Assembly: GCA_004369045.1 (NCBI GenBank)
Contig: ML213515.1
Span: 783,526 to 847,525 of the forward strand
From: Heliocybe sulcata
Taxonomy: Eukaryota; Basidiomycota; Agaricomycetes; Gloeophyllales; Gloeophyllaceae
Direction of reading: 5' to 3'
DNA length: 64,000 bases
A program made the position numbers and the translations under genes. Below are positions 1-64,000 of the stretch, piece by piece. The stretch's first letter is position 1; each line of letters opens with the position of its first letter. The notes under the pieces were generated by a model. It did not search any database. It saw only the letters and a program-made list of their open reading frames with translations, and was not told the origin of the DNA.

Positions 1-2
1 GG

Positions 3-782
3 CTAACTGAAGAAGACAAAACCGACGATGAACGTCACTCCCTTCGGCACGCTTGCGTTACGTTCATACCACAGAAAGCCTCCACATGTGCGATCACGCA
101 GACCGAAGGCATTACCATTGTGTTCAATCATGAACACGGGTACGGTGACCTCATCCTATACCTCCTCAAGCAGCACCTGCGCTCCCTGCTCGAGTCTGTC
201 CAGTGTTTGAGCGTTCGGAGCGGGCGCGGGTATGCGGATTACATGGCGACGGCGTGGAGGGAATTCTTTCTTTCCATGTCGCACATCCATAAGCTGCCGC
301 TGTCAGGACACAGTACCTCAACGATACCTACGGGCCTCGTGTATCCAACAAAGGTCGGCGGGTCTTTCGTGTTCCATGTTCTCTTTCCGGCGCTGGAGTC
401 ATTAGAACTAGAAGGCGTATGGTTCCGGGAGTCCCCGCCATCTACCGTACAGCACGACAAAAATTTCTTGGACACCCTGGTGTCATCGATCCTCCGCCGA
501 AGTTGAATAGGAAGCCCCAAAGCCGAAGCTGTTGGACAGCTGGGAAGACTTTATCAAGCTTGCGTCAGCAACGCCATCAAAAGACTTACTATCACAAGAG
601 CATTCAATCTCTTCGAGGATGATATCTTGTTGCTGGAGACTCTCGTCGCCGAAATCGTATGGGATCAACTTCAAGTCGAGAAGTCCGATCGCGACGCGTC
701 CGAAGAGCAAGAGTATGCGGGCCAGGATGTTCGAGAGGAAGAAGAGGAGTACGTATCGGAGAAAGACGAGGAGTTTGAATAA
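3..782 (+). pseudogene. F-box family 4 relic, C-terminal part, one internal stop
   Basis: This is the C-terminal 260 or so codons of a gene closely matching the intact family 4 gene at 19,925-21,778. The frame is open from the window edge and includes the block IPTGLVYPTKVGG and the FPALESLELEGVWF stretch. A TGA at 504-506 interrupts it where the intact copy has CGA. Beyond that stop the same frame continues through the LTITRAFNLFEDD motif and an acidic tail to TAA at 780-782. The break is therefore a single nonsense change rather than a frameshift. The upstream half lies outside the window, so it cannot be told whether the N-terminal F-box survives. The first dozen codons already match the intact copy poorly. 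Confidence 0.8.
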
Positions 783-1068
783 GAGAAAGAGCACGACGAG
801 GATGTCCGGATGATCTAGGATTTGACCGAGGAGTACCGTAGATGCATGAAGGACGAACAGAGCACGGTAATAGCATAAGATAGTGACGTTCAGCATTCCA
901 TTTGTGTCATTGAAGTGACTCAATCCGCACCCCCAGTCGCATGCAATGCAATCAATAGCGGATTTTGAGCGATGTGCACCTTCTCCATAATCCAGTTCGA
1001 ATGCCAACCGCAAAACGTTGACACTCCAGACAGGCCTCGTGTACTGTGGCCTCCACGGCGGGCCTGTG

Positions 1069-1700
1069 CGTTAACCGCCGCCCTTCTCTCCGTTGTTCCT
1101 GGTGGAGTGCGAGTCGTCCCGGTTCGAGAAGACATCCGCCATTCGCGGCCAAGACCAGGGCAACGTCTTCAGTCGTCTTGCCAAATCACTTGAACGGCAA
1201 CTCCAGCAGCACACAAAAGGCCTGATAAGCCATTGTCAGTACTCAAAGGACGACAAATAGTGAAAGTCGAAGGCCACTGGGAGGAACTGCACTACGATCT
1301 CTGAGAATAGTCCGGTGAACAGATGGTGGTGCCGAAAAACGGCACTGCCATCACAGACAACGACTAAGAGGGACTAAAATATCTACAAGACCATATACGT
1401 GAGCCTCTAAGACGGACGGACACGCACCGAGGATTCGGCAACGAGGCCGTTGAGACGTGAAAAGCGTTCTACCTCGCGATGCCTACACGTGTCGGGCAGC
1501 ACATCGACCCTTCAAGAAGGCTTCAGCAATGACGATGGCTCCATAGGTCTGATAAGGCCTTCTCATCGCTCGAGCGACCTCAAGGCACCAAAAGCCTTGC
1601 CACCCTGAAATGGATTCCATATCTTTCAGCAAGATAGCATGTTCCTCGATGAGCCGTTCCTCTGCAATGTGTCCTCCAGCATCTTTTAAGATTGCCATGA
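1069..1700 (+). pseudogene. Scrambled F-box family 4 fragments
   Basis: Pieces of the C-terminal half of a family 4 protein related to the gene at 56,316-58,255 can be read in shifting frames. Around 1,120-1,260 the segment GQDQGNVFSRLAKSLERQL ends at TAG. Around 1,440-1,500 a VETxKAFYLAMP piece is interrupted by TGA. Around 1,525-1,600 there is a DDGSIGLIRP piece. In the intact relative the VETWKRFLLAMP block comes before the RGQDQG block, so the order here is rearranged, which points to two overlapping partial copies. The right arm carries the same scrambled pieces at 18,220-18,958. Confidence 0.65.
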
Positions 1701-2161
1701 GCAGGAAGGGAGGGAGAGGGAGGTAGCAGAAGGAGGTGAAGTATATGAGGGTGAAGGCGAGCTGGAGCGTAGAGGGTCTAGAGACAGATGAGACATTAGG
1801 GCTTCCTTACGTTATGAATTCAGCTCAAGGAAACCATCCCGGTAGGCGTATCTGACTAGGCCAGGACAATCGACGACCCTTAGTGCATTCGTATATCGCT
1901 TGTGAGGGCGCTTCAGCGACGTTTCTAGCAGAGGAAAAGTATGCAGTACATCGCTTTGCCAATATCCGCTTGCAGCACGTGTCAGAGTGGCGTAGGCGAC
2001 CAAATACATGCAAACATCCCCCAAACTCGGATGCGTTGAAGCCTCCGTTTGAACTCTCTGGTAGTCGCTGAAAGCTTCACCTCGCCCTCTCCGCCCATAT
2101 AACCTGAAATTGTCATTATTTGATCATACTCTGCTGGTGTTATTGTTCATCAACCATCCTT
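1701..2161. other. Upstream flank of family 1 gene within left arm
   Basis: No gene is seen here. Up to about 2,036 the sequence is an imperfect match to the right arm at 17,964-18,230. From about 2,037 onward it is nearly identical to the right arm at 16,440-16,496. The change in similarity falls exactly where the right arm carries a 1.47-kb insertion. Confidence 0.6.
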
Positions 2162-2249
2162 GTGCGAGATTCCTTGACTTTTACGATGTGGCACGATACT
2201 GACCTTGTGGCAGGCCGGCCACATCTGTCTCTCAAAACCCTTTCTACAG
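2162..2249 (+). promoter_or_regulatory. Predicted leader intron with TGTGGCACG element
   Basis: A GTGCGAG donor and a TTTCTACAG acceptor frame an 88-bp candidate intron ending 18 bp before the ATG. The element TGTGGCACG is at 2,187-2,195 and is followed by a branch-like CTGAC. The inverted copy at 16,283-16,370 has the same length and borders. The GTGCGAG donor is not optimal, so splicing is inferred. Confidence 0.45.
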
Positions 2250-2267
2250 CAGAGTATACGTCCAGCT

Positions 2268-4016
2268 ATGGCCGTAATCAGCAAACTCTCGAACGAGATC
2301 ATCTCAAAAGTGTTTCATTATCACATCACAGCCTGCGCAAGCGACCCTTGCCGCCGTGGCTGGTCCTACAAGTGGACCAACCTGAGGCTGGTGTGCCGAA
2401 CTTGGGACGAAATACTTAAAGCCTCCGTGTTCTGGAACAAAATACCGGTCACCACTCCTCGTGCTATGGAGTTTGTGATGGAACATGGGATGACGAGGCA
2501 ATTGGAAATCCGGGGCGCCTTATTGAATGTTGCCCGCGAAGCAGAGCAACAGAAGCTCGCGCTGATGCTGGGGCTCGCTGGAGAAATCCGGACAATGAGC
2601 TTAACCATTTCAGAGGACATGTGCCACGCTTGGGATTCTCCCACTCCTAACCCGAGCCACCTAGTCCTCATGAAGGGATCGACGCCTCCTGTGAGGCCCG
2701 TCCAACGCCCCGAGACACTTCTCACCCGCTTCCGGTCACCCGCAGTGCGCAAGCTAGAGTTGCAAGGATTTACCTGGACGGAGATCAGGCCCCTCTTGGG
2801 CGCATTCGTCGAGGACCTGACGCTCGAACGGATGTCGGACATCCCCCTCCAGGACTTTCGGCTCGTCCTGGAAGGCATGAAGAAGCTGCATCGGTTGAGC
2901 ATGTCGAACATAGATTTGGTCGTCCTTCACGGTGCCTCCCTTAGCAACCTCGAATGCCTGGAGCTCGACGGGCGTGGACAGCACGCGGTCAGTGGAAATG
3001 ACCTCCTCACCGCGCTTGGCTTTATGCAGAAACTGGAGCAACTGGACGTCCAGATTAGAGTAACGGGGACTGCCAACAACACTCCTGTGATTACTTTACC
3101 CAACTTGACGTCCTTCAGCGGCGTTCTCCGTCGTTCACGTGATGTCGCATACCTTGGGCACGTAACTGCGCCGAGGATCCGTCATTTCCAGCTGTCCTGC
3201 TGGGATGTCACGCAAAAGGATGATGTCGATCTGAAGGACGCACTGTGGATGGTGAGGTTCCTGGTCCGGCAGCTGATCAGCAACATTCCTCTGCATACTG
3301 CACGGGTCTTTTCACCGTCTTCACAAGCTCTCCACCTCACCCTCTTCGAACACCCCACTTCCCATGTCCGCCCAGAGGACGGCATCCATTTTGAGCTGTG
3401 CGTCGAGGACCAAGGACGGATGATCGACTACATGTCGCGTTATTTGCATTCCCTTTGGCGGCAAACAACAGCATTGTATGTCGGCAACGGGCACTACTCC
3501 GGTAAGGACGCCCTAGAAGCCTGGCATAAGCTCTTTTGGAAGATGAACAAAGTGGAGTGCCTTCACCTGGAGCGGAAGGGAGTGAAGGTGATGCCGGAGG
3601 GTTTACACCACTACGCGACGGATGGCATCGCAGACGTCTTCTTTCCAGCATTACGCATCTTGTACCTCGATAGCGTGTGCTTCCGCCCGCAGCGCAGGAA
3701 GAACCAGGGCAATTGGGAAATCAAGGCAAAGCTAAAGAAGAGGAGCTTTCTCGAAGATCTAAAGAGGTCATTCAGGCTCGGCGACGCCAAAAGCATAAAC
3801 AACCTACTGAGCGCGGACGACAGCGAGTTGAATGTCGAAGAGGCAGTGGTGCAGTTGGACGATGGGACGAAGAGAACGCACTGGACGAAGCCGAAAGACG
3901 ATGGCAAATTTCGTCTTGTTATCAGCAACGCCGTTCGATTGTACGAGAGTGATGTCGAGAAGCTGAAGAAGCCTGGTGTGATCGTCATCTGGGATTTCGT
4001 CAACCGACGGAAGTGA
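2268..4016 (+). CDS. F-box/leucine-rich protein, family 1 (left copy)
   Basis: This intronless ORF encodes 582 residues. ATG 2,268 is chosen because MAVISKLSNEII aligns with the start of the 37,703 paralogue (MALISKLSKELL); the longer frame only opens at a TTG inside the leader. Residues 1-60 form an F-box-like helix set, with LSNEIISKVFHYHI and then LRLVCRTWDEIL...FW. About 110-470 is leucine-rich with irregular repeats but no canonical LRR. The GLHHY block and FPALRILYLDSV follow, then a charged linker, then the C-terminal DVEKLKKPGVIVIWD motif. By family it would bind Skp1 through the F-box and deliver a substrate to an SCF ubiquitin ligase; the substrate is unknown. It is nearly identical to the 14,501-16,264 copy over its first 380 or so residues and clearly diverged after that. 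Confidence 0.85.
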   Translation: MAVISKLSNEIISKVFHYHITACASDPCRRGWSYKWTNLRLVCRTWDEILKASVFWNKIPVTTPRAMEFVMEHGMTRQLEIRGALLNVAREAEQQKLALMLGLAGEIRTMSLTISEDMCHAWDSPTPNPSHLVLMKGSTPPVRPVQRPETLLTRFRSPAVRKLELQGFTWTEIRPLLGAFVEDLTLERMSDIPLQDFRLVLEGMKKLHRLSMSNIDLVVLHGASLSNLECLELDGRGQHAVSGNDLLTALGFMQKLEQLDVQIRVTGTANNTPVITLPNLTSFSGVLRRSRDVAYLGHVTAPRIRHFQLSCWDVTQKDDVDLKDALWMVRFLVRQLISNIPLHTARVFSPSSQALHLTLFEHPTSHVRPEDGIHFELCVEDQGRMIDYMSRYLHSLWRQTTALYVGNGHYSGKDALEAWHKLFWKMNKVECLHLERKGVKVMPEGLHHYATDGIADVFFPALRILYLDSVCFRPQRRKNQGNWEIKAKLKKRSFLEDLKRSFRLGDAKSINNLLSADDSELNVEEAVVQLDDGTKRTHWTKPKDDGKFRLVISNAVRLYESDVEKLKKPGVIVIWDFVNRRK

Positions 4017-5290
4017 AGGAGGTGGACGAGGGGCGACGATGGCCATGATCGTCCTGTGATTCAATAGGGCAATCGGGTCCAGTAATAATTGTTGCCACTG
4101 AGTATAACAGTACAAGGGCGATAGTAGCTGACTGCTCTACCGCACTTCTGTAGGGTGGGAGATTAACGGGATGGTAACAAAACATCCCATTATTGACAGG
4201 ACGGCTGAATGTCTGGCATACGAAGAGAATGGATCAACCCAGCGAGGTGACGTTGTGTAGATCCTGGACGACATCTTATCAGACGCACTTTCATGGAGAC
4301 TTTCGATACAGGTCAGCTTACGAGATACTGTACGCAGGGGAGGAAGTCGGGCTCTCCCCCGTTCTATATCACCATGCCAGTTTGAAGCGAAGCGGGAGCA
4401 CAACTCTGCTACATCCGAGCCTTGTGCTGGTCAGGGAGGCGGGAAAAACCCACGAGCAGATTGCATTACGGGCCACAGAGGAAGATCCTGGCCGATCTTC
4501 AGGCTATTCTACAGAAGCAGGCGAAAGGAGTGCGTACCATCGCTCAAGCCAGGAGTTCCAAGGGTATCCAGGACCACAGGAAGTAGAGTATCTCATCCGC
4601 GGGTGAAGCAGTGCACTCTTCTACACAAAAGCCTGGTAGATACAGGGTACTTGCTCCATTGCGAACTACCCGAGGATTAGGTCCATGAGAGCAGATTCGG
4701 GCGTAATTGATGTTGTTGGGAGTATTCACCTTTATAATCCATCTAATGTTCACACAAGGCGAATCTTTCTAGTGGGAAGCAGGTCTTTCGTAGCGAGAAT
4801 ATTCCATGTCTGTGAACTAGAGGCCATAGCTGCCAGAATAACGTCGCTCACTAGCAAGTTGTTAATGAGAAGATGAGAAGAACATCATGATTGGCCGGCT
4901 ATTGGCCTTACAGTGCGGCACTTGCCGGCACTTGCCGGCAGTTTTAGTCGGACATGCACTCCCGTTGAGCATGCTCTCACCAGCTCAAGTTGACTGGCTT
5001 GATTTTCTATGAATAATCTCACTATTGTATGTCTGGACCACGTCCAATGAAGAACGTCAGACTGCGGACGTATCGGAACATAATTTGTAGGCGGCAACTT
5101 GCACGGATAGGTATCAACAGTCACCAGATCTAGAGTCTATATGCGAATGCTATACCTGATAGAGAAATCCAGAGTGGATACCAGTGCTTGTAGAAAGCCA
5201 TATACCCTTGCCGGATCTTCGTAGTCCGTGACGGAATGACGATATATGCCTGAACGCTTGCACTCACGCGAATCGAATGCTATATGGCCT
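4017..5290. other. Non-coding left-arm sequence downstream of family 1 gene
   Basis: No gene is supported. The stretch matches the reverse complement of about 13,321-14,500 in patches, for example around 4,800-4,880 and 4,990-5,115, with many small indels. A 10-bp unit CGGCACTTGC is repeated 2.5 times in tandem at 4,916-4,940. Confidence 0.6.
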
Positions 5291-6110
5291 CGTACTTCCT
5301 CCGCCTGATACTTATCACGAATTAGCACGACCAGGGCTTAGGATTTGCAGGTGAGCAAAACGTACCCCAGGCTTTCCTTTGTTTGAAGACCAGAGACTGC
5401 AGTCGGAACCCCCCAAGCGCTGCGCCGCCTTCCGGGTACTTCCCTTACAGGATCAAACGGAGGCCTATTGCAACTCCTGGAATGGTGAGAGCAACGCGCT
5501 TCCATAAACCCTCAGGAAGTGGGCACTGTACAGCTAGAAAGTGTGATATTAGCGCGACACAGCCATTAGTAGCAGCTCGTGTCATACCTCGGGCAGTGGA
5601 TGCAGTCGACATCTGACCTGGATATAGAAAGACTTCCTGTCCAAATTCATAAGGCGGTTGAACCGTCGCCGCAAGGCGAACATCCACGATGACCTCGGAG
5701 AGCTGGGATGAGTTCCGCGTCTTTACCACTTAAATTGTGCAGATATAGACTGAAGAGAGTCTAAGTGGGACGAGGAAGAGCGGTGCCACGAGGATGTCTC
5801 CAGGAATTGATCATAGCGTAGAGATATCGACTCTCTACAAGCTTCCTTTGCCTGGAAACGCCGCCGCTGCAATTCAGAAAGAAGGCAAAAGTAAATGCGC
5901 GAATAGGGCGCCGTATGATGGCGGATAACAGGCGCGCCCAGATATGCACTTCGACCAACGGTACCCATTAACACTTGGAATAATTAGCTGCGGATGCGAC
6001 CATGTCGAGATGAGAGCAGTTCCGTGAGGCAAAAACAACTGAACACTCTTACCTTTGTACCGTTCGATATCGTAATCAAGGTGGATGTAAGCTACCGTCG
6101 AGGCCACAGG
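5290..6110 (-). pseudogene. Unassigned degenerate gene remnant (inner end of left arm)
   Basis: On the minus strand there are exon-like pieces separated by plausible GTAAGA...AG borders. One contains LDYDIERYKG and one contains FAFFLNCSGGVSRQRK. All frames are broken soon after. The same pieces occur on the plus strand at about 12,425-13,320, where the equivalents read CDYHVEWHKG and FAFFLLAAAGVSRRTK. Shared exon-like blocks with unequal decay suggest an old gene carried by both arms. I do not recognise the family; the hydrophobic FAFFL stretch hints at a membrane protein, but this is weak. Confidence 0.4.
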
Positions 6111-7267
6111 CGACGGGCCGCTAGTGCGACAGCTAGCTCGACAGTCGAGCAGCATGGCAGTACCGGCATCGTGTTCAGATCAAGAATGGCGGACGACGCT
6201 TACCGTCACGAGCTCCATCTTCTGGTCTCTATCTTCCCCTTTGACAGCGTGCAGGCGTGCAACGATACCGCGATATTCCCTGGTAGGCGTTAGTGAAGAC
6301 TAGCACTGTAGTCGATATCGACTCGTGCAGCGCACTGTCTCGCTCCCATCAGTGACGAGAAGAGAAACGTACGTCCTATCCTCTCGAAGCAAAGGATGCA
6401 AGAACGCCATGTCCAAGGGCCGCAGAGCTGTGTTGCGACAATGAGATTCTTGGATAGTGCGGCCAAGCATCATGCAGCTGATGACCAGCAGCTGCATTCT
6501 GGCGACGTTCTGACGATGAGAAGAGCCACCACTAATACTCGATATTTTGTCTTACTAGCAGGACAGTTGAGGAGAGGAGAGTTGAGGAGAGCGACACTTG
6601 CTAAGGAGAGGCCGGCATCCTCCGCAACATTCCTGATAAGGCAGTTCTTTAACCAAATTTAACTATGAATGACAACTGTCTGTTACGACTAGTATGTCAT
6701 GGAATGACGTCGATGAGTGCTTCGTTTATTGCTCTTTACATGTCACCGATAGGTATATAAGCATGCTGTGCTCTGTGGAATATACCCGCACTTTTCCCTC
6801 AGAACCATCATCACTTCATCGTGCCTTCCACGATCTTGCAAGCGCTGCAGTTTTTCTCTTCACGATTTCTGTCACCAAGGCTATTGCATGCGTGACTTGA
6901 GATTGTATTCTTGAACAACATACTTTCTCTGAAGTCAACAGCTAAGCATCGTCCTTGACAGTGGTCAGGGTCCGTCCTGCGTCGCGTCACTCAGTGTGAC
7001 TTGCAATATCTGGCGCTCTATCACCATCGATGAAGGAGGTCTGTGCTAACGACCATGAGGACGATCCCAGTCGGTCTGCATAGTCGCGGACGTCTCGCTC
7101 GCGGCGGTGCCTGTGACCGCTGGCGCTCCCGAGACTTGCGGGTGCTGTCAATCTTGTCTGACAGCCGCCCCGCGTGATGTCATGGCCAGCACGCAGCCCG
7201 ACATAAAACATCTCACAAGCAGGTCTGCATCCACTCTCGTCTTTCTTGCTCTCTGGAGCTCTAACCA
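6111..7267. other. Intergenic spacer upstream of DUF3292-type gene
   Basis: I see no convincing gene. The inverted-repeat homology ends near 6,110. A TATATAA stretch occurs at 6,754-6,760, about 510 bp before the next start codon, too far to assign as its core promoter with confidence. The 5' flank of the downstream gene contains pyrimidine-rich stretches but no recognised element. Confidence 0.4.
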
Positions 7268-9812
7268 ATGCCGGACCTCTCAGAGCAGTCGTATATCGCG
7301 CCTCCGACTCATCCAGCCGTGCAGGCAATTACTCAGCCGACGACTTCGACTTTGAGCAACGGACATGTTCAGGCTAACGGCGTTGTTCCGAACGGAGCAG
7401 CTCACGACCCAGCTGCTACGCATCCAAGAGACCATGCTTACGAACAAGCGAGTGGCTCACCACCTACGAACAAGCCACTCCCACCCAAACCCGCACTCTC
7501 CGCGCATCCGACGGAAAACACTGATCATCCATCGACAGCTCCTACCGAACCGTCTTCGACCTCGACTGAGCCAACCATTATTGATACCACTCACCCGCCG
7601 CCCTCTGCTGCTGCAGCAGAAGGCATCCAGTCTTCGCGACAAGACGACGCGTACCCAGCTTCGAACCCAAAGGCGAGACAAGTGCTGAACGGGACGGTTG
7701 TAGGAGAGGAGAACACAGGCGACAAGGGACTTATTGATGTTGGCTGGGACAGACCTACTTCCGGTCAGCTGGTCAGCAGGCTCGATAATGAGGACCTATG
7801 GGCCTTGATTCGGAGGTTCAACAAGGTAAGGACGTTTTCGCGTCAAAGCAAGGTTGTGCTAACTAGGCTATAGCAACTATATCATGTCAAAGCGACTGAT
7901 GGCCCTTTGCCTGGCGGACTGGACCTTTGGCCGGCCGAGGAAGAGGAGTTTGCCCCTGATAAACTGAGGAGTAATTTTGAAAGAGTCTATGTCACGGTGG
8001 TACGTGAAGTTTCACCAGTCAAACGCATGGCGAGGTTCTTAATAGTTCTTCAGGTTACTGGCATGGCCGCCTTCGTGAAGCACGTTGCTCGTCTTCGGTC
8101 ATGGAACGAGAGAAATAGGACTATAGCTTGGTTGGCAGGATACTACATTGCTTGGGCTCTGAACGTGCTCTTCCCAACCATACTCACCCTCCTCTTCACG
8201 CTGATAATGTTCCCTCAATCACGGCCCCTGCTCTTCCCACCCGCACCGCTCGCCGCCGTGTCCGCATCCAGCGGCACCCTCCAGCAACCCCGTTCTGGCC
8301 AACTTGACAGTAAGGATTCGCTGACGGGCGCGCCTGAGACGTACAAGGGCGAAGCTGTTGAGCACGAAGCCTCGAACCTCATCACTGGGCTTGCTGGCCT
8401 CGCAGCAGGCACCGCGATCGGCAAGGCGCCGGAGGAGTCGCGCGCGGACCGCAAGGCTGCGAAAGGCATTGTGGACAACGAGGCGCCGGAAGGGCATGGG
8501 GATAAGATCAGCAAGGCGGTGCCGGATGTTGGCGATGTGATTGCGGGGGCGGGGGATGCGAAGGAGGTCGCGAGTGGGAAGAAGCCGCGGGAGGGGCATG
8601 ATAAGACGAAGGAGCCGGTTAATCAGGCGGTATGGGAGAAGGCGAGGCCGGTGATGAGGGGCGTGGCAGGAGTGGCGGATGTTTGGGAGATGTTTGGGAA
8701 GTGAGTGGAGTAGTTGTGTGCTTTGGTCAATTATCAGGGTCTAATGGTTTGTATTGCAGTGCGCTGTCGCCCACGCCGCCGTTTGGTATTGCGGTTCGAC
8801 TGCGACTTGCGGGCATTATCGCTCCGCTCATTCTGGTCTCCTTGGTCCTAGACGAGAGGCTGGTGTACCAGGGGACGACGTTTATCCTCGGTTTTGTTTT
8901 CTTCGGACAGCCTGTCTTAGTTCGAGGCATCGAATGGCTCGAGAGGAAGGTGCCGAACTGGCAGTGGTACCTGGAACCGCGCAAGTGCGTACTCGAATCT
9001 GCGTTTCTAGCTGCTATTGCTGACGAGTATATCCATGTGCCTGCAGCACGATCCTCAAGGGTGCACCGACGAACGCGCAGCTCACGCTCACTCTCCTGCG
9101 GATTGGAGAAGCCCATAAGGCGCCGCTTCCTCCGCCACCGTCTCGTGGTGTTCAAGAGGCCCCTCCGTCACGTCCAACTACGCCATTAGCGGCTGAGGAC
9201 ATGCCCATGGAGGTTTCACAAGCGGAGCTCGATTCGATCCAACACCCAGATCCCGTGCAGCAGGCTGAAGCTGAGGCGGCGGACCAGAAGGAGCAGGAGG
9301 CCAAACCGAAGAAGCAGCACCGTTTCCTTAATTTTGTCAAGGCAACTGCCCGCACGGGCGTGAGCACCGTGCTCGGCGCTGACCAGGTGCGGGCGAAGGC
9401 GATTGGGGACCAGCATGCGAAGAGACGGTTGGGTGTGCTGCACCATGAGAAGGAGGCGTATAAGGGCCCCACGACGTTCAACGCACGGTACGACGGTAAG
9501 AAGGGCAGGATCGTCATCAGCACCCAAGCTACCTCACCCTGCGTTGCGTTCGTCCCGGGCACAGACTCTGACATGATCTTGGACGCGCTGTGGACGGTTG
9601 GGATCAGCGAGATTCGGGAGCTGAAGAAGGTGGGAGGGTTGGGCGCGAAGGGGCGGTTGGTGGTGGGGTATGCGTTGGGGATGGAGATTGTGGATGGGTT
9701 GGAGATTGTGGGGGCTGATGGGAAGGGGCGGTTGTGTACTGCTATTGAGAAGAGGGAGGAGTTGTTTAATAGGCTTGTGGCGATGGATGGGCAGAAGTGG
9801 GAGAGTTGGTAG
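7268..9812 (+). CDS. DUF3292-type fungal membrane protein
   Basis: I model five exons: 7268-7825, 7874-7999, 8054-8700, 8760-8984 and 9047-9812. All introns are GT..AG (48-62 bp), with CTAAC/CTGAC branch sites visible in the first and fourth. The joined frame is 774 codons (773 residues). The N-terminus is a Pro/Ser/Thr-rich disordered region of about 150 residues. It is followed by DLWALIRRFNKQLYHVKA, which is characteristic of the DUF3292 family as I remember it. Hydrophobic segments include one near TIAWLAGYYIAWALNVLFP and a pair around GIIAPLILVSLVL and FILGFVFFGQ. The C-terminal half is soluble, Gly/Lys-rich and reaches the stop near WESW. The function is unknown; an organelle or endomembrane location is only inferred. 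It is the single-copy-like gene in the centre of the inverted repeat. Two decayed copies lie at 29.7-32.5 kb. Confidence 0.75.
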
Positions 9813-10395
9813 GCGTGGGTGAGGTGTGTTTGTATAGTATATTAGTACGCTGTCTGTATGTTGTGTACAGTATTGTATAGCAGTAATAGATGGTTCAGAA
9901 GGCCGCGCCTGTTGTGCAGTAAAGGCGGAGCGCGCCGGCCCGATGATCTTTTGCTGGGGAACAAGATCAAGTTCTCCTCTTGGTTACGACTTCTGCCAGC
10001 GTCAAGTTCTTAGTTAATGCTCAGTTCGATATGCTTTCAACATCCTCGTTTCAATGATCTCGGGGTACTTGAATATGGCGTTCTGTTATCCAGGAGAAAG
10101 GCGCTTCTCCTAACTGGCGGGGGTTCAGTAGTGAAAGTAGTGATCCAGGGAGGTGAGTACGCTCCAGCATGTCTGCTCTGTCTAAAATGACTTGAAATAA
10201 GTGCGGCCGTCCGCGATCGTTCGCTCAAGGCAGTCGTAAATGTCAGCTACCTGCAGGGCTTTATTCGAGGCGCATCCCGGCATCCGTAAGGTCAGATCAT
10301 TGTATTGGCGCTTTTACAGTCTTTCTAAGTTACGGAGTACAGCTCTTTTGATGACGAGAGATTGCAAACTAGCACCTTTCTCGCTCGCCCAATTG
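9813..10395. other. Shared 3' flank between convergent genes
   Basis: There is no gene between the convergent DUF3292 and family 2 genes. From about 9,860 the sequence resembles 23,140-23,856, the 3' flank of the second family 2 copy, including the stretch around 10,020-10,120. This shows that the duplication carried the flank with the gene. Confidence 0.55.
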
Positions 10396-11904
10396 TCATT
10401 CACCGCCGTCCTCTTCAGCGTCCCAGGTAACTTTCACCCCCAACTCGCGCAGCGCCTGCACGTCCTTAGGGACCAGCTGCCGTCCTTTAGTTATGGTGAC
10501 GTGGAGCTGCGTCCCAGATGCCGAAGTAAGATTGTTGGGTTTGTGCGCCCCGTTGCGACGCTCTAACGATCTTATCAGAACGCCGAGAAAGCTTGATCTG
10601 GGGGGCTTCCTTAGTATTCTCCCCGGAGGCCTGAACGACACGTCTGTCAAGGAGAGAACCTCGAGGTTCGCAAAGACCGGGTAGTACTTGTCCTTGAACC
10701 ACTCATAGTTCAATCCATCGGGAACCAGCTTCACCGCACCGTCGTCCTCCAAGTGCAAATTGCGGATATGCCCCAAAGCCATGCGTATTTCATGCCAGTA
10801 GCCAGGGGATGAGATGTTGTCTGCATCGGAGACGTGCAGGTCCTCGACCTTTTCAAGGATAGGGCCCATTGTATCAGCTACGATGACAACCCCTTGATGG
10901 GCGCCCCCGACAAATCTGAGCTGAATGCCTTCGGTGGGAACGCTATATCCTGTGGGATCGTTGCTGAACGTGACATGGAGCTCATCGATTAGGCATGTGC
11001 GGAATTGGGCTGTCGGTAGTGGGCAATTCGTAGTGACGGCGGAAAACAGGTGGTTCATATGTATCAAATCGCTCTGCGTATAAGGCACGGCCAAGAGGTG
11101 AATCTCCACGTGTCGAAGGGATGGCGCAGCAATGAACGAGAGAAACTCCGTGCAGCATACACGGATGCTTGCAAGGGACTCTAGATGTGGTAGAGTGACA
11201 GGCTGTACATCCTCCGCCACGCTTGTCTTTCGCCACCCCTCGATACGGAGCCGGCGTAGGTGTGGCATTTCTGCAAGCGCAGCCAAGAGCTCCTCCGTGT
11301 GTAACTCTTCCCCATGATCGTTGACCAGCGTGAGTTCTCCCAGACCACCTTTCAGCGCGGGTCTGACGGCGGTCCAGGGAAAATAACCGAGCTCCAGCTT
11401 TTGCAATTCCGGCGAGTTGAAGTGCGACAGCAGGGCTGCCTCGTTATACCAGTTAGGTCCCGCAAACCGCATTGTCAGCGACAATTCCTTCAGCTTCGTC
11501 ACGGGGGTGGTCCACATCCGCAGGAAGTTCTTGGTGACCTCTAGTTTGAGGCACCTAATTCTATGCTGATTTTGCTGCATGAGCACTAGGTCGGGGTACT
11601 CTGAAGCATAAATATCGTCGGTCCCGTACATCGAACCGCTGATGGACAGTAGTGCCCCCTGGCTATGGCGCAAAGCCACGGGCATTACCCTCCCAGCCCA
11701 TCGGTAGTGGACGGCGATGTCCTTCCAGAATATTGGGGACTCCAGGATCTCCTTCCACCTATTGCATACGATCATTAGCCTGACCCATTCGTATGGGTTC
11801 CCGGGCTGGCGAGGGTGCTGGCGACATCGCTGGCGACAATCAGCAATGTAGTACAGGAAGACTTCCTGAAGGAGTTCAAAGAACAAGTCCTTCATTCCAG
11901 GCAT
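10396..11904 (-). CDS. F-box/leucine-rich protein, family 2 (copy 1)
   Basis: This is a single-exon coding frame of 502 residues. ATG 11,904 (MPGMKDLFF) is used because a predicted leader intron ends 27 bp upstream and the 25,314 paralogue starts identically. The F-box-like segment covers residues 1-65: FFELLQEVFLYYIADC and then LMIVCNRWKEILESPIFW. The leucine-rich middle contains regularly spaced L..L.L units, including HLRRLRIEGW. The C-terminal block is VPDGLNYEW, FANLEVLSLTDVSF, then DVQALRELGVKVTWD. The tail is short and acidic. It is expected to be an SCF substrate receptor with unknown target. The closest relatives in the window are 23,857-25,314 (stop-broken) and, more distantly, 32,799-34,280. 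It faces the DUF3292 gene tail to tail. Confidence 0.82.
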   Translation of the reverse strand: MPGMKDLFFELLQEVFLYYIADCRQRCRQHPRQPGNPYEWVRLMIVCNRWKEILESPIFWKDIAVHYRWAGRVMPVALRHSQGALLSISGSMYGTDDIYASEYPDLVLMQQNQHRIRCLKLEVTKNFLRMWTTPVTKLKELSLTMRFAGPNWYNEAALLSHFNSPELQKLELGYFPWTAVRPALKGGLGELTLVNDHGEELHTEELLAALAEMPHLRRLRIEGWRKTSVAEDVQPVTLPHLESLASIRVCCTEFLSFIAAPSLRHVEIHLLAVPYTQSDLIHMNHLFSAVTTNCPLPTAQFRTCLIDELHVTFSNDPTGYSVPTEGIQLRFVGGAHQGVVIVADTMGPILEKVEDLHVSDADNISSPGYWHEIRMALGHIRNLHLEDDGAVKLVPDGLNYEWFKDKYYPVFANLEVLSLTDVSFRPPGRILRKPPRSSFLGVLIRSLERRNGAHKPNNLTSASGTQLHVTITKGRQLVPKDVQALRELGVKVTWDAEEDGGE

Positions 11905-11931
11905 CTTCACAGGCGGCTTCGAGAGCTACAA

Positions 11932-12000
11932 CTGTGGTCGTGGGCGACGCGTCAGAAGGCGTCAACACGGTGGCACGGGTGAACAAAGGTGATTGCGTAC
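11932..12000 (-). promoter_or_regulatory. Predicted 69-bp leader intron carrying CGTGCCAC element
   Basis: On the minus strand the borders are GTACGC and ACCACAG. The element, read as GTGGCACGG on the plus strand, is at 11,970-11,978, followed on the gene strand by TGTTGACG, a branch-like site. The second family 2 block has an intron of the same length at 25,342-25,410. A second GTGGCAC lies further upstream at 12,178-12,184. Confidence 0.5.
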
Positions 12001-12424
12001 GTTAGGGTCTGATGTTACGAAGGAGAGCGACGTGAGCTGATAGCAATGCAGTGGCAATTGGTGGTCCTCCGGAGAATGTGTTCTGGAACGAGATGCAGTA
12101 CCGGAGCGTACGCGTACAAGACGAGCGTGGCTCGGGTTCGTGCCGGTGTGGTTGTTGGGTCCCGCTGCGTGGTCTGTGTGGCACTTGTTCCCACGATTCT
12201 CTCCTCTGTTCTGTGCTGCGAAGGAACCTCTGACCGTTCTTGTAATTCAAGCCGCACGGAGAGGATTGTGATGCTAGAGTAACTTTGCCGTGGATTCAGT
12301 CACTAATCGCAGTGGCTTATGACTAAACTGAGCGGGAGTAGTATGTTTTACTCATCCTCAGATCCTGGCTCCTCGTCGTGCTAACTTGCAACACCTCTCA
12401 GCCAAGGAAATCGGAAAGTTCAAA

Positions 12425-13320
12425 AACCATCCCTCGACGGCAGGTTGTATCCGTTGTGATTACCATGTCGAATGGCACAAAGGTACGAGTGATTTGATGC
12501 TTGGCCTCATGCACTCGCTCTAACGTTTTGACAGGGTTGCATACGCAGCCAGTTATTTTGAACGTCGCTGGATACCGTCGCCTAAATTCCGATACCTGGG
12601 GAAACCTGTTATTCGCCATCACACGGCACTCTGTTTCCACACTCATTTTTGCCTTCTTCTTACTTGCTGCAGCGGGCGTTTCGAGGCGAACGAAGCTTTT
12701 GGAGTCGATAACTCCGCGCTGTAATCAGTTCTTGAAGACATCCTCATGGCGACGCTCTTCCTCGTCACTTAGACGTTCCTTCAGTCTGCGTAACGTCCTC
12801 GAGCCCTTCGGCGCCAAGACACACAGTTTGTGTGGTAAAGCCGTGGAACTGTGTCTCCGAGGCCGTCGCCGGAGGTTGACCTTGCGTCAATGTTCTGACA
12901 CCTCCCCTATGGTGTCCTTATAACGCACATCCGTCGATTCAATGATCGTAACTGTACGTCTCTATGGCTCTCGCCGATTCTTCGTATTCTGCTGTCCGGC
13001 ATCAGGAACCAGAATATCTGAGCGTTGGGTAGGTTTTTTATAATTCGGCACTGGCCTGTAGATGCTGCTTGCGAACGTCCGCCAATTTGGCGCCGACTCT
13101 ACCCTAGTCCACCTAGGCCACTCCGCCCAGTATATCCAAAGACTCAACACTCGAACACTGCCCCCACCCCTTTTGCAATGATGCTTGACACGTCCTGGCA
13201 CTACATTGTATGTACCAAGTATGTCATCTGCATGTAAACTCGGTCGACCGTAGGTTCTTATCCGTGCAAGTTGCCGCCGTATACGTTACAATATTCCGAT
13301 GCTTCCATGGTCTAACACAA
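12425..13320 (+). pseudogene. Unassigned degenerate gene remnant (inner end of right arm)
   Basis: This is the counterpart of the 5,290-6,110 minus-strand remnant. An exon-like piece ending CDYHVEWHKG is followed by a GTACGAG donor, and an acceptor TTTTGACAG precedes the next piece, which holds FAFFLLAAAGVSRRTK. The frame stays open for about 140 codons (12,501-12,923) but does not match the left copy throughout, so it is probably not functional. No family is recognised. Confidence 0.4.
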
Positions 13321-14500
13321 CTAATTGGGCGATGTCCGCGCTGAACTAGACATGCGATAGTGGGATCATTCCCAGAAAATCACGCCAGTTAGTTGGGCGC
13401 TGCTGGTTGCATATTTCGCAGGTGTCGGTCTCCGACTCATAGTAATACAAGTTCGACGTGTTGTGTGGCGGAGGGCAGCGGACGAGGCTTTCGGCAACTG
13501 CCGCGCTATAGCGCCAGAAAATAGCCAATCACGATCACCTTCTCATCGACGTCTCCCAGCGAGCGACGTTACTCTGGCATCTGGAGACTTGCTAGCGACG
13601 TCTGAAACCGAGTAGGCGAGCAACCGGTCTCATAGGGAGGCATCTGTGGCCTGCAATATTGCAATATGCAGACATGAATTACGATAGCAAGTCCTGCTAC
13701 GAAAGCCCTGGTGCTAGTTCTCCTTTGCTGAGCGTTCGATGCCTACGGTGAATACTTCCGACAATATCAAGTACGCTGGAGCCCTCTCGTTGAACTCGTC
13801 CTCAGGTATTCGCAATGACACAGGGCTCTTTATCTGTCAAACTCTTCCGTAGGAAAGTGCAGTTATTCGCGCCCGGATAGGATACTCTACTTCCGTGTGG
13901 TCTTGGCCTTTTATTACTCCTGGCGGATCTCGGAAACGCCAAGACTCATTACCCTTGGAACTCCTGGCTTCAGCGATGGTACGCACTCCTTTTGCCTGCT
14001 TTTGCGAGAATAGCCTGAAGGTCGTCCAGGCCCGTCGTCTGTGGCCCATATTGCAATCTGCTCATGGGTCTCGCCCGCCTCCCTGGCCAGCACGCAGCTC
14101 GACTACAACAGAGTCGCGCTCCCGCTTCGCTTCCAGCTGGCATGGCGATATTCAGCTCGTGTTCCTTCCCTGTGTATAGTATTGGAGGTCCCCAAGAGCG
14201 CGCGTTTGGTAAGATGTCGTCCAGGATCTATACGACGTTACCTGGTGGGGTTGGTCGTTTGCCTTCGTACGCCAGACATTCAGCCTTCCTGTCAATTGTG
14301 GGATGTCCAAACCCACGCTTTCCGTCCATTACCATCCGATTAATCTCATGTCGTGTTGTGCCCTACAGAAGCGCGGTAGTGCGGTTAGCTGTTGGCGTTC
14401 TCGGACTGCGATACTCAGCGGCAACAAATATTATTGAACCCGATCGCTCTATTGAATCACAAAACTATTATGGCCATCGTCGCGCCTTCCATCTGCTCCT
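13321..14500. other. Non-coding right-arm sequence
   Basis: No gene is supported. Patches match the reverse complement of about 4,017-5,290, with much small-scale divergence. A short palindromic stretch GCAATATTGC lies near 13,650. It separates the unassigned remnant from the 3' end of the family 1 gene. Confidence 0.55.
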
Positions 14501-16264
14501 TCACTTCCGACGATTGACGGAATCCCAGATGACGAACATTCCAGGCTTCTTCATCTTCTCGACATCACTCTTGTACAGTCGAACGGCATTGTTAATGAGG
14601 AGACGGAATTTGCCATCGTCTTTGGGTTTCGTCCACTGTGTTCTCTTTGTCCCATCCTCCAACTCGACGGCACCCTCGTCCAAGCGTGCCTCGTCCTCCG
14701 ACTTGTTGTCGTTCTCGTTCGGTAGGTTATTTGTGCTTCTGGCGACATCAAGGAGCTTGAATGACCTCTTCAGATCTTCAAGAAAGCTCCTCTTCTTCGC
14801 CTTGGTCTTGACATCCCAATTGCCCTGGTTCTTCCTGCGCTGCGGTCGGAACCAGACACCATCGAGGTACAAGATGCGTAATGCTGGAAAGAAGACGTCT
14901 GCGATGCCATCCGTCGCGTAGTGGTGTAAACCCTCCGGCATCACCTTCACCCCCTTCCGCTCCAGGTGAAGGCACTCCACTCGCTTCATCGTCCGAAAGA
15001 GCTTATGCCATGCCGCTAGGGCGTCTTTACCCGAGTAGTGCCCGTCGCGGACGTACAGGGCTATTACTCTCCGCCAAAGCGAACTCAAATAATGCGACAT
15101 GTAGTCGATCATCCGTCCTTGGTCCTCGACGCACAGCTCAAGATGGATGCCGTCCTCTGGGCGGACATGGGAAGTGGGGTGTTCGAAGAGGGTGAGGTGG
15201 AGGGCTTGTGAAGACGGTGAAAAGACGCGTGCAGTATGCAGAGGAATGTTCGTGATCAGCTGCCGGACCAGGAACCTCACCATCCACAGTGCGTCCTTCA
15301 GATCGTCATCATCCTTTTGCGTGCCATTCCAGCAGGACAGCTGGAAGTGACGGATCCTCGGCGCAGTTACGTGCCCAAGGTATGCGACATCACGCGAACG
15401 ACGGAGAACGCCGCTGAAGGACATCAAGTTGGGTAAAGTAATCACAGGAGTGTTGTTGGCAGTCCCCGTTACTCTAATCTGGACGTCCAGTTGCTCCAGT
15501 TTCTGCATAAAGCCAAGAGCGGTGAGGAGGTCATTTCCACTGACTGCGTGCTGTCCACGCCCGTCGAGCTCCAGGCATTCGAGGTTGCTAAGGGAGGCAC
15601 CGTGAAGGACGACCAAATCTATGTTCGACATGCTCAACCGATGCAGCTTCTTCATGCCTTCCAGGACGAGCCGAAAGTCCTGGAGGGGGATGTCCGACAT
15701 CCGTTCGAGCGTCAGGTCCTCGACGAATGCGCCCAAGAGGGGCCTGATCTCCGTCCAAGTAAATCCTTGCAACTCTAGCTTGACCACTGCAGGTGACCGG
15801 AAGCGGGTGAGAAGCGTCTCAGGGCGCTGGACGGGCCTCACAGGAGGCGTCGATCCCTTCATGAGGACTAGGTGGCTCGGGTTAGGAGTGGGAGAATCCC
15901 AAGCGTGGCACATGTCCTCTGAAATGGTTAAGCTCATTGTCCGGATTTCTCCAGCGAGCCCCAGCATCAGCGCGAGCTTCTGTTGCTCTGCTTCGCGGGC
16001 AACATTCAATAACGCGCCACGGATCTCCAATTGCCTCGTCATCCCATGTTCCATCACAAACTCCATAGCACGAGGAGTGGTGACCGGTATTTTGTTCCAG
16101 AACACGGAGGCTTTAAGTATTTCGTCCCAAGTTCGGCACACCAGCCTCAGGTTGGTCCACTTGTAGCACCAGCCACGGCGGCAAGGGTCGCTTGCGCAGG
16201 CTGTGATGTGATAATGAAACACTTCTGAGATGATCTCGTTCGAGAGTTTGCTGATTACGGCCAT
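14501..16264 (-). CDS. F-box/leucine-rich protein, family 1 (right copy)
   Basis: This single-exon gene encodes 587 residues. The start MAVISKLSNEII is at 16,264, as in the left copy. The F-box-like segment (1-60) and the leucine-rich body are almost the same as 2,268-4,016. I count only four amino-acid differences in the first 290 or so residues and about eleven by residue 400. The last third is much more divergent: SLWRRVIALYVRDGHYSG replaces SLWRQTTALYVGNGHYSG, and the charged linker after the FPALRILYLDGV block differs in length. The C-terminal DVEKMKKPGMFVIWD motif is kept. It is expected to be an SCF substrate receptor. The last third resembles the 18,959-19,638 fragment more than it resembles the left copy. 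Confidence 0.85.
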   Translation of the reverse strand: MAVISKLSNEIISEVFHYHITACASDPCRRGWCYKWTNLRLVCRTWDEILKASVFWNKIPVTTPRAMEFVMEHGMTRQLEIRGALLNVAREAEQQKLALMLGLAGEIRTMSLTISEDMCHAWDSPTPNPSHLVLMKGSTPPVRPVQRPETLLTRFRSPAVVKLELQGFTWTEIRPLLGAFVEDLTLERMSDIPLQDFRLVLEGMKKLHRLSMSNIDLVVLHGASLSNLECLELDGRGQHAVSGNDLLTALGFMQKLEQLDVQIRVTGTANNTPVITLPNLMSFSGVLRRSRDVAYLGHVTAPRIRHFQLSCWNGTQKDDDDLKDALWMVRFLVRQLITNIPLHTARVFSPSSQALHLTLFEHPTSHVRPEDGIHLELCVEDQGRMIDYMSHYLSSLWRRVIALYVRDGHYSGKDALAAWHKLFRTMKRVECLHLERKGVKVMPEGLHHYATDGIADVFFPALRILYLDGVWFRPQRRKNQGNWDVKTKAKKRSFLEDLKRSFKLLDVARSTNNLPNENDNKSEDEARLDEGAVELEDGTKRTQWTKPKDDGKFRLLINNAVRLYKSDVEKMKKPGMFVIWDSVNRRK

Positions 16265-16282
16265 AGCTGGACGTATACTCTG

Positions 16283-16370
16283 CTGTAGAAAGGGTTTTGA
16301 GGGACAGATGTGGCCGGCCTGCCACAAGGTCAGTATCGTGCCACATCGTAAAAGTCAAGGAATCTCGCAC
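16283..16370 (-). promoter_or_regulatory. Predicted leader intron with TGTGGCACG element (right family 1 copy)
   Basis: The element is at 16,337-16,345 (CGTGCCACA on the plus strand). The intron borders GTGCGAG and CTACAG, and the 88-bp length, equal those at 2,162-2,249. Confidence 0.45.
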
Positions 16371-16496
16371 AAGGATGGTTGATGAACAATAACACCAGCA
16401 GAGTATGATCAAATAATGACAATTTCAGGTTATATGGGCGGAGAGGGCGAGGTGAAGCTTTCAGCGACTACCAGAGAGTTCAAACGGAGGCTTCAA

Positions 16497-17963
16497 CTTG
16501 TAGAATATCGGCGCTGCGCGGCACACCGGACCCGATTCCCACCATCGGTATAGAAAAATGCTATGCCCCTACTGTCGGCGGATTAGAGTGCATTCACTAG
16601 GTTATTTACTGGAGAATTTGAGGAATACGGCTGCACGAGTTTTGGCATATGATGACGCACCGGCTGGCTGGAGTTCTGGAACAGCCCCACTCTAATCCAT
16701 AACTAAGAAATCCTGGTAAATAATGTAGTCAATACACCATATTGGGTGCACTTCGCTTTGCTTTGACTGTGTGTCGGCACTACCCGCTGTTCTGACGGCA
16801 ATGCCCGTCGAGTTTGGAACTGCGATGGCTCATGCAGACACTTCGCTGGCACCATAAGTAGTACAATACCTCACTAAAATTCTTAGATGCCACACGGATC
16901 TGGCCAAATAGTGATAGTATTTTCACAAGGGAGATCAGAAATTATAAGTTTAATATGATGTAGAAACTTCAATGATGCTTGTCCGCCACCGAACAAGGGC
17001 TCGCTTGCTCGGGTATTGGCCACATGAGCCTGTGGTAGGACAATACCGTAGTAATATTCCGGACTTGATCAGGCTTATTTCTCCACTACTCAATTTCTTA
17101 GAATATTCTTGCTAGTATGGTAGTAGAGTGTAAGGCCTGGGTACCTACGGAGGAGATAATTGCCTGTGTTGGTCAACTACTTAAAACAATAGACAACATG
17201 CGGTCCAATATTTATGGAGTTATTTTTCACAGTTCATTCAAGTTGGTTATAAAGTCTTTGTTCACAGACGCTGCAGTTGATCTGGTGTAAGATGCACCGC
17301 ATATTGCCACTTACACAAAAGAGAGCAGTTAGCCCCTAGCTTGTACTTGCCAGATCCAGAACATAAGAACTCCTAAAAGATATCCATAAACGGGAGGTGG
17401 AAGCGCCCAGCGAGAGAAATTTCAAATGATCACCATAAATAGTAGAAAAACATACAGTCATCAACCGGTCCTTTACATGCCGAAACTCATTTTGCCTCGG
17501 GTTCCCTCAGTTCCTGTCTGTTTGCCTTCATTAGCATTTCAAACTGTTCATACCACACAGTATTGCTTCTGTGCCAAGTATGCAAGAAAAATACTGCAGT
17601 GTCATGATACTGCAAGCCAAATAGTGGTGTGTAAAGGAGTGGTTTGGGGTCCGGGGTCCCATACCCCTTTATAGTCAGTTTGGTATCAGTGGACAGAAAA
17701 CACAAATTCGATGTGTACTAGTCCAGAACATATTGAATAGATGCTATAGGACACATATCATCCATACAAAAGTCCCCGGATGCCAGAGAAGTCAACAGAA
17801 CTAGAGAAATTTAGTGTGTAAAGGAATAGTTGTGTGTAAAGGACCGGTTGATGACTGTATATCGAAATGGTAATCTGAGCCCACTAGGGCAATTGCCCCT
17901 GTTGCCCAGGAACGAAGAGAGTCCATACCACTGAACTGATAACCGATTCTTGGGGAATCGGAA
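16497..17963. mobile_element. 1.47-kb segment inserted in the right arm only
   Basis: In the left arm CTTCAA runs straight into CGCATCC (reverse complement of about 2,026-2,040). In the right arm the two are separated by 1,467 bp, with AA present at both edges. The segment is relatively AT-rich and has no convincing ORF. One end has the hairpin CCGATTC...GAATCGG (about 17,943-17,961). It contains a complete MITE (17,453-17,859). I cannot assign a class. It could also be a deletion from the left arm, but the near-identity of the flanking tract on one side favours insertion. Confidence 0.55.
17453..17859. mobile_element. Tc1/mariner-like MITE
   Basis: Perfect terminal inverted repeats are visible: CAGTCATCAACCGG... 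at 17,455-17,477 and its exact reverse complement at 17,835-17,857. Each is flanked by TA, which fits a TA target-site duplication. The interior (about 400 bp) lacks a transposase and contains several subterminal GTGTGTAAAGGA motifs (near 17,630, 17,815 and 17,831). The CAGT terminus and TA target are typical of the Tc1/mariner superfamily, and the small size marks it as non-autonomous. The perfect repeats suggest recent mobilisation. Confidence 0.8.
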
Positions 17964-18219
17964 CGCATCCGAGTTTGGGAGGATATTTGCACGTATTTGG
18001 TCACCTACGCCACTCTGACACATGCTGCAATGAAAAGTGTGCAGTACATCGCTTTGCCAATATCTGCCTCTCCCAATCCTAGTCTGCTAGAAATGTCGCT
18101 GAAGCGTCTCTTACAAGCGATATACGAATGCACTAGACATCGTCAATAGTGCTGGCCTGCCGTGGTCAGATACGCCTACCGGGACGGCTTCCTTTCGCTG
18201 AATTCATAACGTAAGAAGC

Positions 18220-18958
18220 CCTAATGTCTCATCTGTCTCCAGATTCTCTACGCTCCCACTTGCCTTCACCCTCATGTACTTCACATCCTTCTGCTATCTC
18301 GCTCTGCCTCCCCTACTGCTCATGCCAGTCCCAGTAAACATCCAAGAACACATTGCAGGGGAACGGCTCATCGAGCAACATGATATCTTGCTAAAAGATA
18401 TGGAAACATTTCGTGACAATAACGCTTTCGGTGCCTTGAGGTCGCTCGAGTGCGGAGAAGATCTCATTAGATCTATGGAATCATCCTCATTGTTGAAGCC
18501 TTCTTAGAGCATCAATGGGCTGCCTAACACATAGAGGCATCGCGAGGAAGAACGATCTCCACGTCTCGACGGCCTCCTTGCCGAATCCTCGGTGCGTATC
18601 CGTCTGTCCTGGACACTCAGATATTTGGTCTTGTAGATATTCTAGCCCTTCTTCGTGGTTGTCTGGGATGGCAATACCGTTTCCCGGCACCACCATCTGT
18701 TCACCGGACTATTCTCAGAGATCGTAGTGCGGTTCCTCCCACTGGCCTCCGACTTCCACTATTCTGTTTCGCTTGAGGTCCTTTGAGTGCTGACAATGGC
18801 TTATCAGGCCTTTTGTGTGCTGCTGGAGTTGCCGTTCAAGTGATTTGGCAAGACGACTGAAGACGTTGCCCTGGTCTTGGCCGCGAACGGCGGATGTCTT
18901 CTGGAACCGGACAGACTCGCACTCCACCAGGAACAACGGAGAGAAGGGCGGCGGTCAA
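18220..18958 (-). pseudogene. Scrambled F-box family 4 fragments (right arm)
   Basis: On the minus strand the pieces RGQDQGNVFSRLAKSLERQL (about 18,870-18,810), AVETWRSFFLAMPL (about 18,560-18,520) and degenerate C-terminal sequence are recognisable. They are in the same rearranged order as at 1,069-1,700. Here VETW is intact where the left copy has a stop. The complete relative is at 56,316-58,255. Confidence 0.65.
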
Positions 18959-19638
18959 CGTTGTTGATGACGAGACGGAATTTTCCATCATCTTTTGGCT
19001 TCCTCCAGTGCGTTCTCCTTGTCCCATCCTCCAACTCCACCACTGCCTCTTCCGCATCCAATTCGCCGTCGTGCGCATTTGGTAGGTTGTTTTTCTTGCT
19101 TGCGAGATCGCTGAGCCTAAATGACCGCTTTAGATCTTCGAGGAAGCTCCTCTTCTTCGCCTTGGCCTTGCCTTCCCAACTGCCCCGGTTCTTCCTGCGC
19201 TGCGCGTGGAACCAGACGCCATCGAGGTACAAGTTGCGTAATACCGGAAAGACAATGTCCGCGATGCCGTTCCTCGCGTAGTGGTGTAAGCCCTTCGGCA
19301 TCACCTTCACTCCCTTCCGCTCTAGGTGAAGGCACTTGACTCTCTTCATCGTTCGAAAGAGCTTATGCCAGGCCGCTACGGAGTCTTTACCCGAGTAGTG
19401 CCCGTCGCGGACATACAGGGCTGTTACTCTCCGCCAAAGCGAACTCAAATAATGCGACATGTAGTCGATCATCCGTCCTTGGTCCTCGACACACAGCTCA
19501 AAATGGATACCCTCCTGTGGACGGACGTGGGAAGTGGGGTGTTCGGTGAAAGTGAGGTGGAGGTCTTGTGAAGACAAGAAGAAGATCCGTGCAGTGTGCA
19601 GACGGATATTCCTGACCAATTTCCGGATCAGGGGCTTC
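18959..19638 (-). pseudogene. F-box family 1 C-terminal fragment fused to family 4 debris
   Basis: A reading frame on the minus strand starts inside a family 1 gene at LIRKLVRNIRLHTAR. It runs through DGHYSGKDSVAAWHKLF, the GLHHY block and FPVLRNLYLDGVWF to FRLVINNV. There it stops matching family 1 and runs out of frame into family 4 sequence, giving an overall open frame of 285 codons (18,804-19,661). The left arm lacks this piece altogether: GGCCTGTG is joined directly to the family 4 debris near 1,069. It has no F-box and no C-terminal WD motif, so function is unlikely. Confidence 0.7.
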
Positions 19639-19924
19639 CACAGGCCCGCCGTGGAGGCCATGCTATACGAGGCCTGTCTGGAGCTCAGTGTTTTACGGCT
19701 GGCATCCGAGCTGGATTATAGAGAAGGTGCACATCGCGCAGCATCCGCTATTGATTGCATTGCATGCGACTGGGGGTACAGAAGGAGTCATTTCAATGGA
19801 GACAAAGGTAACCTTACACCTCGCTATCTTATACTATTACCGTGCTCTGTTCGTCCTTCATGCATCTACGATACTCCTCGGTCAAATCCTAGATCATCCG
19901 AACATTCTCTTCGTACTCTTCCTC

Positions 19925-21778
19925 TTAATCGTACTCCTCGTCTTCCTCCGATACATACTCCTCTTCTTCCCATTGGACGTCCTGGCTCGCATACTCTTGC
20001 TCTTCGGACGTGTCGTGATCGGATTTCTCGACTGGAAGCTCATCCCATACGATTTGGGAGATGAGAGTTTCCAGCAACAGGATATCATCCTCGAAGAGAT
20101 TGAATGCCCGTGTGATCGTGAGTCTTTTGATAGTGTTGCTGACGCAACGTTGATAAAGTCTTCCCAGCTGTCCAACAGCTTCGGCTTTGGGGCTTCTGAT
20201 TCGACTTCGGCGGAGGATCGATGACACCAGGGTGTCCAAGAAGTTTTTCTCGTGCTCGTCGGTAGATGGCGGGGACTCCCAGAACCATACACCTTCTAGT
20301 TCCAATGACTCCAGCGCAGGAAAGAGGACATGGAACACAAGGGACCCCCCGACCTTTGTTGGATACACGAGGCCCGTAGGTATCGTTGAGGTACTGTGTC
20401 CTGACAGCTGCAGCTTTCTGATGTGCAACGTGGACAGAAAGAATTCTCTCCACGCCGTCGCCATGTAATCCGCATACCCGCGCCCATTCCGAACGCTCAA
20501 ACACTGGGCGGACTCGAGCAGGGAGCGCAGGTGCTGCTTGAGGAGGTATAGGATGAGGTCTCCGTATCCCAATTCGTGATCGAACACAATTGTAATGCCT
20601 TCGGTCTGCGTGATCACACATGTGGAGGCTGCCTGCGGCGTGAACATGACACAAGTGCGCCGACCGTCGAGAACTTGGATGGTGCATCTGCGGAGATCGA
20701 CGGATGTGAGGTGGCAAGCGTGTTGTTCCAGGACCTCCACCACGTCCTCGAAATCGGAACATATTTTGAGGCCTACGCGCTTGATATTCGGGGCTCTGAC
20801 GAACGCCAGCAAGTCGGCTTCTCCGGCGCTGCAGGGGCTGATCTCTAAAGTGCGCAGGTCCTGCAATACGACGTTCTTCACCAGGCCAGCGGTCTCGGCT
20901 GTGCGCTGGACTTTCACCCCAAGTCTGAACGTCCGCAGCTTGGGCGCGCACGATAGCACACGAACTACCTCGCCTGTCGTCATGACGGTCTCAGTCCCGG
21001 AAATGTGGAGGTCCGTCAACGTCGCGGTGATCAGCATGCTGAACTCGTCGAAGCGAAACGCTGCACCACTCAGCCGTACGCGGTTCAAGACAGGTGACGC
21101 GAAGAGGGACAAGTCGGCCTGTCCCAGTCCGGTTTTGCCGACGCGCACGATGGCGAGGTCTTCCAGCAGGTTCGCTCCAGGGCCGGCCTGCCCACTGGTT
21201 TGGGCCAGAATGCGCGAGGACACCTTTAAATCCAGCTTGCGGATGCGGGGTAGTTCTTCCCGAATAAGAGACCACTTCTCTACGTCGGTCTGTCGTGCTG
21301 CTTCAATGATGTCACTTCTATGGTGTTCCCAGTCGCCCAACGCTCTCTCCATTCTTGCTCGCTCGGATGGCATCAACCTCTTGCACTCCCTCTCGAGCTT
21401 GTCCTCCAGTTGCCAGATAGTCTCCTCCACCGCCGCTAGTTCCTGACTAGTCGATGCCCTTCTCTCTCCGACAAGAGCGCCAATAACGGTCAAGGGGAGT
21501 TGGTTAGAACGAGCAAGGAACCATGGCATTGCGTTTTGGTTCGTGGTAAATACCGTGGTCCAGAGAGTGTGGTATTGGAGGGCGGCAGCGCGCCACGCTT
21601 TGCTGACCAGCGCGACGGAGGTCCAGGCGTAAGGTGACACACTGCCACTTCGTAGCACATCCTCTATTGTCCTTTCCTTCAGGATTGAAAAGATTATTCC
21701 GAGTAGCTCGGGTGGCAAGGCGATTCGCCGTGCCACGGCGGTGTTGAACACCCTGCCGTTAATGCGATATTTGACCAT
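19925..21778 (-). CDS. F-box protein with coiled-coil, family 4
   Basis: The product is 617 residues from ATG 21,778; the frame is open 75 codons further upstream but without supporting similarity. The F-box-like segment is at residues 18-70 (LPPELLGIIFSILKER, then VALVSKAWRAAALQYHTLW). Residues 100-160 form a heptad-like charged segment (ETIWQLEDKLERECKRLM), likely a coiled coil. The leucine-rich body contains ASPVLNRVRLSG and the IPTGLVYPTKVGG block. LTITRAFNLFEDD is the family C-terminal motif, followed by a Glu/Asp/Tyr-rich tail. It is expected to be an SCF substrate receptor with an additional dimerisation segment. It is clearly homologous along its length to 56,316-58,255. The intact state contrasts with the nonsense-broken copy at 3-782. 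Confidence 0.83.
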   Translation of the reverse strand: MVKYRINGRVFNTAVARRIALPPELLGIIFSILKERTIEDVLRSGSVSPYAWTSVALVSKAWRAAALQYHTLWTTVFTTNQNAMPWFLARSNQLPLTVIGALVGERRASTSQELAAVEETIWQLEDKLERECKRLMPSERARMERALGDWEHHRSDIIEAARQTDVEKWSLIREELPRIRKLDLKVSSRILAQTSGQAGPGANLLEDLAIVRVGKTGLGQADLSLFASPVLNRVRLSGAAFRFDEFSMLITATLTDLHISGTETVMTTGEVVRVLSCAPKLRTFRLGVKVQRTAETAGLVKNVVLQDLRTLEISPCSAGEADLLAFVRAPNIKRVGLKICSDFEDVVEVLEQHACHLTSVDLRRCTIQVLDGRRTCVMFTPQAASTCVITQTEGITIVFDHELGYGDLILYLLKQHLRSLLESAQCLSVRNGRGYADYMATAWREFFLSTLHIRKLQLSGHSTSTIPTGLVYPTKVGGSLVFHVLFPALESLELEGVWFWESPPSTDEHEKNFLDTLVSSILRRSRIRSPKAEAVGQLGRLYQRCVSNTIKRLTITRAFNLFEDDILLLETLISQIVWDELPVEKSDHDTSEEQEYASQDVQWEEEEYVSEEDEEYD

Positions 21779-22100
21779 AGCCGAAGTGCGATGTAAGAGT
21801 GTATGTATCGACTGAGCGCGTATAACAGATCCTGATACGAGGTGCGCGAAGAGTGGCAGAATATGTGAAGGCGAGACGTGAGTGGTAAGACGTCGTGGCG
21901 AAAGCAACTCCGACTTGACAGTCTCGTGCGGCACGTGACCGGGTGGCTCCGAGCCACACGAAATGCAATCTTCTGTGTTATTCGATGCTGACGTCCTCGA
22001 CATAATGGAGGCATTGGAACGTCAACATCATTTATTCTGAGTCCCATCATGTCCTGTCTTTGTTGATTAGTTAACCGCAAACACCAAGACTCGACTTCGC

Positions 22101-23139
22101 TGCACAACGGAGCTTTTTACAACACAGTGGACACGTTCTTGGAGAATTCCGTACTAGATACATTCTATCCCTGCTCATAACCTTCTGATATGGTGGTAGC
22201 TGGACTCTTTTCTTGCTTGGTTAGAGGACCTTGGCGGAGTGCAATGGATACATTCGGTGAGGACACATTTGTAGAGGTCCACTATCTTGATGGTCTCGCG
22301 CTTGCAGATTCTTCAGGCGGTCGCCGATCAGTCACTGACTGACGCCGTTTCTCTGATTGACAGCTGACCCAGTCGGGCTACCGTACCCACGCCAGTGGTA
22401 CCGTTTAGCAACAGACTGGGAGTAAGTCCCTTACGTTCGCCTACTCGGATGCCAGTTGTGGCCTATCTCTAGAGTTCATCTTGTCCGCTCAGAGAAATTC
22501 TCGATATCTACAAGACGCCAAAGGTGTCTTTATCACCGCTCCGACTACGCAGGTACTAAGGAGAGTAATCCGTTAACATCGGGCGGGGACAACCGATTCA
22601 TACCGAGTTGCTCACGGATACTTCATTGGATATTCATACTCTCCTGTTATGCTCCAAGCTATGAGAATGGTCGTCCCACTTGTACGTCTGACTCGAGTTG
22701 TCTGTTCGACCAGACCACCTAGTGAAAGGGCCACTTGTAAGCATCAACCCTGGCCAACCGGTCAGCTTCACGATCACAACTTCTACTTGTTGAACCACGC
22801 AGAGCAACAGTTCACCCAAACTGAAGGCCTCCCATTCGTTGCATTGCTGCTTGCGTCTGGACTGCTTCAATTAGCGGCATGGCTTCGAGGTATCCAACGG
22901 CAAGGTGACTGCGTTATGCTAGGAAACATCGATGCTAACTTCTCGCCACAGGGGAAGAATAATCGGATATGTGAGACCCTTCTGATATGTACCAGAGTGG
23001 CCCCGTATACAAGAAGAGCTGCTCCAGGTGCGTAGGATCGGCTGCGACCAGCTTCTGCGTCAGAGAACGGCCTGACATTCCAGCAGGGTACTCACCACTA
23101 CTGTTACTACGTTAGCAGTTTTCAACTTCAGAGGACCCG
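22101..23139. other. Intergenic region between right arm and second family 2 block
   Basis: No gene is supported. The stretch 22,290-22,400 resembles 59,000-59,110, including the CGGTCACCGGCCAGTCACTGAC-like segment, which indicates an old dispersed flank repeat. Open frames around 22,650-23,035 lack recognisable similarity. Confidence 0.45.
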
Positions 23140-23856
23140 GATTTGTAGTGTACGGTACTTTATAGTATTTATGGGTGATTCAGTGATGGCCGTGCTGGTT
23201 GCGCAGAAAAGGCGCCGTCTACTCGTCGGAGCGTGCCGGCCCGTTGATCTAGTATCGCGCCGTCCGCGTTGAACAACTTGGCCCGTTGTCATGATGCGAC
23301 CAGCACGAAGTCCATGCGAAGCTGAACATCCTGCCGCAGTATCCAAACACCCCATTGTTCAATGATCATCGGGTACTTGAATACGGTATTTCTGTGTTCT
23401 GTTATTCGGAACAACAGGGCGTTTCTCTTCTTCTAACTGATAAAGGTTCACTGGTGCGTCGACGGACAATTCATAGCTCAATTACGGTGCTGATTCTCTC
23501 TAGATATATAGATGAATCCATTATAATAACCATCTCCACGCAATCGATCCTCCTAACTTTCGCTTTGGTGCGACAAGCGGCAAATTTGCAGCCCGCTGCA
23601 TGATCGAGTATGGCAGCGAAAATGGTGATCCGGGAAGGTGAGCGTGCTCCAGCCTCTCAATACTGAATAAGAAGGACTTGAAATCAGTGTTGTCGATCGT
23701 TCCCTCATAATCTTGGAAGACAATTATTCGCCGCTCGCCTCCGAAGCAGTCGTGGATGCTAGCTCCTCGGGCTTTACTCGAGACACATCCGTACGGTGAG
23801 GTCATTTTATTGGAATATTTCTACAGTCTTCTAACCTGACTATTATAGATTCGTAA

Positions 23857-25314
23857 TCATTCGACTCCACACTCTTCGTCGTCCCACATTACTTTCGCCC
23901 CCAACTCGCGCAACGCCTGCACATCCTTCAGTAGCAATTGTTGTCCTTTGGTTATGATAACATGGAGCTGTACTCCAGATTCTAAAGTAGGATTGTTTGT
24001 TCTGTTCGCCTCACGGTGACGCTCTAACGATCTTTCCAGCTCGTGAAGGAAGTTTGTTTTGCCGAACAACACGTTCCTCAAGGATAGTACCTCGAGGTTC
24101 TTAAAGACGGGGCAGTAAGTTTCCTTCTTAGAGTCCAAGCCGTAGGGAAGCAGCTTGATCGTGCTACCCTCCAGATGTAAATTGCGAATATGGGAGAACT
24201 TTGTGCAAATCTTTTGCCAGTAGCCAGAAAACGAGATGTCTGCTCCATCCACAACCTCTAGGCTTTTGAAGCTCTGAAAGGCGGCCCCCATCATTTCCGC
24301 TATGATGCTGAGACTCTGATAGGCTTCCCCCAGCGGCAATCTGACGTGAATCCCTTCGCTAGAGAGCCTGCGTCTTGTCGGGTCGTTTCTGAATGTGATG
24401 TGGAGCTCTTTGGCATTGCACAGGCAGAATCGGGCTGTGCACGGTCGACAATTCATAGCGGCGGCACGGAGCAGGTGCTCGATTTTTGATAAAGCCGCAT
24501 TCATTTCACTTGCGTCCAACCACGCAAATTCCAGGTGTAGATGTCGAAGAACCGGGGTGGAAATGAATGTCAGAGAAGTCAAGTCCTCCATGCCGAGTGC
24601 GCGGCTGCTGGTGAGAGACTCTAGACGTGGTAGAATGACAGGATGCACATCCTTCACCACGACCGTCTGATACCACCCATCGATATGCAGCTTGCGTAGG
24701 TGTGGCATTCCTGCCAGCGCCGCCAAGAGCTCCTCCGTGTGTATGACTTCCCATGGATCGCTGGCCAGCGTGAGTTCTTCCAGGCCATCTCTCAGTGCGG
24801 GTCTGACGGCAGCCCAAGGAAAATCTCTCAGCTCCAACGTTCTCAGTTCGGGTGAGTCGAAATGCGACAGCATGGCTGCTTCGTCGACCTCTTGAGGACA
24901 CAAACCCCGCACAGTCAGCGACAAATCCCTCAGCTTCGTCATGGTGGTGGTCCACGTCTTCAGTGAGCTCATCCCGATATCTAGTTTCAGAGCTCGGATC
25001 CTGTGCTGATGGCTTTGCAAGAGCAATAGATCCGGGACGTGCCGAAGATTGATGTCTCAGAAACCCTTTATCGCTCCGCTGATGGATAACGGTGCCTCCT
25101 TGCTCTTGTGTAGAGCCACAGGAAGTGCCCATTGACTCCTTCGGCCTTCCAGAATGATCTCCCTCCAAAATATCGGCGATTCCAGGATCTCCTTCCACCG
25201 GGCGCATACGACCATCAACTTGACCCACTCATATGGGTTCCGATGACAATTAGCAACGTAGTACAGAAACACTTCTTGAAGGAGTTCGAAGAACAAGTCC
25301 TTGATTCCAGGCAT
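23857..25314 (-). pseudogene. F-box family 2 copy 2, single in-frame stop
   Basis: From ATG 25,314 (MPGIKDLFFELLQ) the frame runs through the F-box-like segment to a TGA at 25,057-25,059. Without any shift it then continues for about 400 further codons to the end of the protein. These include LTFISTPVLRHLHLEF, the LLPYGLD block and DVQALRELGAKVMWDDE. The first 93 residues could be a truncated F-box-only product. The downstream 389-codon frame lacks an F-box. The single lesion implies recent inactivation, an allele, readthrough or a sequencing error. The copy also lacks about ten residues (CRQHPRQPG in copy 1) just after the F-box helix. Confidence 0.7.
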
Positions 25315-25341
25315 CTTCACAGACGGCTTTGAGAGCTGCAA

Positions 25342-25410
25342 CTGTGGTCGTGGGCGACGCGTTAAAAGGCGTCAATACGGTGGCACGGGTGAACGAAGGC
25401 GATTGCGTAC
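25342..25410 (-). promoter_or_regulatory. Predicted 69-bp leader intron with CGTGCCAC element (family 2 copy 2)
   Basis: Borders GTACGC and ACCACAG. The element is at 25,380-25,388, followed on the gene strand by TATTGACG. A second GTGGCAC lies further upstream at 25,581-25,587, as in copy 1. Confidence 0.5.
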
Positions 25411-25950
25411 GTCAGGGTCTGATGTTACAAAGGAAAGAGACGTGAGCTGATAACGATGCAGTAGCACAGTGGTGCTCTGGAGAATGAGTTCTGGGACGAG
25501 ATGCAGTACCGCAGAGTACGCGTACAAGACGAGCGTGGCTCGCATTCATGCTGGTTGGTCCTGCTGCCCGCGTGGTCTGTGTGGCACTTCCCACGATTCT
25601 TGCCTCGATTCTATTCGCTGCTACCGATCGCCGAGTTCTCGTCGATACGAGCTCTTGAGCGGTCAATACAGGTTTGTGGAATGCGACTCTCGTTTCTATA
25701 TCATTGGTTCTTACATGAAGTAGTCATCTGAACAGGTTCCATGATGAAGACATCTCTCTGTCCTTGGTGCTGCGAAGACACCTCCGACCGTTCTTGTAAT
25801 CCAAGCCGCACAGAGAGAAATTTTGCCATGGCCTGGTCATCAATTGCGTTGGCTGGTATCCAACGGTGCGGATAGAGTACGTTCTACTCATCCTCAGATC
25901 CTGGCTCCTTGTGATGCTAACTTGGAGCACGTCTCAGCCAACGAGATACG

Positions 25951-27240
25951 GGAGCTCCTGCAAGTCCCGTATGTGATATAGTTCTCCTTGGATGAGGCAT
26001 CACTTCTGCATGTCGGCTTGCTGTGCTTTATTGATGATATACTTCCGTTCCCCCTCACTCACCGTCTCCACATGCGCTTCTAGCTCTTGCATCGTTGACC
26101 GATTCCACTCGCCGATGAGAGATAAATGGACCGTTAGCAGGCGTCTCTTCGGGAGACCACCTGGCACCATGACCCGCCGCTCCACTCCGTCTCGCTTACG
26201 CTGCCACCCAAGATGACGTCGACAAGGACATGTTCATTCCGAAGGCATTCATCGCTGTTAATAGTCGATGGTACGTGCTATGTCATGAGCATAATTGCCA
26301 TTAATTCTCATCCTATCGTTGAGCGCTGTCGTTAACCGCGAGAACATGAAACTCAAACGATGGATCTCAGTCTGGACAATGGGATGCTTCACCGAGGATA
26401 ATGATTCCGATTTCTATGCCTTCGAATTCGGCGTCAAGCATTATATGTGCTTCTGGTCGTCATTTCGGTTATCACTCAGTCATCATATATCCTTGTTTCA
26501 TCCCCGCTCACATTCAACGAGAAGGTCTCAGCTGCGGAAAGGTGAGCCTCGATAGTGGTCGAACGTTCAGATGCATCTTCGTTATGACAGATTGCAGCAC
26601 CGGACGCTAGAGAACGTCTTCTAGGCTGTCAGTAATTCCTCGCGTATTCACCTGATATTCACGTTTAGCTGGAGGATCAAGAGCAAAAGAAACGGTCACG
26701 TATCGTCGTATCGAACTTTTGGGTCAGAGACGCACGGAAAGCGAGAGATCCGTGGTACATGCCTCATAAAGGCTTCGATTCTACTGAAGTTCACGCAGGT
26801 AGTTATGCCAGCTTGTCGTGAAAAAATATGGCGACGTCCACCAAGTGGCTAAGTAACTCAGAGATGTCCATCTGGTAAAATTCAGGCTGTTGTGGTGTGC
26901 ACGTGTAACAACTGCCATAACGTCCAGTTATACCCAAGCCTGGTTGTTCAGAAATATTTGCGAAGATATGTCTGCCTATACCTCAGGGTAGCAAGTGAAA
27001 GTTGAGGCCTCGGCGATTGCCGGGTAGAAATGAAAGATGCCACAGAGCAAATTTGCGGAAGGCTGTAGTTGCGCGCTGCAGTCTACATTCCCTCCTCTCA
27101 TACGCAAGCTCTGGCACTTATGTCTGTTCATGTGGAGGAGAATGGACGAAGCGTAGATGATACTGGCTGAGGTGACCATCGTGCGTTCCATTTTCTAGCT
27201 CTGACATCCTAGGCAAGCTGGATTGCGATCTATCACTGTA
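25951..27240. other. Intergenic region, nothing assigned
   Basis: Several short open frames occur but none has recognisable domains, paired introns or a relative in the window. I see no repeat or RNA gene here. Confidence 0.4.
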
Positions 27241-27408
27241 TACTGACGATTACGATATACATTCAAAAGGAATACTCAGCGATCCTTTGATTGTTTACTC
27301 AATAGTACTCCATATCCGCCACCGTTTCTGCTCCAGCAACGTAGTCGATATCGATGCCCTGTTCCCCGGCTGCCCCTACCCTGTCTTATCCGGCTCACAC
27401 TTCATCTC

Positions 27409-29046
27409 TTATAGAGGATCCTCAACGGTGTTCTCGTCCTCTCCATCATTCTCGTTGAGTACTCCTTCTCCTGCCTCGTCGTCTTCCTCCAGCCTGGCAG
27501 TCTGCCGCTCTCCAAAGATCTCAACCGTGTCGTCCTCGGTGTTGCCGCCGTCCTCCTCCCGGGTCGGACCAGCTTGGTAAAAGTCGCAAGCAATCGCCTT
27601 CTCCAGATCGGCGACATCTCTTTCATCCAAATTCACTGGGTACTCCATAGTGAGGTTTATTTTTTCCATTCCCGACTGGGAATACTGAATAGACCTTAGC
27701 AGAAGGTCCACAAAGTCGTCCTCGTTATGCCTCTTGAGCGTCTTGCGGAAACGCACATAGAACAACTCCATCTGCCGTAGGTATGGGCATGCAAGCACCC
27801 AGTACCAGGTTTCCTGCGGCTCGGCCCAGTTCCGCTTCTTCCTACGGATGAGGCGTGTGGGGAACGGGCCCATCAGGTGCCGCATTGGATAGTAGCCTGG
27901 CTGGTTGTATAACCACATGTCGCGGATCTCGAGGATAACTATCCTCTTCAAGGCTGGCAGGAGCGCCTCCGCTAAGGCACCGTAAAGGAGGGCCTCTTGC
28001 TCCTCAGGATAGAGATCTACTCGTAGCTCCAGTCTCGGTCGCGTTTCTTCGTCTTCCTCGCGGTCCGTTGACGTATCCCCTGCAGAAGGCTGTGACAACG
28101 CTACTGTTGTGGAAGGGATATTGTGATGGCACAGCGCACACGCAGTGTAGTTGGCTTCCGCGGCAATCGCGTTGATCTTTGGACCAATGATATCGATTAT
28201 GCCTCGGATCTCCTCCAGATCTTTACTGATGATGTTTAGGTGGACTCGCGTGTTTGCGGAGTGAACGAGGTGGGCGAATACCTCCGCGGTGGCCTGGTTC
28301 GTGATACGGACATTGAGACTCTTCAGCTGAGGAAGGTCGAGGTCTCGTCTTGTGGTGCCATCTACTACGGTCGTTTGGATACTCAGGTGTTTCAGGTTTG
28401 GCGTCGCGGTCAATGCCATCCATACATCTTCGGCTGCTGCTTCAGGATTGTCTGCAAGTATGAGATCCTCGATAGCAGCTGACATCAGCGGCTGCGCGCC
28501 TCTAATGGGAATCCTGAAGAGCACGAGGTCCTTCAAAGCAGGGGCGACGAATGGCATGATGACGGTAGGCGGTATGGTATATTCGCTGTTGCCGTCTTCG
28601 TGCCAGAGTTCCGCGCGCTCTAGTTCCGCGCGCTCCAGGTCCGTCATATGCCACATCTCGGGCACCCTCTTCTTGCAGAATCTCTCCCAAAGAGCGCCCG
28701 GGATAACCATGTGCAATGAGGCAATCACCTGCGAGTAGCGCTCAAGGACGTCGAAGAAGTCGGACATTCTCTGCTCATCAACAGGCTTTCTTATGACGAT
28801 GCGCACCCCCGGCTGCGCTGCGCGCTCCAGGAACAAAGCAGCCAGAGCGGGGTGGTCCGTGGCGATGCAGTTCCAGAGATTTCTCTTCCATATCATGATC
28901 TCTTGGATCGTTTTGGAAATGTGTGTCATCCGCAAGAGCACCTTCATCCGGGCTTGCTCCCCCCTTATATCAATGGTCGCAGAAACAACGATCTTCTCCA
29001 CGATCTCCGGGGGAATTGTGTTCATGGAAGCGGGAGTGAGGGCCAT
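27409..29046 (-). CDS. F-box protein, family 3 (copy 1)
   Basis: A single coding exon of 545 residues starts at ATG 29,046 (MALTPASMNTIPPEIVEKI). The F-box-like segment covers residues 8-60, with IPPEIVEKIVVSAT and a following helix ending KRNLW. A leucine-rich body follows, containing APALKDLVLFRIP and NLKHLSIQT. Near residue 400 there is a basic patch, RRKKRNW. CPYLRQMELFYVRFRKT is the family version of the FPxLxxLxL block. NLTMEYPVNLDERDVADLEK is the C-terminal motif, here without the usual Trp-Asp. A Glu/Asp-rich tail of about 50 residues ends the protein. It is expected to be an SCF substrate receptor. The closest relative is 44,055-45,668, which shares even the 3' flank. Confidence 0.82.
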   Translation of the reverse strand: MALTPASMNTIPPEIVEKIVVSATIDIRGEQARMKVLLRMTHISKTIQEIMIWKRNLWNCIATDHPALAALFLERAAQPGVRIVIRKPVDEQRMSDFFDVLERYSQVIASLHMVIPGALWERFCKKRVPEMWHMTDLERAELERAELWHEDGNSEYTIPPTVIMPFVAPALKDLVLFRIPIRGAQPLMSAAIEDLILADNPEAAAEDVWMALTATPNLKHLSIQTTVVDGTTRRDLDLPQLKSLNVRITNQATAEVFAHLVHSANTRVHLNIISKDLEEIRGIIDIIGPKINAIAAEANYTACALCHHNIPSTTVALSQPSAGDTSTDREEDEETRPRLELRVDLYPEEQEALLYGALAEALLPALKRIVILEIRDMWLYNQPGYYPMRHLMGPFPTRLIRRKKRNWAEPQETWYWVLACPYLRQMELFYVRFRKTLKRHNEDDFVDLLLRSIQYSQSGMEKINLTMEYPVNLDERDVADLEKAIACDFYQAGPTREEDGGNTEDDTVEIFGERQTARLEEDDEAGEGVLNENDGEDENTVEDPL

Positions 29047-29075
29047 TTTTTGTAGCGGAGTAGAGGTATGTCAGT

Positions 29076-29161
29076 CTGGCGTAGGAATGGTGATTAGGGG
29101 GGTGCATTGGCTGTGCCACGGTCAGACGTGCCACAAGCAGAAATCGACTGCAGAAGCTTAC
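29076..29161 (-). promoter_or_regulatory. Predicted 86-bp leader intron with two GTGGCAC elements
   Basis: This is one of the best leader introns in the set: AAAGAG|GTAAGC donor, CCTAATC branch and CGCCAG acceptor, ending 29 bp before the ATG. Elements are at 29,112-29,120 and 29,127-29,135, both reading GTGGCAC on the gene strand. Confidence 0.6.
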
Positions 29162-29689
29162 CTCTTTCTGTGAAGCGGTGATTTGATCTTGAATGACTGT
29201 TTGCTTGGATTCGAAGACAGTTTCGACGAACTTTCGCAGTGACGAAGTGGTTGGAGTTGTCTAGTGGGGAGAACCGGTCGAACTTGAATGACTGCCACGA
29301 AGGCAAAGATGATAGACGTACAATATCCGCTTCGGGTAAAGAGTATTGACGATGAATATATGAGCTTTGCAGGGGCTGATATATACGGAGAAGAGCAAGG
29401 TAGAGCGTCTGGTGTGAAGTCCGTCTGTGGCAGAGGAAAACGGGCGCGCGACACCAACAAATCTAGCAGACTTATTTGGTCACAACCGCGTGGCTCTAAG
29501 TTCCCACGCACATCTTTTCAGTTGGCCGGGACGCGCATCAGTCTCTGCACTCTCGAAGAGCATGAAGTCTCTGTCTATCTGTTTGTTTTGCACCGCCGTT
29601 TACCACTATCCAACGACTGAACCGCTGTTACCGCTCTTCATCGTCGCAGGAGGTATCCAATTCTTGTGATAAGACTAGGCTTATCTCGC

Positions 29690-30660
29690 CGGTAGCGCTG
29701 AATGGACAAGGCGTAGGAAGGGAGAATCCAGGCAAGAAGGGACTAGTAGATGTATGCTGGGAGAGAGGCTTACTTCCGCTGAGCCGACTTGTGGACGTTG
29801 ATCCAAAATTTTGACAAGGTAGATATGCGTCCCAGTCAACGGGCGATGGTTATGCTCACTTGCCTGTAGAGCCGTACCATGTCAAAGTCGCTGGACGTCC
29901 CCTGTCATGTGAATCGAACGGCCGTGCCTCATGTGAAGGGTACTTTGCTTCGAGAGAATTCAAGGACCAATATGAGCGCGTATTCGTTGCTTGGTACGTA
30001 AAGTTCTCCCTGCTGCACATATCGCGTTTGCCACTGAGGGCGTTCTAGATCACAGATGTAGTCACACTTACGATGCATACCGATGGTCTTCGTCCCAGGC
30101 ATGAGTAGTGTCGGACTATAGCTCGGTTTGCACGTTATTGCGTTTCTTGGGGATTGAATATTCTTTTCCTGAGGTTCCCCACTTTCCTCTCCACGTTCTC
30201 CTCCACTATGACCTATCCTCTTTCCCTCCACACCATTCGCCGTCGGTTCCCTGAGCCAGTAGCATACCCTAAGAACCCGCGTTGACCAACTCAATGGGAG
30301 GGACTTGCTGTCGGGTATGCCAGAGATGGGCAAAGGCAAGATCATCGAGCACCAAGCCTCGCACGTTGTGACCGGGCTTGTAGGCCATCGTTCATACAGC
30401 GGGGACGAATGAGTACGGTGATAGAACAGCAAGACTGTGCCGGATGCCGAAGACGTTATTGTGGGGAAGGGGTTGCGAAGGAGGTGGCGAGCACCAAGAA
30501 GCCGAGGAAGGGGCACGAAGGGACGAAGGGCCGCTTAATCAAACAGAATGGGAGTCGGCGAGGCCGGCGATAAAGCTGGCGGTGGATGTTTGGGAGGTGA
30601 GTGGAGTAGCTGCGTTCTTTATTCGCTTGTTGGGGTCTGACGGTTGAATATGTAGCTTAC
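29690..30660 (+). pseudogene. Decayed DUF3292-type gene copy 1
   Basis: Fragments follow the order of the intact gene at 7,268-9,812. They begin with GRENPGKKGLVDVCWERG (compare GEENTGDKGLIDVGWDRP). Then a PYHVKVAGRPL piece follows an intron-like gap, next the APETYKG-region equivalent with frameshifts, and finally WESARPAIKLAVDVWE followed by the GTGAGTGGAGTAG donor sequence of intron 3. Stops and frameshifts occur throughout. The N-terminal disordered region and the C-terminal half are missing. Confidence 0.7.
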
Positions 30661-30672
30661 GCCGTCGTTCTG

Positions 30673-30870
30673 ATGGACGAAACGAACTTCCTACAAGGAA
30701 GTAAACAAGTACACATGGTCTGACAGCAAGCAAAGAATAATCTTTTCGAGCATTTGGTCAAGTTTCGTATGAGTATAGCAAGTACTGAGTTGGATTCTCG
30801 TGCGAGATTGAACACTGAGAACATTCTGTGAGCCATGTTTCTCCACTATGAATGTAACCTAAACACCTAA
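30673..30870 (+). repeat. Dispersed repeat of about 200 bp, copy 1
   Basis: It matches 34,730-34,930 in the same orientation. Shared landmarks are CAGCAAGCAAAGAATA, AGTACTGAGTTGGAT and ATTCTGTGAGCCA. No coding sense and no clear terminal repeats. Confidence 0.7.
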
Positions 30871-31199
30871 CCGACTGTCGACAAGAATAATGTTGCGATG
30901 GAGAACAACAACAAGCCTTCTGAGCATGTTTCGCAAGTAGAGGAGGCATACCTGATCCAGAGGCCAGCCGTGGACATAGAACTCGTCGGTCCACGCGTCT
31001 GTTTGGCAAGTACTACTGTTCACGACTGCAAATGCACCGCTGCAAGTTTCCAAACACACGTTACGGAGACATGGCTAGTAATGATGTTGGCACTTGCGAA
31101 CGCTCATCATGCTCTACTCCTCATTGTCGCTCTAGTCTAACTCCTTACCCAACTACGTCTGCGTTCGCTTATCCTCCATCTCCAGTGACCGAACCGCTG

Positions 31200-32470
31200 T
31201 CGACGCCGCTCGTCGTAAGTGCTGCGGCTGTTGCAAGAGTCTTTGTGACAAGACGAAGCGAGGACAGTGCCGAATGGACAAGGTATAGGGAAGCAGGATC
31301 GAGGCGAGAAGGAACTGGTGGTCGTAGGCTCGGACAGGCTCGGTTTCGGTGAGCTGGTTAGTCTGTTAGAGAGTGAAGACTTGTGGGCGCTCATTTAGCA
31401 GTTTGAAAAGTTAAGTATGCGTTTTAAGTCGGCCGGGGATGGCCATGCTGACTGACGTATATAGCATCTGTACCACGTCAAAAGTGAGTCAACATTCGCT
31501 CCCAGGTCGATTGGACGTTTGTACCATGGAGGATGGGAATTGGCTTCGGAGAAGAAGAAGAGTATTTCGGGTATGCGCCACTGTGGTACGCAAGGTTCTT
31601 CCAGCTGAACAGATCTCGGCGTTCGCTGAAAGTGTTCCATGTCTCAGGTTCAACAGGCTGCGCCGAATATATTGATGCTTTCATTCCTGGAACGAGCAGA
31701 ATTGCACTGTAGCGTGGATGGCAAGTCATAACATTGCTTGGGGATTGAAAATCCTCTTCTTGAGCTTTCCTTCTTTGGTCTCCACGTTCATGCTATCCTC
31801 GCAACCACATGCTCTGCTGTTCCCAACTGCACGGCTCGCTGTCTGTGCCCTTGTCCAGTGGCACCCCCTAAATAACCCGCTCGGGCCGACTCAATGGAAG
31901 AAACTCGCTTTCGGGTGTGCCGGAGACGTACAAGGGCAATATCTTCGAGCACCAAGCATCGAAGCTTGCAGCCGGGCTTGCAGGCCTTGCAACGGATACT
32001 GCGATCAGAGAGCTTTGTAGACCGTCGGTGATACAGCGGCGATGGATGAGCAGGGAGATAGAGCAGCAAGACGGTGCCGGATGTGGAAGACTTTACTGGG
32101 CGCATCGGGATGCGAAGAAGCCGAGGGAGGGGCACAATGGGAAGAAAGGCCACGTAAGTAAACCGTATGGGAGTAGGCGAGGGCGGCGACGAAGCGGGCG
32201 ATGGATGTTTGGGAAGTGAGTGGAGTAACTGCGTTCTTTGCTTGATTATTGGGGCATGACGGTTTAAGTTGTGGTGCGCTGCCGTCCACACCGTCATTCG
32301 GTGCTTGACTGGGACTTGCCGGAATTATCGCCTCGCTGATTATCTCTCGCCGCTCGTGGATCGTATACTTGCGTACAATGGCACCGCATTTTTCCTCGGT
32401 TTCGTCTCCTTCGGACAGCTTTGGTTCGCATTACAACGCTTCCCCACTTATACGACCTCCTCAAAATGTA
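31200..32470 (+). pseudogene. Decayed DUF3292-type gene copy 2
   Basis: This is a longer relic than copy 1. It reads ESEDLWALI then TAG (31,396-31,398) where the intact gene has an Arg codon. It continues with HLYHVKS after the first intron position and AWGLKILFLSFPSL for the first membrane segment. Later come an AGDVQGQYLRAP piece in a shifted frame, an exon 3 end with a GTGAGTGGAG donor, and exon 4 with TAFFLGFVSFGQ. Intron positions match those of the intact gene, so this arose by DNA-level duplication, not by retroposition. Confidence 0.75.
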
Positions 32471-32798
32471 CCGAGAATTCAAAATGTGCAGAGCAAGTCT
32501 TTTATGGCCAAGTGTAATAAGTATATCGCGAGAGATATTCACTACCCATGAGGTATGTCATCCGGACATGTTCATCTCCTTATACCGCTAAATCCATCCC
32601 CTGTTACAGAGATATGGGCGCACTGAACTACTCCCAGACAAAGGGACATACTTCGCATCGATGGTGCTCTGAATATCAGCGCTGTCGTGCTCATCTACTG
32701 ATGGTTTGATATCATGATGCATTCATGTCCACATTCTGTCTGAGTTGCGACTAGCATCTTTCTAAGAGCACCAGGACCATAAAAATGAACACTTTGAC

Positions 32799-34280
32799 TC
32801 AAGGTCTGAGCGCATGTTCAGAGCTATCCTCTTCCACCTCCCGCGTTACGTTCGCCCCAAGTCCGCGCATCACTTCCATGTCCTCCGCCTCCATCTCCCA
32901 CCCTTTCTTGAAGATGACGCAGAATTGTGATCCAATCGTCGAGGTAGGATCATTTTGATGTGCCCTACTGTGATGCTCTAATGATTCTATAAGATGGTGT
33001 ATGAATTCTGTTTTGGTCGACTTGTCCAATGCTCTCTCGTGAGGTATCAACGCTGGGTCATCCAGAGAAAGCAGCTCGAGGCTTTCGAAGATACGAGGGT
33101 ACCTGCCGCTGAACGACAGATGGTCTAGGCCGTACGGAAGCAGCTTCACCGCACTGCCCTGAAGGTGCAATTCGCGGACGTTGCACATATTGTGGCCCAT
33201 CGCTACGGAACGCCAGTCCGCGCAATCCCAGACCGCCCCTCCTTCATATACGTGGATAGTCTCGAAGAGATCGCCCATCTCTCCTGTGAGGATGCTGAAT
33301 GCTTGATGGGGTTTCGTTGCGAACTCCAGATGAATTCCCTTGGACAGCACCTCGGGTCGTGGCAGAACGTTGCTGAAAGTGACGTGCAGCTCTTCGTCAT
33401 TAGGCGGATAGAACCGCGCAGTGTGTAAGTCGCAGTTCTTTGCTATAACGCTGAGTATGTCCTCCATGCAGCTCAGAGCTGTTTGCAGGGAACATATGAC
33501 TGGTGGTCGAAAGGAGAACCGTGCGTGCCGAATAGCAGGGGCGTCCACGAATAAGAGATAGTAAAGTTCCTGTGGCTGGTAAACACAGCCCGAGATAGAC
33601 TCCAGCCGGGGTAAGGCTACTCGAGCCAGATCATTTACTGGATCTGTTTGATCCCAGTCGATGCGGAGACGGCGCAGGCTGGGCATCTTTGCCAATGCCG
33701 CCAGGAGCTCCTCCATGCGTATCGGTTCCAGTGATCCCTTCACGAGTGTCAGCTCCTGTAGATTCCCCACTAATAGAGGCTCGACAGCGGTCCAGGTGAA
33801 GCACTTCAGCTCGAGCTTCTGCAGTGTCGGGGAGAGGAACTGAGTAAGCTTAGCCGTCTCCCAGGCCCAGGGCTTGTTCTGCAGAGATAGGCTCTCCAGC
33901 TGGGTCATCTGCGTCCTCCATGTTCGCATCAACACCCCGGTAATGACCAGATTGAGGGATCGGATTCTGTGTTGGTGACTCTGGATAAGGAGCACATGAT
34001 CTGCCACCGTCTGCAGGGTATATGGCGGCCAGGTCAGGCTCCCGTCGATCGATATCATCCTCCGTCCACTACGCTCCAAGGCCACTAGGAGCGCGTCGCT
34101 GTTCCGTCCTATAGCGCACTCGGTCCAGAACTCGGGTGATTTGAAGGTATCCTTCCAGAGTCGACATACCAGCATCAACTGAAGCCACTCATAGGGCACT
34201 CCGTTGAAAGCGCAAGCTCTGATGTAATACAGAAATATTTCTGAAAGCAGCTCGGTGGGCAGGTTGTGGATTGGTGGCAT
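32799..34280 (-). CDS. F-box/leucine-rich protein, family 2 (divergent member)
   Basis: A single-exon gene of 493 residues starts at ATG 34,280 (MPPIHNLPTELLSEIFLYY). The F-box-like segment covers residues 5-55: LPTELLSEIFLYYIRAC and LMLVCRLWKDTFKSPEFW. The leucine-rich middle includes LTQFLSPTLQKLELKCFTW and SLRRLRIDWDQ. The LLPYGLDHLSF block, FESLELLSLDDP and DMEVMRGLGANVTRE end the protein; the usual WD is replaced by TRE. It is expected to be an SCF substrate receptor. It is clearly older than the 10,396/23,857 pair, with only moderate similarity, though all three share layout and leader element. Confidence 0.82.
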   Translation of the reverse strand: MPPIHNLPTELLSEIFLYYIRACAFNGVPYEWLQLMLVCRLWKDTFKSPEFWTECAIGRNSDALLVALERSGRRMISIDGSLTWPPYTLQTVADHVLLIQSHQHRIRSLNLVITGVLMRTWRTQMTQLESLSLQNKPWAWETAKLTQFLSPTLQKLELKCFTWTAVEPLLVGNLQELTLVKGSLEPIRMEELLAALAKMPSLRRLRIDWDQTDPVNDLARVALPRLESISGCVYQPQELYYLLFVDAPAIRHARFSFRPPVICSLQTALSCMEDILSVIAKNCDLHTARFYPPNDEELHVTFSNVLPRPEVLSKGIHLEFATKPHQAFSILTGEMGDLFETIHVYEGGAVWDCADWRSVAMGHNMCNVRELHLQGSAVKLLPYGLDHLSFSGRYPRIFESLELLSLDDPALIPHERALDKSTKTEFIHHLIESLEHHSRAHQNDPTSTIGSQFCVIFKKGWEMEAEDMEVMRGLGANVTREVEEDSSEHALRP

Positions 34281-34347
34281 ATTGTATGGGACACTGCGAG
34301 CTGGTCAAAGTCGGTTGTTGGGCTGGCGTGGTGGAAAGCGTCAGTTC

Positions 34348-34356
34348 TGTGGCACG
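34348..34356 (+). promoter_or_regulatory. TGTGGCACG element upstream of 32,799-34,280
   Basis: On the gene strand it reads CGTGCCACAGAACTGAC, with the branch-like CTGAC directly following. A CGCCAG or CTCGCAG acceptor lies downstream, before the ATG. It is 68 bp upstream of the start codon. Confidence 0.5.
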
Positions 34357-34729
34357 AGATCATGTAACAAAAGAAACGCCACACACCAGGGGTAAAAGTC
34401 TTCACGGTAGAGAGCTTCAAGCTGAGGCAAGACAACAAGAGGTAGTCTGTGAATGTGCAATCCAAATAAGAGATGCGAGAGTACGCATGACACTCAGACT
34501 GTGGCCTGGCTCACGTGCTCGGGGTGTGGTGTGGCTTCGTGGTGGCGCGTGGCTGTTCTGGCGCTTTTTGTTGGATTGATAGCTTCGGAAGAAACGGAGG
34601 CTAAACGTGAAGTGATTAGGTCTTACATGACATCAATACGGCGCTGTTCACTCTCAGTAGTAGCATTAATACCAGGACGGGCATAATGCAGCTGCGCGGC
34701 GGGGGCTGGGACCTGGTTTTCTCGCGGAC

Positions 34730-34930
34730 AAAATGGAATATTTCTTACAAGGAGGCAAACAAGTATTGTCCGGCAGCAAGCAAAGAATACCTTCTCGGGG
34801 CGTTTGCCCAAATTCCGCACGAGTAAGTACTCAGCCAGTACTGATGGTCAGTACTGAGTTGGATCACGTGCGAGATGGGACACGAAGAATATTCTGTGAG
34901 CCACGATTCTCCAATCTGAATGTATTCCGT
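34730..34930 (+). repeat. Dispersed repeat of about 200 bp, copy 2
   Basis: Partner of 30,673-30,870. It has an extra duplicated segment around 34,825-34,858 (CAGTACTGATGGTCAGTACTG), which itself is a short near-palindrome. Confidence 0.65.
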
Positions 34931-35945
34931 ACATTTCCTGCTGTAACTTGGCATCTGGCGACTGCCTGACAAGGTTAAGAGACAATGTTTTACTGCGTAT
35001 GTATCCTCCGGCAAGTGCCGTTTGCGATTAAAATATTGCCACGAACCGAGCGTCGCAGAACCTAACCATCATCGCACTCGTTTCTCACAAGCTACGCTGC
35101 CCCATGCTTCTGTGGTATTCCTAAGGCCTAAGTAACGATGCATCCGGGACCAGGTAGAGTCTCCCTCTGCACGGCAGACGGGCCTCAGATGGGTATCGGA
35201 GAAGGTGAATAATACCATCGATAGCATTGTGACGCTGCCTTGCTCCTCATACTGACCCTGCATTACTACCAGATTCATTTGCTGCGACCGTGGTCTTATA
35301 TCTCACTTCCACGATGCGGAGATGTTACTTGACTTCAAGCTTCCGCAGCTGACCTGATGGACATGTTCACGGGCTATACACATTCGGCCGTTAAAAGGCG
35401 GGAGTCTTATCGTTCAAGCTCTGAGCTTCAGTAAGGGTGCGTGTTTTCCGAACACTTTCCGCAACTCTCCTTAAAAAAGTCGTTCAGGCGGGCCCGGCAC
35501 ATACGGCTCGTCTGCGGACACTGTAAAGCAGTGGAAGGTCCATGTGCAGGAGGGCCCGGTTTCAACTCCTTGTATGACGATGCGGTAACAGCACGCAGAC
35601 TCACGCAGTTGCACACGGCGCCCGTGCTCGAGCTCGCCTGCCTCGGAGATCACATTCGGGGTACCTAAGCTGTAGGTTCTAGAGGATGTTCGCCGTTTTA
35701 TTGCATGCACTGCTCGCTGTTCTGAAGATACTCATATGTGATGGGTTATGGAATACCGGAAAATCAACGCCTTTCGATTATGCTTCTTTTGATTCCATAC
35801 AACACCTCGCAGAAACACAGTTATGCGGTCGTTCCCGTGTCACTCACGTTCTAATATAGGCGTTAGCACTAAATATACTGACTTCAATCAGACCCGGAGA
35901 CTAGACGTAAACAACATATCCATCAATTGCCGCTCCAATTGGCCT
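34931..35945. other. Intergenic region, nothing assigned
   Basis: No supported gene, RNA or repeat. Open frames here are short and conflicting. Confidence 0.4.
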
Positions 35946-37703
35946 TCAATTTCGGCGGCTTACAGAGTCCCAGATCACGATCCGTCCCGGCTTCGTCAAC
36001 TTCTCCACGTCCCTCGTATGCAGTCGGATGGCGTTGCGGATAACGAGCCGGAATTTGCCATCATCCTTTGGCTTCGTCCAATACTTCCGTCTCGTCCTGT
36101 CCTCAAATCCTTCAACAGCCTCTTCGAACTCAGCACCGTCCTTCGATTCGATGTTGTTTCCATTCCGTAGGTTATTTGATTCTATCGCGGCATCGCGAAG
36201 CTGAAATGACCTTTCCAGGTCCCCAAGAAAGCTCCGCTTTGTCGCTGCCACTTTGATACCCCAATTGTCGTTCTTCTTCCTGCGTTGGGGGCGGAAGCGA
36301 ACGTTGTCCAGGTATAAATTCCTCAGCTTAGGAAAGACTTCCTTACAGATGCCGCGCTTTGGGTAATAGTGCAAGCCGCCTGGCATTGCCTTCGCACCTC
36401 TCTGCTCAAGGTGCAGGGACTGCACATTGCCCATCTGTCTGAAGATGCTGCGCCAGGCTGGCAGAGAGCGTCTATGGTAGTAACGTCCATCGCCGATGTA
36501 CGCGCTTTCAACCCGTGCGAGGACTGGAGCGAAATAGTTCGCGATGAAGCAGAGGAATTCTTCATGAGAGTTGACGCACAGGTTGAGCTGGATGCCGTTG
36601 TCTGGATCCGCTGCTGGCTCGTCCGTGAAAGCCAGGTGTAGATCTGGTATAGGAGAGGAGAACTGCGCTGTTCGCAGATGGATATTCTTCGCTACCTGGT
36701 GCACAAGCGGCAGTACCAGCTGCAGTATCTCCTGGAGGCCAGTATCATTCTCGCTCTGGTTGTTCCCGGCAGATATTCGGAAGTGACGGAGCGTCGGGAC
36801 CTTCATCCTGGTGAGATACTCCACCTCTTGGTGATGACGGACTAGACAAGTAATGGACTCCAAGCTAGGGAGCTCGATGATGGCAGCGTCAAGGCTGGGT
36901 TTCGTCACTTTCGTGCTGATTTCGAGACGACGCAGGCTCTGCATTTGGCCGACAATTGCGAGGAGCCCGTCCCCGTCGAGCACCTGCCCGAGACCGACAA
37001 GCATGAGCTCCTCCATAGTGTTCAGCGGAAGGGCTCGAAGGAACGTTAAGCTGTGGTAGGACGTGCGCAACCGGCGCAGGTGCGTCATCGTCTTTATGGC
37101 AGACGCGAATTCATCCACACGCATTCCCAATATCAGATCGAGCGCGAGGTCCTCAATGGAATCATCCAGCATCGGTTTAACCTCATTCCACGTAAAGCCC
37201 TGTAGTTCCAGTTTCGTTAACATCGGCGATCGGAAACGGGTGAGGAGCGTGGATGGGTCCGAGACCTGCGCCTGGGTGGTGGGAGTCCCAGGCATCCTCC
37301 TGAGGGCCAAGCTCTTCAACCGTGGAGTTGGAGCATTCCAAGCCTTTAGTACGGCCTTTGACGTGCATAGATTAATGGACCTGACCCCTCCAGCTAAACG
37401 CTGCATCCGCACGAGCTTTTGCTGGTCCGCCGGCTTCGCGAGATCCACCAGCGACCCTCTCATATCCAAGTCAACGACCGGTTTATGATCCAGGACGAAC
37501 TTCATCGCTCTCAGAGATGTTACTGAGACTTGATTCCAGAGCATCGGACTTTCGAGGATCTCCTTCCAGTAAGAGCAGACCAGCCTCAGCTTGGTCCATC
37601 TGTAGGGTGTACTGTAACGGATAGGCTCAGTCTCGGAGGTGGAGATATAGTACTTGAAAATTTCAAGCAGTAGTTCCTTGGATAGCTTGCTAATCAGGGC
37701 CAT
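35946..37703 (-). CDS. F-box/leucine-rich protein, family 1 (divergent member)
   Basis: The single-exon product is 585 residues from ATG 37,703 (MALISKLSKELLLEIF). The F-box-like segment is at residues 1-65, with LRLVCSYWKEILESPMLW. The body contains TLLTRFRSPMLTKLELQGFT, identical in layout to the 2,268 and 14,501 genes. Later blocks are PGGLHYYPKRG, FPKLRNLYLDNVRFRPQRRK, and FRLVIRNAIRL with DVEKLTKPGRIVIWD. It is expected to be an SCF substrate receptor. Similarity to the other two members is moderate along the whole length, so it marks the older split in family 1. Confidence 0.84.
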   Translation of the reverse strand: MALISKLSKELLLEIFKYYISTSETEPIRYSTPYRWTKLRLVCSYWKEILESPMLWNQVSVTSLRAMKFVLDHKPVVDLDMRGSLVDLAKPADQQKLVRMQRLAGGVRSINLCTSKAVLKAWNAPTPRLKSLALRRMPGTPTTQAQVSDPSTLLTRFRSPMLTKLELQGFTWNEVKPMLDDSIEDLALDLILGMRVDEFASAIKTMTHLRRLRTSYHSLTFLRALPLNTMEELMLVGLGQVLDGDGLLAIVGQMQSLRRLEISTKVTKPSLDAAIIELPSLESITCLVRHHQEVEYLTRMKVPTLRHFRISAGNNQSENDTGLQEILQLVLPLVHQVAKNIHLRTAQFSSPIPDLHLAFTDEPAADPDNGIQLNLCVNSHEEFLCFIANYFAPVLARVESAYIGDGRYYHRRSLPAWRSIFRQMGNVQSLHLEQRGAKAMPGGLHYYPKRGICKEVFPKLRNLYLDNVRFRPQRRKKNDNWGIKVAATKRSFLGDLERSFQLRDAAIESNNLRNGNNIESKDGAEFEEAVEGFEDRTRRKYWTKPKDDGKFRLVIRNAIRLHTRDVEKLTKPGRIVIWDSVSRRN

Positions 37704-37714
37704 ATCGTATTGCG

Positions 37715-37805
37715 CTCGGTAGTAAAAGAATGGTAACGTATGGATTTGGCCTGGCCCGAGGTTAGATGTATCGTGCCACACGTTAAAAATCGAGGAAACT
37801 CGTAC
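37715..37805 (-). promoter_or_regulatory. Predicted leader intron with TGTGGCACG element (35,946-37,703 gene)
   Basis: Donor GTACGAG, acceptor ACTACCGAG, 91 bp. The element is at 37,772-37,780 and is followed on the gene strand by ATCTAACC. The surrounding sequence still aligns with the leaders of the two close family 1 genes. Confidence 0.45.
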
Positions 37806-38343
37806 AAAAAGCGCGTGAAATGAACTGAAATGCCAGTTGACACCCTTGAAATATCGTCAGTAATTCTCCTGCTGGCGAAGAGTACCAGGCAAGGCTTTTG
37901 ATACCATGAGGAGGAGACGCAAACGAACGCGTCTGGTGAAGATTTGTGTGTGTTTGGTCGCCCACGCCACTCCTTTGTCCTTTGCCACACGCTTGCAGAT
38001 CCGTTTAGCATACCCAGTCTGTGCCAGGCATAGGTCTCAATGTGGTCTAACTGGTCTATGTGCGGGTCGTAATCTTTCTCTTGGTGTGCTGGCCGTGACC
38101 AGAACACACTGAGCTACTTAATTGCTTGCTGCGGCACGCGAACGGCAGATGCCGTGAAAAATCTCTTATAATAAGCGAACGCGCAGTACTATCGATGAGG
38201 TCTATGTCTACTTCCCTGCATTCTTGATGCTCGTCTGATTGCCAAATACAAGGAGAGAAACAACATCTACGGACAACCTACTCTGTCTACTCCTAGCGCG
38301 CTTGGTCATCCTTCAAATCCACGCAGGCGTGCATCCATCCAGA

Positions 38344-39877
38344 CTAATAACCTCTCAGTTGCTGCCAACGTGGAAAACCGGTAAGTGGTGGGATATGACC
38401 TAATCGAAAGAGTGTTCGCAACAGATCAACCTCGTTGCCGGGGATATTGACCGGATAGCGAACGGTGAGGCTGTTTGTTTTATTCTCCGAAGAGAAATAC
38501 TGAATAGTCCTCAGCATGAGATCCGGAAAGTCGTGTGGATCTTTCCCCAGGAACGCTCGCCGAAATCGGACGTGGTCCAACTTCAAGGTTCTCAAGTACG
38601 AGAAGACCATGGGGCCAACGGGTAGCACATTGACATTGTGGGCATATCGAGAGTGGGCGGGGAAGGGACCGACTAGTTCTGGATTAGGTTGTTTGTTTCC
38701 GTAGGTTGGCACGTCCTCGACGTCGAGATGCTCAACGTTCTCCAGTGCAGCACCCAAATGCTTCACTATGGCGTCGAACACTTTGGCTTCTGCGGCCGAA
38801 CCCCATCCCTCGTGGTATGTGTCAAATCCGAGGTAAATCCAAGGGGCCGAAAGCTCTCCCTCTTCTTCTCGCCCTAGGGCGAGCACGGTGCCATGGTCTG
38901 TGCCATCCCTATAGTTTGCGAGACGACACCTTGTGTAATCATTGCGTTCGGCAATAGAAACCACCTGCAGACCGATAATGCTAATGATTGAGATCAGGTT
39001 CTTCAGGTCGTCAGTCGACACGGTCAGGTCGGCTGAGGCGAGGGCGGTGCAGTCGAGTGAAGCAAAGCGTTCGGCATTGGCTTCTGTCTTGATAACCAGG
39101 CAGGTTTCCTCCAGATGCTTGAGCGTGATCTTGCGACGGTTGTGATCGTCGCGATCATCAACGACGTCAACCGCGATAGCGAGCGCCCTAAGGTTCGGGG
39201 TGTCCGTCAGGGCAGTGCAGATATCATCAAGGGATGTCTTGACCGCAGAGTCTCCAAGTATCTCCATCTGTTCCAAAGTCGGGGAGAACAGATGCCGAAC
39301 GGTGCTCAGATGGAAACGGGACGTTCGAAGCTCTTTCAGGTTCGGAGCGTCGGAAAGGTAAGGTGGCAGTGGCCGCTACTACCCCCTTGAGGCAGTCGGT
39401 GGAGATATGGAGCTTCTCCAAGCGCCTGAAGTCCAGGAAGGGATCTTCCCCCAACCAACTCATTTCTTGTTCCCAGACCTTGACCGGCAATGTCATCTTC
39501 AGCGAGGCGATCTTGGGCGAAAACTCGTAGATGATGTCAAGGAGAATCTCTTCAAACTCCTCCCTGTGGTGCCCAAGGATGACCTCCAGTCGGTTAGCCC
39601 ATTCCAGGAACAGCCTGGTGAAGCGGGGATGAACGGCGACGATTTCGTTCCACACCGTCCCTTGACCCACAATCATATCGTCCCACACTTTGCACACCAG
39701 CCGAAGTCTCATCCATGCAATGGACTTCTGCCAGCGCCTCTCCGCGCATATGTCTTTCCACTTGATGTTCACGTCTCGCCACTCCGCTTCGACGGTGTGG
39801 ACAAGGATCTTGCCGAGCATCTCCCGGGGGAGGCCCTGTAGTGTTTTGGAAGGGTTATAGTGATATTGCGAAGCCAT
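38344..39877 (-). pseudogene. F-box family 3 copy with one frameshift
   Basis: From ATG 39,877 (MASQYHYNPSKTLQGLPREM) the frame covers an F-box-like segment with LRLVCKVWDDMIVGQGTVW. It then reaches CLKGVVAATATLPF near 39,370. There the homologous sequence shifts by one base into the frame PPYLSDAPNLKELRTSRF and stays open to the stop at 38,344. The second part contains FSYLRTLKLDHVRFRRAF and a short version of the C-terminal motif (LTVRYPVNIPGNEVDLL). The acidic tail seen in the other family 3 members is absent. One single-base shift may be real inactivation or a sequencing error. If corrected, the gene would be about 510 residues. Confidence 0.7.
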
Positions 39878-39882
39878 TGGAT

Positions 39883-39973
39883 CTATAGAGACAGGATTGA
39901 GCATATGTAGTCACGTAGGGTAGATGTGGCACGATGATATGGTAGGAACCGTTAAGCAATAGAAATGCCTCAC
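39883..39973 (-). promoter_or_regulatory. Predicted 91-bp leader intron with CGTGCCAC element
   Basis: Strong borders: CTACAG|GTGAGG and CTCTATAG, ending 5 bp before the ATG. The element is at 39,925-39,933 (TGTGGCACG on the plus strand). Confidence 0.6.
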
Positions 39974-40690
39974 CTGTAGCCTTTATCACGAGAATGGGGT
40001 GGTTACAGAAGCGTTCCGAATCGAAGATGATGTTTGCGATGGAGGAACACGGGCTGTGAAGGCAGCTCGGATGCTCTGGGACATAAGACCGTCGGAACAT
40101 GAGGAGGGCCAGACCGTAGCGAAAAACTTACAGTAAGGGCTCTTCGATATGACGGAGAAACCAAATGTAACCTGTCTCGCGAAAATGGTCCAAATATACA
40201 GAGTCAAGGAGCTCGAGAAATGGCCTCGACGACGATCTCAAGACTTGAGGGAACGCGAGACGGCCGAGATTGCAGTTGTTTTATTTGAACTCGCTTAGCC
40301 GAGTGGCAAATTCTCACGCCTCTCCTTTGTTCGCCTCGCAATGGCCTACGGTCATACTGCACGCTCTGATTCATGCTAAGCGTCCCCTGCTTCAATAATG
40401 AGGTTGGCGATTGACTTCTGGATTTCGGATTTGTGGCTGAGCGTCCTGCCGGCTTGATGGGCATCCTCCATCGGCAGGATAGGGCACTGTGGTGGCGAAT
40501 CTCCTGCTGTTCTCCGTGGTATTATGCTCCTCACGTTATGAGCAGGGTGGGGACCAGCTCGTCCTGAAGGCTAAGCAGGGATTGTATAAGCCACGCAAGA
40601 TTAGGTCGAAGAAGGAACCATGTCTTTGTCGTCTTTGCGTGTCCTACAAAGACACAGACGGTCGGTCAGTTATGCGCGCATGATCCATAA
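39974..40690. other. Intergenic region, nothing assigned
   Basis: No gene or repeat is supported between the frameshifted family 3 gene and the epimerase relics. Confidence 0.4.
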
Positions 40691-40699
40691 CATGTACGG

Positions 40700-40905
40700 A
40701 GTAACAGACCTTATAGAATTACATGGGCCCCAAGCGCCACTCGCAATGCCAAGCTCAAAGGATGTTCCGTCCAGCGCTCGTCCAGTCTGTTGTTGACTCC
40801 TCGGCAGCGCTTGACTGCCCTTGTCACCCATCAGCTCCCTTACCCTCCGAGGCAGCAGCCAAATAAGTCTCATCCCTAGACCAGAAAGCGCAGGTAAGGT
40901 CTCTC
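40700..40905 (-). pseudogene. C-terminal scrap of epimerase-like gene
   Basis: The minus strand reads RRVRELMGDKGSQALPR followed by a QTGRALDG piece. This resembles the C-terminal end of the relic at 41,240-42,125 (WVRELMDEEGIRVLLR, then IGRALDS). No upstream part is attached. Confidence 0.5.
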
Positions 40906-41239
40906 AGTCGGTCACGCACTGACGGGGCCGAAGTATATGGTGACTGCCCATCTCGTGGAATGGCGAGTGCCTGGTAAGGATGCCACCGTTTGTTGCCAAG
41001 TTACGCTGATATCGTACTTACTGATTGTTAGAGAAAGAAAGAAGACCTGCTGGTACTTCTGTACAAAGGCATGTAGATTGCTTGAACCTCCCAAGACTGG
41101 ATCCGAAACGCAACAGGATTTTCGTTGCTTTCAACGTGAGCTACAAAACCCTATGGAGACAAGTCAGTTGGATCACCGTGTTCCGAGCCGCAGACACGAT
41201 GAGCAGCCTCACTGTTCCACACTATTCCTGTAGCCTCGT

Positions 41240-42125
41240 TCTAACACGCGACAACCGGCAAGTCTCCCAAATCTCCCTACTATCCAGCGCCCGCCCAATC
41301 TGTGCTGTGCTCCTCAGCAGCACCCTAATTCCCTCCTCGTCCATCAGCTCCCTGACCCACCCGGGCTGGGGTGCCCTGTCTGAGTGCTCTCCGCCGGATC
41401 ACCAGGCCAAGGCGAGGTCTCACCAGTCTTATATGTGCTGGTCGGTGAGGAGCCAGCGCTGGCCCGCGGGATTGTCAAATTGGCAGTGAACGGCAAGGAT
41501 GGCACGGGCAAGCTCGGCACCATGGATCATGTGGATACTTCCCTATCATTGTGGAAGCTGGTTGTGAGACTGTAAAGTCTGCAGAGGCGAAAGCAGGTCT
41601 TACCTTCGCCTTCAGAGCTTCTTTCGTGGGTGCTACCCTCCCTACCCAGTTCCGCACGTGTCTGCTACCGCCCCAGAGGCCGCATACATTGAGGACTGTT
41701 GTGGGCGTGTCGGGAGACAGGGAGAGCAGCTTGTTCTCTGTGTTTGAACCAGGGTTCGAGGCGTCAAATTCAGAGTATCTGTCGTACCAGGTCATATCTC
41801 CGGAGTGAACCCTTCCAATTCCTGAATTCTTCGCGGTCGGACGGTCTTTCATAGGATGGATGGGTGACAAGGACCCAGAGAGAAAGACAGCAAAGACTCA
41901 CGTCCCATATCCCCGACGATCACAACTGCACAAGACCCGCCTCGGTACCCTCATGCGTCTTCTGGAAATGCATCACCAACTTCTCAGACGCGCCGCTCAC
42001 GCGCATAGGAAACACGATCAACGCTGTACCCGCGTCAGGAAGCGCTGAGAACGGTGCTGCATCGTCAGACTCGGTGTCAAAAATGAATTTGGTGGTTCCT
42101 TCTCAACCATTTCGACTGGTCGCAG
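41240..42125 (-). pseudogene. Decayed NAD(P)-binding epimerase-like gene
   Basis: Read on the minus strand, an exon holds ALIVFPMRVSGASEKLVMHF and HEGTEAGLVQL, then TGA, then SSGIWDV and a GTGAGTC donor. The next exon holds DRYSEFDAS and VLNVCGLWGGSRHVRNWVG with VAPTKEALK. After a short intron GSIHMIHGAELARAILAVH follows, with stops appearing after LLTDQHI. The pattern (THE, SSGIWD, NLxGLWGG, HMIHG) is what I recall for fungal Rossmann-fold NAD-dependent epimerase/dehydratase-like proteins. The N-terminal nucleotide-binding glycine motif is not visible. At least three stops make it non-functional. Confidence 0.65.
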
Positions 42126-42129
42126 CATA

Positions 42130-43840
42130 AAAGATTTGACGCTCTTCGCACAGGGGGATAAGAAAGGTCAAAGTCCAGCTGGCGCCTAAGATGAGAATGT
42201 CGACTTTGTCTGCAGGCACAGCGTCTCTGCTCCTCTGTTAGCAAGGCACTCCCTCTATCGTCGTCGTCATCAGGACTCGTACTTATAGCCCAGCGAATGC
42301 CGCGTCTGGGTAAGCGTCTTCGACGGGCATTGGAGATACCATTCGGATCGCGAATTAGTGCCTCCCGCACCCATGGTAGACTCTGACTTGAAGACTAGAA
42401 ACTGGAGGCCTCAGAAGAGAACTAGTACAGAATGAGCAGGACATATGTAGGGCTCGTCGCAAAGCACTGGCCAGGAGGATATGAAGAGCAGCAGATGAGT
42501 CGGGAGGCAGAGTATACCTTCGCGTGGTGGCGTGAAGTGTGTAAACAGTCTTGATTGCCAGAATGTCTCGATACAGTATGTGTACAGTGCAGGTTATTTT
42601 CGCCTAGCTCATATAGGTAGACGCACAATACTATGCAGTCTAGCAGCACCACAGGGTCGTTTGAGGAGCGAAGAACGCCCGTGCTCCCACGGCAAAGCTT
42701 CAGGCTCTCGTTGCATTTAAGCTCGTTCTCGAACCTTTCCTCATGCCCCTGGTAAGTAAGACCACAATGGCAGAACAGTTGCATTGCATTACTCAACCCA
42801 GCGGTACCGGGGAGACTTCGATCGCGGGTACTGCCAGCTGGACTGTCGAGTGAATAATCGTGTAGCACCCGGTCACCACGCAGAACTGAGCTTTTCCGCG
42901 CAGCTTTTCCCAAGAACCGCGACGCTGGCCATTATCAGTTCATGACGGAGCATCGCTATAAGATGGGGACAAAGTCGGCGTGGCACAGAGAGAATATTAA
43001 GAAAATGACATGCTGTAGTCGACGGTAATAGCATTGCCCCGGCCGCTGCTCCATCTCTGAGGTTCTGGAGAGATATAAATGCGCGGAGAGGTATGGAGAC
43101 AGGGCAAACTACTTTTTGCCCGAGAGCTCTCACACCCGCAAGACCGGGCGTCTTAACACTCGGTCCGCCGAAGTTCTGTGCTGGGGGCAGGCCTGTGACA
43201 ATGTGCGACGCTAGTGGGCTTCAGTAAATGACGAGCAGATGGAGGGAAAATGATATGTGCGGACACCGTCGGCGTACCTGGAGTGTATCCCTCGCCAGAA
43301 AACCCTGGTCGACAGTCTTAAACAGACCTGAGGGAACCGGATGTAAAGAGGTGACTCGCCCGACAGCCAGAGTGATGACCGCCTCCTGCCCTCACAACCT
43401 GCATTTACTGAGAGTTGGGGTAAAGAAAACGAACCATAATGGAAGACGAGAGGCGTGTCGAAGAACGAGTTTGGTGGGGCGAGGTCTTTTATATACCTGG
43501 TCAGGATATTAAAGTAAGAAGCACGAAATTCGGCGAGGTAGATAATTGCAATGCAGGGCCGCTGAGGCTTAGAGTGTTGCAAGTCAGTACGCAGGCGGCA
43601 TACCTATGGCCAAAGAAATAGATATTGATTTCTTCCTGTACACCGCAGTCGAGAGCAGGACAGTTGGCGACATTAATTTAGAGTGGCGGCGATTGCCGGA
43701 TGCCATGGCACAAAACTGCGTATGGCAATGCATGCAATCCCTCCTCCTCTTCCTCGGCGAGCTATGGAACACCAGAGGAGTGTCGCCGAGGAACGAATCG
43801 TACGGGCTGGTGTGACCATCCTCACGCACGCTATCCATGC
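42130..43840. other. Intergenic region; upstream flank of epimerase relic, otherwise nothing assigned
   Basis: The part at 42,280-42,380 resembles 53,215-53,330, the flank of the second epimerase relic. The rest shows only unsupported open frames, including a 163-codon minus-strand frame at 42,422-42,913 without recognisable features. One GTGGCAC occurs at 42,980-42,986 with no F-box gene nearby. Confidence 0.4.
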
Positions 43841-44054
43841 ACTAGGTGTTAACTGCTATCGTATACATCCAAAGGGAATACTCAAAAGGAACACTCCGTG
43901 ATTCACCGACCACCTACTCAATCCTACTCGATATCCTCCACCGTTTCCTCTCCGACAATGTCCTTCGTCGACCCCTACAATGTCGCCCTCGGTGGCCGCA
44001 GCCCTTCTCTTCTGGTGCCTCGCATTCTTTCTTGTTTAACTCACCCTTTGCTTG

Positions 44055-45668
44055 TTATAGAGAATCTTCGACACCGTCCTCCTCCTCACTGTCATCCTCG
44101 TCGGTATCTTCAGCTTCTTCTTCTGACTTGTCGTCTTCCTCCAGCCAACCAATCTCCCTCTCTCCAAAGATCTCAACCGTGTCATCCGCCATGTTTCCGC
44201 CGTCCTCTTTTCCGGTTGGACCAGTCCAGTGAATGGTGTAAATTGTCTTCTCCAGATCCGCGACGTCCGTTTCCTTCAAATTCACCAGGTAATCAATAGT
44301 AAGGTTTCTTTCTTCGTTTCCCAGCTGGGAGTGCTGAATGGACCTTAGCAGGAGGTCCACAAAATCGTCCTCATTATGATCGCGGAACGTCTTGCGGAAC
44401 CGCACGTAGCGCAACGCCATCTTGTGTATGTCTGGGCAGGCAAGCACCCAAATTTCCTCCTGCGTAGACCAGATTAGCTTCTTCCTACGAATGAGACGTG
44501 CCGGGAATGGGCCTATGAGGTGTCGCGTGGGCTCGAGGCTAGGATCATTGTACAACCGCATATCCTGGATCTTGAGGGCCCTTATCTGATCCAGCGTTGG
44601 ACCGAGGGCCTCTGCTAAGGCATCGTATAGGAAGGCCTCTTCCTCCTCGATATACTGTTGTATTACCAATTCCAATTTCGGTCCCCTTTCACCGTCTTCC
44701 TCCGCCGTCGACGCGTCTCGTGCGGAAGGCGGCGACAGCACCACAGTTGTGTGAGTGGTGCTGTAGTGGGACAGTGTGCATGCTGTATAGTCATTTTCGA
44801 TAGCAATCGCATTGCTCTTTGGACCGATGGTGTTGATAATGCCTCGGATCTCCTCGAGATCGTCGCTGATGATGTCCAGGTTGATACACGCCTTTCCAGG
44901 ATGTATAAGGTGAGTGAACACCTCGGCAGCGGGCCTGTTCACGAAACGGAGGCTGAGCTTCTCTAGGTGAGGGAGCGTGACATCACGCCTTGTTCCGTCA
45001 TCTACCACGGCCACGCAGATGTTCAGGCGTCTCAGGTTCGATGTTGCGGTCAGCGCAGTCCAGACATCTTCGGCTGTCGCTTTAGTACCGCCTGAGACAC
45101 TCAAATGCTCGATGCTAGCCGACATCATGTGCTGGGCGGCTCGAAGGGGAATCCTGAAGGTTGCGAGGTCCTCCAAGCCAGGGGTAAGGAAAGGAAGGGT
45201 GACGGTGGGAGGTATGGTATATCTGTCGTTGCCAACCTGGTGCCAGAGTTCCGCGCGTAACAAGCTCGGCATCCGCCACATCTCGGGCACCCTCTCCGTA
45301 CAAAGTTTCTCCCAAAGAGCCCCGGGAATATCCATGTGCAAGGAGACAATCCGCTCCGAGTAGAGCTCAAGGACGTCGAAGAACTCGGACGCCCTCTCCT
45401 CATCGACATGCTCGGTCAAGACGAGGCTCACGTCTGGCTCTGCTGCACGCTCCAGGAACAAAGCAGCGAGAGCGGGATTGTCGGTATTGATGAAGTTCCA
45501 CAGATCCCTCTTGCTTATCAAGATTTCTCGCACCTTCCTGGAAACCTGCGTCATCATCAAGAGTACCCTCATCCGATCTTGCTGCCTTCGGATGTTGGTT
45601 GCGCTAACAAATATTTTCTCCACGATCTCCAAGGGCATTGCGTTCATGGAAATGGGAGCGAAAGCCAT
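44055..45668 (-). CDS. F-box protein, family 3 (copy 2)
   Basis: The product is 537 residues from ATG 45,668 (MAFAPISMNAMPLEIVEKIF). The F-box-like segment (8-60) ends SKRDLW. The body parallels 27,409-29,046 closely: LAALFLERAAEPDV, SLHMDIPGALWEKL and the FPARLIRRKKLIW patch. CPDIHKMALRYVRFRKTFRD and the NLTIDYLVNLKETDVADLEK motif follow. The C-terminus is a Glu/Asp-rich tail of about 60 residues with several DEDD-type clusters. It is expected to be an SCF substrate receptor. Its 3' flank (43,846-44,050) also matches that of the 27.4-kb copy, so the whole gene unit was duplicated. Confidence 0.82.
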   Translation of the reverse strand: MAFAPISMNAMPLEIVEKIFVSATNIRRQQDRMRVLLMMTQVSRKVREILISKRDLWNFINTDNPALAALFLERAAEPDVSLVLTEHVDEERASEFFDVLELYSERIVSLHMDIPGALWEKLCTERVPEMWRMPSLLRAELWHQVGNDRYTIPPTVTLPFLTPGLEDLATFRIPLRAAQHMMSASIEHLSVSGGTKATAEDVWTALTATSNLRRLNICVAVVDDGTRRDVTLPHLEKLSLRFVNRPAAEVFTHLIHPGKACINLDIISDDLEEIRGIINTIGPKSNAIAIENDYTACTLSHYSTTHTTVVLSPPSARDASTAEEDGERGPKLELVIQQYIEEEEAFLYDALAEALGPTLDQIRALKIQDMRLYNDPSLEPTRHLIGPFPARLIRRKKLIWSTQEEIWVLACPDIHKMALRYVRFRKTFRDHNEDDFVDLLLRSIQHSQLGNEERNLTIDYLVNLKETDVADLEKTIYTIHWTGPTGKEDGGNMADDTVEIFGEREIGWLEEDDKSEEEAEDTDEDDSEEEDGVEDSL

Positions 45669-45733
45669 TTTCTGTAGGGAATCAGAGATATGTCAGACTA
45701 GTGCAGGAACGATGATAAGGTAGGTGAAGTAGC

Positions 45734-45757
45734 CGTGGCACGAGTGGGCGTGCCACG
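45734..45757. promoter_or_regulatory. Inverted pair of GTGGCAC elements upstream of family 3 copy 2
   Basis: CGTGGCACG at 45,734-45,742 and its complement CGTGCCACG at 45,749-45,757 form a perfect 9-bp inverted repeat with a 6-bp spacer. It lies 66-89 bp upstream of the ATG. A GCACTAG acceptor occurs between it and the start. The donor side (AAAGAG|GTCAGA) is weak compared with the equivalent AAAGAG|GTAAGC at 29,161. Confidence 0.55.
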
Positions 45758-45929
45758 GCGAGAGAATTGATTGCTTATCTCTGACCTCTTTGTCCGACGT
45801 GGTTGTACGACTTTCACAGATAGCTGAAGAGAGTTGAGACAGGGTCTTGGAGTGCGAAAGTGGTTCGAGCTGTCTGGTGGTGAAACCGACCCGAATTCTG
45901 AATACCTGCCTGTACGAAGGCAAAGACAA

Positions 45930-47790
45930 TAGACATACGATTTACGCTTCAGAGAAAGATCAGAAGTGTTGATGGCGCCTGTAGAAGTCTTTTCGTAGTC
46001 GATATATGGCGAGGAGAAAGGTAGAGCGTCTACGGTGAAGATTTTTCGTTGCAGCGAGGCAAAGAGGCACTCGCGGCTGTAACGAATCGCGGACATGTTT
46101 GCTCTTCGCAGGTGTGGCCAGACGTTCCCACGCCCTTCCTTTCAATCCTTCCTCCATGTTCTGTGGGGCGAACAATGGTCTGAACACATAATCTGAGCCA
46201 TTATCGGTAACCGTGATCATATATATGTCTGTCAGCAATACTATATGCATGAGCGTATTGTTATGAATCAGTAAATCGCAGATCGAACGCTCTCCACGCG
46301 TTATTTCGCTGGTGACAGCTGCATGTGCTGCTTTGTAAAGCGTAAAGGAGCACATGAGTGGGCAATAGGTTCCGACCCTCGAGCCCACAGTCATTATTCG
46401 TGACTAAAAGTTCAGTGATGTCTCTGTATGTCGTTTTCGGGTCGATGTCAGTATCGTATATTCCTACTTAGCGTTTACCGGGCGCGGGCCTTCCACGCGG
46501 CCTTGAAAACGGGATTTATCGATATAACTGCTCATACCCAGAACTTTTAGAACAGGTGGCCACGGACTCAATGCTCTGGAGAACAGTTTAAATATTCTCC
46601 ATTATGCCTGACGCCCTGACGCTTTCCTCACTTTCAGCCTAACATAGAAGGCCGCTCCTTCAGTCGCTCGTACCATGCGTGGACGTGGGACCATTCTTAG
46701 CAAGATTATATGTGCCTGGTGCAAACATCAAGCGTACGGCGTTGTCATGCCCAGGAGGAATGCCTGAGTAGGAATTGCAACACCCATTGAGGGATATTTA
46801 AAACGAGCTTACAAGGTCGGCGAGCACGAACTTCCCTCCAACAAGCCATTCTTGCTTGCTCAGCACAGATTCCATGATGCTGACAACTCGCTTGACTTCA
46901 TCCAGATAGCGCTTCACAGCAATGGGAACCCAAAACAGCGCGTGTTATCCAGATTGTTCTGCAGCGATGTTGCGTAGGATGTCTTACCGGACGGGGTGGT
47001 TGAAGAGAAAGTGCGTTGCCTAGTCGGATGTCATTATCTCTTGTTCATATTCCATAACGATGAGAGAGCGTACTTGACTGTAATAGGGACCTTGTCCCGA
47101 CGCTCGGAAGAACAGCTACTGCAGTTCGCGATACTTCATCCACATCAGGGATTAAAAACCAAGGAGAAAGCGACAAGCATATCTTGTCGTTCGGATCACT
47201 CAATCGCAACCTTCCATCTGTTGGGGGCAAACTAAAGATATGTTAGACCAAGATTCGAAACAGAGAATCAATACTTTTGACACCTGCCTTGTGTATGTAG
47301 AGGGTGAATTGCTTTCCGTGAGACATGGCGGGCGATGGTGACGCAGTGCCATCTGATAATATGGAGCAAGCAGCGAGCAGACTTCAGAGAGTATCATATT
47401 CGCGGGCTCCGAGTCAGTCGACCCTCCTGGCGCGCCATAGCTAGCATGGTGACGAAACTTTATCTGATTCAGCGGTTCTGATTAAATCTAAGCATATAGA
47501 TTGCTGTAAATCCCATAGACCCATACATAGCGGGAAGTATATCTTGTGCTGATATGACCGGCCATTGTGGCGAAGCGCCGACTGCACGGCTAATAGGGAC
47601 AAATATAGGGCACGTGCTCAGCAGTTGCTGTTCGAGCGTCCGACCGCACGAGCCTTTTCATCTGTACCACATCGTCCCCATTGTCGTGTTGCGTACCGGC
47701 ACGCTCTCTGCAGCTTCCTTGTCCTTGAGAAGGGAACTGGCGTCTTCGAGTACTGCTCTACCACTTATTTTGCCTCTCAAATTCCTGAGT
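45930..47790. other. Intergenic region, nothing assigned
   Basis: About 1.9 kb without a supported gene. No tRNA, repeat or relic of the local gene families was recognised. The short open frames overlap on both strands and lack introns or motifs. Confidence 0.4.
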
Positions 47791-47853
47791 TTACCGTGCC
47801 ACCGGCCTTTGTACCGCGTCGACGCCGACAATTTGGCCGAAGTCAACAGCAAA

Positions 47854-48122
47854 AGCTCCAAATCAGTTCATCAATTTTGACGTAGTCCAATCTCACCAAG
47901 CCACTTCTGCTCTTCTCCATTCTTGCTCCTAAATCGTGAGTGTTCCTTGGCCGTCTGCTGTGCGTCGCACTGAGGGCAAGACATCGATAAAGCGAAAGCT
48001 CCAGATCAATTCTCAGTTTCCGCATATCACAAAACATCCAAGACACTTCTCCTTCTGATTTGGAACCGTGAGTGCTTCTTCAACACGACTGCTGTGCGTG
48101 CCACTGATGGCAAGACATCCAG
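47854..48122 (+). repeat. Tandemly duplicated leader of family 5 gene
   Basis: Two imperfect copies (about 47,854-47,987 and 47,998-48,122) each begin AGCTCCA(A/G)ATCA. Each has a CGTGAGTG donor-like site, then CTGCTGTGCGT and GGCAAGACATC. Only the copy next to the ATG has the intact CGTGCCAC element (48,097-48,104); the distal copy reads CGTCGCAC. Confidence 0.7.
48068..48122 (+). promoter_or_regulatory. Predicted 55-bp leader intron with CGTGCCAC element
   Basis: The GTGAGTG donor and CATCCAG acceptor place the intron end directly against the ATG at 48,123. The element is at 48,097-48,104, overlapping a branch-like CTGAT. Confidence 0.5.
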
Positions 48123-49880
48123 ATGTATCCAGCATACCAAAAGCCAGCATACACAGCAGGTAATATCCCACAAGACGTTATGGCTCGTGTCGCGACGTTC
48201 TTTCAGGCGGGACAAGTAATAGAAGAAGGGGAGGCTGCGCCACGGAGCGCATGGTTATCCAGTGCATCTGTTTGCCGAAGCTGGGCAGACGGATTTCTTG
48301 CTTCTAGTGCCACTTGGGCTTGGATCGTCATCGGAAGTGTCGCATCTTTGGCTGAATCCATCAGCCGGTCAAGAAAGGAGCTCCTGACCGTGAAAGGAGA
48401 CCTGAGTAAGGGCGAGGAAGACGATAATGTCACCAAGATCAGCATGGTCATGGCTCAGGCAGACCGGCTTTATTCCCTCTGCATATCATCCTCATCGACA
48501 GTGCTGCAGCGGTCTCACCATCCCAACACCCAAGCCGGCATCCTTACTCCTTGCTTGAAGGTACTGGACATGACCATGCAGGGGCCAGACAGGACGGATT
48601 TCTTTCGGTGGTTCACTGGGTCACAACTACGAGCACTACGGATCAACGGCTTCCACTTCTCCGACTTCTCCTCCCTGCTCAACGCATCCCTCATGACTCT
48701 GACGGAGCTCTCGCTCATCAACATCGACTGGAAACCTGACCTCAATGAGATGATGGATCTCTTGGACCAAATGCCGCAGCTCGAGAAGCTGAACTTGGAC
48801 GTCGCAGTGAACTGGGTACAGATTGGAAACAATGGAGTCAACCTTCCATTCTTGCGAGAACTTACTCTACATCATCTGGGTGTGGCGGAAGCGAATCTCA
48901 TCCAGCTCCTGGATACGCCTATCCTAGAGCGCATCAGTTTCGGGATTGTACCGAATTTTGCTATGGACTATATCATGACTGCCATCCACAGCAAGATCAT
49001 ACAGGTCTCTACGAAGACGGCATTCCAAGCCGGTGGACTGCGCAGCGAAAAGCCCGGAGGGCGACTACAATACATGCTTGCAGAGGATGTCGCCAGCTTG
49101 ACCTGCGTGGAGCAGCGGCCCGGCCTTACTCTGGTATTCGACGGGTGGGATATTGCGGGCGAAGAGGTGGTGGCCCACATCATCTCATTCTATGTTGGGG
49201 AATGTGGAAGTGAAGTTCGCCATCTTACTGTTGACAACGTGAGCCTCCACGCAAACAGTGCACTGCAAGTGTGGTGGGATATCCTCCTCCGCATGCCCAC
49301 CGTGGAGACGCTCGAGATCAGCGGCCAGCACACTTCCGTGTTCGCTGCCGGATTGTGTGTTCCTGCACATACTGGAGCACCCTTCGACCCGCTGTTCCCA
49401 ACTCTGAAGAGTGTCGAGTTCGTCAGCGCTTGGTTCCGGCCCTACACAGATGTCGCAGCCCGTGACATCGACTACCATCTCATAACAAGGCTGGTTAAGC
49501 CTTATCAGTTTTGCGAGAACTCGCAGAAAACGACAAGCCTTACTATTGCGGAGAGTATCAATTTCGGCGAGTACGAGGTTCGGCTACTTCGTGACATTTT
49601 CACAGTCGACGGCGTCAACTGGGATGGGAAGCAGGACTTGCGCAATCCTGACTACCGGCTGGAGGATGCCACTGTGAAAGACGGGGATGAGGAAGAGCAC
49701 GATAGGTCCGTCGAGATAGACGAAGGAGATCTGGGAGGTGCAGGGGATGAGGCGGATGCTCCTGTCCATCGCAATGGCGACGAAAATTTCTCCGACGCGT
49801 CACAGAGTGGTATCGAAGACGATTCGAGGTATGAGACTGATAATGAGGAGGATTGTGGGGGTCCAATGTTGGGTAGGTGA
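48123..49880 (+). CDS. F-box protein, family 5
   Basis: A single coding exon of 585 residues starts at ATG 48,123. The F-box-like segment is at residues 14-70 (IPQDVMARVATFFQ, SASVCRSWADGFLASSATW). The leucine-rich body contains GSQLRALRINGF and LTELSLINIDW. AAGLCVPAHTGAPFDPLFP with LKSVEFVSAWFRP is the family GL...FP block. LTIAESINFGEYEVRLLRD then VNWD is the C-terminal motif. The last 70 residues are strongly acidic (EEEHD, DNEED). It is expected to be an SCF substrate receptor with unknown target. Only its overall layout links it to the other families. A tail-only duplicate lies immediately downstream. Confidence 0.82.
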   Translation: MYPAYQKPAYTAGNIPQDVMARVATFFQAGQVIEEGEAAPRSAWLSSASVCRSWADGFLASSATWAWIVIGSVASLAESISRSRKELLTVKGDLSKGEEDDNVTKISMVMAQADRLYSLCISSSSTVLQRSHHPNTQAGILTPCLKVLDMTMQGPDRTDFFRWFTGSQLRALRINGFHFSDFSSLLNASLMTLTELSLINIDWKPDLNEMMDLLDQMPQLEKLNLDVAVNWVQIGNNGVNLPFLRELTLHHLGVAEANLIQLLDTPILERISFGIVPNFAMDYIMTAIHSKIIQVSTKTAFQAGGLRSEKPGGRLQYMLAEDVASLTCVEQRPGLTLVFDGWDIAGEEVVAHIISFYVGECGSEVRHLTVDNVSLHANSALQVWWDILLRMPTVETLEISGQHTSVFAAGLCVPAHTGAPFDPLFPTLKSVEFVSAWFRPYTDVAARDIDYHLITRLVKPYQFCENSQKTTSLTIAESINFGEYEVRLLRDIFTVDGVNWDGKQDLRNPDYRLEDATVKDGDEEEHDRSVEIDEGDLGGAGDEADAPVHRNGDENFSDASQSGIEDDSRYETDNEEDCGGPMLGR

Positions 49881-50009
49881 TTATAGGGCTTGAGCACACT
49901 GTACGTATCGTCCAGTCCGATAGAAATCGTTCGTATTGTTCATTTCATGAGATAGATGAGAAGGAAAAACGTCTGGGATGAATACAATACACCTTTATGA
50001 TGGGGGAGA

Positions 50010-50353
50010 CCTCCATGCACGCCATGGAGATACTCGAGGCCCACGGCCAGCACGCTTCCCTGTTTGCCGCCAAATTGTGTGTTCCTGCACATACTTGCAC
50101 GGTTGACGATGTCCATTAAGATGGGAAGCGTGACCTGCATGATCCTGATTCCCCGTTGGATGTTGTCCCTGTGAAAGGCAAGGGTGAGGATGAGGATAAT
50201 ACGGCTGTCGAGAGCGGCGAAGGAGATCTCGAAGACGTAGGAGATGATGTGGATACCACGGTCAGTCCTGATGGTGGCGAGAGTGTGTCCGATGAGGTGG
50301 AGAGAAGCCTGGATGACAATTATGGGTATGAGGCCGACAATGAGGAGGAGTGA
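50010..50353 (+). pseudogene. Family 5 tail fragment with internal deletion
   Basis: The piece starts at HGQHASLFAAKLCVPAHT, equivalent to GQHTSVFAAGLCVPAHT of the upstream gene. It then jumps across about 75 missing residues to TVDDVH, meets TAA, and continues DGKRDLHDPDSPLD and an acidic tail to TGA at 50,351-50,353. The 3' flank of the intact gene (49,890-50,000) is also repeated at 50,470-50,590. So a tandem duplication of the gene end was later trimmed. Confidence 0.72.
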
Positions 50354-50599
50354 TGAAGTCCGACGATGGGTATATAGCGAATAGTGGACGAAGATGTGAC
50401 GCGTATTGATACGGTGCCCTCGATACCCTCTCACAGGAAAGTGGAAACCCAAGGCGGCGTATGTACTTGTAGGCCTTGAGCATCCCGTACCACTGTAGTC
50501 CAAACAAATCATTTATGTCGCTGTTATCATGGAATAGATGAGACACGACGGAAGTCTAGGACGGATACCGTGCACCTTTATGATGTGTAAGAGGTCATC

Positions 50600-51120
50600 C
50601 AGATTCAGACGAATGGCCGGGTCCTTGCAGTCCGAGCACTCTAAATTGCGACAATGTCGATACCAGAGTCGCAAAGGGGTCGCAAGAGCATCAGGCCACT
50701 TATGCCGAACCCGTCGAAGTCAAATCAGCCCGACGAGGCTCAGCATAACCAGCCCATTGTTCTCGCCTTTCTGATATTCACGGTCACTCGGTACACGCTG
50801 CGTGGTTAGCTAATAGTGAGTATGGAGTATCTGTATGACGGTGACGGAGAAAGATACTCACTTGGTGCCACGTAATGGTGTACGGCAGGGGTTTTCGCGA
50901 AGTTGAGCACGAAATAGACGGTGCTGAGGAGATACTACACTATCAGATAGAGGTCTCCAAGTCGTGTATGAGTACCACAGCAAATTTCCGTTGAAATATC
51001 TTGGCGACTGGATACTTGAGAAAGAGACAAGTGCGAGGCCTCGTCTATGACGGACTTCTCGACAGCATGAAATGGACACTACAAAGCTTTGAATTGTGAC
51101 TGAAGGGCTCGAAGATCGAT
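50600..51120. other. Intergenic region, nothing assigned
   Basis: No supported gene or repeat between the duplicated family 5 flank and the small ORF at 51,121. Confidence 0.4.
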
Positions 51121-51420
51121 GTGACGTACGGACAATTGTTGCAGCGCATGCAAAGCATATTCCTGGGGAAACCCCAGGAGGCCAACTACTGCGCCGTCGA
51201 GCAGGAGCCCTGCGGTGCATCCACTACGCCGAGGTATGGGTGGAGGAATTCGATGAAGGAACTGACTGAGGATGCAAGGAGAGACTATGTGAGAAGGTGC
51301 CCCATCGATGGGATCGATGACCTCAAAACACCGTTCGACCACGCGAGTGTGGCCATGCGACAATGTCACGGCAAACTCCGACTTGTGGCCATTGTCGATA
51401 GTATCCAAGAAGTAATCTGA
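51121..51420 (+). CDS. Small ORF, hypothetical
   Basis: A 99-residue open frame reads GTG-first as MTYGQLLQRMQSIFLGKPQE; the first ATG codon is ten residues in. It is mixed charged and hydrophobic, with no signal peptide, membrane segment or known motif. It overlaps no stronger frame and follows a family 5 relic, lying antisense to the trend of the neighbouring relics. I do not recognise it. It may be a fragment of a lost gene. Confidence 0.2.
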   Translation: MTYGQLLQRMQSIFLGKPQEANYCAVEQEPCGASTTPRYGWRNSMKELTEDARRDYVRRCPIDGIDDLKTPFDHASVAMRQCHGKLRLVAIVDSIQEVI

Positions 51421-51479
51421 GTATGCTGTTGTGGAATGGGCACTGCGCAAGTTGTCCTTGTGCAACGTGAGCCAAATAA

Positions 51480-52261
51480 CCATGGAAGAATCATGAGAAC
51501 CGACAAACAGCTGAAGGTGGATGCTGTTGTCTGAATGCGTGGCTGACTCTTCCGTAGAAGCCAGGTGTAGGTCGGGTATAGACGGACAGAAGTGCGCTGT
51601 TCGGAGAGGAGTGTTCCTCGCTTAAGCGGCAGCACAACCTGCTGTATCTCTCGAAGGCTAGCGACATTCTTGCTCTGCTTGTTGCCGGCGCAGTGAGAAA
51701 TGTCGGAGTGCCTGGGCCTTTATTTTGGTGAGATTGGACCAGACGCGTTATCGACTCACACGTAGACAGTTTGGGATAGAAGTGCCAACGCCAGATGTTA
51801 TAACATTTGCTTCTGATTGGCAGGCGACGCAGCTTCTGCATTGGCGGACATTTGCAAGGACCCTGGCCCCGTCGAGCAGCTGCTCGAGGCCGACAAGCAC
51901 GAGCTCCTCCATAGTATCACGCGAAACGGCTCGGAGTGAAGTTAAGCTGCTGTAGACATGCCCAGCCGGTATAGGTGCGTCATCCTCTTCCTGATAGATG
52001 CGAAGTCTTCCAGACACGTTCCCGAGATCACGTCGAGCGCCAAATCCTCAATGACATCGTCCAGAACAAGTCTGACCTCACATCATTTGAAGCCGCATAG
52101 TGTAAGATTCGTTCATACTGATAATCAAAGGAAGTGTGGACGGTAGGAGGCCCGGGCATCCTCATGAGGGTTAAGCTCTTCAGCCGTGGAGTCGGGGCAT
52201 TCCGGGCATCGAGCACGGCCTTCGATGTGCATAGATCGATGGACTGGATTCCTTCGGTCAA
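51480..52261 (-). pseudogene. F-box family 1 relic lacking N-terminus
   Basis: On the minus strand GIQSIDLCTSKAVLDARNAP and PTPRLKSLTLMRMPGPPT match the 37.7-kb gene. MEELVLVGLEQLLDGARVL and RTAHFCPSIPDLHLAS pieces follow after frame changes. The F-box segment and the C-terminal third are missing. The N-terminal side abuts the epimerase-like relic at 52,286, so the break joins two unrelated pseudogenes. Confidence 0.7.
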
Positions 52262-52285
52262 TTGCTATGTCCACATGCAAGTCAG

Positions 52286-53170
52286 TTACGTCCCATTGTT
52301 GAACGGTATCCGATCTAGAAATGACACACTGACCTTCAACCTTGCTTTGGTAAATGACAATGCCAAAGGCTTCCAGGACTTAGGCCAATCTTCCTCGTAC
52401 CTGAAGACAGCGTCCGTAATCTCTCCTGGCACATCAGTTCCCTTACACAGCTGTCCTGCGCTCCAATTTTCTAGCTCACCGGTGGGGAGACAGCGCGAGA
52501 CTACGAACTTGTGAAGTTGTGAGTGGATGGCAAGAGCATCGCCGGCCACATCGATACCACCTGTGGCATCGAGTTTGCGTCAAAACAAGCGGTCGAAAAT
52601 TGCTAGGCGCTCGTACCTTGATCTTCAAGGCTTCTTTCATGTAAACCACGCATACGATGCGGCTCCCTACGTACTTGCTGCCTCTCCAGATGCTACATAA
52701 GTCGAGGAGAGGTTTGAAGACCAACTCTATGCGCTCGTTTCCACGTTTGCGCGGGTGTCAGAGGAGTCGATCTCCTATCATACGAGTTCATGCCGCTTGT
52801 GTGAGCCTCGCTAAAGCCTGTATCCCGTGCTATCAGCCAGTTCCTTCATGATGATAGTGAGAAGTGTTCGGACGAAGACCAATAAGCACTTACCTCACAT
52901 ATTCCGTTCACTCCAACTGCAACAGACGATCCATCATACCCTTATGCGTCTCGTGGAACGCCAGACTAGACTCTCCAGCCCGTCGCTCACTGACATAGGC
53001 ATCACTGCGGTAGCGGTGTGGTCTGCGTCGCCAGACTCTCCGGGTTTAATGGCGCCCAAAACGACCATGCCCACAGGTCGCTCCTTGCATGCACGAATGA
53101 GACAGGTGGATGTCGATCCAGCGCATAGGAAGGAGTGCCGATTTTATCTGAAGTCATAGGGCCTTTCCAA
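52286..53170 (-). pseudogene. Second decayed epimerase-like gene
   Basis: On the minus strand a FHETHKGMMDRLLQLE-like piece is followed by a stop. LLDLCSIWRGSKYVGS and MKEALKIKVR correspond to VLNVCGLWGGSRHV and TKEALKAKVR of the 41.2-42.1 kb relic. IDVAGDALAIHSQLHKFV matches its AELARAILAVHCQFD stretch. The relic and its upstream flank (to about 53,330) align with 41,400-42,400 in the same orientation. Confidence 0.6.
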
Positions 53171-53845
53171 GTAATCCTGTCCATAGAGTATTTCTTCTCG
53201 TCTCGGAAGAGCCCATGCGAAGCCGAGAGTCCGCATGCCTATAAGCCAGCAAAAGCCGCTAGCATCCTCATACAGCGTCGGAGATATCAGTGCAAATCGG
53301 GAATTGGGGCATCCCGCGCCCATGGAAGATTCGGAGACCCTTCAGGCCTCAGGGCAAGCGTATGTGGTAGAAATCGTGTCAGAGAAAGTAGCAGGAGGAA
53401 GAGATGGAGCGCTCCGCAGCGGTGTGCGAGCGCTGCGCAGTGCATCACATCGCCAATATTTTCGAGGAAAAGAAATTGATGTCGCTCACCACCGATACAC
53501 CCATGATTCACCTAGCAAATTACGCCTCTTCGGATGCCGGGCGCATGATCGCTTGAATTGGGCTCGTCAGGGAGGTATGACCATAGGTCAATTCTATCTC
53601 TGCGAAGGACACGCATATGCTTTACTCAACTGCTTCTGCAGCAACTCGTGCATATTTCCTAATGACCAGACGTACCAACATGTACGCAGATGATTGATTG
53701 GTCTATTAGTAGTTGGCATGCAGCCATCCGTCTCGCTGCTAGGACCAAGCACCGTCCGCCGAGACGTCATTCCTCGCATAGCCTATCTGTGAGTGCATGT
53801 ACGCAGACGATAATCTGCCATGAGTCGCCCATTACCTTACCTCGT
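53171..53845. other. Intergenic region with unassigned open frame
   Basis: The first 160 bp resemble the flank at 42,280-42,380. A 152-codon plus-strand frame (53,235-53,693) has no recognisable feature and is probably fortuitous. Confidence 0.35.
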
Positions 53846-55309
53846 CTATAGACTACAGTTTATCTCGTCCCAGTTAAGGTCGATGCCGAGACTCTTCAAG
53901 ACGTCCAAGTCCTTGCGATAGAAGTGGACTGCCTTTCGTATCATGAGATTCTTTTGCATAGGCATGATGTCGCGATGTGCTAATAATCTTTTGAAGCTCT
54001 CGAGAAACTTATCCTCGCCCTCCTCTGAAGCACTGAGCCTGATACCCTCCACGTAGATCTTCTTCAGTCTCGAGAAGACGAGACTGTGTGCGCTCTCGAC
54101 CGGGCGATGGGTAAGACCGCTCAGCATTGCACTCGCACCTTGGCCATGGACTCGTAGCTTTGTTAATCCGTGCCTTTGGCTGAATAGCCTGTTCCATTCC
54201 CTAGCGGCTTCATCCTCGTCACTTTCGCCATCGGAAATGAATGCTGAAACAACTCTCTGAACCGCGCATCCCAGGACTGGATCGAAGATCGCGAGGCCAT
54301 CGACCGGTTCTTGCCGCGGACATCGATACGAATGGCTTCTTGCTCTAATGGAGAACACCAGTTCTCTGACAGGATGATGCGCAGAGGCTTCGGGGATTTG
54401 ATATAGATGGCAGCAGTACGTAGCAGTCTCTCCTCGGCTATGTGGGTCGTCATGCAGTACAGTAGGTTTGGAACTGTCTGGAGAGTGGCATCGTCTTTAA
54501 TGCCCACGGCAATGCTCAAGTTATGGTACTTCGCTGCCGCGACAACGTCAAAGTATGTGACATCGGCCCGCTCACTGACCCACATTTTGATTGACTGAAC
54601 GCTCGAAAGGCAGATGTCAGCGAGATTTTTGTCCGTAGCGGGCTCCATCCTGTATTTGATCCCCAAGACCCGCAGCTTTTCCATTCTACCGAGCGCCTGT
54701 AACAACGCAACTGTAGGTATAATCGCTTTTCCTCTCAATACCAATGAATCTATGTCTCCCTTCAACAGTGGTTCAATCGTTGACCAAGTGAAAGGAACGA
54801 GCTCGAGCTTCTGGATGTTTGGGACGCTGAACCGTATCAGCAGCTTTTCTTCGTCCTCATGAAGCTGGCCACCGGCTCGGCTGAGATTCATGACCTCTAG
54901 GTTGTCCAGCGCCATCACAGACGGAGAGCCGCTCTTGACGTCGTCATGCTGAGCGACACGATTCGGCGTGAGACGCCTGAAGTATCGATATCTCGATACT
55001 TTCCTTAGTCGCGGGCAGCTGCCCGTCCCACAGATTCCCTATAATTGAGAGGGGTGCTTGCCTAGTGCGGTGGAGGATGGCGGCCGTGGTACAACAATGC
55101 GATGTTATTACGACATTGTTCCAGATGAATCCGGACTGATTGTTTCTTAGGACATCCTTGAACTTCCGGGAAACAGCCTCCAGGTTCATGCACTCGTATG
55201 GCCCGGAGGAGTGCGGAGGTGGCCCCCAGCTAATGGTTGGTATGGCGGAGATGATATAGGTCTTCAGAACTGATGACGGGAGTTCTGCGGGGAGGTTGCT
55301 GAGGTACAT
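53846..55309 (-). pseudogene. F-box gene with two frameshifts
   Basis: From ATG 55,309 (MYLSNLPAELPSSVLKTYI) an F-box-like segment runs through LEAVSRKFKDVLRNNQSGFIWNN. Near 54,990 the homologous reading shifts into the frame RRLTPNRVAQHDDVKSGSP, which continues with LLIRFSVPNIQKLELVPFTW. A second shift near 54,290 leads to VLGCAVQRVVSAFISDG. The last part includes GLTHRPVESAHSLVFSRLKK and MIRKAVHFYRKDLDVLKSLG then LNWDE, the usual C-terminal motif. If both shifts are real it is inactive. The rest is well preserved, so loss is recent or partly due to sequence error. It is not close to any one family here; nearest in layout to families 1 and 2. Confidence 0.68.
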
Positions 55310-55327
55310 GATGGTTAACGAGATCCT

Positions 55328-55377
55328 CTGTGGCACGTTAATCAGGTCATATGGCACGGCGTATGGAAAGCCCACAC
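55328..55377 (-). promoter_or_regulatory. Predicted 50-bp leader intron ending in CGTGCCACAG
   Basis: Donor CAGG|GTGTGG, branch CTGATTAAC, acceptor CCACAG. The element (55,329-55,337, TGTGGCACG on the plus strand) here overlaps the 3' splice site itself. A near-copy, ATGGCACGG, lies at 55,350-55,359. Confidence 0.5.
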
Positions 55378-56315
55378 CCTGACTCGAAGCTTCTTCGACG
55401 GTAATGTACTAGACATCGCTCCACCAGCGAGATGAGGCGAGTGTGCTGCCTCGAATGTAGGAGAGAAGAGGCTCAGAGGGATGAGTGTGAAGTGGCCAGA
55501 ATGGAGAGGTCGCGCGCTCTGCTGTGCTCGAGATTGTTCATATTTTGTATCTTCACGCTGAACCCTTCCACATGTGACAGTCACACACTATGTTCGTACG
55601 TGTCGAAGCCCGAGGACAGATCTAAGTATCTGTCGTTCAACCTTGTGGTCGCTGTTCCATATGAATACCTGTGCTACTTAATATTAGGAATGCCCACGAA
55701 ATCTGTATATGCAGGACCACTTTCATGTGTGATACATATACAGATGGACCGTTCAATTGCAAGAACGCGAGTCCAAATTGTTTACGACCATCCCGAATGA
55801 CGTACAGCTTCTGGCAGACCTGTCTGCTTCAATTGACATTCCTGTGGCGGGCAAGGTAAAGCAATGACTGGCCAGGGATAGCAGCTCTAGAAATGACCGC
55901 GATGCGCGCTGTGGCAAATGTACACCCTTGAGGTGTCTATGGCGTGTGGCTCTTGAAACTTTACGGCTAATTGATATCTATTTGTGGCGAATAGTCATCG
56001 CATATTTTTTCAATCGTAAGCTCGATAAGCTCTCATCGACATCGATGCATCGTCCGCTGCGTCGATGCTGTCGATATGGCCTCCTTGCACGACAAAACGC
56101 CGCGTATGGCTATTAGGAATCTATCCTGTATTCTGGCACCTCATTCTCATCCCGCAGCATGTAAGCAAACACTTCGTTCATGACCCAAACTTACTACATT
56201 CCATCGAATCTCCTCTGGCGCTGAGGTCGACTGGCCATGTAAATATCTAGGTGCACTGTATCCGTCTAGAGCCTCAGTGCCATCTCCGACGCCGTCGTCT
56301 GCTCGCCGTCCCTTC
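55378..56315. other. Intergenic region, nothing assigned
   Basis: No supported gene, repeat or RNA. It separates the divergent-looking ends of two minus-strand F-box loci. Confidence 0.4.
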
Positions 56316-58255
56316 TCAGAGGTCACAGTACGCGTCCTCCCATTCGCCTTCGTCTTCATCCTCATATTCCTCACCTCCTCCTGCTGTCTGCCTCGGCCCC
56401 TCTTCCTGCTCGCGCCCATCCCAGGAAACTCTAGGGAACATTCCGTAGGCGAACAGCTCATCGAGGAACATAACATCTTCCGCAAAGATATTGATACTTT
56501 TCGTGATTGTAAGGTGTTTGACGTTCTCAAGGTCGCTCGAGCGCTGACAAGATCTTATCAGACCCATGGAGCCATCCTCGTGATTGAAGTCTTCGTGGAG
56601 TTGCCGCTCAAACGACTTCATAAGAAGGTGGAAGAAATTGCCCTGGTCTTGGCCACGACCAGCGGACGACTTCCGGAACCACACCGCCTCGAACTCGAGC
56701 GATGACAGCCGAGGGAAGAGCGACGGCCAGCACACATGCCCATCATGCAGGTCACGGTACACGAGGCCTGTCGGGAGCATCGACGTACTGCCTGAAACGT
56801 GCAGATCCTTGACAGCTGGCATCGCGAGCAAAAACCTTTTCCACGTCTCGACAGCCTGTTCGATCTGTGCTCGTCCATCTTGGAGGCTAAGGCATTGGAT
56901 GCCGCGAAGTGTAGGCTGGAAATGGCGACGAAAGAGGTCGACGACCATGTATTCGTCTTTCCGGTAGTAGCCATCCATCACTACCTGTACGCCCTCGGTC
57001 GGACATGGGGACTTGACTGCCGCTGGCTCCGATGTAAGAATGAATTCAGTCGTCTCGATTCCCGACCCGCGGACCGCGTAGCCCCGAAAGGTCTTCGGCG
57101 AAAGCATGTCGATCGCCTTCCCGACGACTTCGACGACCTTCGACGCCTTGGCATACCAACAGATATGGATGTACGCGAGCTCGAGCACTGGAGCGCGTAT
57201 GAACGTAAGGATGTCGGCTTCACCGACGTTGCTGACCAACAGGGTCAACCGATGTAGGGCAGGCAAGGTGACGACTTTGATGAGCGCGTTGTTCTCCCAC
57301 GTGTGCCGAACTGAGACGCTCAACTTCAGGCTCTCCAGAAGAGGCGTCCTGGACAGCAGCTCGATGATGGCTCCAGTCGTCGAGGCCGCATGGATGTTGC
57401 TAATATCCAACTCCCTCAACATCGAGCAAGCCAGCATGCCAAAGTCGTCGAACGACTGGAACCCGGAAACCTTCAGGCGACGGAGGACTGGGGACGCGAG
57501 CCGCGACAGATCGACGGGTCCCTCGCAGTGCACCTGCCTGATCTCGAGGTCCTCCAGCATCATGGCCTTGTGTGTACCCGTCCGCCCGATCTTCGCCAGG
57601 ATCGCGGATGATATAGTGAGGTGAAGAGACTGAGTGTGGTGGAGGTGACGGCGTATCAGCGCTAATTTGTGGAAGCTCTGGTCCATCTCCCGGTCGGCTT
57701 CCCTATACAGTCTATCCTCCTCTTCGGCGATCCACCACTCTCGCATTCGCAACTTTCCCAAGACCCTCAACTGCTCCCCCGAGAGCTCGAGCTTCCTCTC
57801 CAGTACCTCGAGGTATTCTTCAAATGTTGCTAGCTCCTGGTTCAGGGCTTCTATCGTGGATTCCTCGAGTGGCTTGGGCGTGATCGACCCGGTGATGGTC
57901 AAGGGAGCCCGCTTGGCGCGCAGCAGGGCCTCTTTGAGAGCATCGAAGCTCACCATCAATCCAACCCTGGCCCATATCCTCGGATTGTCGATGAGCGTCT
58001 CCCTCCACGTCTTGGATATCTGCGCCATCGAGAGGAGCGCCTTTTCTTGGTTATCCGACCCCGCAACGACGTAGGCGGTGATCTCAGCGATGATTTCGCG
58101 GGACGTCCTATTCGACTGGATTAGAGGGAGGGCAAGGCCGCTGACAACGGGGCTAAGCGGCCACATCGGCGACAGTCAGAGCTGTGGCACGGTCCAATAT
58201 GGCAGATGACTCACTTGGTAGGTAGTGCGGCAGAGTAACGAGGCCTCTTGATCAT
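56316..58255 (-). CDS. F-box protein with coiled-coil, family 4 (second intact member)
   Basis: I favour two exons: 58,215-58,255 (ATGATCAAG...) and 56,316-58,152. They are joined across a 62-bp intron with GTGAGT donor, CTCTGAC branch and CTTAG acceptor, giving 625 residues. The alternative is an unspliced start at ATG 58,166 (616 residues). The F-box-like segment follows (SREIIAEITAYV, MAQISKTWRETLIDNPRIW). A charged heptad stretch (ELATFEEYLEVLERKLEL) is likely a coiled coil. The leucine-rich body holds ASPVLRRLKVSG. The LPTGLVYRDLHDGH block, FPRLSSLEFEAVWFR and LTITKSINIFAEDV then VSWDG end the fold. The last 30 residues are acidic. It is expected to be an SCF substrate receptor, and it is the intact relative of the scrambled fragments near 1.1-1.7 and 18.2-19 kb. 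Confidence 0.8.
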
Positions 58256-58370
58256 AATGTAAGCTTTGGAGGTGATGTTGTTTCTGGTGAAAATGCAAGG
58301 TGGCGACGATGGTGGCAGTTAGAACTGTGGCACTGAGCCAGGATGCGGAGACTCACTTGTACGACATGGT
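58153..58370 (-). promoter_or_regulatory. Duplicated first-exon/leader unit with GTGCCACAG elements
   Basis: Two units about 145 bp apart share, on the gene strand, CAAGTGAGTC, then GTGCCACAG(C/T)TCT(G/A)ACTG. The elements are at 58,183-58,191 and 58,326-58,334. The distal unit carries its own tiny open exon (58,357-58,367, ATGTCGTACAA) before an identical GTGAGT donor in the same phase. It could serve as an alternative first exon. A third, weaker echo lies near 58,450-58,500. Confidence 0.5.
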
Positions 58371-58399
58371 CAGACACTGAGATATATCGCTTAATGACG

Positions 58400-59384
58400 A
58401 GAAATTGTCTGAAGCAAGCTGATGAGCGAGCAGCGCAGATGGCGAGGGTAGTGGTGAAGGTGGCAGATCAGATTGTGACGCCGCTCAAGTACTGGGATCA
58501 CGGTCACATGGGGTACGCGTAAATTCCCATTGTCCTTTTCAAGCTCTGCTCATTCATCCGACTTGCAGCTCCTCCGGCATGTGTTATGTCTCTTAAGTAT
58601 CTGCTTGCTATTGCACAACACTGCCTTATAGAGCCTCCATGGTGCATCATTTCTCTACTTCGCTTCGTATACGTGCACTGCTACTCAATAGGTCCGTAAC
58701 TTCGTATGTCAGATTCCAAAGCAACGGAGACAGAAATCCACAATGAGTAGAATATAATGCAGAAATCTTAACTGAGTTCCCACAGAAGGGCCGACTTTGG
58801 GACCCTGTGGCGAACGCACGGGACGCCCACGTGTCACGTGATCGACTGGCTCCATAATTCGAGTTCTCTTTGCTATTCGATTACTAACACTGGATGTAGT
58901 AGAGACATGAAAACAAAAACGGTATTAGCTATGAGGCAATCCAATATTCTGGTGCTGTTTTGGAGAATATAAACTGTAGTGAGTTTCGAATATGCTCGTT
59001 CGCCGATTGCTCGGGCGGTCACCGGCCAGTCACTGACGTCGTCGCTCTGATTGAGATCAGAATCAATTGGCTACTGCACTCGCGCAACTAGCATTTGGCA
59101 TGAGACTGGAAGTACACTCCTGACCCTCAATGTGAGATCTGATCGATGTTGCGACTCAAGCAGCTACTCTTGTACTCTCAGAAATATGCGCTGATATCTC
59201 CAAGAGGGAAAGAATGTCTGTCTGAGCGCCACGCGTATGGACCAGCTTCATCGCCTTGCATATGTGTGCACTAGAGAATAAATCATCAACATAACACGAT
59301 AACAAGAGATCCGGGAAGAGGTACTTACCGCAATCTCATCCGAGACTGACAATCTCCGAGGACATCCAGGAAATGGAAATTCCG
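58400..59384. other. Intergenic region between F-box cluster and KDZ-type element
   Basis: No gene is supported. The stretch 59,000-59,110 resembles 22,290-22,400. The left boundary of the transposon must lie in or just after this region, but no terminal repeat could be identified. Confidence 0.4.
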
Positions 59385-59418
59385 GGATGTCCGGGCTGTC
59401 CGGATGTCCGAGCTGTCC
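59385..59418. repeat. Two tandem 17-bp units near left side of KDZ-type element
   Basis: GGATGTCCGGGCTGTCC (59,385-59,401) is followed directly by GGATGTCCGAGCTGTCC (59,402-59,418), with further TCCGAG echoes on both sides. Such subterminal repeats are common in DNA transposons; the link to this element is inferred from position. Confidence 0.6.
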
Positions 59419-59548
59419 GAGTGGCAAATAGCGACAAGCAGTCAGCCGTGAAAGGGTAATGAGATAATGACGGGTGGCGATGAGGTGGCTGTGATGCAAA
59501 TCGGGACCGGTCGCGCTGATAGTAATTTGCTTCTGCTTGTCCTACGCT

Positions 59549-61756
59549 ATGAACGACTTAGAGCAGATTCTAAAACTTGCTGAAACACACCCGGCACTGT
59601 TTGATCATCTTTCTCTGTCCAAAATCTACCGGTTCATCTCCAAGGCCCGGCAGCATCGAGCAGATATCCTTTTGACACAGCCTGGGACACATCCACCCGA
59701 CGTACCGCCTGATGTTCTCCCGCCATCTTTTCAGCTTTACCTAGGCCACCTCTCTGAGATTCCAAATGAATATATTGGAGCATGCTGGATGGCCTTGAAG
59801 GAGACGGTATGGAGTGGTGGAGATATTCACGGGCAAGATGATGACGAGTCTATATGCTATGGCCGAGAGATGGGCATCAGTACGGTTTTGTAGCTCATTA
59901 TGTGTATCTTTCCTAATCATTACCAGCTAATCACACCCTGTATCCGCCTATCCATTATTGTGATAATAAAGACTGTCCTCGTCGACCCGATCTACGTCTC
60001 ACAAAAGCCGAACAACGTCAAGTTGTCTTTTTCACGCTGAATGATGGCACTTGCCCTGCGTACTCGGTTCATCTCTACTGTCCTGACTGCAACACCAATT
60101 ATCACAACAATTACTATGTTTTAAAGGGTCAACGGACATACTACAGCCATCATCTTGAGGCCATACAGGTGGCGGAGCATCAGTTTGTGGAGAGGCGGGT
60201 ACTGGAGCTTTTTATGACACTGATGGTGAATGCATGGTATGATACTCATCTGCTTATGCTGTATCCATGGCTTCATCATGCTTTGTAGGACATCTGCAAC
60301 AAACTGTGCTCGATTCTACGATGTGTCCTTGTCAAAGCGCCAAGTGCAAGAGCGCTTCTTCCGCGACTGGCCATTCAAGCTTGAGCTCACAACCGAGCAG
60401 GTATGGGATGGTATTGTGATTGTTTCCCTTCTCGAGGATGCTGCGCAACGTCAAGCAACCCTCACGGTTCCGCATATTGGACTCCAGAAGGATCGGTTCA
60501 CAGCAGCGGTTCAAGCGCGCAATGCTCGTATGCGGCTGTATGGTCAATCTGAGCTTTCACACTACTGTAACCGCTGCACACACATCTATCGGAATGAGCA
60601 CAGTGAAATTACAGGCAAGTGCTTCTATGCGTGTCTCTGCATTTCGACCAACTCCTCAGGCCATCTCCAGGGAAGGTGTTTGTTGCTGTCACAGATGGCA
60701 TCACAATTGGACATCCGTGCTGCGCTGAGCATAATTGTCATACTCCGCTCACGAGTAATCGTCATCGCTTCTGTCCTGACCACGCCATTCTCGACAACGA
60801 ATGTTCCATCATCACCTGTGAAAATCATGTATTACCAGGACACTTGGCGTGTGGTGATCCTACGCACCAGGCCATAGAACGCCGCCATGTAGAACGTGGT
60901 CAAGCACGGTTCCAGTTGAAAGAGTGGCTACTGAGAGCTCGTGTTGCGCATCCAAACGACTGCATCGCTGAGGAACGTTCTCTACAAGATCTTGATGATA
61001 CTGAAGTCGCCGAGGAAGAATTCATCCTCAGCAATGATGGTACGGTAATTCCTAACGATCAGCCTGTGGTTCTCCACGATGGCGAGACCCTCTGCGCATC
61101 AAAGGATGACAAATCATCTCGGAAGCTACGTGCACGTTTCGGTCGACGGCGTACTGCAAATGAGCAGATCCTGGTTGCACCATGTGGAATGATCCTTGTG
61201 CGAGAGACTATGTATGGCGCAGAAGCCACATCCAGTGTAATAGTAAGTCTGTCCTCGATTCAATCACTTTGTCAAGATTACTGATGCACATTTTCAGGAG
61301 ATGCTTAAGCGAACATATCACAAGGCACCGGAGCTAAAACCAAACCACATCTTCTATGATAACAACTGCCACCTCGCACGGATGGTACGCAATGACCCCT
61401 TCTTCGCTGATATCGGTCTCTCTGTCGATGTCTTTCATTTCAACTGCAAGCACAAAGTCACAGATGAGTACTGTCAGTGTCACTGCAACCCTATATCATT
61501 CCCAGAGCTGCTTACCCCGGATGGCCAATGGGCATTCAACTCATCAATTGCGGAACAGACAAATGTATGGCTAGGCGGGTTCCACTCTATTGTTCGGGAG
61601 ATGGTTGTTGATAAGTATAATTTCTTTCTTGATGAGATCATACTTCAGAAGAATGCGATGGTGAAGGAGAAGCTTGTACGGGAGGGACGGGACCCTGGTA
61701 ACTGGCCTGTTGTCGGTGTGCTGGAGCCCCGGGGGTCAACCACTAAGGAAATCTGA
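59549..61756 (+). CDS. KDZ-type DDE transposase with CxC5 and CxC6 cysteine clusters
   Basis: Five exons are modelled: 59549-59879, 59927-60236, 60289-60614, 60671-61242 and 61298-61756. They join in phase to 666 codons (665 residues). Intron 3 appears to use a GC donor (AG|GCAAGT); the others are GT..AG, and the first has a CCTAATC branch. Residues 120-170 hold a CxC5-like cluster (YCDNKDC, LYCPDCN). Residues 335-395 hold a CxC6-like His/Cys cluster (HPCCAEHNC, FCPDH, ACGDPTHQAIERRH). The RNase H-fold catalytic acids are probably Asp331 (VTDG), Asp534 (YDNNCH) and Glu599 (AEQTN), with CxC6 inserted between the first two. All three are present and there are no stops, so the element may be autonomous or recently active. 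Family names follow the known KDZ-associated cysteine clusters; exact borders are inferred. Confidence 0.78.
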
Positions 61757-61920
61757 AGGTGGAATCTGTATCTCTGCACTGCTTATGTCCTGTTGAAGCC
61801 AAAAAAATAGTTTGCAAACATAGACTTCATTCATTAATCCATTGTCATTCTCAACAAAAGGTAAAAATGGAATACATATACGAGAAGATAACAGGACACT
61901 ATACAGTCTATACAACACAA

Positions 61921-63803
61921 TCAGACAACCTCAGGTGTCTCGCACACTGCCCTCTTCTTCTTCCTCGCCTTACGGTCAGACTCATTCCCACTCGTAAGCT
62001 TCATAAACGCTGACCACAGCCCCGCTTCCGTAAGGCCTGCCTTTACAGCATTGTCACGCACCTCTTGGCTTGCACTGAGCCAGCGATCGCGGTGATCATA
62101 GAATGTGGATGATTTGAATGGAACACCGAAGCGCTGGGTGAAGGCAGTTCCGATAGCATGCCCATGACGTGCCAGTACATTGAGTTCAACAAATGCAGAC
62201 TGTATATCGCAGGCATGGAAGTCCTGAGGCCAACGGCGGAAGTATGCAAATGATGCTGGTGAAAGAGAGTCGCCAGCAAATTCGTGATGAGAAACAACAT
62301 CAGCAGCAGCAGGAGGTAGCAGTGCTGTAGTTTCATGCTCAACAGCGGGAAGGCGCAAGGGTTCCATCGCGGATGGGGATGGTGACCAGGACAGAGGCAT
62401 TGATGACGGCGATAGAGAAGGGGAAAATGAAGTGAGCCTAGAGCCAAGAGACAGTCCAAGTCCAACAGGAGAAGTCGGAGAAGATACAGCACGAAATTTT
62501 CTCCTCGGCCAGTCACCGGAGTCATCGTCCCGCCTTCCCTTACTTGAAGAAGCCTCAGAGTACACCGAGAGTGACTCAGATGCCCGACGTACAGCCCTAC
62601 GTTCCTCTGGTAAGTGAAGGCGAAGATGAGGCTTCATCTCCACCATAGCAGCGCCGTAGAGATGCGAGAGATCCAGGCACTTAGTGACGGAAGTTGCGTG
62701 GAGGAAAAGATGCTGTTTGTAAGCGCGCACGTCAACTGTGTGCCCAATGCAGATAGTGAACCATGTGCGGCTGCTCTCGTATAGCTGAGCGCATCCAAGA
62801 CTTGCAGGATCAACAGGTATCTTGAGATTTGCGTCACCTTCTGATGCACCTTCCTCTCTGCCTCTGCTCGTGTCGCATCAGCTCTGCGCTTATTTTCGTA
62901 CATCTCCTGCTCGCGCTGATACTGCTCCGTGAAGATGGCTGGGAGCTGCGAGCTATAGCCGCGGGTCTGTAGATAGCATGGCACGAGGATTACGACGTTG
63001 CTCAAGTTCATCCTGGGTTGACAGAAGCATGGATCCCTGAGACGGGGCTAGAGGTGGCTGTGAACCAGAGAGAGTTACGGCAGTGATAGGCTCAACAAGA
63101 GTACCAGCAGTCGGTGCAGCTGGAACTGCGGGAGCAGCCACGGCCTTTCGGGATTTATCATACCAGAACCCCTCAACCTTGTGCTTGACAAGTCCCGCAC
63201 ATCCACCATGCTCCCGGCAATGCTTACGACACATGGATTGCCAGCAATCTTCATGTACGCGGGTAGTCCCGCACTTCTTGTTGGCCTTGCACTTCTGTCC
63301 GACAGAGCCTGGAGGATTCGATACCAACAGCGTGGCTGCAAGTGCTGGGGAAGGAGCGCGCACTGGAGGAAGCACTGGAGGGACCAGCCGCGGTATAGAC
63401 CCTAGTGACGGAGGGGAACCAACCATGGAATCTCTTCCTATCAGCACAATGCTGCGACCAGCTCGCTCGAGATCTACCAGTTCCTCATCGGAAGGAGTGC
63501 CGTCGCCAGAATAGTAAACAGGATCAGACTCTTGCGGGGCAGGATCAGAGGATGGAGGACCGTCTGGGACAGATGGCGCAGCTGAAGAGTTCTTCGGGGT
63601 TACCCATCGGTAATACGAGCAGCGGCCCGAAGGGGCATTCATGTTGTATTTGAAACACTACAGTTTCTGACATTATAAATCTATCATGAGAAATAGAGCA
63701 ATCTGTATACCTTTGCATAAAGTCGTCCCTTATTACCGGACCGATCAGACTTCACAGCCTTGATGGGAGCTTTGGAACCACAGTCCGTGCAGATGAACTC
63801 CAT
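61921..63803 (-). CDS. GRF zinc-finger protein, companion gene of the KDZ-type element
   Basis: Four exons are modelled on the minus strand: 63711-63803, 62994-63657, 62850-62938 and 61921-62784. They join in phase to 570 codons (569 residues). The introns are GTATAC..CTGTAG, GTAATC..CCCAG and GTGCAT..CTCAG (53, 55 and 65 bp). Residues 5-49 form a GRF-type finger (Cys5, Cys8, NKGRLYAKC, Cys44, YYRW). Residues 154-184 hold a second Cys/His cluster (KCKANKKCG, CRKHCREHGGC). The middle is Pro/Ser-rich. A short charged helix (EMYENKRRADATRAEAERK) precedes a 280-residue C-terminal region of unknown fold. Nucleic-acid binding is likely from the GRF finger. It converges on the transposase gene with about 165 bp between stop codons, so it is probably carried by the same element. 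Confidence 0.72.
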
Positions 63804-63913
63804 GAGTATAATATTACGAGTCCTGAGTTTACGAAGGAAGAGTCTTTACCGGGTCGATGCCAAACAATGCAGATCCTCCCACGATAATGCCGAGAAACTG
63901 TGGGAATTAAAAG

Positions 63914-63963
63914 TGTAGTCTCGATAACACTTTATTGAAACTCCGGTTGTAGTCGAGACTACA
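63914..63963. repeat. Short inverted repeat upstream of GRF gene
   Basis: TGTAGTCTCGA (63,914-63,924) and its complement TCGAGACTACA (63,953-63,963) are separated by 28 bp. The right half also forms a small palindrome, GTAGTCGAGACTAC. It may be part of the terminal or subterminal region of the KDZ-type element, which would place the element end at or beyond the window edge. Confidence 0.5.
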
Positions 63964-64000
63964 GTTTTTGATTTGTAGTGCCACATTTCAGTAATCTGCA

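Follow-up and report, generated by a model that had tools for sequence, protein, structure and literature searches.

A single 5' element shared across a large gene family is known from the upstream elements of the Plasmodium var genes and the junction element of the Pneumocystis MSG genes. These elements are longer or lie upstream of the gene, whereas the element analysed here, GTGSCAC (S = G/C), spans 7–11 bp and sits mostly in predicted introns. In build it is like the AP-1/Gcn4 site TGASTCA, an odd 7-bp palindrome with S at the dyad, as for a dimer, but its half-site is GTG and not the TGA of the AP-1/Gcn4-type bZIP site. The identical 7-bp GTGSCAC has been described as the symmetrised half-site of Mnt, a model of odd symmetry; there it is an artificially altered version of the site bound by a phage repressor, and there is no biological link (PMC3176789).

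In fission yeast, the meiotic recombination hotspot motifs M26 (ATGACGT), CCAAT, Oligo-C, 4095 (GGTCTRGACC) and 4156 (TCGGCCGA) are, like GTGSCAC, short and in some cases palindromic, and for three of the five a binding factor is known; they differ from GTGSCAC in sequence and are not tied to the introns of one gene family (PMC6827382). In basidiomycetes, introns raise mRNA levels, and the available portions of the respective studies name no shared short word comparable to GTGSCAC (PMC3744415, PMC8379801). The open-licence literature yielded no report of GTGGCAC as a fungal motif, only one unrelated use of GTGSCAC or its 9-bp forms, no known factor with a GTGSCAC site and, judged by title and abstract start, no F-box gene cluster with a shared promoter motif.

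Abundance and placement of GTGSCAC

In the window, the whole 64-kb stretch of DNA analysed, GTGSCAC occurs 27 times versus 8.55 expected (0 of 100 shuffles as high) and YGTGGCACG 11 times versus 0.86. A preceding sequence-only reading had estimated chance rates of about 8 for the 7-mer and 1 for the 9-mer. GTGGCAC or its complement was found within a base of every position given there. The copy list was nevertheless incomplete, with 7 of the 27 unmentioned (2,621; 15,905; about 21,730; 31,858; 47,796; 48,307; 50,865). All of these except 21,730 fall outside 5' ends; that copy belongs to an F-box gene with its ATG at 21,778 (minus strand) and had been omitted from the F-box sites. With the 5' end defined as −200 to +60 of an F-box gene with a readable start, 16 of the 27 sites lie at 5' ends, three of these genes being damaged (Table 1). 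Over the 144-kb cluster, counted without 13.3 kb of N, the 6.5 kb of 5' ends contain 34 sites versus 0.87 expected, and the remaining 124 kb contain 23 versus 16.6 (p 0.08), near background.

Table 1. GTGSCAC sites and associated features at F-box genes, in window coordinates
Feature	Position	Strand	Context
TGTGGCACG	2187..2195	+	7-mer starts 80 nt before ATG 2268 of A1 (2268-4016 +)
A1 candidate leader intron	about 2162-2213	+	contains TGTGGCACG at 2187..2195
CGTGCCACC (gene sense)	11969..11977	-	72 nt before ATG 11904 of C1 (10396-11904 -)
TGTGGCACG	16337..16345	-	80 nt before ATG 16264 of A3 (14501-16264 -)
CGTGGCACG	21729..21737	-	within coding start of F3 (ATG 21778, 19925-21778 -); codons V-A-R
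CGTGCCACC (gene sense)	25379..25387	-	about 73 nt before ATG 25314 of damaged C3
TGTGGCACG + CGTGGCACA	29112..29135	-	88 and 73 nt before ATG 29046 of D1 (27409-29046 -)
CGTGCCACA (gene sense)	34348..34356	-	75 nt before ATG 34280 of B2 (32799-34280 -)
TGTGGCACG	37772..37780	-	76 nt before ATG 37703 of A5 (35946-37703 -)
CGTGCCACA (gene sense)	39925..39933	-	55 nt before ATG 39877 of damaged E2
CGTGGCACG + CGTGCCACG	45734..45757	-	88 and 73 nt before ATG 45668 of D2 (44055-45668 -)
CGTGCCACT	48097..48105	+	25 nt before ATG 48123 of G1 (48123-49880 +)
CGTGCCACA (gene sense)	55329..55337	-	27 nt before ATG 55309 of damaged I2
CGTGCCACA (gene sense)	58183..58191	-	predicted coding intron 2 (about 58153-58214) of H1
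AGTGCCACA (gene sense)	58326..58334	-	predicted coding intron 1 (about 58284-58356) of H1
H1 predicted start ATG	near 58367	-	upstream of predicted coding intron 1

The copies are not independent because several host genes are close duplicates: A3 is a duplicate of A1, and the duplicate pairs A1/A3, C1/C3 and D1/D2 account for 8 of the 16 in-window 5' sites. These duplicates would agree with a word that merely persists in copied DNA without function. Such plain inheritance, or chance, is extremely improbable and appears largely refuted by the comparison of diverged members, since 15 lineages with proteins roughly 20–50% identical keep the word while the flanks average 27% identity, and both sites are kept in D1–D4 at 47–53% flank identity. 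GTGCCAC is found at −200/+50 of the ATG in 14 of the 15 lineages, and the fifteenth has GTGGCAC 255 nt upstream. Word counting with no prior motif returned GTGCCAC in 14 of 15, the best non-overlapping word reaching 5; when 15 control 5' regions were drawn 60 times, the top degenerate 7-mer came to between 6 and 9. The 27% mean (14 lineages) bears out the earlier observation that the element is kept while the surrounding sequence does not align between families.

Judged from dN/dS values of 0.27–0.41 in 10 of 10 pairs, the host genes look functional, and positive selection over whole genes was rejected on the same values. In a profile scan of seven group proteins, three scored above the Pfam F-box cut-off, two gave a sub-threshold F-box and two only weak LRR matches; a link to the others comes from blastp.

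The site marks one F-box gene group

Wherever the start of a cluster gene could be read (24 genes), the site is present at most 300 nt upstream of the F-box, in line with the initial claim that nearly every F-box gene of the cluster has it. Ten additional relatives on contigs C13 and C33 (four of them on C33), fetched later, also carry it upstream (10/10), so that it lies near the start in every one of the 34 readable group genes on the two contigs. F-box fragments with no readable 5' end (C13 757446, 783405, 802332 and 834607, and one on C26) were left out; the C26 fragment has GTGCCAC 146 nt before the matching stretch.

Of 60 other F-box genes, hand-picked high in the list of 97 hits on contigs other than C13 and C33 with many short-frame hits skipped, only six have a site within 300 nt upstream. 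This is a weak excess (2.35 expected, p 0.03), as are the 12 sites within 700 nt (5.55 expected, p 0.01). A general F-box mark was rejected on the 6/60 count. Given 24/24 cluster genes versus 6/60 others, the site marks one F-box gene group, on C13 and C33, and not F-box genes at large. A further F-box hit outside the 60 (C1:328536) has GTGCCAC 54 nt upstream.

Four more genes, on C6 and C11, lack the site. One of them, the C6 relative at 790 kb, has none across the 669 nt preceding its first ATG and scores 47.1 bits against F3, where the C33 genes score 32.3–52.9 bits; a site-less relative about as close to F3 as the C33 genes counts against a regulator of the group. Site clusters on C1 (397, 438, 159 and 558 kb) showed no clear link. 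Of the CYGTGSCACRG matches listed elsewhere (50 of 99), 20 were read: GTRHG, a 5' splice-like word, occurred in 8 of 40 strand tests and 8 of the 20 lay within open frames of at least 150 codons, so these places look like background.

Consensus and symmetry

The palindromic consensus C-Y-GTG-S-CAC-R-G was derived from 29 hand-chosen sites, which are not independent, several coming from some genes; C1, D5, Db1 and K4 have additional sites that were not taken, and the remaining close copies contributed none. As the selection of GTGSCAC builds in part of the symmetry, only columns −2, −1, +7 and +8 test it. These outer columns (C at −2 in 15, Y at −1 in 26, R at +7 in 24 and G at +8 in 16 of the 29) follow a dyad, as in the sites of dimeric transcription factors, and farther out the information is about 0. 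CCGTGCCACAG is one double-stranded form of the site.

In subfamilies D and F the centre base swaps between G and C while GTG and CAC stay fixed, and all 5 genes of subfamily A carry TGTGGCACG, the flipped form. Turning the sites by their centre base gave a gain in flank information larger than that of 98.8% of random flips; the coupling between centre and flank is weak when each side is taken alone (Fisher p 0.03 and 0.15). The gene-sense centre is C in 20 of the 29 sites, a strand bias that counts against a DNA-level site. In subfamily F the site lies within open coding sequence, and the upstream copy is disrupted in F3 and does not align in F4, which counts against a shared regulator. It had been argued that the use of either orientation favours a DNA-level site. 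The flipped form in A supports this. The freedom of orientation is partly automatic, since every position of the 7-mer except the centre base obeys the palindrome.

Three classes of known sites were rejected. Neither the CANNTG core of the E-box (bHLH) nor the AP-1/Gcn4 bZIP site TGASTCA corresponds to the core found here, the sites having been selected as GTGSCAC (14 of 15 lineages). In Gal4-type zinc-cluster sites CGG/CCG is most conserved, and here the outer C/G at −2/+8 holds only about 0.24 bits.

Predicted early introns

The site is mostly located inside a predicted small early intron. By hand tally, GTRHG lies 20–46 nt upstream of it in 12 of 14 lineages. The G1 site sits in a candidate intron GTGAGT...CAG whose end adjoins the ATG, and in H1 (58,166) and its two copies both site-bearing predicted introns keep the coding frame. 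The element could be read at the RNA level: an RNA-binding protein would recognise GUGSCAC on the pre-mRNA, close to the branch point or at the 3' splice site, and would control throughout the group whether early introns are spliced or retained. A purely DNA-level site does not require the preceding GTRHG, which occurs in that interval at 30 of 41 sites in gene sense versus 7 of 41 in antisense; its rate per position is 0.118 for control leaders and 0.147 when every position in the leaders of the group is counted. In A, B, C and H a branch-like CTRAC or TTGAC begins 4–8 nt past the 7-mer, and at the first D1 site it begins 2 nt past it; the H genes have a site in each of two predicted introns, two C33 genes looking similar; and the preference for C at the gene-sense centre would suit the RNA-level reading, as would the importance of introns for basidiomycete expression (PMC3744415, PMC8379801).

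Dyad symmetry and a coupled flip of centre and flanks are, however, unexpected for a single-stranded site, the subfamily F copy is open coding sequence, and D2–D4 and Gb have no GTRHG in the 20–46 nt interval. A genome-wide splicing element was rejected, GTGSCACN{2,9}CTRAC occurring 112 times versus 125 for the reversed control. Because the site follows GTRHG in 12 of 14 lineages, a splicing role keeps some standing, but we consider it rather unlikely. Among the matches listed for GTGSCACN{2,9}CTRAC, 15 of 100 fall in C13:740-872 kb.

Divergence between close paralogues

Promoters draw conversion without any special motif. This counts against a reading of the site as an exchange mark, in which the site, probably via a bound factor, would open the 5' end to recombination, and conversion tracts would start in the leader and cover the 5' half of paralogues. 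Among 11 close pairs, similarity peaks at the 5' end in six, one of them marginal, and does not in five. Fourfold-site differences in the first versus the last quarter of the coding sequence were 2/69 versus 12/44 for A1/A3, 2/58 versus 10/41 for B1/B2 and, weakly, 0/75 versus 4/69 for F1/F2 (p 0.05); in the first versus the other three quarters they were 0/75 versus 37/210 for H2/H3 and 4/67 versus 55/191 for H1/H2, and H1/H3 gave 4/67, 17/70, 26/67 and 7/56 by quarter. In H2/H3 every 100-nt bin from −200 to +800 is 100% identical. The comparison class (last quarter or other three) was, however, picked separately for each pair, the pairs with no 5' trend (A1/A2, A4/A5, F1/F3, F1/F4 and D1/D2) also bear the site, and long shared stretches in the alignments extend past it. 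In fission yeast, meiotic hotspots do arise at short motifs, and for three of five of these the transcription factor is known (PMC6827382); for the present site an exchange function seems improbable.

A putative shared regulator

The presence of the site at 34 of 34 readable genes suggests that one DNA-binding protein controls or handles the group together. We consider it somewhat probable, on sequence grounds, that the element is the site of one dimeric sequence-specific DNA-binding regulator common to the diverged F-box/LRR group. Two identical or related subunits would bind the site as DNA and act on transcription from just inside the gene, in the leader intron, an early coding intron or the F coding start, and the group may thereby be switched as a unit. 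The ancestor of the group would already have had the site, and purifying selection would since have maintained it. Of the three roles offered by the sequence-only reading, a shared DNA-level protein-binding site fits best because of the dyad consensus, the G/C centre swap, the flipped A form and the F coding copy; the splicing regulator and the exchange mark rank lower.

It is a decidedly long shot that one factor both switches the whole F-box repertoire on and, by binding, makes the leaders exchange hotspots. If so, promoters and F-box ends would stay uniform while the 3' substrate-binding halves diverge, a built-in renewal of the ubiquitin-ligase adaptor set.

The location of the site in predicted early introns and one coding start bears on whether fungal first introns contain transcriptional sites. 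Mushroom-forming fungi can have large F-box sets; for Flammulina filiformis, 210 F-box genes are annotated, 80 of them developmentally expressed (PMC7567395). A short group-wide site would offer a direct handle on the joint control of such genes.

Concentration of the GTGSCAC site at 5′ ends of the F-box/LRR-like genes

A cluster of F-box/LRR-like genes lies in the window (C13:783526-847525) and runs on past both edges; the window and its two flanks, C13:733526-783525 and 847526-877525, were examined (144 kb in total, of which 13.3 kb is N). The whole genome (31.6 Mb), with a gene structure suggestive of a basidiomycete, contains 4217 copies of GTGSCAC, or one per 7.5 kb, versus 3391 of the reversed control. 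Longer forms are mildly over-represented genome-wide (YGTGGCACG, 667 versus 475; CYGTGSCACRG, 99 versus 67 in reversed controls).

In the window, GTGGCAC or its complement was found 27 times (8.55 expected) and YGTGGCACG 11 times (0.86 expected); the sequence-only reading had put chance at about 8 for the 7-mer and about one for the 9-bp forms. Across the 144 kb, the 5′ ends of 25 genes, defined as −200 to +60 of the ATG and amounting to 6.5 kb, contained 34 sites versus 0.87 expected, and the remaining 124 kb contained 23 versus 16.6 (p = 0.08). Thus, the excess is a 5′-end feature.

Subfamilies A to I take in the intact and near-intact cluster genes, with protein identities between subfamilies of about 19 to 45% over the parts aligned by blastp. 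The claim that nearly every F-box gene of the cluster is marked was borne out: all 24 genes with a readable start carry the site at most 300 nt upstream of the F-box (offsets placed by eye). F-box genes outside the group mostly lack the site: 6 of 60 others, taken from 97 hits outside contigs C13 and C33, have GTGSCAC within 300 nt of the F-box. The Fisher p value for this difference (9e-16) is too strong because paralogues are not independent. Between −200 and +50, GTGCCAC is present in 14 of 15 lineages and CGTGCCACA in 10 of 15; in 60 random draws of 15 control 5′ regions, the best degenerate 7-mer never exceeded 9.

Genome-wide protein searches used A5, F3, and D2 as queries, so that members near other subfamilies only could escape. 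Most matches lay at C13:681-893 kb; C33 held further ones, and C6, C11, and C26 contributed isolated matches. Fifteen additional 5′ regions were fetched, one of which (C26) is a fragment. The site was present upstream in 10 of 10 genes, four of them on C33 and the others on C13 (683, 720, 726, 731, 877, and 893 kb); in the 877-kb gene the ATG is gone from the expected place, and in two C33 genes the sites lie at least 255 nt upstream of the long exon's first ATG, which may not be their true start. No site was found within 300 nt in four fetched genes, on C6 (790, 858, and 860 kb) and C11; the 858-kb gene was drawn solely from the F-box list, whereas that at C6:860788 is also one of the 60 controls. 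The site-less C6:790 kb gene matches F3 as well (47.1 bits) as the C33 genes do (32.3–52.9 bits); thus, the wider family includes genes that have lost or lack the site.

Coordinates of individual features (bare positions refer to the window)
Feature	Position	Observation
Genes A1/A3	2268-4016/14501-16264	5′ quarter far more alike synonymously than the rest
Genes B2/B1	32799-34280/L041	5′ quarter far more alike synonymously than the rest
Genes H2/H3	L045/L046	synonymous differences 0/75 in 5′ quarter, then 37/210
Genes C1/C3 with 200 nt upstream	10396-12104/23857-25514	200 nt before ATG 85-91% identical (100-nt bins); coding sequence less kept, about 53-81% over first 1500 nt
Two adjacent open frames	7874-9809	match successive parts of DUF3292 (PF11696), mid F-box cluster; probably one gene split by intron or frame break
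F-box gene outside the group (L119)	C5:437131	CTGTGCCACAG 296 nt and second GTGGCAC 223 nt upstream of F-box; possibly another target, possibly coincidence
GTGCCAC	C1:328482-328488	54 nt upstream of F-box hit C1:328536
Related stretches L122 and L123	C1:397 and 438 kb	six GTGSCAC in one and five in the other, over about 600 nt

Structure and conservation of the site

The 29 sites chosen for alignment gave the consensus C-Y-GTG-S-CAC-R-G, with about zero information further out. As had been proposed, the element is kept while its surroundings diverge: aligned D1 to D4 retain both sites at 47 to 53% flank identity, the second varying in the centre base and outer flanks only, and B and C retain theirs at 35%. 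The centre base is also swapped in the coding copy of subfamily F, the upstream copy of which is broken in F3. All five subfamily A genes carry the reverse form. Orienting the sites to a centre C raises the flank information, a gain equaled by 1.2% of random flips; single-column tests of centre and flank were weak (p = 0.03 and 0.15). A double-stranded DNA site read by a dimer would be expected to look like this.

Intron context and placement

GTRHG occurs 20 to 46 nt upstream of the site in 12 of 14 lineages (D represented by D1); it is missing from that interval in D2 to D4 and Gb, and also for the site within F coding sequence (F4 excepted). In gene sense it precedes 30 of 41 sites, versus 7 of 41 in antisense; its rate is 0.118 in control leaders and 0.147 across the group's own leaders. 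A branch-like CTRAC/TTGAC begins 4 to 8 nt after the 7-mer in A, B, C, and H. H1 to H3 have a 73-nt and a 62-nt predicted intron, with a site in each, and the coding exons join in frame; exon 2 differs by 3 nt with the frame preserved. In subfamily F the site lies within open coding sequence. Predicted introns are thus the usual but not the sole place.

Given the link to introns, a role of the site in RNA retains some probability, although we regard it as rather unlikely; the DNA-level interpretation of the sequence-only reading is preferred, given the dyad consensus and the reversed form in subfamily A. A mark for exchange between paralogues was also considered. Here the pattern resembles conversion tracts that span the leader: in 6 of 11 pairs (from A, B, and H and, weakly, from F) the fourfold sites are near-identical in the first coding quarter and less so later, as if tracts began near the leader, whereas A1/A2, A4/A5, F1/F3, F1/F4, and D1/D2 lack this trend. 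The similar stretches of paralogue pairs reach past the site on both sides.

Putative function

Our preferred reading is that a dimeric regulator would recognize the site as DNA and act just inside the gene. The sequence is unlike E-box, AP-1/Gcn4, and Gal4-type sites. No description of such a site was found in the open-licence literature searched; GTGSCAC is used as a symmetrised phage Mnt half-site in a methods paper (PMC3176789). From one genome, with lineages of common ancestry and predicted gene starts, the site appears to work like a group-wide regulator site, unusual in lying within predicted introns.
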